From positions 23,640,001 through 23,704,000 of the forward strand of contig NC_092312.1 of the NCBI RefSeq assembly GCF_036785885.1: a DNA stretch of 64,000 nt. The letters run 5' to 3'. Of this stretch, positions 1 to 64,000 are shown piece after piece. The stretch is from Coffea arabica. Lineage: Eukaryota; Streptophyta; Magnoliopsida; Gentianales; Rubiaceae. Both the position numbers and the translations under genes were made by a program. Positions within the stretch are counted from its first letter, which is position 1; the number at the start of each line of letters is the position of its first letter. The notes below the pieces were generated by a model. The model worked only from the letters and a program-made list of their open reading frames with translations. It was not told the DNA's origin and did not search any database.

Positions 1-810
1 AAGAAGAACAGAAAGACGGCGTGTAACGGAGAGAAAGAGAGGGTAGAGGAGTTTTGTATGTGAGGAGTAGGTCCGTCATAAATGTTGTCCGAGGGAATAA
101 GTTGAGGGTTTTATCCAAAATCTCCTAATTTGTTCGGGAATGGGATAAGTCCTATTTTTTAGAAATGATTCCAAAAATTGCATTCCAATAGGTTTAACCC
201 AAGCAACAAATAAGGGGTTTATTCCATTCTGTGATTCCCAAACCCTTTAACTAAACAGCCCCCTAGTTTTTCAAGTATAACACTAGAGTAAAATCTATCC
301 CAAAAACACTTCAAATAAATCTCAAATACTTCTAATAAAAATATTAAAAAATAGAAAAAAAAAACCACCACCTTTTTCTTCCCCCACCATTGCCATTCCC
401 TCCCTCTTCCTCCTCCTTTCCCTCTCCTTCAACCTCTCTCCTCCGTCCTCCATCCTCTTCTCCCCTTCCCCCCTCCTTCCCCCTGCTCCTCCTCCTTTTT
501 GTGACTAGATTTGCTTATGGTGCCTAACCAACCTGGGTAGGAGTGGGGTTGGGGGATAAAGAGGGAGAAGGAAGCAGCGTAGGGAAAGAGAAGGAGGAGA
601 GGGAGGAATAGTAAATAATTTTAAAATGTCCCAAAAAAGTCTAAATTTTAAAACACTCTAAAATAAAATTATATAGTCCATACAGGACTATATAATAGTA
701 AATAAAATTTTTTTTGGAAAGGCACCCTAAAAAATATTTAGTCCATACAGGACTCCAGTTTTGGGGATCCTCCTCCATCCTTTAACATCCTGATGGATGA
801 TGGCTAATAA
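1..810. other. Left flank, no gene: pyrimidine/purine tracts and small hairpins
   Basis: No coding region is supported. About 365-500 is almost pure C/T on this strand, and about 535-610 is almost pure G/A, so the two can pair. An 11-bp perfect hairpin (TTATATAGTCC, loop ATACA) lies at 669-695, and part of it is repeated near 741-757. The stretch around 215-275 (AAACAGCCCC) resembles the end of a Tourist/hAT-like MITE, but no matching second end was defined. The mirror copy is 40919-41728. Confidence 0.5.
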
Positions 811-1488
811 GAGGGGTGGCAATTTCCGACACGATCTGAAAACACGACACGAATCTAGCACGAAATTAATGAGTTTGGGTTGAGGTTTCGCAGGTTTGAG
901 TCAAAATTAGGTCGAACCCGATGGACCCGAAAAGAAAACGAGTCGAATTTGGGTCAACCCGTGGATGACCCGATAACCTGTTTAAGAATTAAAAATAATT
1001 TAATAAACTTAAAAATTATTTTATCTAACTAAACTAAGTTATTCTTTTTTTCCAAATGCATTAATTACTTAATCCTAAATGAATTTATTTAACTTGTGTG
1101 AGATTGAAATTATTATATTTGGATAAATAATGCATTATAATTATTTTTTACTTTTATACAGTTTTAATTTATTTTATATTTGGTTCGGGATAAAACTCTT
1201 TTACAGTGTTTTAATTTATTTTAGATTTGGTTTGGGATTATTTATTTAAATTTTTGTTACTTGATTATGTAATTAGTCTTGTACGAAATTTGTTTTATTA
1301 GAAATTACAGTGATAAATTAATAAATTAAAATTAAATTCGGGTCATTTCGGGTCGACCCACCAACCCGAAATTTTCGGGTTCGTGTCAGATATTCTGACC
1401 CGTTTCGGGTTGGCAAGTCAGGTTCGGATCAGCGAGTTTTCTGTTATACCCGAGTCTCAACCCGAAACGGACTCGATTGCCACCCCTA
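811..1488. mobile_element. hAT-type MITE, 678 bp, with 8-bp TSD (left arm)
   Basis: The ends are near-identical inverted repeats: GAGGGGTGGCAAT at the left and ATTGCCACCCCTA at the right. The element is flanked by an exact 8-bp target site duplication, GCTAATAA, at 803-810 and 1489-1496. Eight-bp duplications are the hAT hallmark. The subterminal parts are rich in GGGTC/GACCC and CGGGT boxes and the middle is AT-rich. It has no transposase, so it is non-autonomous. A related sequence near 45600-45850 lacks the insertion, which supports the borders. Confidence 0.9.
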
Positions 1489-2861
1489 GCTAATAACCTC
1501 AATTCCACGTAGGACATGGATATCATAAATGAGAGGCATAACAATGGAGAACAAGTTGAGGAAATTTTGGGACTGGTTTCGGCAGGGTCCAGTGCTTCCA
1601 TAGAATTTTGGTACCAGACCGTCCTATGCGTTCCTTGTTTTACGGAATTTTGGGACCAGTTCGTTCCAAAATATGTAACTAAGTTGCAAGCATATGCTAA
1701 AGGTGTATATAGTATGTGAATTTATATTCACTAATTACTAATTTTGTTTAAGCATAAACAACTAAAACAATGCATATAAATTGCATATCAACATATTAGC
1801 GTATTATCCTTTATCATTGAAAGCAATCAAGTCATTTGGAGAATCATTGGATCTTGGTCTAATAACTAAGAAAAGCCTTTTTAAGCTCTCTTGTGCACTA
1901 AATTAAAGATTCAAACCCCACCTAATACATTACAAGGAAGTGTGTAGCTTTCTTGTTTTTTCAAAAAAAAATCAGAGAGTACAGCAGTGAACTTGTCTAA
2001 TCTGACGGTTCATCCTGCACCTCTGATACGTTTCTGTAGACTTCTCCTCTCGCATAATATAGGTTAATGTAGAAGTAGATTAGAAGTTGCTACTAATGAC
2101 AAAAAAAAAAGAAAAAAAAAAGACATTTGGAGGAGGGGTCAGGACTGGGTCAGGACGATTCGGGAAGAGAGAGTGCAAGTTTGGTGTGGTGATAATTTAT
2201 ATTAAATAGTTAAAATAATTTTCACTTTGCATGATATTTTTTTGCCAACGGGTTGGAACACGTGAATCAAAATTGGCGATGAGTAGGTCCGAATGAACCC
2301 TCTCTCTTCACTCAAGGTTATCTCATAATTGAAGAGCATCCTAGTGTGAACTTAGGCTTAAAAAAATGGCTTATGCAAATTTGATGAATAAGAAAGAGTC
2401 CACTTGTACATCCTTGGGGATGCACAATTTTGGAGTAAATATATTGAGCCCGACATATCTTTGTACGTTTCCATCACGGTTGCGTGAAGATTGCATTCTT
2501 TTTCTGGATGTTGCTGCGGTATGTTTACATGTCAAAACAGAGGTGTAGAAAGTTAACGGAAAAGACATTCAAGCATTTTTGGCCACAAACGGTAGGGGAA
2601 GTGTGTTGGGCGGGCACGTGGAAAGGGCTTTTGTGACGTGCAACCGGAAGATCTATTGGGGGTTGAAGAGGACTCCAGCCGGGCATGCCAAATGTGGAGG
2701 GGCCGAAATTAAGCAACCGGGAAAGTGAGGGTTTGTACGCGAAAGTACGGCATGGAAAAAAGGCGCGAAGCTTACTGGATAAGCTAAAGAGTGCAGGCGT
2801 ATTAGAAAGGAAAAAGCGCCAAAACCTGAGCAGGAGGAATAGCAGAAGATAGGGATTTGTT
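1489..2861. other. Non-coding flank upstream of first Ulp1-like gene
   Basis: No gene is supported, only short open frames. 1500-1720 holds GGGACCAGT-type repeats that recur near 45370-45480 and 51360-51470. About 2165-2250 recurs at about 44935-45010. An A-rich run lies at 2101-2122. From about 2270 the sequence is not seen outside the arms, so the gene-carrying segment may begin here. The last 500 bp would contain the promoter and 5' UTR of the gene at 2862. Mirror: 38868-40240. Confidence 0.45.
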
Positions 2862-5800
2862 ATGGAGCTGGCGGCGGAAATAGATGCTTCGGAGATGCAG
2901 TGGGACAGTGAAGGAGAAAGCGAAAATGTAGTATCGCCGATGCATCAGAGTGGAACACCTTCGAATTTTAAAAGTTGCAGCAGTGAACGGAAGGCCATTC
3001 GTCGGACGGCGGAAACAATGGTAGTATCGCTGATGCATGAGAGTGGAACACCTTCGAATTATAAACGTTGCAGCAGTGAAAGGAAGGCCATTCGTCGGAC
3101 GGCGGAAACAATGGTAAGCCACTCAACTCATTCCGTGAAGAATATGGTGGATTGGATCTCGGATGAGCAGCGGCAGGCTGTCAGAGAGTTTGGATTCGGG
3201 TCAATTTTGAATGTGAAGGGAGTAGAGGTTGACGAAGAGATGTTGAAGTGGCTGGTGGATAACTTTGATGTAGATCGGAGGACACTGAACGTTCATGGGT
3301 ACTGTCTACAGGTGACAGCGGAGGATGTGGAATGTGTACTTGGTTTGAGCAGCCGTGGGAAAGATATTGAAAGCGAAAAGCGAAGGCAAGAGATGGATAC
3401 AGAGTTGGAAAGAGAATTGAATATCAGAATAAATAGCGGTGAAATTGTAGTGGAGGAATTGAGGCACAGTATATGTAGTTTGCATAACGAAGGCTTAGAA
3501 TTCAAAGTGAAGTTCGTATTGTTTGTTGTTGGTAGGTTGTTAGCACCAAGTTTGGATGACAAAGTGAGCCGGGCTCTGGTGGCTGTAGTGGCTACAGAGG
3601 AGAATATGGAAAATTTGAACTGGTCGAAATTCATACTTGACAATTTGGTGAAGAGCATCCGTGATAGAGACGGCAACGGAATAGCGGGATGTGCACTTTT
3701 CTTGATGGTATAAGAAAGACGCACCATTTTGTATTAGAGATAGGAATTACTGGAATAATGAAATTAAACTTTGATAGAAAAGACCCGTAAATGATGGTAG
3801 GCGTTTTTGTCCGTGCAGATTTACTATCTGGAACGATTCTATATCGAGGGTGAGGACGAGTTTCGCAAGTTCCAGCCGAGAGGGCCGAGGCTAAGATTTT
3901 GGGGAAGGTACGAGATTAATGAAAGCGTGCGAATATTGAGGAGGAATCACATATTTGAGGGGGAACAGGTAATGTAAAATCCTTTCGTGTGAATTGTTGT
4001 TGAAATTGCAATCTGCATTTTGTGACGTTACTAGTAGTACAAAACTGAAGGGTTGTAGTGACAGGGCAATGTGCAGTTTTACAATAACATAAGCTGTAGA
4101 GAAGACATTGATAGAAGACTGATTGAAATTGAATGTGGTAATAAAGATGTGAAGGATAGTATTGGTAGAATGGAAGCAATGATTGAATGTCGTTTTGAAA
4201 GGCTGAGGAGCATGTATGAAAGTGGAAGGGTGTGCAAAACAAACCGGGCACTTGGTGTGGAGGGTGGGCAGAAGGACGATTGGCGCGGTAATGTTAAAAG
4301 AGGGAGTGAGTTACATAAATTGAGTCCTACAACGCCAGATGTTAGGTCCAAAAGCAGGAGTGAAAATGATAGAGTCACTACGAATAGTACTGTAATGGGT
4401 GAAAAGAGTGCATCGAAAATTACAAAGTGGAGGAGTAGAAAGAGACTAAGGATGGACAATACGGAGAAGCCTGTGGGGGAAGACAAACAAAACAGAAGGC
4501 AAGGTAAAAGAATAAAGGTATGGATCGGTTTGTGCCAAGGTATTTGTAGCATTAGAAAAGTAAAGTATAAATTGTAGTTTTATGTACAGATGGATAGCAG
4601 TGTGATGAACAAGTGTCAAACGAAGATCGTTGCTTTATTGGCAAAGGTGAGTATTCCAACGTTCCAGAATTACTAAAGTATGGGAAATTATAGACAATGA
4701 AAGATGACATATTTTTGTGGTAGCAGGAAACGAGGCTAGCATCTATCGGGGGAAAATTGAGTGAGGGACGAGCAAAAATACTGAAGTTCTTGTTTGACAC
4801 TCAGCTGTCGCAAGGGTATGTACTGGATCATGGATTTGTTAAATCAACAGTTCTATTTTGTTTTATCCTTTATTTGAAATTGCAATGGGAAAGGGGACAG
4901 AAAAGTATTTGCAATTATAAGGTTGACTAAATATGTAGTATGATTATCCCCATAGGGGAGAGGGCATAGGAACGAAAATCTTCGAAGCAGTTAAAATTGG
5001 TTTACAAGTGAGCACAAAACTTACAATTTGTGTGCTGTCAATCATGCCACCTTTATATAAAAAGCAAGGGTAGGTAACATGGTTGCATATAGAATAAAAG
5101 GTGAGTATTCCAGAAGTTTGAGAATGGAAGTACAATGAAAACTCAATGACCCTTATGGTGAGTACATAACCGCCTTAGGCTAACTGAATGACCCTAAGGA
5201 CCGATTGAGTCATTGAAACCGTGATTGCTGGTTGTATTAGTGAGGAAGACCGAACCTAGTCTGGCCGTTTTCACTCGAGTCATTGAAAATGATGATATCA
5301 AGTTTGTAGATTATGAAACCGTAATACACATAGGGAAAACATTAATGTACGCTGTTGTAATGACAGGGAAGTACTGGTGTCAATTAAGGGGCAGACAGCA
5401 AGTCGGGATGCAATGGGGTCGTTGCTTCCTGAAAAACCCATGGCATGTGATGTGAGTAAATCGAGGGATTGAAATTGGGTGGTGTTGTGTGGACTGTTTC
5501 ACGGAGGACGAAGTGATGTGACTTGAGTTTGGTGCAGATAATCAATTGCTATTGTGCGATGAAAACAGCGCGGCAGCAAAGGCGTCCTGACGATCAGTCA
5601 ATGCGATGGTGGTTCATGCCAACTTGGTTTCAGGTACAAGTGTTCGGCCAAAGTTGGGGGCTTGTGAGTACGTACATTCATATTGAAATGTCATATTTTA
5701 CTGTCGTGTTGTAGCAAGAGATTTTGGAGTTCAACAAATCAGCAGACGAGCTGTACTGTACATATCTACAGGAATGTAAAGTAGGAGGTAATATAAAAAA

Positions 5801-6642
5801 GTGTGAGAAGGTACGAGCAGCTGCCCTGTTATGTAGCATAATGGAATAGATACAGATTGCCATGATGATGACTAACTAACCGCTGCTATGCTTCAGATAT
5901 TCGTGCCAATGTGGCACGATGAGCATTGGTATATGTGTGTGGTGGACATGGGAAGCGAAGAAGTATTAATTTATGATTCATTGAGAGGAGACGAGCAAAC
6001 GGAAATGAATAGGCGCAGCTCCGTGGAGACAGTGGTAAACTAAGTTGGTTTGTCAAACATTTCATGAACACGACCATCACCTTTACAATTGGTGGCAGTA
6101 AACTTAAAATTGGATATGTTTTTCTTGTATGGCCGTCAGATTGAAAGGTTGGAAGCAGCGCTGACTTATGGTTTGGAGGGGCAGTATTCGTCATGCCTTT
6201 GGCTGTACAAAATAAAAGCTGCAGCCACATGTCCACAGCAACGGAATGCGTAAGTTGCATGTGCATAGGTTTGGAAGTTTTTTCCATAGTTCAGCAACGG
6301 TTGTCTAAAAATGTGGTTATGGTTTGTAATGCAGGTGGGATTGTGGGTTATTGATGCTGAAGTACATGGATATGTTATCAAGTGGAATTGGAAGCTGGAA
6401 ATGGAATCAGGTAAGGAAAAAGGAATGGCGTCGTATGCTGTAACAGTAAGTGTGTATGCTTGCATTGGTTGCGAACGATGGAGATAGTAACAAATTTATC
6501 GGTGCAGTACAATTCGGAGCAGGAGCGGCGCAAAGTAGCACTGTCTTTGGTTCTGGATGATGCCAACGTTGTCCGTCATGAAATTATGCGGAAAGCGAAC
6601 ACGCACAGGAGGTTGGAGATGAATAAAGTTGAGGTTCGATGA
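2862..6642 (+). CDS. Ulp1-family (C48) cysteine protease, multi-exon, left arm
   Basis: Likely a SUMO/Ulp1-type cysteine peptidase carried by a mobile element. Exons that join in frame: 2862-3707, 3819-3968, 4065-4517, 4590-4646, 4727-4815, 4956-5007, an uncertain one ending about 5449, 5538-5633, 5715-5810, 5897-6034, 6140-6249, 6335-6410 and 6508-6642. The total is over 760 codons. The catalytic set is complete: His in DEHWY and Asp in IYDSL (exon 5897-6034), Gln in PQQRN, and Cys in WDCGL, created exactly by splicing 6249 to 6335. INCYCAM (5538 on) is also typical of the family. The N-terminal exon resembles the region before Ulp1 domains in plant element proteins and contains a 31-codon tandem duplication (2928-3113). 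4065-4517 is charged and basic. The start is the first ATG of the long open frame. Intact splice sites argue for recent function. The substrate is unknown. Confidence 0.8.
2928..3113 (+). repeat. 93-bp in-frame tandem duplication in Ulp1-like exon 1
   Basis: Units 2928-3020 and 3021-3113 differ at only a few bases and each encode 31 residues containing SGTPSN and SSERKAIRRTAET. The duplication keeps the frame. Mirror: 38616-38801. Confidence 0.9.
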
Positions 6643-7204
6643 AGGTGGCAAGATAGAGAGACAAAGTAGCGGCATTTTGTGGAAAGGGCCATGTTTTAGG
6701 CGGTGTCATAGTCGGATGGACGTCGTCGTAGCCTAAAATGTAGAAGACGGAGAGAGAGAGTCCAAAAGCTGCCATAGCAAGGCAAGCGGTTGGTGTGTAT
6801 CCATGAGTTTCATTAGAGGAAGGGAAAGCAAAGTTCAACCGAGCAAACTCGCCGGTGGTGGTGCGGGGAGACCTTGCCATGGGGATAACGAGTACCACAA
6901 TCTTCATGTGGTCGAGAGTTAAGAGAAGATTTGTGGGTGGTTATGAGTAGCGTACAGTGATCCATGGTATGCAGTCATTAGAAATAAATGAAAAAAGATT
7001 GAAATATTTGATTTGTGGTAATTAAAGTTATGTATCGCGAGAGTTTATGAATTAGGTGTCTTGACGTATCCGAAACAATTTGTCTTAACACGGACTTTTA
7101 ACCTGCAATAGGTTAGTTTCTTGCTTTGCATTCTATGGTAACGGGTAAATGACACTCAAGTATAATATCGATCCGATTTTATCGAACAAATAAAGTGGCC
7201 ATAC
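6643..7204. other. Intergenic, 3' of Ulp1-like gene
   Basis: A 107-codon minus-strand frame (6584-6907) overlaps the end of the Ulp1-like gene in antisense. It has one hydrophobic stretch and no recognised domain, so I do not call it a gene. The rest is AT-rich and should hold the 3' UTR and polyadenylation signals. Mirror: 34525-35086. Confidence 0.4.
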
Positions 7205-8500
7205 ATAGCTGGTGTTTTATTGCAAACCGTGTTCAATTAAATTTTATCCGATAAGTGAATTAGTAAGTATGGCATATTGGTACTCTGTCTCATAGCGGAG
7301 GAAATCGATAAAGAGCCGGTGTTTTATTGGAAAAGGGGTTTTACTAGAGAACTGATTGATAAATAAATGTATTAATGGAAAAATGGGTGCATTGTTCTTA
7401 TAATGGAGGAAGGTAATAAAGAGCTGGCCTTTTATGGGAAAGTGATACATTACGGAAGTGACCGCTATTTGGTTTATGAAATTATCCGAAAATATTTAGA
7501 ATTAGTTTATTTATTTATATAAAAAATTATAATATACATTTTAGTATAATTTACTGATTGATTTTAATTTTATTGGATAAAAAAATTGTTTTATGGAAAA
7601 GGGTACTCTGTTGTTATACTGGAGAAAAGCCATGAAAAGCTGGGGTTTTATTGCAAAACGAGTTATCATATATTTTATCCGATAAATGAATCTATTAATG
7701 GAAAAATGGGTGCATTGTTCTTATAATGGAGGAAGGTAATAAAGAGCTGGCCTTTTATGGCAAAGTGATACATTACGGAAGTGACCGCTATTTGGTTTAT
7801 GAAATTATCCCAAAAAATTTAGAATTAGTTAATTTATTTATATAAAAAATTATAATATACATTTTAGTATAATTTACTGATTGATTTTAATTTTATTGGA
7901 TATAAAAATTGTTTTATGGAAAAGGGTACTCTGTTGTTATATTGGAGAAAAGCCATAAAAAGCTGGGGTTTTATTGCAAAACGAGCTATCATATATTTTA
8001 TCCGATAAATGAATCTAGTAATGGAAAAATGGGTGCATTGTTCTTATAATGGAGGAAGGTAATAAAGAGCTGGCCTTTTATGGGAAAGTGATACATTACG
8101 GAAGTGACCGCTATTTGGTTTATGAAATTATCCCAACAAATTTAGAATTAGTTAATTTATTTATATAAAAAATTATAATATACATTTTAGTATAATTTAC
8201 TGATTGATTTTAATTTTATTGGATAAAAAAATTGTTTTATGGAAAAGGGTACTCTGTTGTTATATTGGAGAAAAGCCATAAAAAGCTGGGGTTTTATTGC
8301 AAAACGAGCTATCATATATTTTATCCGATAAATGAATCTATTAATGGAAAAATGGGTGCATTGTTCTTATAATGGAGGAAGGTAATAAAGAGCTGGCCTT
8401 TTATGGGAAAGTGATACATTACGGAAGTGACCGCTATTTGGTTTATGAAATTATCCCAAAAAAATTAGAATTAGTTAATTTATTTATATAAAAAATTATA
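7205..8500. repeat. 323-bp tandem array built from ATAAAGAGCTGG motif units (left arm)
   Basis: The landmark GGGTGCATTG starts at about 7385, 7708, 8031 and 8354, a regular 323-bp period over four units, preceded by a degenerate partial unit. Each unit holds two related half-blocks, one with CATAAAAAGCTGGGGTTTTA and one with AATAAAGAGCTGGCCTTTTA, plus TTATCCGATAAATGAAT and an AT-rich tail. The units are almost identical, so the amplification is recent. It separates the convergent genes ending at 6642 and 9508. Confidence 0.92.
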
Positions 8501-9507
8501 ATATATTTTTATTTAATACACTGTGTAATTGTACTAATATTTTTTATAATTCTAGAGAATATTATATATTAATAAGTATAATTTTTAGTATATATTACTA
8601 TATTATACATAACAAATATAATTATATAATATATTATTACTACATACACATATATATTATAAATATATGGACATATATATTTGCATGATGGGAAACATCT
8701 GTGCCTGCGTCATGTGCATCCCTTCAATAACGTATTCCAATTTGTACAACGAATGCATCAATACAGGCCCAGAAATGTATTGTAAGTTGTCCAAGCCTGT
8801 CAGCAGCATAGACATCCCCATTAAAAAGTGAGGCAATCTTAAGCTCCTAGTCCAGCAGCTAATTTTCCCTATCGAAGTACATATTCAACCAGGGGTTAGC
8901 TAAAGGAATACATTACTCATACAGACTTCGTGTTGGGTTTGAAGATTCCATTGGTGGACTTTATTTTGGTACAGACGCAAAGCAAGGTGCCTAGCTGAAT
9001 TAATGTCAACCATTGCTCCTTGACCAACTGTTAGTATTGCACGTATCCGAGAGGTTAACCAGACGGGCAGATTTAGTGAATTGCATTGTTGTTAATGTTT
9101 AGACGATAAGTTGCCAACAAACAATTAGAATGAGAACAGGCTAAACTTACTACATGCCAATGTGGTCTGAAGTATATGGCTGACGCATCCTGCATTTGAC
9201 AGCAATTACAAATTTTATCTGATAATTTTTCCTCATGTGCATTCGGGAACCTGCATACAACATACGTCATTCCCAACTTCGACATTTTTAGAATTTGCAT
9301 AAAAAAACTCAGCGATGGCCCTTTGCAAACAAAAACAGAAGGGAAGAAAGTAGTACCAACATATATGAATTAGACAGACCCAGTGTCTGACTAAAGCACA
9401 AAAGTTTTTAACCTGTGTGTCCCATCAGAAGATAGGTTCTCTCCTTCCAATGGTTTGGAGAAGCTTCCGTACAGTGAACGGCCCATAAACTGATCTTCCT
9501 CATGCTT
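8501..9507. other. AT-rich tract and downstream region of FCP1-like gene
   Basis: 8501-8680 is almost pure A/T with TATA-type runs. It resembles 14470-14700 in layout (motif array followed by AT tract). 8690-9507 is of mixed composition. On the minus strand it contains splice-like signals and open frames (9073-9300 and 9408-9515) that could be alternative 3' exons or the UTR of the phosphatase gene, but no domain is recognised. Mirror: 32219-33225. Confidence 0.4.
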
Positions 9508-10788
9508 TCAAATTTTCCTTTTTTTCTTGGTCTGCGCATATGATCAGACGCAATTTTAGCTATCAAAAAAACGAAATGAACTATTGTCAACATAGTCCTG
9601 AACATGAATGCATCTAAATACCTCCGGAGGATATATGTTTGGGGCTTCCCGTTTGCGCGTCACTTGCTTTGCTGTGTTCTGCAGTCCAAGCTTGCTGACA
9701 ACATTAACATAAAAGTTCCAATCCACACTGCCTTCTGTTACGGGTGATTGTCCAAAACGGTTTTGCTTAATGAAATCTTGTACATTATCAGCACGGGCCA
9801 ATTTCTTCAGGTGTCCTACAAAATCTCCTTCAGGATCTGCAAATAAGTTTTGTGTCAGGCCAATCTTTGAACGGATGTTCTTCCGTAGCAAAAGCCACAT
9901 TTCAAAGCCAAAAAGACCAGGTCTTACCCAAATAATTGTCTTCTACAGTGTAACATGTATAAGAGGTGGGGAAGATGGCATTGTACGGCTGAAGAACGAG
10001 TAATATGGAAACAGTTAGGCCTGATCATGTTGTTTGTGCATACTGGAACATATACAACATAACGATCAGTTCCCGTATGGTGCACTTACAGAATTAAGGA
10101 CGGATTTATACGGAGAATCATCGACTAATATCGTGTTAGAGCTGTTGTACGACTTATATTCTCCCCACACACGTTTCAGGTCCTTAAACATCACCGTTTT
10201 GTCTGGATTTTCCCTAAGCCTGGTTTGTGTCATAGTGCACCGCGACTGATCCTGCACAATATTGATTGTTCCCGACTTTGATTTATCAGAAGTCTTACAC
10301 ACGGACTGACTACACACAATCGAAGTAATTTGTGAATGACATCTCACCCAAACAAATAACAGTCTCTGCTCCAAACGTTCATTCATTTTTTTGGATAGAC
10401 TGTCCAACACTGGTTGAATGTTGTGGCTGCAGAAAACACAACTGTCTTGAATTAAGGGAACAACACAAAAACTTGTGGACGTTCTAGTTAATCAAGTAAT
10501 TGAAATATAGGTTGGCGGATACCTTAGCTTTGATGACCAAACAGCGACCTCAAAATATGACAGACAGACCTGCAAAAATTCACGGCAATGTGGTCTGAAG
10601 TTAAAGTCCCGATTTCTGGTCATCCTTGTAAATGCACTGCCCAGAAGCACTCCATTCAAATCAAGAATAAGAAGCTTCTTCTTTGAATCATTGCTGGACG
10701 CAAGTTCTGGCGGGTTTTTTTTCACCCTTGTACCTTCGGCTGGGGAAAAAATGAAGGCATACAGCATTTCAGCACATGGATTGTGCAT
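9508..10788 (-). CDS. Plant FCP1-like HAD phosphatase, left arm
   Basis: Member of the plant HAD family related to the RNA polymerase II CTD phosphatase FCP1/NIF. Six exons join in frame to about 268 aa: 10523-10788, 10348-10426, 10090-10251, 9928-9988, 9622-9836 and 9508-9531. Motif I reads LLILDLNGVLLGS, where the second Asp of the classical DxD is Asn; I recall this as usual in the plant DLNG subfamily and it may lower catalysis. Motif II-like VAVWSSKL, motif III-like ILVDDSPYKS and the C-terminal FGQSPVT / WNFY features follow. The protein ends in a basic KKKRK cluster, a possible nuclear signal. A splice acceptor-like TTTCCCCAG just inside the ATG exon suggests the true first exon may lie further upstream. 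An alternative last-exon frame (9408-9515) is open. Confidence 0.75.
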
Positions 10789-10873
10789 GTGAGATCAAAT
10801 TTGAATGTCATAATGAGAAATCAAACAAGAGGAAATGGAAAGTGTAAAGCAAAGTTCTGGGGCCGAGGATTTA

Positions 10874-13642
10874 TTACAATGGTGTCACAAGGAGATGCAT
10901 CGGAACAGAGGTACATACACTTTTTATGGTTTCCTTTATACAATGATTAATTTCGTACCAATAATTTGCTACAGCCCTAAAGAATTTAACATTTAATATT
11001 GCCTTCATATGCAACGAACCAATTACAGTAAAGGCGAGACATAATGTACCGTTCCCTGTTTCCTGATGGCCCACATCCTTGGTAGCATGATCTTGCAAAT
11101 CTCCTCTGGTTACAGCCTCATGTGCCTGTTTATTTTCTATGAGGAAAGCAGCATAAGCGAATGGGTCCGCAAGTTTACCCAAAGCGATCTCCCAGGCAAT
11201 AAATTTTCTAGCAATGACAACATCAAGCTGTACATACATTCAGAAACAATGTCAGACGCAATAGAGTCAGCTTGCCACAAGGGGTTGTCACTGTGTGCAC
11301 TTACAAATTCTGGCCGACACCCCTTTGCCCAACATTGCGCAAACTTCAAAGTGAAAACCCCGCAACTCGCCCCGTCTGTCTGTTTTAGTTTGTGTTTGAC
11401 AAGAATAAATGTCCAGGGTTGATTTTCGTGGAAAATTTCCATCAAAATCCATTCCTAAAAAAGGAAATAAATACAGCAGGTTTCGAATGTTAGAAAAATG
11501 TTACCTTCTTCGGAAACGAAGCTAAGGTACGCTTTTGGAGTATACTCACCACAGATTGCATCAAACCTTGGTAGATGGTTTTGTAATTGTCCATAGAATC
11601 AACAATGTACACCTGTTTGTCCTTGACATGTGCAATCATGAGCAACCAATGATTTGAATAAATGATTGGGAAAAAAATCTGCAATCGCATACAACAAGCA
11701 ATGTTGAATGTGTTAAAAGCTAAGGCATGTTAGGCTAAATCCAATTCCACTAACATGCAGCTGCTACTCATATTGTATAAGAATGTTAAGGCGAGAATGA
11801 TAGCTAATGTTTACCTTTTCAGGATTTGACTGATAGTCGTCATTGCTTTGATCAACGAATGTCTTTTTGGTTGCGGGAGATATGCATGGATAGTCTAACA
11901 CGCATTTAAGCTACAACCAAGTGATTGAGAAGCAAGTATTAGGTCCACATTTTGCAAGGCACAACAGCACATACAATAATTTTCGTTACGTACCCAAAAC
12001 ATAGGATTGAAGAAAACGAATTGCTTATATTCTTTCTGGAGTAAGTGAAGGTACTGGGTCACAACCTTCACAGAATGGAACAAATTCAAACATTCAACAT
12101 CGAGTGGACAATTTTTAGCGAGATTAGTGAACAAGGTAGGCCTGTGCAATCGCATAAAAAACTTACTTTGTCACTGATTAGTGTGTCCTGAAGCATCACT
12201 TCCTCCAGTTCTTCTCTTGTAATATCAAAGAGATGCTGCCTATCTAGTGTACTCACACAGCTGTGAACAATGATTGACATGATTAGAATAATCAGATGAA
12301 AGCGAGATCAGTGTTAGCCAAAGAAAATACCGACACTTTAACATACATCTGCGGGACGAGTTCTCTGACATGAAAGCGTACGGCTTCTTTCAATTCATCA
12401 GGTGCTACGCCGGAAGCTTGCGGTAGACACTGGACAATAAAGGTATTAGCATATAAAAAGGGGATTACATGAGAGTGCAAGAGCATGTCTTACATCTCGT
12501 AGAAATGGCAATTTCTCAATTCCGCAGTCCTTCACTTCGATGGCACCAACCCTTTGTAAAATTTGTGTCACTTTATCCGCAACCTAGTCATACAAATATT
12601 GGGTTATGCTCCTGTGTTGCCATCGAGAAGAAGAAACAAAAAGGAGTAAAATAACTTTGTCACATACACTTGCCCCTTTTCTGGTTTGTTCAGACAGTAT
12701 GACAACATCTTGAAGGTGTGCCTTTTCCCCCACAACCGGCCCCACCTCGACCCCAGCACACTTCCCCCCCTTATCCATCTTATTTATTTCTTCAACTTTT
12801 CTATTCGCGTCCCCAGTCTCACCAATGACAGCATCAGAGGTATAGGATTTCTTCCACATCCAACCACCATCTTCAGCTTTGAATGCCAGTTTTTTGAAGT
12901 ACGATACTCCCATATTTTGGGCGTAAAATCCTCTGTCAACATGGTCAGCCAAGAATGGCACATTAAAGCGCCTAAAGAGCCTGGTCAGCAACATACCAAA
13001 TGGGAGATGTGTTCTCTTATTCTCCCTGCTCTTAATCTTCCTAATCCTGTTGAGCATTGTTGCAATGATCAAATTGGCTATGTTGACGGGTTGTTTGTGT
13101 AACATATGCCACAATATAACTCTTTCTAATGCACTAATGGAAGTGATACTTCCGGCTTTGGGTAAAATGTTATGAGTTATTATCAGATGTAACAGCCGTG
13201 GCAACACTTTCATATACGGCGCATAAAACTTAGTTTTTTTCCCCGTGTTCATAACTCTGTCACCATTTTGCCTAATCTCTCCAAGAAATTCTAGGTCATT
13301 GTACCCCTTCACAGCAAGCTTATCTACATTCTTTGCGCTAATCCGTTTATAGTCAACAGTGTATCCACTGTCAACCAACCCAAACTCTGAACACAAAACC
13401 TCGGTAGACACTGACACTTCTACATTCCTAACGACTGAACGCAGAACTGACTTCTGCTTATTTGCCCTACAGTTAGCATAGAATTCCCTAACCATCGCAT
13501 CATAGCACTTGTCATTATTTGCCATCAAATTTAACAAATTTTGGGCATTCAGATATTCCGTGATATCAATACACTCACCAGCGAGAGCTTCTACGTCGAC
13601 CCACATGCCTGCATACACTGGAAGACTCATACAGGCCTCCAT
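10874..13642 (-). CDS. Second Ulp1-family protease with plant-transposon N-terminus, left arm
   Basis: Nine exons join perfectly in frame to 680 aa: 12668-13642, 12494-12583, 12347-12429, 12167-12260, 11994-12065, 11815-11910, 11550-11678, 11305-11454 and 10874-11227. Exon 1 (325 codons) has VREFYAN, RNVEVSVS and an LPRLLHLIITHNILP helix region, as in the 'putative plant transposon protein' family (I would test PF20167). The C-terminal third is an Ulp1/C48 domain with His in YSNHWLL, Asp in IVDSMDN, Gln in KQTDG and Cys in ASCGVF, all present. It is clearly a different lineage from the protease at 2862-6642, sharing only the fold. It is transcribed in the same direction as the phosphatase 85 bp downstream and the F-box gene upstream. 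Confidence 0.82.
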
Positions 13643-13760
13643 GTTACTGCCTATGCTTGCTCCGGGATGCGATTCAATTGTTGAGTACTTTGAGCAACAG
13701 AGGAAGCGAACGCGATAAATCTACTTCTTCTTCGACCTTGCCGCGAAAAACTTTTCGAAA

Positions 13761-14445
13761 AGCTCCAAATTTCAGAAAGGGGGGGGAAAGCTTTAACCGA
13801 AACTGTTAAGTGTGTTTACACAACAACGGAGCTTTTGATGGGCTAAACAGGAGAAACGATGAGAAGTTCACGAAAGACAAGCTTTTTGTGGGATAATTGA
13901 TGAGGCGGGGACGGGCGTGGAGGGGAGGCAAACCCGATTTACATATTCGAAAATCAACCCGTTTCGGTATTGGAGCGTGTATTCGAATCGGGTTATGCGC
14001 AAGCCAAATAACTTTGGCAGCAGATTACAATCTATATAATAACAAATGTAATTATGCTTTTATATAATTAATTAATATTATATACACATATATTATAAGG
14101 GATACCCTCAGAAACCTCCCCCGAATGTCCTTATGGAAAAATCATGAAATGGATAATTTATGGACGATAGCCAAAAAGAGCTCCCGTTTTATTCAACAAC
14201 TTGTTTATTTTCATTTCATCCGATAAATAAATTTGTTTACGCAAAAATGGGTACTCTTTTCTTATAATAAAGGAGAGCCATAAAGAGCATCACTTTTATT
14301 GTAAATCGCGTTTATTTTTTATATTATCCGATAAATATATTTATTTCTGGAAAAAAGGGTACTCTGTTATTATAATGCAGGAAGACCATAAAGAGCTGGT
14401 CTTTTACTACAAAGTGATACTTTACAGACTGGGACCACCATTTGG
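13761..14445. repeat. Upstream module, copy 1 (left arm)
   Basis: About 685 bp, roughly 85-90% alike by eye to 17049-17739 in the same orientation. Order: G-run, GATGGGCTAAACAGGA, ACAAGCTTTTTGTGGGATAA, CAACCCGTTTCGGTA, AT tract, CTCAGAAACCTCCCCCGAAT, then three ATAAAGAGC-type motif units. It begins 119 bp upstream of the ATG of the minus-strand Ulp1-like gene at 13642, so it probably carries that gene's promoter. Mirror: 27281-27965. Confidence 0.85.
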
Positions 14446-14890
14446 ATTATCAAATTATGCAAAGAAAATTATGTCATCATTATATATTTTTTGTTATGCA
14501 TTGTATAATTATACTAATATATTATATCACTATACAGTATATTATACATTAATTAAAATTTTTTATAAATGTATATTATAAATACTGTTATAGTATATAT
14601 TTACATATTACTATTTAAATATATTTATAAATGTATTTTATATGTGCATATAATTATAATATATATGTGTATATAGTAATATAAAATTAAAGATTAGCAT
14701 AATTATATAATGCATTATATGAATATGTATAATAATTAATTAATTAAGTTGACAAAATCATTCAGCAATTTTCTTCCATTAATTTCATAAATCAAATCGT
14801 GGTCTATTCATCGTAGTATCACATTGTCTTAAAAGACAAGCTCTTTATGGCTTGCCTCCATTATAAGAACACAGTACCCTTTTTTGCATA
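14353..14890. repeat. Fold-back unit: motif inverted repeat around AT tract (left arm)
   Basis: 14353-14470 (GGGTACTCTGTTATTATAAT, then CATAAAGAGCTGGTCTTTTA) reappears reverse-complemented and diverged at about 14765-14890 (GACAAGCTCTTTATGGCTTG, then CAGTACCC). Between them lies about 290 bp of nearly pure A/T. This resembles a fold-back or MITE-like element whose arms are themselves units of the ATAAAGAGCTGGT family. Mirror: 26836-27373. The sequence 14891-15211 holds nothing else I can name. Confidence 0.65.
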
Positions 14891-15211
14891 AGTAAATTGT
14901 TTTGCAGTATCTAATCAACCACCATTTCGTTTGTACTTAGTAAACTTCTCACTTCACTACAGTATCCGTCACGTAGATCACTGCTGAGGAGTTCCCTCTT
15001 TACCTTCTAACTATCATCCTTTATTCTTACATTTCATACACGTTTGTCTACAACGGCGTTTTGTCGAGAAAATGTCAGAACATACAAGGGCCAAGATAAG
15101 CTGTTTATGTTTTCATACCAGTAGTATTAAGAGAGTAAGAAGTAGCGGTCAATTCAGTTGGCAAACATAAAAAAAGCGTAACGATGTGTTGTCAACATTC
15201 AATCTTACACA

Positions 15212-16326
15212 TTAACGATATGGCAGGGCAGCACAAATTGCTCGAATTTCCTCATCGCAAGCGCACCCTTCACATGTACTCTCCTCCACTTCATCGGGAT
15301 GCATAGGCCATGAAGATGTTTTCCTCTCATGTGTCATGGCACAACAAATGGGCGTTGGGTTTAGAAACACAGGATTCTTGACCCATATCATCCTCAGCAG
15401 CGCTCGCAAATTCTGACGGCAAAGATTCACTCTGCCTTGGAGAAGTCTGGATTTCATGAGCAGTCTCATACCTTTGCGCTTTAACCCGTCCCCACCAACA
15501 AAGATGTAAATTATTCCCAACGCATATGCAGCATCGGCATGGCCTGAATTAGCAGCTTCTTCCAGGTTTTCCAATGCTGAGTCCTCGTGCTTATCCGAAA
15601 AAAAATCAACCTAAGCAGTTCCAAGGTTGATATTACAGTCTTGCGAAATGTATGAGTAACCAAAAAGTTTAAAAGTGCAGGCAGAACAGTGGCGGCGAGA
15701 CAACAGTTATTTACTGGGGCCCAAAGCTGCAGTAACCTGTTGTACGCCAATCTTTTGGGTGAAGTGTGCTGACCAAAATCACATTGAAGCTCAAATGAAA
15801 GAGATGATGTGAGCTTGGTGTAGAAATTTTGTAACTCAAGTATGGTTATGGAATGTTAGTTCATTACTATTCCATTTAAAACATTACCGAATTTTCCCAT
15901 GACTATTGCGTCTTACGTTCCAAAGCAACCCAACTTACCACTCCTTTTCGGTACAAGGCTTCTGGATTTTTGCTTTGTCTGCACTTCTTCAAGAACCTCG
16001 ACACTTTCTGGTTTTTTGGCCACGGAACGATTTCAAACCTGTCGAGGGACATCCGCTGGTAAATGTTCTTTGACTCGGAAACTTCGTTGAACAACTTACA
16101 GCTGCAAAATAATAGAAATGATCCATTAAACTAAAACGAAAAGCACAGAATGGAACAAGAATACGCCTCTTCCAGTTTGTATCATCCATAGCAGAACGAA
16201 CCACAGTTTTGCCCGGAAAAGATCAGCGGATGAAGAAGACGCGACACGTTGAAGCACCTCGGATAGCACCTCGGTTGGAAGGGAGAGGATGGAGGTTCGT
16301 GAACTCCGTTTTTGTGCGTTGGCCAT
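15212..16326 (-). CDS. F-box protein (At2g35280-like) with Sel1-like region, left arm
   Basis: Probable substrate receptor of an SCF ubiquitin ligase. Three exons join in frame to 227 aa: 16205-16326, 15939-16101 and 15212-15610. An F-box occupies about residues 13-50 (LSLPTEVLSEVLQRVASSS, then CKLFNEV). A Sel1/TPR-like part follows (ALYRKGV, LEEAANSGHADAAYALGIIY). The C-terminus has the family's Cys-rich tail (CEGCACDEEI) after PICCAMTHE. Length and order fit the plant F-box At2g35280-like family, which is strongly amplified in some plant genomes. GT-AG introns and frames are intact. The ATG at 16326 is the first in the frame. It shares its strand with the Ulp1-like gene at 10874-13642. Confidence 0.82.
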
Positions 16327-17048
16327 GACCGGTTAACTCCTTTTACTGGGCACAGTTTAGTGAATCCCTGAAAGCCCCAACAATGGAGTAAACTTCAAAC
16401 AAAAACTACTTCCTCATAAAATCCAAAAATGATAGATCAGGTGTAATATCCCACTGTTTCTGGACATCCGACTAACCTTAGCGTTCGTTCGAACAGAAAT
16501 GGGAAAGTGGCGACTTCTCCTGCAAACGACGCAACATTCTGTCGTCAAAAAACTGTCATCCGTAACATTTTTTCAAACCAACCAACGTATGTGTCAATAC
16601 GGTCAATTCATCAGAACCGTAACAATACACCGATAGCAAGGGAAGATGAACAGTCATGAACTACACGTACATCGTAAATTTACGGGCGTTAATCGCATAG
16701 CAAAGGAGGTTCCACAGTGATAAACAGGGAGGGTTAGTTCGTACCTGTGGTCGTCAACCAACTCGTAGAAGCCGGTAGCACAGATTTGGCAGCCAGGTCG
16801 GGCGGGGTAAATGGCAACCAAAAGGTCGCGTCCGATATATATCCACACTGACTCCTCGTATGCTGCCACGAACGGGGTAAATGGCAACCAAAAGGTCGCG
16901 TCCTTCAAACTTGTCCAGACTGACTCCTCGTATGCTGCCATTAATGGGGTCGTAACCCGAACCCATTAATTGAGAAGGCGCACAAAGAGCTGGTGTTGAC
17001 AAATGTTTGGGTAAATGCCATAAAGAGCTGGTGTTTTTCGTCTGTAAC
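16327..17048. other. Region upstream of F-box gene with 70-bp tandem duplication (left arm)
   Basis: GGGGTAAATGGCAACCAAAA starts at 16804 and again at 16874. The two units of about 70 bp end in CTGACTCCTCGTATGCTGCCA. On the minus strand the duplication keeps an open frame (16654-16941, start ATG at 16939-16941) with CQIC and a Cys-rich end, but no family is recognised, so a small gene is only possible. Two motif copies (CAAAGAGCTGGTGTT at 16982 and ATAAAGAGCTGGTGTTTT at 17021) follow. Mirror: 24678-25399. Confidence 0.5.
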
Positions 17049-17739
17049 GCTCGAAATTCCACACTTTGGGGGGGGGAAGTTTAAACCGACACTGTTCAGT
17101 GTGTTGACACAACGGCGGAGGCGTTGATGGGCTAAACAGGAAAAAGGATGAGAAGTTCAAGTAAGACAAGCTTTTTGTGGGATAATTGATGTGGCGGGGA
17201 CGGGCGTATCATCATGAGGCAAACCCGATTTACATATTGGGAAATCAACCCGTTTCGGTACTGGAGCGTGTATTCCGAATCGGGTTATGCGGAAGCCAAA
17301 TTACTTTGGCAGCAGATTACAATCTATTGATATTAACAATTGTAATTATGTTTTTATATAATTTATTAATATTATATACACATATATTATAAGGGATACC
17401 CTCAGAAACCTCCCCCGAATTAGCTTATGGAAAAATCATGAAATGGATATTTGATGGACGATAGCCAAAAAGAGCTCGCGTTTTATTCAAGAACTTGTTT
17501 ATTTTCATTTAATCCGATAAATAAATTTGTAATCGAAAAAATGGGTACTCTTTTCTTATAATAAAGGAGAGCCATAAAGAGCATCAGTTTTATTGTAAAT
17601 CGAGTTTATTTTTTATATTATCCGATAAATATATTTATTTATGGAAAAAGGGTACTCTGTTATTATAATGCAGGAAGACCATAAAGAGCTGGTCTTATAC
17701 TACAAAGTGATACTTTACAGACTGGGACCACGATTTGGT
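17049..17739. repeat. Upstream module, copy 2 (left arm)
   Basis: Second direct copy of the 13761-14445 module. It lies about 720 bp upstream of the ATG of the minus-strand F-box gene (16326). Placing the same module upstream of two unrelated minus-strand genes suggests a shared promoter/regulatory unit that was duplicated with cargo. Mirror: 23987-24677. Confidence 0.85.
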
Positions 17740-19117
17740 GAGGCTTTTCCAGCAGTAATACTTTTGTTATAAAACTAATAAAATTAAATACTATAATTGA
17801 ATTGAAAACATACTAGGTTACAAGTTACGTCCGCTACAAAACCCTTGTTCCCTATAAAACTTTCGGTATGTTTCCAAAAAAAAATCTGAAACTTAACGTA
17901 CTACAAAACATGCCACTTTATTTTTAAGAGCTGGTATAGTATGCGTTGTTTGTTCAAATTTTCCTAAACCGTCATATAATTATTGTTATGTGAAATAAAA
18001 ACCATACTAGTTCTGTCTTGGCCAGTAGTTGCTGCTATAAAGAGCTAGTATGTTTGCCACAAAAATTTGGTTCAAAACATACTAGTTTTCCACCGTCCGC
18101 TATTTAACCAATATTTCCTATAAAGAGCTGGTATGTTTCCCATACAAAGAAGGTACAATGTTTGCCATATAGAGCTGGTATGTCATGCGCAATTTCGTTT
18201 TCTTATTTTAACTTTCACATATTCAATTTATGTTAAATACATAAATTTAACTTTCAAAAAATGGCGCCAAATTACTTCTTCTATTGCCGCCTAGCAGCAA
18301 TAATTTTTTAATCACCTTCATTACATATTAAATTTCTGTTATTGACCTTAAATGTAATTACCAACCAGCTTTTGGAATTGTCAATTAGTTTACGTGAGTA
18401 CAATTTATAAGCTGATAGACTAATATTCGTTTTGCATAGGTTTCCTCTATTACGAGTTTCTTCCATTTAATTAGTTCTCTCTCGCTTGCATTTAATTAGT
18501 TTAATTACTTACTTATTTTATGTTAAATAGATAACCTACTAGTTCACTTAAAATTTGTCAAACTCGGCATTTTTCCTGGCACATCCGGTGCTTACAAAAA
18601 AATGTTTTTGTACTTATAACCCCTCAACTTTAGTAATCATTCTAATAATTTATTCTTCTTTCAATCTTCTACCAATACAAGGACCAAAGGGGCATCCATG
18701 GAATAAAAATACCTTCTCACGCATGAAAATAATATTGTAATCAGATTTGGACTGCGTTGTTACCAAAAAACGCAATACAGTAAGGGAGGTCAGTGAAATT
18801 TGTGTTAAATGGGATGGGATGCCACTGAAATTTAAATCAACCTCAGGGGAGGATAGTGAGATTATTCATATTTATTGTATTCGTTCCGAAACATCAACTA
18901 TACATGATGGGAGACTCCAAGTACTGAACCAAGCAATAACCTCATCCACACCCAAATAAGCAAACAAATGTGTTGACTACTGTTGGCGAAAACCTATTCC
19001 CTCCAACCCCCAAATTCTTGTTAAAGCTGCTGTCCGTCGACACCGTGGGAGCGCCGTGTCCTTGTGTTTCGCTGAGATAAAGTTAGGCGGTGTCGCGGAG
19101 GAGATTAACCTTTGCGA
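17740..19117. other. AT-rich spacer with dispersed AGAGCTGGTATGTTT motifs (left arm)
   Basis: Four diverged motif copies occur at about 17925, 18037, 18120 and 18167, now followed by ATGTTT/GTATGTC instead of the TTTTAT seen elsewhere. The rest is AT-rich with no supported gene; open frames at 18555-18740 and 18747-18959 are short and lack any domain. The last few hundred bases would serve as promoter for the GRF-type gene at 19118. Mirror: 22609-23986. Confidence 0.5.
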
Positions 19118-19562
19118 ATGGCTTCTTCGTCTTCAGCCGGGTCGGTCAATAGCACGGTGTGGCCTACATTATATTGCAATTGTGGTCGAAGCTGTGCAGT
19201 TCGGGTTGTCTGGAAGTCTGAAGCAAACAGGGGGCGCCACTACTATCGCTGCGCTAACGCCCTGGTATGTTCTTCGGTAGAACTGTTTCTTCCATTAATT
19301 TCGGATTGCTAAGGTAGTTGTATTGCAGAGGCCCTGTCGAACGTTCATTGGCTGGTGTGATGAGTTTGCACGAGCAACGGGGTTTGAAGTTCCCGATCCC
19401 GCCCCCCCGTCAAGTACCGCCCCCGTTTTTCCTAATACACCCGCGGCGGAGGTGTCTGCCATCATAGCTGAACTGAGAAGCATGCAAAGGAACGTGACCA
19501 TCCTTAACATTGCTGTGGTAGCTGTGGTGGGGGTAGTCCTTCTTCTGGTTCTGAAACCGTGA
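19118..19562 (+). CDS. GRF-type zinc finger protein with C-terminal membrane anchor, left arm
   Basis: Two exons, 19118-19264 and 19329-19562, join in frame to 126 aa. An N-terminal GRF zinc finger shows CNCGRSC, a Gly-Arg-His-Tyr-Tyr-x-Cys core and RPCRTFIGWCDEF. This finger type binds single-stranded nucleic acid in other proteins. A short Pro-rich linker and a helical stretch are followed by a hydrophobic C-terminal segment (VAVVAVVGVVLLLVL), suggesting a tail-anchored protein. Small GRF plus membrane segment proteins are a plant family often multiplied with mobile elements. The ATG at 19118 is the first in frame. Function here is unknown. Confidence 0.78.
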
Positions 19563-20327
19563 ATTCATGTGTTCGCGTTGATTGCATTCCCTCCAAACCC
19601 CCCCCTACAGTACTGGACTATGGTGTCCGTAAGGATAGAATGGCCATTAAGGCTCCTTTACAGCCTCTTGTATTTGTGGTTGCCACTGCTGTGCTCCTTA
19701 TGTCTTTTGTCCCTCCGTTGTCAACCGGTGGTTGCCGCATGTGGTTTTTCGGCCAACCGGCGGAGTGTTACTGTTTAAATGGTGATTTTGCGTTATATAA
19801 CAAATTCGGTTTCCGTATTTGGTTTATTTTGACATTCTGCATTATGTGGTTTTTCGGCATGCACTGTTCCCTTTGTCCCACGAAATGTGTGTGCGGATGA
19901 GGTACTACGGATCGTTGATTGATCGATGAACGTCATTAGTGAGTGGGATGGCAATCGCTGCGTTGTTAAATATGAACTTCAGCTTAGCCAGGCAACTGAA
20001 CAAGCTGAAGGTTACGTACAACGAAGTGGGATGTGGCACAGCATTGTTAGGTTAAATTGGAAAATTTGTGGAGTTGAACGACGAAACAAGTTCTTACTTA
20101 TATATTTGGGTGTAAGTACCATCGCTTACATATCCGACAAACGGTGCACTCCTAATTTTCAGGCCTTGCATATTATCATCCCCTAACCCTTACCCTTGAT
20201 ACGCTAACAATCAAAACCATGCATGGTACGCCCAACAACAGCAAGGGCCATGAACAAAAAACCACCCACCATCCAAATATGATCTTCAACAAAAAAATTA
20301 AAAGCACACCGCCGTACCTGCGAACCT
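19563..20327. other. Downstream of GRF gene, hydrophobic open frame, no firm gene (left arm)
   Basis: An open frame at 19571-19900 encodes hydrophobic, Cys-rich peptide with two possible membrane segments. It has a weak start position directly after the GRF stop and no known family. 19926-20186 is another short open frame. They may be 3' UTR. Mirror: 21399-22163. Confidence 0.35.
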
Positions 20328-20984
20328 TCACTCGAAACGCTCCACAATAAGACCAAACATAGGGTTTAAGGAGGCAACCGTGGTAGCTACCCTCAGAAAG
20401 CTGCGGTATTTTCTGCGGCGCACAGTGAGGACAAAGCTGTCAATAGCATCTCTGTCTTCAAACGTGATCTCTACAGCTGATGGATTCCAGCAAATGGTTG
20501 CGGTGTGAAGGTTGTCCGCAATGGCAACGTTCCGTGTCATACTAGCGGGGTACCCCTGGTCAGCCAGAAACCTTGTTACAGACCAGTCTTCAAAGTTGGC
20601 GCCGAAGAGGATCCAGACGTCGGTATGGAGCAGTGGTTTTAGACCCAGGAAATGTGCAACAAATTCCTCCTTTCCCGCAAACCATGCATTGTAGGTCATG
20701 ATATAAAACGCCTTCAGGTTCTGCATAAGGGGGAGTGGACGGCGGCGCCACTTGACCAGCGACCGGAATACTTCCTCGTTCGCAATGGGGTTGCGAACGG
20801 GGATGCAAGACACCAGCATCGACTGTGGAAACTCCGCTCCGGGAAACCTATCTAACCGAACCAGGGCTTCCTCAACTATCCACTTCACTCCAATGTGGTG
20901 AAGTGGTAACACCTCATCTTGAAAGTAGCCGACCATGCCTCCGTTGTTGAGGACATGTATTTGAGGAAATCGTCCAAGTGCCAT
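20328..20984 (-). CDS. Unknown 218-aa protein spanning the palindrome breakpoint
   Basis: Uninterrupted 218-codon frame whose ATG (20982-20984) has an in-frame TGA two codons upstream. It lacks signal peptide and membrane segments and ends in a basic RRRKYRSF stretch and a hydrophobic tail. I do not recognise a family. The first 129 or so codons lie in the unique spacer and the rest in the left arm. Only the part from NFEDWS onward is present in the right arm, so this is the only gene of the segment without a full second copy. Confidence 0.55.
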   Translation of the reverse strand: MALGRFPQIHVLNNGGMVGYFQDEVLPLHHIGVKWIVEEALVRLDRFPGAEFPQSMLVSCIPVRNPIANEEVFRSLVKWRRRPLPLMQNLKAFYIMTYNAWFAGKEEFVAHFLGLKPLLHTDVWILFGANFEDWSVTRFLADQGYPASMTRNVAIADNLHTATICWNPSAVEITFEDRDAIDSFVLTVRRRKYRSFLRVATTVASLNPMFGLIVERFE

Positions 20985-21128
20985 GAGTCAGTATGGAAAA
21001 GGATTTTGGTACGACGAGCCTGGTCGGTTCAGGGGTTAGAAAATGCAGAACGAAGCTATTCTTTCGTCTACTTACGTCTTACAGGTGGTAAACAACTGAA
21101 GCGGCCCTTTTATAGCGAAGGCTGTTGT
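20598..21128. other. Unique 531-bp spacer (loop) at palindrome centre
   Basis: Single-copy segment between the arms. It holds the first 129 or so codons of the 218-aa minus-strand ORF that ends in the left arm, plus 144 bp upstream of its ATG. The spacer is asymmetric, so the structure is not a perfect end-to-end fold such as a simple read-through hairpin would give. Confidence 0.93.
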
Positions 21129-21398
21129 AACTTTGAAGACTGGTCTGTAACAAGGTTTCTGGCTGACCAGGGGTACCCCGCTAGTATGACACGGAACGTT
21201 GCCATTGCGGACAACCTTCACACCGCAACCATTTGCTGGAATCCATCAGCTGTAGAGATCACGTTTGAAGACAGAGATGCTATTGACAGCTTTGTCCTCA
21301 CTGTGCGCCGCAGAAAATACCGCAGCTTTCTGAGGGTAGCTACCACGGTTGCCTCCTTAAACCCTATGTTTGGTCTTATTGTGGAGCGTTTCGAGTGA
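21129..21398 (+). pseudogene. 5'-truncated copy of the unknown 218-aa gene at the inversion junction
   Basis: Carries the last 89 codons of the gene at 20328-20984. Upstream of 21129 the frame continues through antisense spacer sequence, giving a chimeric open frame (20919-21398) that starts in the opposite strand of its own N-terminal region. The chimera is a by-product of the junction. Confidence 0.8.
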
Positions 21399-22163
21399 AG
21401 GTTCGCAGGTACGGCGGTGTGCTTTTAATTTTTTTGTTGAAGATCATATTTGGATGGTGGGTGGTTTTTTGTTCATGGCCCTTGCTGTTGTTGGGCGTAC
21501 CATGCATGGTTTTGATTGTTAGCGTATCAAGGGTAAGGGTTAGGGGATGATAATATGCAAGGCCTGAAAATTAGGAGTGCACCGTTTGTCGGATATGTAA
21601 GCGATGGTACTTACACCCAAATATATAAGTAAGAACTTGTTTCGTCGTTCAACTCCACAAATTTTCCAATTTAACCTAACAATGCTGTGCCACATCCCAC
21701 TTCGTTGTACGTAACCTTCAGCTTGTTCAGTTGCCTGGCTAAGCTGAAGTTCATATTTAACAACGCAGCGATTGCCATCCCACTCACTAATGACGTTCAT
21801 CGATCAATCAACGATCCGTAGTACCTCATCCGCACACACATTTCGTGGGACAAAGGGAACAGTGCATGCCGAAAAACCACATAATGCAGAATGTCAAAAT
21901 AAACCAAATACGGAAACCGAATTTGTTATATAACGCAAAATCACCATTTAAACAGTAACACTCCGCCGGTTGGCCGAAAAACCACATGCGGCAACCACCG
22001 GTTGACAACGGAGGGACAAAAGACATAAGGAGCACAGCAGTGGCAACCACAAATACAAGAGGCTGTAAAGGAGCCTTAATGGCCATTCTATCCTTACGGA
22101 CACCATAGTCCAGTACTGTAGGGGGGGGTTTGGAGGGAATGCAATCAACGCGAACACATGAAT

Positions 22164-22608
22164 TCACGGTTTCAGAACCAGAAGAAGGACTACCCCCACC
22201 ACAGCTACCACAGCAATGTTAAGGATGGTCACGTTCCTTTGCATGCTTCTCAGTTCAGCTATGATGGCAGACACCTCCGCCGCGGGTGTATTAGGAAAAA
22301 CGGGGGCGGTACTTGACGGGGGGGCGGGATCGGGAACTTCAAACCCCGTTGCTCGTGCAAACTCATCACACCAGCCAATGAACGTTCGACAGGGCCTCTG
22401 CAATACAACTACCTTAGCAATCCGAAATTAATGGAAGAAACAGTTCTACCGAAGAACATACCAGGGCGTTAGCGCAGCGATAGTAGTGGCGCCCCCTGTT
22501 TGCTTCAGACTTCCAGACAACCCGAACTGCACAGCTTCGACCACAATTGCAATATAATGTAGGCCACACCGTGCTATTGACCGACCCGGCTGAAGACGAA
22601 GAAGCCAT
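22164..22608 (-). CDS. GRF-type zinc finger protein, mirror copy
   Basis: Inverted copy of 19118-19562. Exons 22462-22608 and 22164-22397. Identical protein. Confidence 0.78.
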
Positions 22609-23986
22609 TCGCAAAGGTTAATCTCCTCCGCGACACCGCCTAACTTTATCTCAGCGAAACACAAGGACACGGCGCTCCCACGGTGTCGACGGACAGCAGC
22701 TTTAACAAGAATTTGGGGGTTGGAGGGAATAGGTTTTCGCCAACAGTAGTCAACACATTTGTTTGCTTATTTGGGTGTGGATGAGGTTATTGCTTGGTTC
22801 AGTACTTGGAGTCTCCCATCATGTATAGTTGATGTTTCGGAACGAATACAATAAATATGAATAATCTCACTATCCTCCCCTGAGGTTGATTTAAATTTCA
22901 GTGGCATCCCATCCCATTTAACACAAATTTCACTGACCTCCCTTACTGTATTGCGTTTTTTGGTAACAACGCAGTCCAAATCTGATTACAATATTATTTT
23001 CATGCGTGAGAAGGTATTTTTATTCCATGGATGCCCCTTTGGTCCTTGTATTGGTAGAAGATTGAAAGAAGAATAAATTATTAGAATGATTACTAAAGTT
23101 GAGGGGTTATAAGTACAAAAACATTTTTTTGTAAGCACCGGATGTGCCAGGAAAAATGCCGAGTTTGACAAATTTTAAGTGAACTAGTAGGTTATCTATT
23201 TAACATAAAATAAGTAAGTAATTAAACTAATTAAATGCAAGCGAGAGAGAACTAATTAAATGGAAGAAACTCGTAATAGAGGAAACCTATGCAAAACGAA
23301 TATTAGTCTATCAGCTTATAAATTGTACTCACGTAAACTAATTGACAATTCCAAAAGCTGGTTGGTAATTACATTTAAGGTCAATAACAGAAATTTAATA
23401 TGTAATGAAGGTGATTAAAAAATTATTGCTGCTAGGCGGCAATAGAAGAAGTAATTTGGCGCCATTTTTTGAAAGTTAAATTTATGTATTTAACATAAAT
23501 TGAATATGTGAAAGTTAAAATAAGAAAACGAAATTGCGCATGACATACCAGCTCTATATGGCAAACATTGTACCTTCTTTGTATGGGAAACATACCAGCT
23601 CTTTATAGGAAATATTGGTTAAATAGCGGACGGTGGAAAACTAGTATGTTTTGAACCAAATTTTTGTGGCAAACATACTAGCTCTTTATAGCAGCAACTA
23701 CTGGCCAAGACAGAACTAGTATGGTTTTTATTTCACATAACAATAATTATATGACGGTTTAGGAAAATTTGAACAAACAACGCATACTATACCAGCTCTT
23801 AAAAATAAAGTGGCATGTTTTGTAGTACGTTAAGTTTCAGATTTTTTTTTGGAAACATACCGAAAGTTTTATAGGGAACAAGGGTTTTGTAGCGGACGTA
23901 ACTTGTAACCTAGTATGTTTTCAATTCAATTATAGTATTTAATTTTATTAGTTTTATAACAAAAGTATTACTGCTGGAAAAGCCTC

Positions 23987-24677
23987 ACCAAATCGTGGTC
24001 CCAGTCTGTAAAGTATCACTTTGTAGTATAAGACCAGCTCTTTATGGTCTTCCTGCATTATAATAACAGAGTACCCTTTTTCCATAAATAAATATATTTA
24101 TCGGATAATATAAAAAATAAACTCGATTTACAATAAAACTGATGCTCTTTATGGCTCTCCTTTATTATAAGAAAAGAGTACCCATTTTTTCGATTACAAA
24201 TTTATTTATCGGATTAAATGAAAATAAACAAGTTCTTGAATAAAACGCGAGCTCTTTTTGGCTATCGTCCATCAAATATCCATTTCATGATTTTTCCATA
24301 AGCTAATTCGGGGGAGGTTTCTGAGGGTATCCCTTATAATATATGTGTATATAATATTAATAAATTATATAAAAACATAATTACAATTGTTAATATCAAT
24401 AGATTGTAATCTGCTGCCAAAGTAATTTGGCTTCCGCATAACCCGATTCGGAATACACGCTCCAGTACCGAAACGGGTTGATTTCCCAATATGTAAATCG
24501 GGTTTGCCTCATGATGATACGCCCGTCCCCGCCACATCAATTATCCCACAAAAAGCTTGTCTTACTTGAACTTCTCATCCTTTTTCCTGTTTAGCCCATC
24601 AACGCCTCCGCCGTTGTGTCAACACACTGAACAGTGTCGGTTTAAACTTCCCCCCCCCAAAGTGTGGAATTTCGAGC
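23987..24677. repeat. Upstream module, mirror of copy 2 (right arm)
   Basis: Inverted copy of 17049-17739, upstream of the plus-strand F-box gene at 25400. Confidence 0.85.
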
Positions 24678-25399
24678 GTTACAGACGAAAAACACCAGCT
24701 CTTTATGGCATTTACCCAAACATTTGTCAACACCAGCTCTTTGTGCGCCTTCTCAATTAATGGGTTCGGGTTACGACCCCATTAATGGCAGCATACGAGG
24801 AGTCAGTCTGGACAAGTTTGAAGGACGCGACCTTTTGGTTGCCATTTACCCCGTTCGTGGCAGCATACGAGGAGTCAGTGTGGATATATATCGGACGCGA
24901 CCTTTTGGTTGCCATTTACCCCGCCCGACCTGGCTGCCAAATCTGTGCTACCGGCTTCTACGAGTTGGTTGACGACCACAGGTACGAACTAACCCTCCCT
25001 GTTTATCACTGTGGAACCTCCTTTGCTATGCGATTAACGCCCGTAAATTTACGATGTACGTGTAGTTCATGACTGTTCATCTTCCCTTGCTATCGGTGTA
25101 TTGTTACGGTTCTGATGAATTGACCGTATTGACACATACGTTGGTTGGTTTGAAAAAATGTTACGGATGACAGTTTTTTGACGACAGAATGTTGCGTCGT
25201 TTGCAGGAGAAGTCGCCACTTTCCCATTTCTGTTCGAACGAACGCTAAGGTTAGTCGGATGTCCAGAAACAGTGGGATATTACACCTGATCTATCATTTT
25301 TGGATTTTATGAGGAAGTAGTTTTTGTTTGAAGTTTACTCCATTGTTGGGGCTTTCAGGGATTCACTAAACTGTGCCCAGTAAAAGGAGTTAACCGGTC

Positions 25400-26514
25400 A
25401 TGGCCAACGCACAAAAACGGAGTTCACGAACCTCCATCCTCTCCCTTCCAACCGAGGTGCTATCCGAGGTGCTTCAACGTGTCGCGTCTTCTTCATCCGC
25501 TGATCTTTTCCGGGCAAAACTGTGGTTCGTTCTGCTATGGATGATACAAACTGGAAGAGGCGTATTCTTGTTCCATTCTGTGCTTTTCGTTTTAGTTTAA
25601 TGGATCATTTCTATTATTTTGCAGCTGTAAGTTGTTCAACGAAGTTTCCGAGTCAAAGAACATTTACCAGCGGATGTCCCTCGACAGGTTTGAAATCGTT
25701 CCGTGGCCAAAAAACCAGAAAGTGTCGAGGTTCTTGAAGAAGTGCAGACAAAGCAAAAATCCAGAAGCCTTGTACCGAAAAGGAGTGGTAAGTTGGGTTG
25801 CTTTGGAACGTAAGACGCAATAGTCATGGGAAAATTCGGTAATGTTTTAAATGGAATAGTAATGAACTAACATTCCATAACCATACTTGAGTTACAAAAT
25901 TTCTACACCAAGCTCACATCATCTCTTTCATTTGAGCTTCAATGTGATTTTGGTCAGCACACTTCACCCAAAAGATTGGCGTACAACAGGTTACTGCAGC
26001 TTTGGGCCCCAGTAAATAACTGTTGTCTCGCCGCCACTGTTCTGCCTGCACTTTTAAACTTTTTGGTTACTCATACATTTCGCAAGACTGTAATATCAAC
26101 CTTGGAACTGCTTAGGTTGATTTTTTTTCGGATAAGCACGAGGACTCAGCATTGGAAAACCTGGAAGAAGCTGCTAATTCAGGCCATGCCGATGCTGCAT
26201 ATGCGTTGGGAATAATTTACATCTTTGTTGGTGGGGACGGGTTAAAGCGCAAAGGTATGAGACTGCTCATGAAATCCAGACTTCTCCAAGGCAGAGTGAA
26301 TCTTTGCCGTCAGAATTTGCGAGCGCTGCTGAGGATGATATGGGTCAAGAATCCTGTGTTTCTAAACCCAACGCCCATTTGTTGTGCCATGACACATGAG
26401 AGGAAAACATCTTCATGGCCTATGCATCCCGATGAAGTGGAGGAGAGTACATGTGAAGGGTGCGCTTGCGATGAGGAAATTCGAGCAATTTGTGCTGCCC
26501 TGCCATATCGTTAA
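25400..26514 (+). CDS. F-box protein (At2g35280-like), mirror copy
   Basis: Inverted copy of 15212-16326. Exons: 25400-25521, 25625-25787 and 26116-26514. Frame and splice sites are intact. Confidence 0.82.
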
Positions 26515-27280
26515 TGTGTAAGATTGAATGTTGACAACACATCGTTACGCTTTTTTTATGTTTGCCAACTGAATTGACCGCTACTTCTTACTCTCTTAAT
26601 ACTACTGGTATGAAAACATAAACAGCTTATCTTGGCCCTTGTATGTTCTGACATTTTCTCGACAAAACGCCGTTGTAGACAAACGTGTATGAAATGTAAG
26701 AATAAAGGATGATAGTTAGAAGGTAAAGAGGGAACTCCTCAGCAGTGATCTACGTGACGGATACTGTAGTGAAGTGAGAAGTTTACTAAGTACAAACGAA
26801 ATGGTGGTTGATTAGATACTGCAAAACAATTTACTTATGCAAAAAAGGGTACTGTGTTCTTATAATGGAGGCAAGCCATAAAGAGCTTGTCTTTTAAGAC
26901 AATGTGATACTACGATGAATAGACCACGATTTGATTTATGAAATTAATGGAAGAAAATTGCTGAATGATTTTGTCAACTTAATTAATTAATTATTATACA
27001 TATTCATATAATGCATTATATAATTATGCTAATCTTTAATTTTATATTACTATATACACATATATATTATAATTATATGCACATATAAAATACATTTATA
27101 AATATATTTAAATAGTAATATGTAAATATATACTATAACAGTATTTATAATATACATTTATAAAAAATTTTAATTAATGTATAATATACTGTATAGTGAT
27201 ATAATATATTAGTATAATTATACAATGCATAACAAAAAATATATAATGATGACATAATTTTCTTTGCATAATTTGATAAT

Positions 27281-27965
27281 CCAAATGGTGGTCCCAGTCT
27301 GTAAAGTATCACTTTGTAGTAAAAGACCAGCTCTTTATGGTCTTCCTGCATTATAATAACAGAGTACCCTTTTTTCCAGAAATAAATATATTTATCGGAT
27401 AATATAAAAAATAAACGCGATTTACAATAAAAGTGATGCTCTTTATGGCTCTCCTTTATTATAAGAAAAGAGTACCCATTTTTGCGTAAACAAATTTATT
27501 TATCGGATGAAATGAAAATAAACAAGTTGTTGAATAAAACGGGAGCTCTTTTTGGCTATCGTCCATAAATTATCCATTTCATGATTTTTCCATAAGGACA
27601 TTCGGGGGAGGTTTCTGAGGGTATCCCTTATAATATATGTGTATATAATATTAATTAATTATATAAAAGCATAATTACATTTGTTATTATATAGATTGTA
27701 ATCTGCTGCCAAAGTTATTTGGCTTGCGCATAACCCGATTCGAATACACGCTCCAATACCGAAACGGGTTGATTTTCGAATATGTAAATCGGGTTTGCCT
27801 CCCCTCCACGCCCGTCCCCGCCTCATCAATTATCCCACAAAAAGCTTGTCTTTCGTGAACTTCTCATCGTTTCTCCTGTTTAGCCCATCAAAAGCTCCGT
27901 TGTTGTGTAAACACACTTAACAGTTTCGGTTAAAGCTTTCCCCCCCCTTTCTGAAATTTGGAGCT
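27281..27965. repeat. Upstream module, mirror of copy 1 (right arm)
   Basis: Inverted copy of 13761-14445, immediately upstream of the plus-strand Ulp1-like gene at 28084. Confidence 0.85.
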
Positions 27966-28083
27966 TTTCGAAAAGTTTTTCGCGGCAAGGTCGAAGAAGA
28001 AGTAGATTTATCGCGTTCGCTTCCTCTGTTGCTCAAAGTACTCAACAATTGAATCGCATCCCGGAGCAAGCATAGGCAGTAAC

Positions 28084-30852
28084 ATGGAGGCCTGTATGAG
28101 TCTTCCAGTGTATGCAGGCATGTGGGTCGACGTAGAAGCTCTCGCTGGTGAGTGTATTGATATCACGGAATATCTGAATGCCCAAAATTTGTTAAATTTG
28201 ATGGCAAATAATGACAAGTGCTATGATGCGATGGTTAGGGAATTCTATGCTAACTGTAGGGCAAATAAGCAGAAGTCAGTTCTGCGTTCAGTCGTTAGGA
28301 ATGTAGAAGTGTCAGTGTCTACCGAGGTTTTGTGTTCAGAGTTTGGGTTGGTTGACAGTGGATACACTGTTGACTATAAACGGATTAGCGCAAAGAATGT
28401 AGATAAGCTTGCTGTGAAGGGGTACAATGACCTAGAATTTCTTGGAGAGATTAGGCAAAATGGTGACAGAGTTATGAACACGGGGAAAAAAACTAAGTTT
28501 TATGCGCCGTATATGAAAGTGTTGCCACGGCTGTTACATCTGATAATAACTCATAACATTTTACCCAAAGCCGGAAGTATCACTTCCATTAGTGCATTAG
28601 AAAGAGTTATATTGTGGCATATGTTACACAAACAACCCGTCAACATAGCCAATTTGATCATTGCAACAATGCTCAACAGGATTAGGAAGATTAAGAGCAG
28701 GGAGAATAAGAGAACACATCTCCCATTTGGTATGTTGCTGACCAGGCTCTTTAGGCGCTTTAATGTGCCATTCTTGGCTGACCATGTTGACAGAGGATTT
28801 TACGCCCAAAATATGGGAGTATCGTACTTCAAAAAACTGGCATTCAAAGCTGAAGATGGTGGTTGGATGTGGAAGAAATCCTATACCTCTGATGCTGTCA
28901 TTGGTGAGACTGGGGACGCGAATAGAAAAGTTGAAGAAATAAATAAGATGGATAAGGGGGGGAAGTGTGCTGGGGTCGAGGTGGGGCCGGTTGTGGGGGA
29001 AAAGGCACACCTTCAAGATGTTGTCATACTGTCTGAACAAACCAGAAAAGGGGCAAGTGTATGTGACAAAGTTATTTTACTCCTTTTTGTTTCTTCTTCT
29101 CGATGGCAACACAGGAGCATAACCCAATATTTGTATGACTAGGTTGCGGATAAAGTGACACAAATTTTACAAAGGGTTGGTGCCATCGAAGTGAAGGACT
29201 GCGGAATTGAGAAATTGCCATTTCTACGAGATGTAAGACATGCTCTTGCACTCTCATGTAATCCCCTTTTTATATGCTAATACCTTTATTGTCCAGTGTC
29301 TACCGCAAGCTTCCGGCGTAGCACCTGATGAATTGAAAGAAGCCGTACGCTTTCATGTCAGAGAACTCGTCCCGCAGATGTATGTTAAAGTGTCGGTATT
29401 TTCTTTGGCTAACACTGATCTCGCTTTCATCTGATTATTCTAATCATGTCAATCATTGTTCACAGCTGTGTGAGTACACTAGATAGGCAGCATCTCTTTG
29501 ATATTACAAGAGAAGAACTGGAGGAAGTGATGCTTCAGGACACACTAATCAGTGACAAAGTAAGTTTTTTATGCGATTGCACAGGCCTACCTTGTTCACT
29601 AATCTCGCTAAAAATTGTCCACTCGATGTTGAATGTTTGAATTTGTTCCATTCTGTGAAGGTTGTGACCCAGTACCTTCACTTACTCCAGAAAGAATATA
29701 AGCAATTCGTTTTCTTCAATCCTATGTTTTGGGTACGTAACGAAAATTATTGTATGTGCTGTTGTGCCTTGCAAAATGTGGACCTAATACTTGCTTCTCA
29801 ATCACTTGGTTGTAGCTTAAATGCGTGTTAGACTATCCATGCATATCTCCCGCAACCAAAAAGACATTCGTTGATCAAAGCAATGACGACTATCAGTCAA
29901 ATCCTGAAAAGGTAAACATTAGCTATCATTCTCGCCTTAACATTCTTATACAATATGAGTAGCAGCTGCATGTTAGTGGAATTGGATTTAGCCTAACATG
30001 CCTTAGCTTTTAACACATTCAACATTGCTTGTTGTATGCGATTGCAGATTTTTTTCCCAATCATTTATTCAAATCATTGGTTGCTCATGATTGCACATGT
30101 CAAGGACAAACAGGTGTACATTGTTGATTCTATGGACAATTACAAAACCATCTACCAAGGTTTGATGCAATCTGTGGTGAGTATACTCCAAAAGCGTACC
30201 TTAGCTTCGTTTCCGAAGAAGGTAACATTTTTCTAACATTCGAAACCTGCTGTATTTATTTCCTTTTTTAGGAATGGATTTTGATGGAAATTTTCCACGA
30301 AAATCAACCCTGGACATTTATTCTTGTCAAACACAAACTAAAACAGACAGACGGGGCGAGTTGCGGGGTTTTCACTTTGAAGTTTGCGCAATGTTGGGCA
30401 AAGGGGTGTCGGCCAGAATTTGTAAGTGCACACAGTGACAACCCCTTGTGGCAAGCTGACTCTATTGCGTCTGACATTGTTTCTGAATGTATGTACAGCT
30501 TGATGTTGTCATTGCTAGAAAATTTATTGCCTGGGAGATCGCTTTGGGTAAACTTGCGGACCCATTCGCTTATGCTGCTTTCCTCATAGAAAATAAACAG
30601 GCACATGAGGCTGTAACCAGAGGAGATTTGCAAGATCATGCTACCAAGGATGTGGGCCATCAGGAAACAGGGAACGGTACATTATGTCTCGCCTTTACTG
30701 TAATTGGTTCGTTGCATATGAAGGCAATATTAAATGTTAAATTCTTTAGGGCTGTAGCAAATTATTGGTACGAAATTAATCATTGTATAAAGGAAACCAT
30801 AAAAAGTGTATGTACCTCTGTTCCGATGCATCTCCTTGTGACACCATTGTAA
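28084..30852 (+). CDS. Second Ulp1-family protease, mirror copy
   Basis: Inverted copy of 10874-13642. Exons: 28084-29058, 29143-29232, 29297-29379, 29466-29559, 29661-29732, 29816-29911, 30048-30176, 30272-30421 and 30499-30852. The catalytic His, Asp, Gln and Cys are unchanged. Confidence 0.82.
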
Positions 30853-30937
30853 TAAATCCTCGGCCCCAGAACTTTGCTTTACACTTTCCATTTCCTCTTG
30901 TTTGATTTCTCATTATGACATTCAAATTTGATCTCAC

Positions 30938-32218
30938 ATGCACAATCCATGTGCTGAAATGCTGTATGCCTTCATTTTTTCCCCAGCCGAAGGTACAAGG
31001 GTGAAAAAAAACCCGCCAGAACTTGCGTCCAGCAATGATTCAAAGAAGAAGCTTCTTATTCTTGATTTGAATGGAGTGCTTCTGGGCAGTGCATTTACAA
31101 GGATGACCAGAAATCGGGACTTTAACTTCAGACCACATTGCCGTGAATTTTTGCAGGTCTGTCTGTCATATTTTGAGGTCGCTGTTTGGTCATCAAAGCT
31201 AAGGTATCCGCCAACCTATATTTCAATTACTTGATTAACTAGAACGTCCACAAGTTTTTGTGTTGTTCCCTTAATTCAAGACAGTTGTGTTTTCTGCAGC
31301 CACAACATTCAACCAGTGTTGGACAGTCTATCCAAAAAAATGAATGAACGTTTGGAGCAGAGACTGTTATTTGTTTGGGTGAGATGTCATTCACAAATTA
31401 CTTCGATTGTGTGTAGTCAGTCCGTGTGTAAGACTTCTGATAAATCAAAGTCGGGAACAATCAATATTGTGCAGGATCAGTCGCGGTGCACTATGACACA
31501 AACCAGGCTTAGGGAAAATCCAGACAAAACGGTGATGTTTAAGGACCTGAAACGTGTGTGGGGAGAATATAAGTCGTACAACAGCTCTAACACGATATTA
31601 GTCGATGATTCTCCGTATAAATCCGTCCTTAATTCTGTAAGTGCACCATACGGGAACTGATCGTTATGTTGTATATGTTCCAGTATGCACAAACAACATG
31701 ATCAGGCCTAACTGTTTCCATATTACTCGTTCTTCAGCCGTACAATGCCATCTTCCCCACCTCTTATACATGTTACACTGTAGAAGACAATTATTTGGGT
31801 AAGACCTGGTCTTTTTGGCTTTGAAATGTGGCTTTTGCTACGGAAGAACATCCGTTCAAAGATTGGCCTGACACAAAACTTATTTGCAGATCCTGAAGGA
31901 GATTTTGTAGGACACCTGAAGAAATTGGCCCGTGCTGATAATGTACAAGATTTCATTAAGCAAAACCGTTTTGGACAATCACCCGTAACAGAAGGCAGTG
32001 TGGATTGGAACTTTTATGTTAATGTTGTCAGCAAGCTTGGACTGCAGAACACAGCAAAGCAAGTGACGCGCAAACGGGAAGCCCCAAACATATATCCTCC
32101 GGAGGTATTTAGATGCATTCATGTTCAGGACTATGTTGACAATAGTTCATTTCGTTTTTTTGATAGCTAAAATTGCGTCTGATCATATGCGCAGACCAAG
32201 AAAAAAAGGAAAATTTGA
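30938..32218 (+). CDS. Plant FCP1-like HAD phosphatase, mirror copy
   Basis: Inverted copy of 9508-10788. Exons: 30938-31203, 31300-31378, 31475-31636, 31738-31798, 31890-32104 and 32195-32218. DLNGVL and VDDSPYKS are intact, as in the left copy. Confidence 0.75.
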
Positions 32219-33225
32219 AAGCATGAGGAAGATCAGTTTATGGGCCGTTCACTGTACGGAAGCTTCTCCAAACCATTGGAAGGAGAGAACCTATCTTCTG
32301 ATGGGACACACAGGTTAAAAACTTTTGTGCTTTAGTCAGACACTGGGTCTGTCTAATTCATATATGTTGGTACTACTTTCTTCCCTTCTGTTTTTGTTTG
32401 CAAAGGGCCATCGCTGAGTTTTTTTATGCAAATTCTAAAAATGTCGAAGTTGGGAATGACGTATGTTGTATGCAGGTTCCCGAATGCACATGAGGAAAAA
32501 TTATCAGATAAAATTTGTAATTGCTGTCAAATGCAGGATGCGTCAGCCATATACTTCAGACCACATTGGCATGTAGTAAGTTTAGCCTGTTCTCATTCTA
32601 ATTGTTTGTTGGCAACTTATCGTCTAAACATTAACAACAATGCAATTCACTAAATCTGCCCGTCTGGTTAACCTCTCGGATACGTGCAATACTAACAGTT
32701 GGTCAGGGAGCAATGGTTGACATTAATTCAGCTAGGCTCCTTGCTTTGCGTCTGTACCAAAATAAAGTCCACCAATGGAATCTTCAAACCCAACACGAAG
32801 TCTGTATGAGTAATGTATTCCTTTAGCTAACCCCTGGTTGAATATGTACTTCGATAGGGAAAATTAGCTGCTGGACTAGGAGCTTAAGATTGCCTCACTT
32901 TTTAATGGGGATGTCTATGCTGCTGACAGGCTTGGACAACTTACAATACATTTCTGGGCCTGTATTGATGCATTCGTTGTACAAATTGGAATACGTTATT
33001 GAAGGGATGCACATGACGCAGGCACAGATGTTTCCCATCATGCAAATATATATGTCCATATATTTATAATATATATGTGTATGTAGTAATAATATATTAT
33101 ATAATTATATTTGTTATGTATAATATAGTAATATATACTAAAAATTATACTTATTAATATATAATATTCTCTAGAATTATAAAAAATATTAGTACAATTA
33201 CACAGTGTATTAAATAAAAATATAT

Positions 33226-34524
33226 TATAATTTTTTATATAAATAAATTAACTAATTCTAAATTTTTTGGGATAATTTCATAAACCAAATAGCGGTCACT
33301 TCCGTAATGTATCACTTTCCCATAAAAGGCCAGCTCTTTATTACCTTCCTCCATTATAAGAACAATGCACCCATTTTTCCATTAATAGATTCATTTATCG
33401 GATAAAATATATGATAGCTCGTTTTGCAATAAAACCCCAGCTTTTTATGGCTTTTCTCCAATATAACAACAGAGTACCCTTTTCCATAAAACAATTTTTT
33501 TATCCAATAAAATTAAAATCAATCAGTAAATTATACTAAAATGTATATTATAATTTTTTATATAAATAAATTAACTAATTCTAAATTTTTTGGGATAATT
33601 TCATAAACCAAATAGCGGTCACTTCCGTAATGTATCACTTTCCCATAAAAGGCCAGCTCTTTATTACCTTCCTCCATTATAAGAACAATGCACCCATTTT
33701 TCCATTAATAGATTCATTTATCGGATAAAATATATGATAGCTCGTTTTGCAATAAAACCCCAGCTTTTTATGGCTTTTCTCCAATATAACAACAGAGTAC
33801 CCTTTTCCATAAAACAATTTTTATATCCAATAAAATTAAAATCAATCAGTAAATTATACTAAAATGTATATTATAATTTTTTATATAAATAAATTAACTA
33901 ATTCTAAATTTTTTGGGATAATTTCATAAACCAAATAGCGGTCACTTCCGTAATGTATCACTTTGCCATAAAAGGCCAGCTCTTTATTACCTTCCTCCAT
34001 TATAAGAACAATGCACCCATTTTTCCATTAATAGATTCATTTATCGGATAAAATATATGATAACTCGTTTTGCAATAAAACCCCAGCTTTTCATGGCTTT
34101 TCTCCAGTATAACAACAGAGTACCCTTTTCCATAAAACAATTTTTTTATCCAATAAAATTAAAATCAATCAGTAAATTATACTAAAATGTATATTATAAT
34201 TTTTTATATAAATAAATAAACTAATTCTAAATATTTTCGGGTCATAATTTCATAAACCAAATAGCGGTCACTTCCGTAATGTATCACTTTCCCATAAAAG
34301 GCCAGCTCTTTATTACCTTCCTCCATTATAAGAACAATGCACCCATTTTTCCATTAATACATTTATTTATCAATCAGTTCTCTAGTAAAACCCCTTTTCC
34401 AATAAAACACCGGCTCTTTATCGATTTCCTCCGCTATGAGACAGAGTACCAATATGCCATACTTACTAATTCACTTATCGGATAAAATTTAATTGAACAC
34501 GGTTTGCAATAAAACACCAGCTAT
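33226..34524. repeat. 323-bp tandem array, mirror copy (right arm)
   Basis: Inverted copy of 7205-8500, 3 bp longer because of the GTC insertion at 34241-34243. Confidence 0.92.
34241..34243. other. 3-bp insertion, only arm difference noticed
   Basis: The right arm reads TTTTCGG-GTC-ATAATTTC. The left arm counterpart (between 7485 and 7486) lacks the three bases. It lies at the edge of the 323-bp tandem array. It shows that the arms are not literally the same reads copied, or it is a local sequencing error. Confidence 0.85.
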
Positions 34525-35086
34525 GTATGGCCACTTTATTTGTTCGATAAAATCGGATCGATATTATACTTGAGTGTCATTTACCCGTTACCATAGAATG
34601 CAAAGCAAGAAACTAACCTATTGCAGGTTAAAAGTCCGTGTTAAGACAAATTGTTTCGGATACGTCAAGACACCTAATTCATAAACTCTCGCGATACATA
34701 ACTTTAATTACCACAAATCAAATATTTCAATCTTTTTTCATTTATTTCTAATGACTGCATACCATGGATCACTGTACGCTACTCATAACCACCCACAAAT
34801 CTTCTCTTAACTCTCGACCACATGAAGATTGTGGTACTCGTTATCCCCATGGCAAGGTCTCCCCGCACCACCACCGGCGAGTTTGCTCGGTTGAACTTTG
34901 CTTTCCCTTCCTCTAATGAAACTCATGGATACACACCAACCGCTTGCCTTGCTATGGCAGCTTTTGGACTCTCTCTCTCCGTCTTCTACATTTTAGGCTA
35001 CGACGACGTCCATCCGACTATGACACCGCCTAAAACATGGCCCTTTCCACAAAATGCCGCTACTTTGTCTCTCTATCTTGCCACCT

Positions 35087-38000
35087 TCATCGAACCTCAA
35101 CTTTATTCATCTCCAACCTCCTGTGCGTGTTCGCTTTCCGCATAATTTCATGACGGACAACGTTGGCATCATCCAGAACCAAAGACAGTGCTACTTTGCG
35201 CCGCTCCTGCTCCGAATTGTACTGCACCGATAAATTTGTTACTATCTCCATCGTTCGCAACCAATGCAAGCATACACACTTACTGTTACAGCATACGACG
35301 CCATTCCTTTTTCCTTACCTGATTCCATTTCCAGCTTCCAATTCCACTTGATAACATATCCATGTACTTCAGCATCAATAACCCACAATCCCACCTGCAT
35401 TACAAACCATAACCACATTTTTAGACAACCGTTGCTGAACTATGGAAAAAACTTCCAAACCTATGCACATGCAACTTACGCATTCCGTTGCTGTGGACAT
35501 GTGGCTGCAGCTTTTATTTTGTACAGCCAAAGGCATGACGAATACTGCCCCTCCAAACCATAAGTCAGCGCTGCTTCCAACCTTTCAATCTGACGGCCAT
35601 ACAAGAAAAACATATCCAATTTTAAGTTTACTGCCACCAATTGTAAAGGTGATGGTCGTGTTCATGAAATGTTTGACAAACCAACTTAGTTTACCACTGT
35701 CTCCACGGAGCTGCGCCTATTCATTTCCGTTTGCTCGTCTCCTCTCAATGAATCATAAATTAATACTTCTTCGCTTCCCATGTCCACCACACACATATAC
35801 CAATGCTCATCGTGCCACATTGGCACGAATATCTGAAGCATAGCAGCGGTTAGTTAGTCATCATCATGGCAATCTGTATCTATTCCATTATGCTACATAA
35901 CAGGGCAGCTGCTCGTACCTTCTCACACTTTTTTATATTACCTCCTACTTTACATTCCTGTAGATATGTACAGTACAGCTCGTCTGCTGATTTGTTGAAC
36001 TCCAAAATCTCTTGCTACAACACGACAGTAAAATATGACATTTCAATATGAATGTACGTACTCACAAGCCCCCAACTTTGGCCGAACACTTGTACCTGAA
36101 ACCAAGTTGGCATGAACCACCATCGCATTGACTGATCGTCAGGACGCCTTTGCTGCCGCGCTGTTTTCATCGCACAATAGCAATTGATTATCTGCACCAA
36201 ACTCAAGTCACATCACTTCGTCCTCCGTGAAACAGTCCACACAACACCACCCAATTTCAATCCCTCGATTTACTCACATCACATGCCATGGGTTTTTCAG
36301 GAAGCAACGACCCCATTGCATCCCGACTTGCTGTCTGCCCCTTAATTGACACCAGTACTTCCCTGTCATTACAACAGCGTACATTAATGTTTTCCCTATG
36401 TGTATTACGGTTTCATAATCTACAAACTTGATATCATCATTTTCAATGACTCGAGTGAAAACGGCCAGACTAGGTTCGGTCTTCCTCACTAATACAACCA
36501 GCAATCACGGTTTCAATGACTCAATCGGTCCTTAGGGTCATTCAGTTAGCCTAAGGCGGTTATGTACTCACCATAAGGGTCATTGAGTTTTCATTGTACT
36601 TCCATTCTCAAACTTCTGGAATACTCACCTTTTATTCTATATGCAACCATGTTACCTACCCTTGCTTTTTATATAAAGGTGGCATGATTGACAGCACACA
36701 AATTGTAAGTTTTGTGCTCACTTGTAAACCAATTTTAACTGCTTCGAAGATTTTCGTTCCTATGCCCTCTCCCCTATGGGGATAATCATACTACATATTT
36801 AGTCAACCTTATAATTGCAAATACTTTTCTGTCCCCTTTCCCATTGCAATTTCAAATAAAGGATAAAACAAAATAGAACTGTTGATTTAACAAATCCATG
36901 ATCCAGTACATACCCTTGCGACAGCTGAGTGTCAAACAAGAACTTCAGTATTTTTGCTCGTCCCTCACTCAATTTTCCCCCGATAGATGCTAGCCTCGTT
37001 TCCTGCTACCACAAAAATATGTCATCTTTCATTGTCTATAATTTCCCATACTTTAGTAATTCTGGAACGTTGGAATACTCACCTTTGCCAATAAAGCAAC
37101 GATCTTCGTTTGACACTTGTTCATCACACTGCTATCCATCTGTACATAAAACTACAATTTATACTTTACTTTTCTAATGCTACAAATACCTTGGCACAAA
37201 CCGATCCATACCTTTATTCTTTTACCTTGCCTTCTGTTTTGTTTGTCTTCCCCCACAGGCTTCTCCGTATTGTCCATCCTTAGTCTCTTTCTACTCCTCC
37301 ACTTTGTAATTTTCGATGCACTCTTTTCACCCATTACAGTACTATTCGTAGTGACTCTATCATTTTCACTCCTGCTTTTGGACCTAACATCTGGCGTTGT
37401 AGGACTCAATTTATGTAACTCACTCCCTCTTTTAACATTACCGCGCCAATCGTCCTTCTGCCCACCCTCCACACCAAGTGCCCGGTTTGTTTTGCACACC
37501 CTTCCACTTTCATACATGCTCCTCAGCCTTTCAAAACGACATTCAATCATTGCTTCCATTCTACCAATACTATCCTTCACATCTTTATTACCACATTCAA
37601 TTTCAATCAGTCTTCTATCAATGTCTTCTCTACAGCTTATGTTATTGTAAAACTGCACATTGCCCTGTCACTACAACCCTTCAGTTTTGTACTACTAGTA
37701 ACGTCACAAAATGCAGATTGCAATTTCAACAACAATTCACACGAAAGGATTTTACATTACCTGTTCCCCCTCAAATATGTGATTCCTCCTCAATATTCGC
37801 ACGCTTTCATTAATCTCGTACCTTCCCCAAAATCTTAGCCTCGGCCCTCTCGGCTGGAACTTGCGAAACTCGTCCTCACCCTCGATATAGAATCGTTCCA
37901 GATAGTAAATCTGCACGGACAAAAACGCCTACCATCATTTACGGGTCTTTTCTATCAAAGTTTAATTTCATTATTCCAGTAATTCCTATCTCTAATACAA

Positions 38001-38867
38001 AATGGTGCGTCTTTCTTATACCATCAAGAAAAGTGCACATCCCGCTATTCCGTTGCCGTCTCTATCACGGATGCTCTTCACCAAATTGTCAAGTATGAAT
38101 TTCGACCAGTTCAAATTTTCCATATTCTCCTCTGTAGCCACTACAGCCACCAGAGCCCGGCTCACTTTGTCATCCAAACTTGGTGCTAACAACCTACCAA
38201 CAACAAACAATACGAACTTCACTTTGAATTCTAAGCCTTCGTTATGCAAACTACATATACTGTGCCTCAATTCCTCCACTACAATTTCACCGCTATTTAT
38301 TCTGATATTCAATTCTCTTTCCAACTCTGTATCCATCTCTTGCCTTCGCTTTTCGCTTTCAATATCTTTCCCACGGCTGCTCAAACCAAGTACACATTCC
38401 ACATCCTCCGCTGTCACCTGTAGACAGTACCCATGAACGTTCAGTGTCCTCCGATCTACATCAAAGTTATCCACCAGCCACTTCAACATCTCTTCGTCAA
38501 CCTCTACTCCCTTCACATTCAAAATTGACCCGAATCCAAACTCTCTGACAGCCTGCCGCTGCTCATCCGAGATCCAATCCACCATATTCTTCACGGAATG
38601 AGTTGAGTGGCTTACCATTGTTTCCGCCGTCCGACGAATGGCCTTCCTTTCACTGCTGCAACGTTTATAATTCGAAGGTGTTCCACTCTCATGCATCAGC
38701 GATACTACCATTGTTTCCGCCGTCCGACGAATGGCCTTCCGTTCACTGCTGCAACTTTTAAAATTCGAAGGTGTTCCACTCTGATGCATCGGCGATACTA
38801 CATTTTCGCTTTCTCCTTCACTGTCCCACTGCATCTCCGAAGCATCTATTTCCGCCGCCAGCTCCAT
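35087..38867 (-). CDS. Ulp1-family (C48) cysteine protease, mirror copy
   Basis: Inverted copy of 2862-6642 with no difference seen. It has the same exon structure, with the ATG at 38865-38867 and the stop at 35087-35089. The same His, Asp, Gln and Cys positions are preserved, so both copies could be expressed. Being identical and opposed, their transcripts are sense and antisense only if transcription reads through the palindrome centre. Confidence 0.8.
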
Positions 38868-40240
38868 AACAAATCCCTATCTTCTGCTATTCCTCCTGCT
38901 CAGGTTTTGGCGCTTTTTCCTTTCTAATACGCCTGCACTCTTTAGCTTATCCAGTAAGCTTCGCGCCTTTTTTCCATGCCGTACTTTCGCGTACAAACCC
39001 TCACTTTCCCGGTTGCTTAATTTCGGCCCCTCCACATTTGGCATGCCCGGCTGGAGTCCTCTTCAACCCCCAATAGATCTTCCGGTTGCACGTCACAAAA
39101 GCCCTTTCCACGTGCCCGCCCAACACACTTCCCCTACCGTTTGTGGCCAAAAATGCTTGAATGTCTTTTCCGTTAACTTTCTACACCTCTGTTTTGACAT
39201 GTAAACATACCGCAGCAACATCCAGAAAAAGAATGCAATCTTCACGCAACCGTGATGGAAACGTACAAAGATATGTCGGGCTCAATATATTTACTCCAAA
39301 ATTGTGCATCCCCAAGGATGTACAAGTGGACTCTTTCTTATTCATCAAATTTGCATAAGCCATTTTTTTAAGCCTAAGTTCACACTAGGATGCTCTTCAA
39401 TTATGAGATAACCTTGAGTGAAGAGAGAGGGTTCATTCGGACCTACTCATCGCCAATTTTGATTCACGTGTTCCAACCCGTTGGCAAAAAAATATCATGC
39501 AAAGTGAAAATTATTTTAACTATTTAATATAAATTATCACCACACCAAACTTGCACTCTCTCTTCCCGAATCGTCCTGACCCAGTCCTGACCCCTCCTCC
39601 AAATGTCTTTTTTTTTTCTTTTTTTTTTGTCATTAGTAGCAACTTCTAATCTACTTCTACATTAACCTATATTATGCGAGAGGAGAAGTCTACAGAAACG
39701 TATCAGAGGTGCAGGATGAACCGTCAGATTAGACAAGTTCACTGCTGTACTCTCTGATTTTTTTTTGAAAAAACAAGAAAGCTACACACTTCCTTGTAAT
39801 GTATTAGGTGGGGTTTGAATCTTTAATTTAGTGCACAAGAGAGCTTAAAAAGGCTTTTCTTAGTTATTAGACCAAGATCCAATGATTCTCCAAATGACTT
39901 GATTGCTTTCAATGATAAAGGATAATACGCTAATATGTTGATATGCAATTTATATGCATTGTTTTAGTTGTTTATGCTTAAACAAAATTAGTAATTAGTG
40001 AATATAAATTCACATACTATATACACCTTTAGCATATGCTTGCAACTTAGTTACATATTTTGGAACGAACTGGTCCCAAAATTCCGTAAAACAAGGAACG
40101 CATAGGACGGTCTGGTACCAAAATTCTATGGAAGCACTGGACCCTGCCGAAACCAGTCCCAAAATTTCCTCAACTTGTTCTCCATTGTTATGCCTCTCAT
40201 TTATGATATCCATGTCCTACGTGGAATTGAGGTTATTAGC

Positions 40241-40918
40241 TAGGGGTGGCAATCGAGTCCGTTTCGGGTTGAGACTCGGGTATAACAGAAAACTCGCTGA
40301 TCCGAACCTGACTTGCCAACCCGAAACGGGTCAGAATATCTGACACGAACCCGAAAATTTCGGGTTGGTGGGTCGACCCGAAATGACCCGAATTTAATTT
40401 TAATTTATTAATTTATCACTGTAATTTCTAATAAAACAAATTTCGTACAAGACTAATTACATAATCAAGTAACAAAAATTTAAATAAATAATCCCAAACC
40501 AAATCTAAAATAAATTAAAACACTGTAAAAGAGTTTTATCCCGAACCAAATATAAAATAAATTAAAACTGTATAAAAGTAAAAAATAATTATAATGCATT
40601 ATTTATCCAAATATAATAATTTCAATCTCACACAAGTTAAATAAATTCATTTAGGATTAAGTAATTAATGCATTTGGAAAAAAAGAATAACTTAGTTTAG
40701 TTAGATAAAATAATTTTTAAGTTTATTAAATTATTTTTAATTCTTAAACAGGTTATCGGGTCATCCACGGGTTGACCCAAATTCGACTCGTTTTCTTTTC
40801 GGGTCCATCGGGTTCGACCTAATTTTGACTCAAACCTGCGAAACCTCAACCCAAACTCATTAATTTCGTGCTAGATTCGTGTCGTGTTTTCAGATCGTGT
40901 CGGAAATTGCCACCCCTC
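40241..40918. mobile_element. hAT-type MITE, mirror copy (right arm)
   Basis: Inverted copy of 811-1488, with the TSD TTATTAGC at 40233-40240 and 40919-40926. It was duplicated as a passenger of the palindrome rather than inserted independently, since the target site and sequence are identical. Confidence 0.9.
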
Positions 40919-41942
40919 TTATTAGCCATCATCCATCAGGATGTTAAAGGATGGAGGAGGATCCCCAAAACTGGAGTCCTGTATGGACTAAATATTTTTT
41001 AGGGTGCCTTTCCAAAAAAAATTTTATTTACTATTATATAGTCCTGTATGGACTATATAATTTTATTTTAGAGTGTTTTAAAATTTAGACTTTTTTGGGA
41101 CATTTTAAAATTATTTACTATTCCTCCCTCTCCTCCTTCTCTTTCCCTACGCTGCTTCCTTCTCCCTCTTTATCCCCCAACCCCACTCCTACCCAGGTTG
41201 GTTAGGCACCATAAGCAAATCTAGTCACAAAAAGGAGGAGGAGCAGGGGGAAGGAGGGGGGAAGGGGAGAAGAGGATGGAGGACGGAGGAGAGAGGTTGA
41301 AGGAGAGGGAAAGGAGGAGGAAGAGGGAGGGAATGGCAATGGTGGGGGAAGAAAAAGGTGGTGGTTTTTTTTTTCTATTTTTTAATATTTTTATTAGAAG
41401 TATTTGAGATTTATTTGAAGTGTTTTTGGGATAGATTTTACTCTAGTGTTATACTTGAAAAACTAGGGGGCTGTTTAGTTAAAGGGTTTGGGAATCACAG
41501 AATGGAATAAACCCCTTATTTGTTGCTTGGGTTAAACCTATTGGAATGCAATTTTTGGAATCATTTCTAAAAAATAGGACTTATCCCATTCCCGAACAAA
41601 TTAGGAGATTTTGGATAAAACCCTCAACTTATTCCCTCGGACAACATTTATGACGGACCTACTCCTCACATACAAAACTCCTCTACCCTCTCTTTCTCTC
41701 CGTTACACGCCGTCTTTCTGTTCTTCTTCTTCATCAGTTTTTCTATCTCTTCTTCTTCATCATATAGTCTTCATCTATAATCCAAAATCTCTTGAAAAAA
41801 AAAAGATCTAAATAGATTAATAGTGGGCAAATATTTTTAGTGGGCAAATTATTCAACAAGATCTCCACGAGAAAGATCTCTAAGAAAAATTGAAGAAAAC
41901 CCTCCACCCAAATTTCTCCTATAATTAATACTAAGGTAGAAT

Positions 41943-42340
41943 TTGCGATTTGAAAAAATGGCGGAGATGTTAACTGGAAAACGACCAATTCAGTCTCCAG
42001 GACGGGATGACATGGTTGATCTCCCGAGGTGGGTCCAATCAGTTGTCAGGGACGAATGGACAGCCGAAGTTTTTGATGTCGAGTTGATGAGGTTCCAAAA
42101 TATTGAAGAAGAAATGGTGCAGATGCTGCAAATAGCCATGGCATGTGTTGCCAAGGTGCCAGACATGCGACCAAACATGGATGAAGTAGTTAGGATGATT
42201 GAAGAGGTCCGGCAATCTGACTCGAAGAATCGGCCATCTTCAGAAGAGAACAAATCCAAGGACTCAACTATGCAGACCCCTTGACTCCTTGGAGGCTCTC
42301 CTTGTTTATGTTTTTTGCAGTTTTCCATTTGTATTTTGAA
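41943..42340 (+). pseudogene. Receptor-like kinase 3' fragment (end of kinase domain)
   Basis: An open frame to the stop at 42282-42284 encodes the last part of a plant LRR receptor-like kinase: [20 protein letters not shown], a [20 protein letters not shown] stretch (kinase subdomain XI) and an acidic SSEENKSKD tail. The upstream lobes, the ATP site and the activation loop are missing; homology starts at about 41961. The sequence has no stops, so the fragment is young. 42285-42335 is probably captured 3' UTR. It ends directly at a block of the motif array found in the palindrome arms. Confidence 0.82.
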
Positions 42341-42560
42341 AGGGTACTCTGTTCTTATAATGGAGAAAAACTATAAAGAGCTGGTGTTTTATTGGAAAAC
42401 GGGTTTATTTTTATTTTATCCGATAAATAAATTTGTTTATGGGAAAATGGATACTCTATTCTTATAATGGAGGAAAGCCATAAAGAGCTGATCTTTTATG
42501 GGAAAGTGATACTTTACAAAAAGTGACCGCGATTTGGTTTATGAAATTACCCCAAACCAA
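42336..42560. repeat. ATAAAGAGCTGG motif block outside the palindrome
   Basis: Two motif units with GGGTACTCTGTTCTTATAAT, TATAAAGAGCTGGTGTTTTA, TTTATCCGATAAATAAATTT and CATAAAGAGCTGATCTTTTA, ending in GATTTGGTTTATGAAATTA. The order is the same as in the 7205-8500 array and the 13761-14445 module, but it is diverged from both. It shows the family is not limited to the palindrome, or that the mobile segment extends past 41728. Confidence 0.88.
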
Positions 42561-44930
42561 AATTTAGAATGAATTTGTTTGTTTTGAAACCTCAAGGGAG
42601 TGTCAGTGCAAGTGTCAAAAACCTCAAGGGAGGTTTCTACAATTAACCCTTTGTTTTATAAGAATTGTTATATCAGGGGTAAATTTGAAATTTAATTGTA
42701 TTTAATTCTGAAACACTCATCAAACCAAACATCAGGAATTGGAATGATGCTAATTCTAATGTGTGAATCAAACTAGATATTGGAATAAAAAGCTTAATTG
42801 CAAACCAGAGTCTATGATTCCATTTCTATTTTCGATTCCAATCTGTGAAACAAGCACCCCTAGTTTTTAGAAAATCTCCAAATCTAAATAGATCTAAGAT
42901 TTCAATATGGTAAAATTAGTGTTTAGAAAATCTTCAAATCTAAACAGACCTATGATTTCTATATGGAATAGAGTTTCTCAATGAACATCTTTTCATAGGT
43001 GTCATAGAGTTTATTGTATAATTAACCTTTTTTACCTAAAAATAATCGCATTTTATTGATTTTCAAAAAAGAAATCTGTACAAGCAGCTCATAATACATT
43101 AGAACCGCTAGTTCTCACCATCTATACTTGTTTTTGCAGCTCTTTAGTAATTTGACATTGTGCAGGATTTAGCGGCATCTTTTGTCCTCCGTTACTGCGT
43201 AAGAGTAGCATGCTGCTGCTAACTAGGGATTGCTCCTGCATTATCAATAATAGCTCGTAGTTTTACGTCAAAGAAGAAGTCATTGCCTAAAGTATCCAAA
43301 TTGATATAGAACCGACAGCAGGAATAAGTTTCCGGACTGAGTACTATCATCTTCTCATATTTTGTTCTTGGAGGCCTAAACCTAATCAATTTTTTTGCAT
43401 CGCCATAAATCAATTAATATTTCTTCCATATAAGATCAAGAAGCTATTAGGGTCTCAAGGTTTACGTATAGGTAGACAAATTTTGTCTGCTTTACACATA
43501 AGATCTTGGATCCTCGTATTTTTCAAATAATTTTTGGATGCGAACTCTTTTTTTTTTAATCAATAATCATTATACTTTTGAAGGCATGATGACTGTTAAC
43601 ATGGTTGGGTTGAATGTAAAAAAAAAAAAAAAAAATGGTTGGGTTGATTGTGTAACTAGGCAAGAATGTAACCCTTATGCATAAGATGTAAGTTGAAAAT
43701 TAGCGTGTAGGTCTAAATACAGCTTTGGTCAATAATTATTTTTCCTAGAGAAGTGAATATTTTCTCCAGGTCATTAGAAACGAAAAAGGTAAATTACATA
43801 TGACCTCCCTAAAGTTTTAAATTTTACCGTATGATTCCCTAAATTTTTAATATATCCACATCATCCCCTACGATTTTATGCAACCTGAAAATAGATAGAA
43901 AGCACGACTGATCACTGCGATTGAATTAAATGCTCTCCAAAAATACGTGTGATAAAATCATAATATCTACTTAATTTGTCTGTGATCTGTATGAATATAT
44001 ACTTTATTCCTGCAGTTTTTGCATTTATTTGCAAAATTACCAAGAGTTTTGTTCAAGGTGATAAGATCGTGGTTCAATTTATTATTTAAATAAGAACAAT
44101 ACTCATATTTCAAATAATGACATTATGGAGGCTATTTTCTATCAAGTTTCTTATTTACATGGAACTACAAGGAGATGAAGTCGATATTATGAAATGTTAG
44201 ATAATCATATGGTAATGTGCGAAACTACAAGAGGGTTACGTGTAATTTATGGTTAAAAATTTTTTAACTCACTTACAGAGAGAGAAGCTTTGCAACTCCA
44301 AGTTTGTATATCTACTTAATTATATGGGGTCCCTTGCATCCTCATCTATTCAATCAATCATGGATAGCATCTTTTACCCTATAGCTTTATGTCCACTTGG
44401 ACGAGTGAAGGGTCCTGCATGTCATGATATCAATGATTTAACTTTAAACAGTTTATCAAATAAATTTAGTACAGGTCAAAAATGAGATTCTCCTTTTCGT
44501 TAGATTTTTTCCATCGATCTCTCCATTTGTTCAATATATATCTTAAGCGCTATAAATTTATAAAATCAACACAGGTTATAATATATTTCATCACTTGTGT
44601 CAATTATACATAAAACGATGTAGTTTTAACTTGAATTGGCAGTGAAGTGTGAGCGTGTGTAAAAATTTGTCAATTTATAAAATTTTTTTATTTTTATTAA
44701 CTACATAAAGCTGGCACATTTAGAAAAAAAAAAAAGTGTCACAACAATCAGCCCTTCCAAACTGTTGTGTTTCCATATTGTTTTGGGACCATTCCATGTT
44801 TGTTATGTCGATACGAAATCAGTCAAATTTCAATTAGTGCCCTTCCTTCTTGTGAAATATTTTTGTCATCAAAATAGACAAATTAGTTTTTGATTCTATT
44901 TATTAATATGTAGAGATTTGATTAATGGTG
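42561..44930. other. AT-rich intergenic DNA without a supported gene
   Basis: Contains AACCTCAAGGGAGGTTTCTA-type repeat scraps (42585-42650), sequence resembling the end of a Tourist/hAT-like MITE near 42820-42870 (GCACCCCTAG), and a 65-codon minus-strand frame at 43219-43413 (PRTKYEKMIVLSPETY, then FFFDVKLRAIIDN) that looks like a conserved exon fragment of unknown family. A-runs lie at 43619-43634. Nothing else stands out. Confidence 0.35.
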
Positions 44931-45860
44931 AAAAGTTTGGTGCGGCGACAACTTATATTAAATAGTTAAAATAATTTTCACTTTGCTTGATATTTTTGTG
45001 CCAACGCGTTGGAGCCTGTAAATATAGAGTAATGCCCATGGAAGAGGAATTGTTCCTGCTAGTTCATAGTCAAAATTTGATTAAAAAAAATATAAGGTCC
45101 AAATTTTATTTTGTACCTCAATTTTTCACCATTATATATTAAATTCATAAAATTTTGTTATATAATTATATATTATTAAAAATAAATAATATCGTGTGAA
45201 ATTAAAGTTACATCGTATATATTTTGCACAAAATTACCTCCAACGATTTTTTTTGATAATCGTTCGGCCCTTGTCCAATGCCCATTCATTTGATAATCGC
45301 ATTCTTCTTTCTTTTTTTAATATTGACATTGATTGACACTAACATATCAGACACCCCGAATGTGACCATTCTTGTCCTTTCGCAGAATCTTAGAACCGGT
45401 CCATACTAAATTATTGTCCCCCTGCCGAATTTTGGGAATTGGGACCAGTCTTTCTTGTGAGTTCCGCCTTTTGTTAAATTACGCAGGCAACTTGTTCTCC
45501 ATTGTCACGTCTCTCATTTAATTTTTCTTTTATATCTTTTAGAGCAGTAGATATAATTTTTAATTATAATTATTTTAAATGTAATTGTCTTGATATCCAG
45601 CCATCATTCGTACGAGGATTTGCGGTTGTTAGCCATCATCCATCACGATGTTGAAGGATGGTGGAGGACATTGAGGAGTAGAGAAAATTGGGTTCCATGG
45701 ATTAAATATTCCTCAGGGTGCCTTTCAAAAAAACAATATTGTAATATTGTATTTTAAAAGCTTTACTAATACAATATGTATTTTAGAGTGTTTTATAATT
45801 TAAACCTTTTTCAGTTACTTTTTAAGATTTAATTGAAATGTTTTTGTCAATATTTTTAAA
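44930..45860. repeat. Diverged relative of the palindrome flank, lacking the MITE
   Basis: 44935-45010 matches about 2168-2250 (TATTAAATAGTTAAAATAAT, then TTTTCACTTTGC). 45490-45850 matches the right-arm flank 40170-41100 (CAACTTGTTCTCCATTGT, GTTAGCCATCATCCATCA, GGGTGCCTTTC) without the 678-bp MITE. The two blocks are arranged in relative orientations different from the arm, so this copy is rearranged as well as diverged. Confidence 0.75.
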
Positions 45861-46819
45861 TTCGAACCAATAAGTGAACCAGTCAAATGTCCAGGTCACG
45901 ATTCAATTGATCTTTACAATTCAACCTCGATTCAAGGACTTTAATATATCCAAAACAAAAAAGAAAAATTCAAAAGCTCACATAAAGTGGAGAGAAGAAT
46001 ATTTAGAATTTTCTGAGAGAGCCCTCGAACGGACTTAAAGACTGCTGCTGTAGATAATACGAGAGATACCACCCCATGTTTAACTTTTTGGTTAGGGGCC
46101 ATTTGTAACAAAAAAAAAAAAAAGGAGGTTTAGAATGTCCAGGCAGCTCCCAATTCTTCACACCTATCATCTTCTTCATTTTTAGGTGCGGCCAAAACAT
46201 CAAGAAGCTTGACCATAGGAAGTCGCCATCATCATCATTGATGAATACCAGATGCATACCACCGTATCTTGAACAAAGTTCACCACAAGGCATCGCCTTT
46301 GTCATTTAAACTATTTCTAGAAATGGAAATTAAAAACAATCAATTTAAAAAAAAAAGTCGTTGAAGAATGTCTACAAATAAGAGGCCAATCATCACCATT
46401 TAATGATTTAACGCACATTATCATTTTCTAAATTAACTAAAATCAAACTATTTCTACAAAACCCAACAAACGTTGTTTCTTTTCATCCCACAAAAGACAA
46501 AAAAAGATGAAAATCAAGCACTAAGAAAAATCATAAGAATATATATATATATATATATATTTATTTATTTATATTAGGACGGGTGCTTTTAGGAGAGGCG
46601 GTGTTCATGGGGCAAGGGGTAATTTTAACGGTGGGTGCTTTTAGGAGAGCCATAGGACGGGCGAGTATACACCGCACCAATTCCGCGCCCTGTCCCTCGC
46701 CTTATATATATATATATATATTATAATTATAGATATATCATATTTAATATTATTAATTATAATAATATTATTATTAGTTATAGATATCAAATTATGTACA
46801 TTTAATACAATTAGTATTA
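45861..46819. other. Intergenic with (TA)n-flanked GC-rich insert
   Basis: 46539-46560 and 46703-46722 are (TA)n tracts. Between them lies about 140 bp of GC-rich DNA with GGTGCTTTTAGGAGAG twice. A 100-codon minus frame at 46003-46305 is not recognised. Otherwise AT-rich. Confidence 0.45.
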
Positions 46820-48380
46820 TCAGTCATACATTGTTTTTAGCCAAAAGAGTAAAAAATTAAAGAATGTTTTTGGATAGGATATTATTTGAAATATTTTCCT
46901 TTTGTCATTAATCAAACTCTCTTGTTTTTCCTTTTTTTCTTCTCTCTTAAGCCCAACATTAGAAGAGCCATCATATTGTTTACCACTTCGGAGAATAATT
47001 TGTCTTGCAATGCTCCTTTGGATTGACTTGGGTTTTGTTTGATAACTCCCCTTGGTTTCTAGGTTCACGGTGTTAATAATTTGGCCGAGTTGAACTTCGA
47101 CATTTTTATACGTTGAGGTTAATTGGTCCATTCTTTTCTCTAGTCTTTCAAATCTCTCCAAGGTTGTTTTAGCTAATCTATCCATATTACTAATTGTAGT
47201 ATTAGATTAGCTAATTTTGTAATGGCCATCTCCTATGAGGGTTTGGATTCAATAGGTGCTTGTTTTGATTGAAAATCCGGTGGATTGGTTGGTCATTGTT
47301 AATTTTCATGGTCTCTCCACTCGAAATTTGGATGATTTCTCCATCCATAATTGTAAGTGTTGGAATAAGGATTGTTTTGATTCGGTCAATTGATACACTT
47401 CATATATTGTACCTGTGCAATAGTAACACAATTAGTACTTTCATGATTTTTTTCCAAAAGAGTACAACATGCTACATTACCATTAGACGTTGGATCAACC
47501 TCACCTTATCTATTTAGCACTTTCATCACATTGTCCATTTTTGTACTTAACATGTTTAAAACGTTCAACTCATTCATTCCTGCATGTCTTTTAGTATTAC
47601 CTCTATCGTTAGTTCATTGGTAGTTATTGGCCGCCATTTCTTCAATTAATTGTTGAGACTCATTGGCCGACTTTCCCATAAGTGCTCCACTGTAGCAGCA
47701 TCAATATGAGTTTTCATAGGATATATTAAACCATTATAGAAAATTTGTACAATTAGCTACTCGAGAAGTCCATGATGTGAACATTTCCATTACAACTCTT
47801 TGTACCTCTCCCAAGGCTCATATGATGATTCACCATCCTACTGACCAAAACTTGATATTTCCATGCGTAGTTTAGCAGTTCTTCTAGGTGAAAAGTATTT
47901 ATTCAAGAAAGCCTTCGATAAATCGGCCCAAGTAGTGAAAGTGTTTGGTGCATGTGAATTAAGCCACACCTTAGCATTATTTCTTAAAGAGAAAAGAAAC
48001 AATCGAAACTTTATAGCATCTTCACTAACTCCATTAATCTTGATTGTGTCACAAATCTCCACAAAATTAGCTAAATGACCATTTAGATCATTCGTTGTAG
48101 TGCCTCCAAATTGTTCTTGTCAGAGAATTTGAATCAGTGCTGACTTAATCTCAAAGTTATTTGCATTGATTGCCGGTCGTGCAATAATTGTTTGAGATCC
48201 TTCCGTATATGGCAAAGCAAAATCTCTTAAGACTTGTTGATTGCGATTTGTGTGTTCCTCTGCCATTTCTTCTAAATGGAGCAATTCAATTACAATTTCA
48301 CCTTCACTCTCCACTTCTTGTTGTTGAGCTTTCCGTCATGCCAAACGCCTTCTCCTATTTGCCATTTTCTCAATTTTAGG
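46820..48380 (-). pseudogene. Athila/Tat-type Ty3/gypsy gag remnant
   Basis: Read on the minus strand from about 48314 down: RDFALPYTEG followed by ARPAINANNFEIK, then EICDTIKINGVSEDAIKFRL with LRNNAKVWLNS and FLNKYFSPRRTAKLR (retrotransposon gag domain), then at 47185-46820 a coiled-coil-like and basic C-terminal gag piece (RLEKRMDQLTSTYKNVEVQL, then IILRSGKQY). The pieces lie in different frames with stops between them, so the gene is dead. The N-terminal signature is typical of Athila-like gag. No pol was found downstream. Confidence 0.75.
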
Positions 48381-48515
48381 ATTAAATGGTAGTATGTTAC
48401 GGAGAGATCGGTGCATGCACTACAAAACATCAAAGTTCAGACGAGTTAGTACAAATTCTACTACTTAATATAAAGTAGTAAATTGGCACCGTTTATACAA
48501 GGAAAATTAAAACTG

Positions 48516-49617
48516 TGTAAGAATCGAAGATAACCTAAGAGGGGGTGAATAAGGTTGATTAAAAACCTAATTAACTTATGGGCATTTTTTGCTCAATATG
48601 AAATTTACCCTCTTTTCTAAGTGATCACACAATGAATCAATTAATGAATGAACAAGATCACTTGAGAGAAGTAAAAGAAATAAGCAATGTAAAGATCACA
48701 AACGTAACAATAAGTAAATAAAAAGGAAAGAATTGCAAACCAATTAACTACCCAACTCCTCTTGAACTTGTAGATTAATTCAAATTGATGAATTACAATC
48801 ACTCTTGTGTATAAAGGAAGGTTCACCTCCTTCTTGCCCCAAACTCCACTCGGTCAAGTTAGAAAGTTTTACTATCCCTCAGGATAACCCTCGTAGAGCT
48901 ACACTCAGGAAGTATTCACTCACAAATGAAAAGCTTACAATGAACCTCACACCACTAAGACTACAAATCTTCCTTGGAGAGTATTTTCTCACTAAAATCA
49001 CTCTAGATCTTTTGTATCTTCAGTGTGCAAAAGTTATTTGAAGTTTCTGACCATGCTCCATTTATAGGAGACCAAGAAAGTGCTTCATTAATGCTTCCAA
49101 CGGATAGAAAGTAGCTGAAGAGTCAACTAGCCGTTGGAGTATCGGACGTCCGGTAGTCTGGTTTCTTGCGTCCGACAGTAGGCAGTGAGTTTGAAAAATC
49201 TTCTTCAATTCTATCGGACGTCCGGTGCTTGCATCCGAAAGCAGACAATGAGTTAGAAGGAATATCTCAATTCTATCGGACGTCCGGTATTGTCTTTGTG
49301 AGCGTCCGACAGCTTTCGTCAAATTTGAACGATCCTATCGGACGTTCGATACTTGCGTTCGATCGAGGTTAGTGAGTCAAGGGAAATGTTTTATTTTCTT
49401 CGGACGTCCGATGGTGGAGTTCTTCATGCGTCTGAAGTTGCGCAATGATTATCGGACGTCCGATCCAAGCGTCCAACAGTTTTCAGCAGTCTTTGTCCCT
49501 TTCAATTGCACTTGATCTTTGAATCTGATTTGCTTTATAACTGAAAATATTTCTTGAAGAGATATTAGTATTATCCATTGTTTTGTAAATATAAAAAACT
49601 AGGGACCAAGGTCAACA
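48516..49617. mobile_element. Solo LTR, 1102 bp, with 5-bp TSD
   Basis: Begins TGTAAGAATCG and ends GGTCAACA, with an exact 5-bp duplication AACTG at 48511-48515 and 49618-49622. No primer-binding site, polypurine tract or coding region lies inside, so it is a solo LTR left by recombination. CTAAGAGGGGGTGAAT near the start is typical of plant LTRs. It sits inside the leader of the Athila-like remnant. Its lineage was not determined. Confidence 0.88.
49141..49475. repeat. Six TCGGACGTCCGA-type palindromes inside the solo LTR
   Basis: The 12-bp palindrome TCGGACGTCCGA, or a one-to-two-base variant, occurs at about 49142, 49214, 49278, 49337, 49401 and 49452, at roughly 50-70 bp spacing, alternating with half copies such as GCGTCCGACAG. 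The cores contain GACGTC, the bZIP-type site. Confidence 0.85.
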
Positions 49618-49671
49618 AACTGAAACAGGTTTGATTAATAAAGCTTGTTTTTGCCCTAATATTATTTGAAA

Positions 49672-50950
49672 TCCCCGACAACGAGCCAAAAACTTGATGT
49701 GATCTAAGCTTTCAAGTTAAATTCTCCCAATTATCAATCAATTTTTGCCTTTATACTCTGATTTTTTGCAAGTATACGGATCGTGTATTGAGTATAGTGA
49801 TAATTAAGGGTCGATCCCCCAAGGACTTGATTACATACTATGGCTTTTTAACTTGCTTTATTATTTAAACACCGATTAAGTAAATAAACAAGAAATATAA
49901 AGGATTAAGCGGCACAACCGGCCATAAAAAGTAACATAAAATCGACCGTAAGTTGGTACAACCAACCATGTAGGCAGTAGAGAACAAGAGTTAAATCAAA
50001 AGCAAAGAACAAGTTAGATTAAGTTAGCTTAAGATTCAAATAAAGAGAAATCCTAAGGATTAGGATCCCTTATAACTCAAAACAAGTGCTTAACTTGGAT
50101 GATTAGGGTTATTGATTTGTGGATTTTTAAGGAAGTAATTTTCACAATTGTTTGTATATTGCTTTCACAAATAAACAAACATACTTATACTAAATCTTCA
50201 CCTATTGACATGATGAATTAATTTAGCACAAGTTCATGAAACTCAAAAAAAATTGCAAGCTTGAATTCACTTAGATGCACCTTCTACTAACGTGAAAATG
50301 CAAACTAAGGTTCATATATCACGAACTACACCTGCAAGGCAATTTCATGCAAAAACACATGATTGGATGATTTATAGTTTGTGATCAATAACCGTAAATG
50401 CGAGATTCAAATAAATGAACAACCAAGTTCACAAATCACCCTTGAATAAACTCAAGTGAACACAAGCTAAGAAGCTATATACTCATCTTTCTCCTTAGGA
50501 AGAAAGAGTTTAACTACTCATATGTATTAAACACACAAAACTTCATGTTGGTATATTAAATCAAGACTCAAATTTAGAAATTTTCATATTATTATTCAGT
50601 AGTATTTTAGTCATGTTAAGATCTTTGTAATTCTATTTGATTCAAATTATGATAGCTTTATTGTTTAGGAATTAATATTTTATTAGAAAATTTCTTGTAG
50701 TCATAGGGCTTGTTTGCTAAGTCTTCTAATCTATACATAGGGAATGTTAATATTATTTTCAGTTGAGAAGAATGAAATTTGAGGGCCTTGTTATTATGGT
50801 GTGTGATTAATATATTATTATTGATATTTATACTTTTTCTCCTACACATATACCTGCATGTGTGTAAATTGTCTCCCCATCTATATTAGTTTCATTAAAT
50901 GTTTCTCCTATGACTTTTTGGTGAAATTTTTTTGAGTTTTACACTTCATG
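49672..50950 (-). repeat. Probable primer-binding site and 5' LTR/leader remnant of the Athila-like element
   Basis: The minus-strand reading of 49672-49688 is TGGCTCGTTGTCGGGGA, close to the tRNA-Asp-type primer-binding site used by Athila-like elements. The sequence next to it (AAAAACTTGATG on the plus strand, then TTGCAAGTATACGGATCG and GGGTCGATCCCCCAAGG) is typical of LTR/leader DNA of these elements. The outer end of the LTR was not found; the upper coordinate is a guess. Confidence 0.5.
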
Positions 50951-51500
50951 AACAATAATGTTTAACTGTAATTGTCTTGCTTGTCTGGAAGACCAATATC
51001 CAAAAGGAGTAGTTGTTCCTAGTCAATAAAAACACAAAAAATGGGAAGAAACAAAAAATTGCTCTAGCTTAAGTCCAAAGAGGTTAATAGGAATGGAGTC
51101 TGTAGCTGTCCAATATATATCACAAGTTTTACATTTTTTTACTAATGCAACTTCACGAGAGGCAAAAAGGGTACAAATGAAACAAAATTAATATCTCACT
51201 TCTTAAAAGACTTTCTTAATGGTACTTTCTCTGACATTGGCTGAATTTGCTATCAAAACTTTAAGTTCAGGGGAAGTTAGTGCTATTTTCAAAACCTTAG
51301 GAAAGGTGAATGCAACTATCAAAAACCTCAAGAGAGGTTTCTACAGTTATCCCATATGTACTTTAGCACATGCTTCCAAGTTAGATATTTTGGGACGGAC
51401 TGGTCCCAAAGTTCTGCAAAACAAGGAATGCACAGAATGGACTAGTCCCAAATTTCCATGGACGGATGTCAAGTTCTAGAATTTAATTTTCCTAATTAGG
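50951..51500. other. Intergenic with GGACTGGTCCCA repeat scrap
   Basis: 51361-51470 is a diverged copy of the sequence at 1570-1700 / 40030-40160 (GGACTGGTCCCAAA, AAAACAAGGAATGCA). AACCTCAAGAGAGGTTTCTA lies at 51326-51345. No gene. Confidence 0.5.
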
Positions 51501-51502
51501 TC

Positions 51503-51797
51503 TGGAATTAAAGGAGATGGAGAAAGAAATGGAGTAAGAGACGAAGAGAAAGAGAAGAAGAAGAAAGCATAACAGAATAGAGAGAAAAAGTAATTTTTGT
51601 ATTAAGTTCCGTAACCATTTTTCTGTTACAAGGGAGGGTTATTTATACAATTATTCCTAACTAACTGCAGTAAGGAAATAACTATCAGCTTAAATCTAAC
51701 GATGTAGTATTCAAGTAAGCTAATCCTCTTTGACCCAAATGCATATCTTCTTGAATAAAATGACATCCTCTTAATTTGAGAAGTTCTTGACAATCCA
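51503..51797 (-). repeat. 3' LTR of decayed Ty3/gypsy element
   Basis: On the minus strand it starts TGGATTGTCAAG directly after a polypurine tract (TTAAGGGGAA, 51798-51807) and ends CTTTAATTCCA, so the ends are TGGA and TCCA. It contains a TATAAATA-type promoter region and a following AATACAAAA. About 295 bp. No 5' partner was seen. Confidence 0.6.
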
Positions 51798-54700
51798 TTC
51801 CCCTTAAAAGAAGCTTGTCCTCAACCTTGGATTTCTAGAAATTGTTTGTCAATGAAGCTCCTGTTCTCCCAAGATGATTCTAACTCTGGCAAATCACTCC
51901 ACTTCACCAAGTAATGCATAATTGGCTGCAAATTTCACATGATAACCCGCCTTTTAAGAACCTTCTCAGGTTTCAAAAAACAATGATCTGCTACATCCAG
52001 TTCTGGCAGAGTAGATGCAATAGTTTGAGTAATCCCAACCTTCATTTTCAGTAAAGAAACATGGAATACTGGATGGATCGAGCTCCCTCTAGCAATTTTA
52101 GTTTGTAGGCTACTGCTCCCATTTTCGCAATAACTTGGAAAGGCCCATAATAGTTAGCAGTCAACTTCAGATTCCTACGAATGACTACTGTCTGCTGCCT
52201 ATAAAATTGTAACATGAGGAACACCCAATCACTTTCCTGAAAAACTCTTTCAGTCATGTGTTTGTCAGCGAAATGTTTCATACGATTTTGAGCTTTGGCT
52301 AGGTTCTCCTTGATGAGGGATATAACTTGGAACCTTTCCTATACCATGTTAGTTGTAGCAGGTATGATACTCTAATCGAAAGGTCCCAGAGGTATATGGT
52401 TTGGTTTGTACCCATATAATGCTTCAAATGGCGTTACCTACAAGCTTGTATGGAAATTAGTGTTGTACCAAAGTTCAGCTGTAAGTAACCAACTAGTCTA
52501 GTGTGAAGGATGTTTACTGCACATACACCTGAGATAATTCTCTAGGCACTGGTTCACCCTTTCACTTTGACTATTAGACAGAGGATGATAGGATAAACTG
52601 TAATGTAGATTTATTCCTAGCATGCTAAACAACTCCTGCCAAAATCTGTTAATGAAGATTCTGTCTCAGTTAGAAATTATTGATTCTGGCAGACATGTAA
52701 TTTATATACATTGTCAAGAAAAACCTAAGCTATTTGTTGTGCTGAATATGGATGATTGAGCTTAATGAAATGATTGAACTTGGTTAACCGATCCACCACT
52801 ACTAAAATAGTATCAAATCTATGAGATAGAGGAAGTTGTTCAATAAAATCCATGGACAGGTATGACCAGGCTTGTTGGGGTATTGGTATAGGTTGTAGCA
52901 GTCTGGGGTAAAGGACATTTTCATGTTTGCTTCTCTGGCAAACATCACAAGATCTGACATACCAGATGACATCTCTCTTAATCCCAAGCTAGTAGAATAG
53001 AGTTTGTACCCTATATAAACACCCACTCTGACCAGAATGTCCCCAATAGCTGAATCATGTAGAGCTCTAATTAAGTTGATTTTGACATTATTAGTAGATC
53101 CCACATACCTTTGAACTTTAGCACCCTATTTTCCAGATGATAATCTGAAATTGCATTCGGATCTAACAGGAACTCAGATATTTTCTATTGAGCTTCTGCA
53201 TCCCCATCATAGCTCTCAAGCAACTCTTACATCCAAGCTGGTTGTACTACGGAAATGGCACATATCTGATGTACAACTGCATTACTGTCACTAGTTCCCT
53301 CTACCCTTCTCCTAGAAAGAGCATCAGCCACTCCATTGTCTGAACCCCTCTTGTACTGTATCTTATAATCCAAGCCTAACAATTTGGTGAGCCATTTGTG
53401 TTGTAATGGATTTGTAAGCGTCTATCCAATAGGTGTTTGAGGGCTTGGTGATCTGTCCTAATGACAAAGTGATGGCCAACCAAGTAGTGCTTCCATTTGG
53501 TTACAGCTAGTACTAAAGCAAATAGCTCCTTTTCATATACTGATAGTCCCAGGTTCTGGGTTGATAGGGCCTTGCTAAGGAAGGCTACAAGATGTCCTTG
53601 ATGCATCAATACTGCCCCAATGCCTACTTCACATGCATCAATTTCTATTACAAAACGAAGTTCAAAGTTTGGCATGCTCAATACTGGTGCAGTAGTCATA
53701 GCTTTTTTGAGATCTTCAGAAGCTATTTGAGCATTATGGTTCCATACAAACCTCTCTTTATTTAATAGTTGAGTTAGAGGCTTACAGCTCACCCCATAGC
53801 CCTTAATGAATCGTTTGTAATATCCATTTAACCCCAAAAATCCTCTCAATTCTTTGACTGTACTGGGAATAGGCCAGGTTTTTATACATTCTATCTTAGT
53901 TGAATCCATACTTACTCCAGCTTTAGAGATCACATGTCCTCGGTATTTTATTGAAGTCTGAGCAAATGAGCATTTGGATCTCTTACAGTATAGTTGGTTA
54001 TCAGCCAAAACTCTTAGCACAGTTTGCAAGTGTTGTGCATGCAACTCCAAAGTTGGACTACAAATCAGGATATCATCAAAATTAACACAAATTTCCTCAA
54101 ATATGGCTGAAATATCCTATTCACCAAAGCTTGGAAAGTAGCTAGAGCATTTATCAATCCAAAGGGCATCACCAAGAATTCAAAATGGCCGTGATGTGTT
54201 TGAAAGGCAATCTTAGGGGTGTCAACCGCTTTAACCACTAGTTGGTGATAACTAGCTCTAAGTTCTAGTTTGGATATGTACTTTGTGCCATGCAACTCAT
54301 CTAGTAATTCATTTATGTTTAGGATGGGGAACCTATCCTTTACAGTTAACTCATTCAGCTTCCTGCAATCTATGCACAACCTCCAAGAATTGTCCTTCTT
54401 TTTAACTAGCAGTATAGGGGAAGCAAAAGGACTGGTGCTATGTATAATAATCCTATTTGAGAGCATGTCAGTAACCTATTTTTTAATTTCTATTTTTTGG
54501 GAATGGGGGCACCTGTGTGGTTTGAGCTTGAACGGCTCAGCTCCTGGTTTAAGAATGATCTGGTGGTCTAGCTCTCTTTCTGGAGATAGCCCCTTTGGAG
54601 TAGCAAACACTTGGGGTATTGTTGCGGGACTCTTTCTATTGTTTCTGGGAGACTCTCCTCTTGATTGCCTTTTAGTTTTGCCTGCAAGGCTACACAACTT

Positions 54701-55830
54701 CTCTACTTTTCCTGTATAAATGATCTGAGGTCCTTGCCTCTCACCAGCTCTATTGCAGGTTGGTTTATGAAGCCTTAAAGGTGCAGTAAATCTCCCCTGC
54801 TGCTAAAAGCAATGTTGAGAGTATGGAAGTTGGATGTGATAGGATTGAATTAACACATCCAGTCTACTCCAAGGATGATATCCCATCCTCCCAGCTCCAT
54901 TATCTTTAGATCAAACTGGAATTGGTATTCTTGTATTAACCAGGCCATGTTGGGATAGATTGCTCCACTAGTTATGTTAGTCCCATCTGCCAGGATCACA
55001 ATGAAAGGATTAACTGCTTGACGGGACAAATGCAACAGGTTGACAATCCTATGACGAATGAAGCTATCAAAGCTTCCTGTATCTACCAAAATCTTGACTG
55101 GCAAACCTCCTAGATTACCTATCAACATTATTGACTTTCTCTTTATGGCTCTAGATAAGGCATTTTAGGATACCTCAGCAAGTTCACCCACTCTACCTGT
55201 GTGTTCATCTTGCTCCCTTTCTGCATCCTCAAAGTTGGTTCTTCTTCCTCATTAATGCCTATGTAGTTCAAACTCCTGGTTTACACTGATGGCCAACTCC
55301 AAACTTCTTCCCACATCTGTAACACAAGTTATGTTTGCGCCTATACTATATTTCCTCAACTGAAATTTTACTGAACTCTCTGTGTGCAGAATCAATTTTC
55401 TTGGAAGTTGGAGCAGTTACGTTAAGTCTTTATGAGCTAGGATGGCTCTGACCACTTGCATGATTCTTATACATCCCAAATATAGGCTCTAATGCAATCT
55501 TCCCAGAAGACTTAGATTGTTTGGACTGAATTTCCAAGAAGCATTCTTGCAACTTAGCAACTTCAAAGGCTTTTAATAGTGTCTGTGGTTTGAACATCTT
55601 TACCATGGGTTTGATCTCATCTTTTAAGCCACTGATAAAATTGGAAACAAAATATGACTTGTCAAATTTTGGATTCCTGGTTAACATCAAAGTCTTTAGT
55701 TCTTCAAATTTTTCCTCATACTCCTCAACTGTCCCTCTCTGTTGCAATTTATTAAACTCCTCCGCTATATCAAGGGACCCTTTTCCAGAAAACCTCTCAC
55801 ATAACAATTCACTGAATTCCCCCCAAGATA
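51798..55830 (-). pseudogene. Decayed Ty3/gypsy (chromovirus-like) retrotransposon polyprotein
   Basis: Domains in order on the minus strand: gag (55807-55430, SWGEFSELLCERF upstream, then GTVEEYEEKFEEL); protease (55128-54850, VDTGSFDSFI and ILGVDWM); reverse transcriptase (54466-54065, SPFASPILLVKKKD and WRLCIDCRKLNELT; the YVDD region is broken at about 54065); RNase H (54050-53376, YRGHVISKAGV, then AFLSKAL and RTDHQALKHLL); integrase scraps (53104-52802); and the integrase C-terminus (52281-52048, DWVFLMLQFYRQQT and KYYGPFQVI-like). Stops and frameshifts separate them, so it is non-functional. The 5' end of gag stops at a (GA)n tract at 55831-55850; the 5' LTR is missing. Confidence 0.9.
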
Positions 55831-56765
55831 ACCGAGAGAGAGAGAGAGAGAAAGATATGAGTGGTAATGGTACCTGTTACTGGTAGCTTTCCAGAGAGAG
55901 AGAGAGAGAGAGGAGGGCGGAGGATGGCGAACTCTGTATACTGCAGGAAGAAAATGGAAGGCGCGTTCTCCGTGTTTGGAGACTGGTACTGAATTTTCAG
56001 TTGCTTATATACGAGGGATCGGAAAATCAAATTTGTTTCATTTCTGTTTTTTTAAAACTTTTTCTTTTTTCTTTGACATTTTCTTTTTTTTTTTGTTTTG
56101 GTATTTTGCGTTTGTTTGAAAGTTCCGAAAATTTACGGCGTGATTGAATAAACCGGTACCAAAAAATTAAGAAATCTGTTAGATATCTTAATGGCTTAGA
56201 ATTTTAGTTTTCTTTGGTAATAAGAATTTTAGTGGCATAGTCAATTTGTTCTGTTTTCTGATGTCTATTATGGCTCAGACTGTAAATTGACTATCCGTTT
56301 GAATTGCTAGTTTTTAGAATTTTTATTAAAAAAATATACTGTAACAATTTAATGTATGTTTTGATAAAAAGGTGATTATAAAATATATTCACAAAAAATA
56401 CAAAAAAAAAATTTGTTCTGTTATTTTTAGTTTTATTTTACATTAATTACTTATATCCTTATACTATATAAGAATGAGTTTTGGTGAAAGAGAGGATTGC
56501 ATTTCAACCGCACAGACAGGGATCTTTTGGAAATGTGAAATATTCTGATGTGTTTTACAAGCTATAGGTATAAGTGAGGGAAGCTTGTAGTTAGGTATAT
56601 TATCCAAAATACCCTTATTTATAGAGGGGTAAAACTTTATATTGGTGAAATATTTGGGTATTTATGGTACGTGCAATTAATCTGCACCCATTTGTTGCTT
56701 TTGGTACAACGCACATAAGCCAGTGAGTTTGTGAAATTACTGTAATATCCCTTAACTAACAATTA
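55831..56765. other. (GA)n microsatellites and AT-rich intergenic DNA
   Basis: GA/AG repeats lie at 55831-55850 and 55893-55913. The first exactly abuts the truncated gag. 56040-56760 is AT-rich with no gene. Confidence 0.6.
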
Positions 56766-58412
56766 GTGGGGCTTTTGAGCCGCTTGCTGTGTCTGAAACG
56801 CTTGACTGGTTGCTGTACCCTCTTAAATGCTAAGGCTTGGTCGGAACCCATTTCTTGTTCATTTACATCTGAATTTAACGGCCATAAACGTGGGTCTGTT
56901 TACTCCCCTTTGAGCTTTAGTGCTTCAGTTTTGTCTTTTTGGCTTTGACTACCCCGTCTTGCCTCATCGTTTCCCTCTTCATCCAATCTCAGCTCTGAAT
57001 TGCCCATTTGCTCTTCATTAATTACCCCCCAACTCAATGGCCAAACCGCCGGTATGTTACTGCCGAACCCGTCGCCCATCAGTTTCACCCTTTTCGCATT
57101 CTGCAATTGGGATATTTCTTCGTGGCTTCATGCTAAGCACCTCGAAATGTACTTCAGTCGCAGCTACTCCTGGTGGTTCAGCTTGAAGTGAGAGTTGTCC
57201 CCCCAATTTTTCCAGCCCTCCCCTTAATTTTGACGATTTGTTCTTAATTCCTGCAATAATAGACTCTTATCGTGCATTTCAGCTGCAAGATAGCATTTTC
57301 CGTACAAATCCGGTTGTCCTCTGTAATTTGACTGGTTAACTTATATTTTTATAGGTTTGGAGCAACATTCAGAAGGAGCTCTCGGTTGGGTTTCTGGAAT
57401 AAGGTTAGTTTTTTGACATACTCTGCCTTTCTGCAGTATGCACGAATTTCATTTTCACAGAGTTTGATTGTCGCGCTTTGTGAAGTGCTTGATTATATCG
57501 TGTATTGTTGATTTCTAGCTATTTGGTGTGCCTCTTTATTCTTTTTCGGACTGAATTGCCCCTTTGTCTCGGTTATCCGATTATTCCACTGGTATTTAGT
57601 CTCATCTAGGCTTCGGCTCTTTAACTCGAGCTTCAAAATATTAAAGCCTATGCTTTCTGAAAAATTTATAGAAGCAAGCAGACCTAATAAGTAGATAGGT
57701 AGATAGGAATTTAGCCAACGAGGTGCCTGTACAGTTTGAGATTATACATAGGGCAGGGGATATAGAAGTTTCAGCTTATAGCAGCCACTGGTCTAGCTTC
57801 TCCAACATCCACGGGTCTGATTTCACCGCCTCCTTCCCCTGTCAACCATGCATGCATGGATGCCCTGAAGTAACAGATCAGAGGATCAAAATTACAGTTA
57901 ATTTATACCGAAAGTTAATAATATATGGAATTTCTAGACCATAAATTAATCCTTGCATTTTGAAGATATCAAGATAAGGAGTAAGAAGTGACAAAGTAAA
58001 TTAAGTTGATCTAAAAGATCTGTTAAGTTCATTTTTGGAACTCAGAAATCCACTCCCGGAATGTTTAAACTCATACTAACACTCCATAATGTTATTCGTC
58101 TCTCTTTTCCTCTGCTTAAAAGGACAACAAATTATGCATAGATTTTTGTGTAGAGAAAAAAACCCTCAGATCATTTGGATGATCAGATGCCTGAAACAGC
58201 TAAGTCAGCAGCTTTCTCAACTGCTTTTGAATTTTGAAAATCCATTTGGTGCAGCTGATTTTTTTTACTTTATGTCTACCAAGGATCATATGATCATGCT
58301 TGACAAGCATGACTAAACCTAATTGAAACGTCAAAAAGATTGCCAGCTGATCACTCTTCTCTTGTTTTCCCCATGGAGAACAAGCCTGAGTTAATGAAAA
58401 CATGAATGGATA
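56766..58412. other. Possible gene-derived DNA, not identified
   Basis: 56880-57200 is less AT-rich and has exon-like composition with flanking GT/AG signals, but no frame gives a recognisable protein (68 codons on the minus strand at 56900-57106, 63 on the plus strand at 57000-57191). 57355-57405 also looks exon-like. The rest resembles introns or intergenic DNA. Confidence 0.3.
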
Positions 58413-58888
58413 TTATCTTCTGTACAAGTACTTCGAGAGAGGAAATTTTAGGCTCCTTGCAACCTGTTAGTGATTTTCAGTAATCAAATCAGAATATCCC
58501 TGAAACGGAAGGGGAAAGGTAGAAAGCATATATTCCAAAATCTAATGCCATTTAGATTAGGGGCTCATTTGCAATTACCTTTAAACCCATATCTTCAGAC
58601 ACATTAGATTGGTATCTTGTTGAAACTTCCAATGGGCAACTCCCTCCTTTGGTAATAAAATTAGCATTGCAAAGACTCAAAAGTTGCAAGAGTATATGAG
58701 ACCCAATATAGCCACTATCACCCATGGTCACCCTATTTCCTTGACCTTCCACATCTGGAGAGTACTCTGCAACAGATGTTAGACACTGAAAAATGGCTAG
58801 CAGTCTTTCCAGTGGGAAAGTTCCGGGACCCTTCATGAGTAATTCCTGTTCAGCAGTTTGCTTCTGTTCCAATGATTTTACAGAGCTC
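58413..58888 (-). pseudogene. ORC5: Origin recognition complex subunit 5 (ORC5) 3' gene fragment
   Basis: Two exons on the minus strand: 58579-58888 (GPGTFPLERLLAIFQCLTSV, then LLSLCNANFITKGGSCPLE and STRYQSNVSEDMGLK) and 58413-58463 (VARSLKFPLSKYLYRR and stop), joined by a GT-AG intron. This matches the C-terminal end of plant ORC5 as I know it. ORC5 helps load the replicative helicase at origins. The AAA+ part and all upstream exons are missing in the next 800 bp, so this is a captured or leftover fragment, although its frame and splice sites are intact. Confidence 0.75.
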
Positions 58889-59726
58889 CTGATAAGATAA
58901 CAAGGAAAAAGAATCAGCAAAAAAAAAAAGGCTTCCTAAGATGACTCATACAATGCTGAGAAAATGATGCAACGAGAAGCAAGACTGCAGCCTTTGGGAA
59001 CATGTTCGTAAAGGTTTAGCAAGTTTGGACACTTCAAGTTGCATCTGACAGTCATGAACCATACAGAATTGCGAAATATCTTTCAAAGTTCTTTTTTTTT
59101 TTCTGATTTCTGAAACTACAAATGACTATTGTTAAGCAAAGTTAAAAACGAGAATGTAAAAAGAGTCCACATAACAAGGCAAAAAGAAAACAAAGTAATT
59201 CTATTTTTTTCCCCACCTATGAAACCTATGGGTCTTTAGTAAATCAATTAGACACATCAAACAAATAAGTATACTAAATTTTCATTCAACCTAATTCTAC
59301 TCATACGAGTTAGTGCTATAAGATTTTTGTTTTTGACAATTCAATTTTGATAACAAATATGTTAATTATATTGTTTTATGTAAGAGAAACACATTTTAAT
59401 TTTAGTTGTATGTTGATTAATCAATACTTTCATACTTATGAGTTTCATAAGAATAGGAAGGAATTTGTTTAATTATAATTTGTTGAGTTGCGCCTAAATT
59501 TGGTACTTAGACTACCGATGTAATTGCTGTTAAGATCAAACCTTATGCAAGTTGAGTGAAATGAGGATTTGCTTTTGTTTTATTGAATAAGAATGAAAAT
59601 TTTGTTTAATGTCAGTTTGATTCCTTGATCATACTTTAAATTCAGCTATTTTTTCTCAATTTAACGGAAGGATTTTTTTTATCAAAAAATCCATGAAATA
59701 TTCCTTTATTAAGGTGCATGCATAAT
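58889..59726. other. Intergenic, no feature seen
   Basis: AT-rich, with A- and T-runs (58918-58929, 59092-59102). No further ORC5 exon could be matched. Confidence 0.5.
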
Positions 59727-62700
59727 TGTGAGGACCCGCAAATTTCCTACATTTTTTTCCTCAAAAATGCCTTTTATTTGAAAATTATTATTTATTAAGG
59801 CCCCCTACCTCATTATATCACACTAAGTGTAAATAAACCTAGAAAATAAGGTTTTACGCTTTGGTTTCAAGTTTTGAGCAAAATTAGGGTTTTTGCGATT
59901 TTTCCGCCGGATGAATTTTCGGTACTGGCCAAGGATCAATTTGATGATTAAAAGTGACTCTTAAGTGAGAAATAATATGTGAGTAGTAGCAATGATATAA
60001 GGTTAGTGAATGGAAGGTAAAAACCCTAGTACGTGAGTTTTTAAGAAAAACGGCGCGAACCGGGGGGTCCCGCGCATTACCGATTGAACGCACCGCTTGA
60101 CCACCATTTTTTTTCTTATCCAACAAGTTGTTGACTTTGGCACATAATATCTTCTCTCTTGGCAGCATGTTGACCGAAAATTGGTGGCTAAGAAAGGCAA
60201 GAAAGAAAGAGAAAAAAAGAAAGGGTGGTGGTGGTGACACTTGTCACCACCTCATGGCTTCTTACCAAGACAAACTCCATCCATATAACCTTAACACTTA
60301 GCCAATTCTTCCTCATTTCTGCTGGTGCTGGCCGAACTTAGCTTGGAGAAAACACCAAGGAAGATTTCTTCATTTCACCTTCAAATCCAACAACTTAGTG
60401 AGAAAATCAACAAAGTAAACCGATTAAACCTACTCTTGAGTGATTATCTAGTGATTGGTGGTGGAAATTTGGGAAGAGAGAGCTTGGGGCTATACTTGGG
60501 GAACTCAAATCAAGGTAAGAGGATGATATCTCTCCAACTTTCTCTTTCAATCATGGTTAAAGTAAGCTTAGTAGCTTGATTGGTGGTAGATTCATGGATG
60601 CTAGCATGTGTAGAAGTTTTTCCCCAATTTATTTGATGAACTAGGGTTTCTGAATTTCTGCTCAAGTTGATGTATGATGCATGAATGTTGCAATTAAAGT
60701 TATATAAGGTTGTTTAGTGGTGATTAGAACCAGAAATTTGAGGAAATTACACTTAGAGCTAAAAATTCCAGATTTCTGGAAAATTTCCCAAGCATTCTGT
60801 CCGAAATTGTATCTATATGTTAGAGGCCGAATTGGCCTTTGGTCAAAGAAGGAAAGTTGTAGAGAATGGTGTTTTATAGGTGCCTGTAAAATTTCAGCTC
60901 AATCGGAGCAACGTAGGATGTGAAAAGTCCAAAATACCCTTACTGTTCTAGGTATTTCCCAGCAGTCCGTTTCAGCAGTTGAGTCCAGTTTACCACGATT
61001 TTTGACCAGGATCCATTTTGATTTAGCTCTGGACCAAAACATGAAAGTTTTGGTGCTATGAAGTAGCTTTAAAATGCCTCTAAGAACACCTGATTCGGAC
61101 TTGTGTACACTGAGTTAGGTTCATTACAGTGTTCTGCGTTTAAACAACCGACGAATTGGTTTCAGGTTTAGTAATTCGAGAATTTGACTAAGTTACATTG
61201 GAAACTGGACTACGTGACCTTCATGAATGTTGCAGCTCTGTGTCTTAGCTTCGAAACGGCGTAGGTTTAGTTTTAATCCGATAAGCGTAGCCTCGGGTAT
61301 GGTATTACCGCATTTGTACGTCAAATCTGTCTTGAACTAAATTGCGTTTCTGCACTTGTACTTAATACGATTCTTGTTATTATGATATGGTGAGCCTATG
61401 GAACGGCTCTTGACATAAATTGCTGATTGTATGATGTTGGGATGTTGTTGAAGAAAAATAATGAAGCCTAAATGGCTGGAAATTAGGTAAACACAAAGGG
61501 CATGCTGTCCGAATTTTTACTCGAAGTCTAGAAAACTATCTTTGCGACTTGAGTGAAGGTTAAGTGATTATTCCTTGAACTATCGAGGACCTTTGTCATT
61601 TGTTTATCAAGGGTTATATGTTAGGACTTGGCCGAACTTGTACCCTTAGGAAAACGATATGAAACACTATGAAATCGTTTTACTTGCACTTTTGACTCAA
61701 GAGTCATTTTCAAGCAAAAATGTTATCAAATTTTTCAGTTTGAAGAGCGAGCAACTATTTCACGACTCTTCTCAAGTGAATTTCAATTTCTTGATTCTTA
61801 ATTGAACGAAACGCTTAAGTTTCGAATCTTAGTTGATTTTCAAAGTTCTCAAGTTGAGTTTTATCGCAGATTTGGACTCCCAACCCGGAGTACCACCTCG
61901 ACGCGAAAACTAGAAGCACTATTGTGATGAGTGCTTCCAAATATCCGATTGTACTTGATGTGTGTGTTCCCTACTTGACTTGCGTGATTACATGACAATG
62001 AATGAAAGGGCAAGGGTGTACTTTATCGCACTTGCCCTAATATGACCTGTTCTTGCTATTGATCATACTTGACTTGTTGTACATGTACTTGAATTATATC
62101 TTGCCTGGAATTCCAGAAACCCTGTGGCTAGTTAATCGAGTCGAGCCGGCAAGGGTCTGGTCGATTAGATAACAAACCCTGGGTCATTTGTAATGTCGAG
62201 TGGAGTGTTATCTCCTCGACTAACGGTATACTCGAGTATTACCACCCATGTTTTGTATGGCGTGCGGGCCCGGAATAGGGGGGTTGATTGGTGGACGGAA
62301 ATTGGCGTGTAGCGGAGTTTATTTGGACTTGGAATTACTTGAAAGTTGACGGAGTGTCAACTACCACTTGACCAAGCTGGAATGGAGCCGTAACATGAAT
62401 ACCGTATCCTTATATGTGAATGTGCATCTAATACTACTTGACTAGCTGAAGTACTATTTCCTTGATTTGACTTGTTTGCTCGCCATTTCACTTTTATTTT
62501 GCTATAACTTGGTTGCTGACCAATTTGATACTTGGGAACTTTACTGAGCTTTGGCTCACCCCGTTAGTTTGTTTTCCTTACAGGGGTACGGGTGACGCGA
62601 GAGACTTGTAAAAGACTAGTGTAGCCTTTTGTTTTGACTTTTGACTTTTTGGTCTTGTACTCGCGTTATTCCTCGAACGAAACATGTTGTACTTGGATTG

Positions 62701-62905
62701 TATACGTTTTGTACTAGTTGGTGTATTAAGACTTTGTACCTGATTCCTATCAATGTAAATTATAAGTTTGAATCGTGAATATTATTTATGGCGCATGGTT
62801 GTGTATATATGATTCGATTGAGATAGTGAGTGAGTCCTGGCGAGAGCTGGGCAGGCGGTCCGCTGAGCCCTTTGGTACGCCTTAGGGGGAGGTGGGGTCG
62901 TCACA
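59727..62905 (+). repeat. 5' LTR of a large Ty3/gypsy-type element
   Basis: Starts TGTGAGGACCCG and ends GGTCGTCACA (TGTGA...TCACA inverted ends), 3179 bp, followed two bases later by a tRNA-Met primer-binding site. Length and style fit Tekay/Del-type LTRs. The 3' LTR and target site duplication are outside the window. Confidence 0.85.
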
Positions 62906-62907
62906 GG

Positions 62908-62919
62908 TGGTATCAGAGC
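62908..62919 (+). other. Primer-binding site (tRNA-iMet type)
   Basis: TGGTATCAGAGC, the usual complement of the 3' end of initiator tRNA-Met, two bases after the LTR end. Confidence 0.9.
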
Positions 62920-63052
62920 TTAAGCTTGAATTGATCCGGATAGATTGAGTGCTTGACTTGATAGGCTAGGGTTTTATTATCGAGTTTAGCCTTAGCCTTG
63001 TTTTGTGCTTGATGTGTACTTACCTTTGCAATGTTATTTGCAAACTTAGGTG

Positions 63053-63742
63053 ATGGCAGACACTGACTCTTCTGGGGGTGCTGGACCGTCCCAGCCTGCA
63101 CCTACTGACATACCGACCGAGATACCTACTGAGGTGCCTGAGGTGCCTACTGACGCACCTACTGACGCTCCCGTGGTCGAGCCATATCTAGCGGGCCCTG
63201 TATGTCTCGTGATCACATACCAGGAGGTTCCCGGCGGGCCAGTGCAGCGGTGGTCCCCAGCGCGCAAGATCCGGCGCTGCGATTGCTGGAAGACCTACTC
63301 TTACCCTGACCGAGTAGTGCTTGCTATAGATGACGATCGGAGACGATTGGGTAGCACCAATCGTAGGTGCTTTGCGGAGATAGAGCGTCTCCAGGCCACT
63401 CTCCGAGATCAGGGAGCTCGGATACGAGAGTTGGAGGCCGCAGTTCTGGCAGAGCAGCAGCAGTCTGATGCTTACCGTGATCAGGCTCATGCGGTGACTG
63501 GACGTTTGATGCACATAGTTGGACACATACGAGACCGGACCGACCACATCCTGACTGAGTGCGAGGCACTTGTAGAGGATGTGATGCAGGACTTAGCCGA
63601 GGAGGGCCAAGCGCCTGTAGCTCCTGCCGCTCCCGGTGGCCCTGAGGAGGATCCAGGGGAGGGTCCTGAGGAGGACCTGGAGGAGGAGCCGAGCGCGTCC
63701 TCGGAGTCGGTTGGGTCGGCGTCTAGCCAGACCACTTGTTAG
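63053..63742 (+). CDS. First ORF of the large LTR element (gag-like or unknown, 229 aa)
   Basis: Intact ORF 148 bp after the LTR, ATG at 63053. N-terminal Pro/Thr/Glu-rich repeats (TDIPTEIPTEVPEVPTDAP); a middle basic part (RKIRRCDCWKTYSYPDR); a coiled coil (about residues 105-180, EIERLQATLRDQGARIREL); and an acidic Pro/Gly/Glu tail ending at a TAG. No CCHC knuckle, protease or reverse transcriptase is seen in the 258 bp after the stop, and an AATAAA lies near 63923. This fits a non-autonomous (LARD-like) derivative, but pol could still lie beyond the window. It is more GC-rich than its surroundings. Confidence 0.65.
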   Translation: MADTDSSGGAGPSQPAPTDIPTEIPTEVPEVPTDAPTDAPVVEPYLAGPVCLVITYQEVPGGPVQRWSPARKIRRCDCWKTYSYPDRVVLAIDDDRRRLGSTNRRCFAEIERLQATLRDQGARIRELEAAVLAEQQQSDAYRDQAHAVTGRLMHIVGHIRDRTDHILTECEALVEDVMQDLAEEGQAPVAPAAPGGPEEDPGEGPEEDLEEEPSASSESVGSASSQTTC

Positions 63743-64000
63743 GATCAGGGTTTAGGAGTTTTTGTGAGTTAGTTAGGAACATAGTGGGACGACACGTCTT
63801 CTTTTGTTTTTGTTTTAGACGTGTCCTGGTGGATGTAAATACCTTTTGTTCTATGTTCCTTGGCTGTTATAGCCTTTGACTATGTGACTTGTTGGCCTGT
63901 ATATATGACTTGTTTGATATGTAAATAAAGTGCTTGTTTCTTACGGGTTTCTTTGCCTCTAATTATATTGTTACAACGCAATATATGAGTCGTACCTTAC
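63743..64000 (+). other. Downstream of element ORF, runs off window
   Basis: 3' UTR-like DNA with an AATAAA signal near 63923. No second ORF starts before the window ends. Confidence 0.5.

Follow-up and report, generated by a model that had tools for sequence, protein, structure and literature searches.

The 64,000 nucleotides of Coffea arabica DNA analysed here (the window; C3:23,640,001-23,704,000, where a genome position is C3:23,640,000 plus the coordinate and coordinates below 1 extend leftwards of the window) contain a giant near-perfect palindrome, and the question raised by this locus is whether this palindrome is real genomic DNA and, if so, how it was generated. Its presence in the assembly is confirmed, with an arm length far beyond chance, as the comparison of the window with itself by BLAST bears out the reverse-complement arms 1-20597 and 21129-41728 around a 531-bp spacer (99.961% identity over 20,600 columns). 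Where the preliminary description noticed one 3-bp difference between the arms, the base-by-base walk finds six, being this indel and five substitutions. Neither 1 nor 41728 is a true outer limit of the palindrome, the left arm being cut by the edge of the window; when the flanking DNA is added, the arms are -7862..20597 and 21129..49591 (28,463 columns, 99.972% identity), which replaces the earlier estimate of about 20.6 kb by 28.46 kb. A candidate small element with inverted ends across 41728/41729, chosen by eye (score 44, which was also attained in 5 of 2,000 shuffles), is dropped since the true arm ends lie elsewhere. The description as a nuclear plant palindrome is in agreement with the position of the window within a 76.9-Mb contig and with the plant snoRNA snoR71 in both arms.

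The palindrome had been taken to be self-contained; instead, it forms the central part of a 72.7-kb patchwork with two donor loci, in which every piece has a twin elsewhere in the genome (Table 1). The order of the pieces, the loci that match them and the letters of the junctions are read directly from the assembly, the order being R' - H - A (inverted) - B - R, where R and R' are the two copies of the recipient segment. Piece A differs from its putative donor by 7 substitutions and no indels over 28,991 bp. For piece B the identity is 99.896% over 34,709 columns, and the 31 mismatches and 3 gaps are clustered, such that the longest run free of differences is 17.2 kb; a run of that length is reached in none of 20,000 simulations. 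The loci on C20 and at C3:24.87-24.90 Mb are still present and are continuous beyond the stretches that would have been copied. When 43000-47000 is used as the query, 100% identity over its whole length is found at three places, these being the donor, A and B (40 scored, from 1,298 candidates), and C4 is disfavoured as the donor of this stretch, as its places have 92-98% identity compared with 100% for the C3 donor. The DNA outside the left arm is unlike that outside the right arm, the window locus is the only one with the fold among 40 places scored, and there are no N letters in the first 29 genomic loci examined. At the four junctions the homology is 1, 0, 0 and 3 bp. The first (R'/H) lies 147 bp inside the LTR of a retrotransposon, and at the last (J3), with 3 bp in common, the two sequences are ATAACCGAG and ATAAGGGAG (7/9).

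Table 1. Pieces, junctions and sequence features of the block, in window coordinates
Feature	Position	Strand	Description
R' (left copy of recipient segment)	-29894..-16857		identical to R
H	-16856..-7863		= C20:35,347,279-35,356,272; 9.0 kb, 0 mismatches
A (left arm + spacer)	-7862 (C3:23,632,138)..21128	-	putative copy of C3:24,896,491-24,867,501
B (right arm 21129-49591 + native flank 49592-55836)	21129..55836	+	putative copy of C3:24,868,032-24,902,736
R (right copy of recipient segment)	55834..68871 (window to 64000)	+	13,038 bp, 0 differences from R'
531-bp spacer	20598..21128	.	donor's native continuation of arm A; not in arm B
Fold junction J1	21128..21129	.	donor to 21128, then reverse from base matching 20597; 0 bp homology
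Junction J3	55834..55836	.	donor flank joins recipient at GAG, start of GA microsatellite
Patch with all six arm differences	7486..9020, mirror 32706-34243	.	from base-by-base walk and donor comparison
Six substitutions common to both arms	18024..20435	.	not in donor nor, where readable, other copies
Mutator-like element, first copy, partial	2506..21128	+	start at 2505/2506, from the C10 and C7 copies; cut by fold
Mutator-like element, second copy, partial, inverted	21129..39223	-	same element
Plant C/D snoRNA snoR71	47767..47873, mirror -6144..-6038	+	Rfam RF00097, 47.4 bits in both

We infer that the assembly is correct here, that the twins served as donors and that the copying was a single replicative event; the palindrome would thus be real genomic DNA and part of a recent, replication-based templated insertion from several donors, to which a probability of roughly 0.63 is assigned. 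The process would start in the retrotransposon LTR at C3:23.62 Mb, where a DNA end, either broken or stalled, may have been lengthened first with 9.0 kb copied from C20 and next with 29.0 kb copied from C3:24.90 down to 24.87 Mb. A U-turn inside a 35-kb Mutator-like element, without homology and with 531 bp skipped back, would then have led to the copying of 34.7 kb of the same C3 donor outwards, with re-entry into the recipient at the GAG/GA repeat, which lies 13 kb upstream of the point of departure. Such a re-entry would account for the 13 kb found on both sides of the block. As judged from the sequence, this pattern is that of microhomology-mediated break-induced replication (MMBIR) or fork template switching (FoSTeS), chromoanasynthesis-like: the templates are identifiable and still in place, and there are several template changes in mixed orientation. 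Junctions of MMBIR/FoSTeS have microhomology of about 2-5 bp. With only 0-3 bp of homology, the junctions do not tell replication from end joining.

The partner contig C4 has the flanks of the block together, with the block absent. The left flank corresponds to C4:23,886,743-23,889,743 (99%), the first 622 bp of R adjoin it at C4:23,889,846 (96%), and the right flank resumes from C4:23,891,287. In place of the retrotransposon and additional DNA on C3, C4 has only 0.8 kb, and therefore the exact insertion point, in the LTR, is not visible on C4. The absence of the block from this partner site points to a young block, more than to an old palindrome of the sex-chromosome type with arms homogenised by gene conversion, as does the identity of R and R', which lie outside the palindrome arms.

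The spacer is native to one side of the fold. An ORF at 20331-20984 crosses 20597/20598, and the four homologous proteins found all align through that point; 39 other places (among 40 scored, from 77 candidates) are contiguous at the spacer and end at or before 21128. Three other copies had stopped at 21128, and a fold at a transposon end was considered on this basis; it is rejected, since 7/7 distinct other loci continue past 21128, with GCCAAA(G/C)C, compared with AACTTTGAAG in the window. The central ORF has no match in plasmid and viral-contig searches, and none of its 41 pattern matches is confirmed.

The whole Mutator-like element in which the turn lies is about 35.3 kb long (C3:24,850,793-24,886,123, its far end being defined from two copies only) and has a FAR1/MULE transposase. 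All 17 stop-to-stop ORFs of at least 120 aa in 1-20597 are inside this element, from 2506, so that what was described as a doubled set of at least five genes is, by position, a set of transposon ORFs as far as the left arm lies within the window; in the outermost 10.4 kb of the palindrome arms, the ORF scan covers the right side. Convincing terminal inverted repeats are not found in one whole copy and parts of three copies of the 35-kb element, nor is a target-site duplication of 7-9 bp at two copies. As the fold is inside the element, an aberrant transposition (sister-chromatid or reversed-ends) can be considered as the origin of the inverted duplication, and maize Ac is described as able to yield flanking inverted duplications (PMC3744419). 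This would require element ends at the junctions, whereas all four junctions lie away from the element ends (2505/6 and the far end), namely inside the element, in an LTR, in flanking DNA and at a GA repeat, which makes such an origin highly improbable.

The differences between the arms bear on the reality of the block and on its history. The indel is GAC, at 7486/34243, and the substitutions are at 8018/33708, 8137/33589, 8464/33262, 8988/32738 and 9020/32706. Together they span 1,535 bp, and an equally tight cluster occurs in 0 of 200,000 random placements on a 28,463-bp arm. At these six sites arm A agrees with the donor in five cases and arm B in one. At four of the six, the state of arm A is that of the copy 1.2 Mb away (C3:24.88 Mb) and is not found in the C10 and C7 copies; the arm differences are therefore not random read errors. 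The 35-base word with the GAC insertion has no exact match in the genome outside arm B, and hence no conversion donor is found. An earlier view that arm A is derived at the array differences, its repeat units being unlike their neighbours, is superseded by the comparison with other genome copies. A and B have six changes in common against the donor, yet A sides with the donor in the 7486-9020 patch. This conflict, with the clustered donor differences, is not produced by a single clean event alone; later gene conversion or more than one near-identical template is needed.

It is also conceivable, but unlikely, that the block is an assembly artefact, made from chimeric or folded reads or from a graph path via repeated unitigs, between overlapping contig ends (R/R'). 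All pieces of the block also exist elsewhere, there are no differences between R and R' or between H and C20, and fold-back and chimeric reads are known (as described in PMC12870357 and PMC6218980). The GA microsatellite at J3 and the LTR at the first junction are places where assemblies also break. On the other hand, overlap assembly through repeats does not give joins with 0-3 bp overlap. Four joins without long repeats, with 9.0, 29.0 and 34.7 kb between them, would presuppose three or more chimeric molecules of 20 kb, this being the fragment size given for a Coffea arabica HiFi assembly taken to be the present one (PMC11018527). The 17.2-kb clean run between B and its donor is shorter than these fragments. 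Fold-backs, which by definition turn within 200 bp and close to the middle of the read, are virtually absent in the PacBio HiFi sample of which PMC12870357 gives an account; here the fold offset is 531 bp, and the arms differ by more than read error. An artefact in the form of a simple fold-back at the end of a contig is rejected, as the window is at 23.64 Mb of the 76.9-Mb contig and the outer flanks are unlike. An assembly fold-back is less likely, because in its simple form it leaves three things unexplained, namely the piece from C20, the duplication of 13 kb at re-entry and the arm variants matching other copies.

A formation in two steps, in which an inverted duplication would arise at the donor or from it, perhaps in the form of an 85.7-kb circle R-H-A-B-flank, and then enter by homologous recombination in R, is somewhat less probable still than an artefact. 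A circle sharing R would integrate leaving direct 13-kb flanking repeats, as seen, and the six changes common to A and B point to one source. PMC10622511 and PMC10766186 give accounts of inverted junctions that arise by fold-back or by sister fusion, and of dimeric inverted circles. The circle must, however, already hold R and the C20 piece, and several switches would therefore still be needed. In yeast, ODIRA junctions are reported at short inverted repeats 40-80 nt apart, where later rearrangement may widen the centre, whereas the fold here is blunt, with a centre of 531 bp. Both parental sequences are known at the turn, and they have 0 bp in common, without a short inverted repeat. Such a repeat could have been removed by later rearrangement. 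Sister-chromatid fusion, fold-back priming or ODIRA are the conceivable routes of a first step, and the entry site would be at C3:23.6 Mb.

The templated insertion resembles chromoanasynthesis by FoSTeS/MMBIR, as described in PMC13393857, in having several duplicated stretches from different loci, in mixed orientation and with 0-3 bp junctions. It differs in that here a plant assembly is available base by base, with a locus for each piece and a block-free partner site, and in that replication is presumed. The fullest form of this reading, a natural germline-borne chromoanasynthesis-like event in which one repair fork would have copied 73 kb from two chromosomes, with a U-turn inside the giant Mutator-like element, changes between near-identical templates and re-entry 13 kb behind the exit, has about an even chance of being correct. 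Filler DNA at plant double-strand breaks likewise consists of copies of foreign stretches at the break, but the rice fillers at transposon excisions reported in PMC4423477 are of 1-123 bp (mean 13 bp), compared with an insertion of 72.7 kb. Fold-back inversions share the inverted duplication and a short centre that is single-copy and belongs natively to one of the arms; unlike in these, there are no common bases at the turn, and the outer ends are joined to other loci.

If reads confirm the junctions, the locus is a base-resolved record of a complex plant rearrangement, with the recipient, the partner site, both donors, the four junctions and the succession of copying steps. Three kinds of structure that are usually seen apart, namely large palindromes, dispersed segmental duplications and direct duplications at the flanks, would then be outputs of one repair process, and template-hopping repair at the kilobase scale would be a plant source of large palindromes and segmental duplications, beyond short filler DNA. 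The exact junctions can be typed across accessions, for dating the event and testing the persistence of long palindromes. If the junctions fail, the locus clearly cautions that even a modern long-read assembly can contain a misassembly in the interior of a chromosome.

A locus of this kind was not found among the titles and abstract openings listed in literature searches that did not name coffee, and no sex-linked gene is recognised among the ORFs tested. The palindrome was at first ranked, if real, among the largest fresh ones to be expected in a plant, a ranking that is not supported in view of the willow W palindromes, which, as described in PMC7023750, have arms of about 20 kb, with a span of more than 165 kb for W.P2. 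W.P1 and W.P2 are similar to the present palindrome in arm size and in their identity of >99%, and the coffee palindrome differs from them in being part of an insertion, the putative donor of which is still present.

The window sits in contig C3 (76.9 Mb) of a genome of 1,197,963,845 bases in 131 contigs, where it covers 23,640,001-23,704,000. All coordinates follow the window numbering, which is carried on past both ends, with numbers below 1 on the left and over 64000 on the right; the genome position is C3:23,640,000 + coordinate. When the window is aligned with itself, 1-20597 and 21129-41728 are reverse complements, as the preliminary description had it; their identity is 99.961%, and the single difference noticed there becomes six, all within 7486-9020. 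The left arm reaches window base 1, so that 1 and 41728, initially taken as the arm ends, are unreliable. With 60 kb of leftward and 20 kb of rightward flanking DNA added, the palindrome halves A (left) and B (right) are found to be considerably longer (Table), having 99.972% identity over 28,463 columns.

The left junction of the 531-bp spacer is native, as an ORF (20331-20984) crosses 20597/20598, and all four homologous proteins found (148 candidates) align through this point. Among the genome copies of the centre (40 of 77 candidate places scored), all 901 query bases are matched in the window only, and at the remaining 39 scored places the matches end at or before 21128. In 7/7 distinct loci read, 21128 is followed by GCCAAA(G/C)C, whereas the window continues with the reverse complement of the arm, starting from 20597. 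Both parental sequences at the fold are therefore known, and they have no base in common.

Both arms match one donor region of C3. From these matches it is seen that donor order is kept in B and its flank, A being the extra copy in inverted orientation. The query 43000-47000 has three full-query 100% places, being the donor, A and B (40 of 1,298 candidates scored); further units, at C3:24.93-24.94 Mb (matched in pieces at 97-98%) and at C4:25.16-25.29 Mb (92-98%), locate the donor within a tandem cluster. Units of about 50-60 kb make up this cluster, which is present in each contig of the pair (C3:24.89-25.00 Mb and C4:25.15-25.33 Mb). An outer-arm fragment is similar to the C-terminal region of receptor kinase domains from plants: it matches the PDB sequences of BAK1 and BRI1 (E about 2e-8) and has no Pfam match at 0.001.

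A adjoins on its left the segment H, which matches contig C20, and H is preceded by R', a copy of the recipient segment R; the only two differences in the R/R' aligned block, at 55832-55833, lie beyond the identical stretch. Between R' and R the block measures 8,994 + 28,991 + 34,708 = 72,693 bp, minus the 3 bp common to the last junction. R carries an LTR retrotransposon, whose reverse transcriptase was identified by eye, and R' ends 147 bp inside its second LTR. A fragment of the C-terminus of origin recognition complex subunit 5 (Pfam ORC5_C) is also present in R. On C20, sequence related at 87-89% to A's outer end is found at 35,345,779-35,346,411, 867 bp from the H end point; the switch from C20 to C3 may have used related neighbourhoods.

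Table. Segments, features and junctions of the C3 block
Feature	Coordinates	Counterpart	Identity or homology
Arm A	-7862..20597	B
Arm B	21129..49591	A
A and spacer	-7862..21128	C3:24,867,501-24,896,491	7 substitutions, zero indels
B and native flank	21129..55836	C3:24,868,032-24,902,736	99.896%
H (8,994 bp)	-16856..-7863	C20:35,347,279-35,356,272	identical
R	55834-68871	R'	identical across 13,038 bp
LTRs in R	59727-62905; 68725-71903		12 mismatches in 3,179 bp; ATAAT at either side
ORC5_C match	58552-58935
Kinase-like fragment	41958-42281
Mutator-like element, start	2505/2506
Element, C3 copy (35.3 kb)		C3:24,850,793-24,886,123
Element, C10 copy (35.6 kb)		C10:5,462,425-5,498,059
Junction R' to H			1 bp (T)
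Junction H to A			0 bp
Junction A to B	21128/21129		0 bp
Junction donor flank to R			GAG, inside ATAACCGAG/ATAAGGGAG

A site without the block is found on C4. The DNA directly left of R' (C3:23,607,001-23,610,000) has one long match elsewhere, at C4:23,886,743-23,889,743 (99%; 4/4 candidates scored), the first 622 bp of R lie at C4:23,889,846-23,890,469 (96%), and the C3 DNA right of R (23,714,001 on) is matched at C4:23,891,287-23,892,924 (93%) and 23,895,729-23,896,896 (98%). The distance from the left flank to the start of R is the same on both contigs within a few bases. Thus left flank, R start and right flank are consecutive on C4, so the state with the block is the derived one, and of the two copies R' is the one that retains its native left neighbour. 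Where C3 has 17.5 kb with the retrotransposon, C4 has only 0.8 kb, and for this reason the exact point of insertion is not readable on C4. If the assembly is taken as Coffea arabica, C3 and C4 are homoeologues.

It is unlikely, but to be taken seriously, that the block is an artefact. A HiFi assembly of Coffea arabica is described as made with hifiasm from DNA sheared to 20 kb (1,198 Mb, 22 pseudochromosomes, 132 scaffolds, 238 contigs; PMC11018527). Fold-back reads are a known artefact; a 2026 study that defines them with a 200-bp limit found practically none in the PacBio HiFi sample it used (PMC12870357); the fold here is offset by 531 bp. Moreover, it is one among four joins in a single stretch without N (no N in loci L001-L029), and with 9.0, 29.0 and 34.7 kb separating successive joins an artefact needs at least three chimeric 20-kb molecules. 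At none of the four junctions is there a long repeat that could let an assembler slip across. The features most like an unmerged contig overlap are the 13-kb identity between R and R' and the GA repeat where the last piece is joined. This junction (55834-55856) falls where a GA microsatellite begins, and at such repeats replication and HiFi coverage can both fail.

Replicative template switching (MMBIR/FoSTeS; chromoanasynthesis) is in keeping with the multi-donor order, the mixed orientation, the little or no homology, the copy gain and the partner site without the block. The main in vivo rival supposes that a circle, or an inverted duplication formed earlier, entered by recombination into R; it predicts identical junctions. 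Going by the values given for willow palindromes (PMC7023750), the C3 palindrome is similar in size and identity. Compared with the plant filler DNA of 1-123 bp described in a rice study (PMC4423477), the block is a templated insertion in kind, but of far greater size.

The differences among the copies are clustered, and this counts against the simplest one-pass version of template switching. Six substitutions at 18024-20435 are common to A and B versus the donor, the other readable copies having the donor state. In the patch 7486-9020, the donor state is found at five sites in A and at one in B; B is of the C10/C7 type at 8018, 8137, 8464 and 9020, and its GAC word occurs nowhere else in the genome. 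Of the 23 columns in which the flank at 51429-54807 differs from the donor, 17 are transitions, and in 15 of these the window carries A or T. The longest clean run, 17.2 kb, was reached in 0 of 20,000 uniform simulations. Within the arms the clusters lie in the Mutator-like element; in the flank the cluster overlaps ORFs of retrotransposon type. These clusters can be read either as gene conversion or as copying from more than one near-identical template. There are zero differences between R and R', between H and C20, and between the arms outside the patch (26.9 kb). With the Arabidopsis mutation rate of 7e-9 per site and generation, zero changes over about 98 kb of lineage would set an upper age bound near 4,400 generations, barring conversion.

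The start of the element hosting the fold is placed from the C10 and C7 copies, and its far end from two copies. Of the two tested parts of its 823-residue ORF, one (482 residues) matches the transposase models FAR1 and MULE, and the other (340 residues) matches none; the element is therefore classed, by its transposase, as Mutator-like. Terminal repeats and target-site duplications were looked for and not found. The element also carries a plant mobile domain ORF, and all 17 stop-to-stop ORFs of at least 120 aa in 1-20597 fall within it, including Transposase_32 and a TPR_27 piece. The element is long and was active recently. For its central part, 40 of 77 candidate places were scored, and besides the window 39 of these have 91-100% identity. 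It also contains, at 7279-8523, an array of a 323-bp unit, to which related sequence occurs again at 13779-14445, 17068-17738 and 42329-42584.
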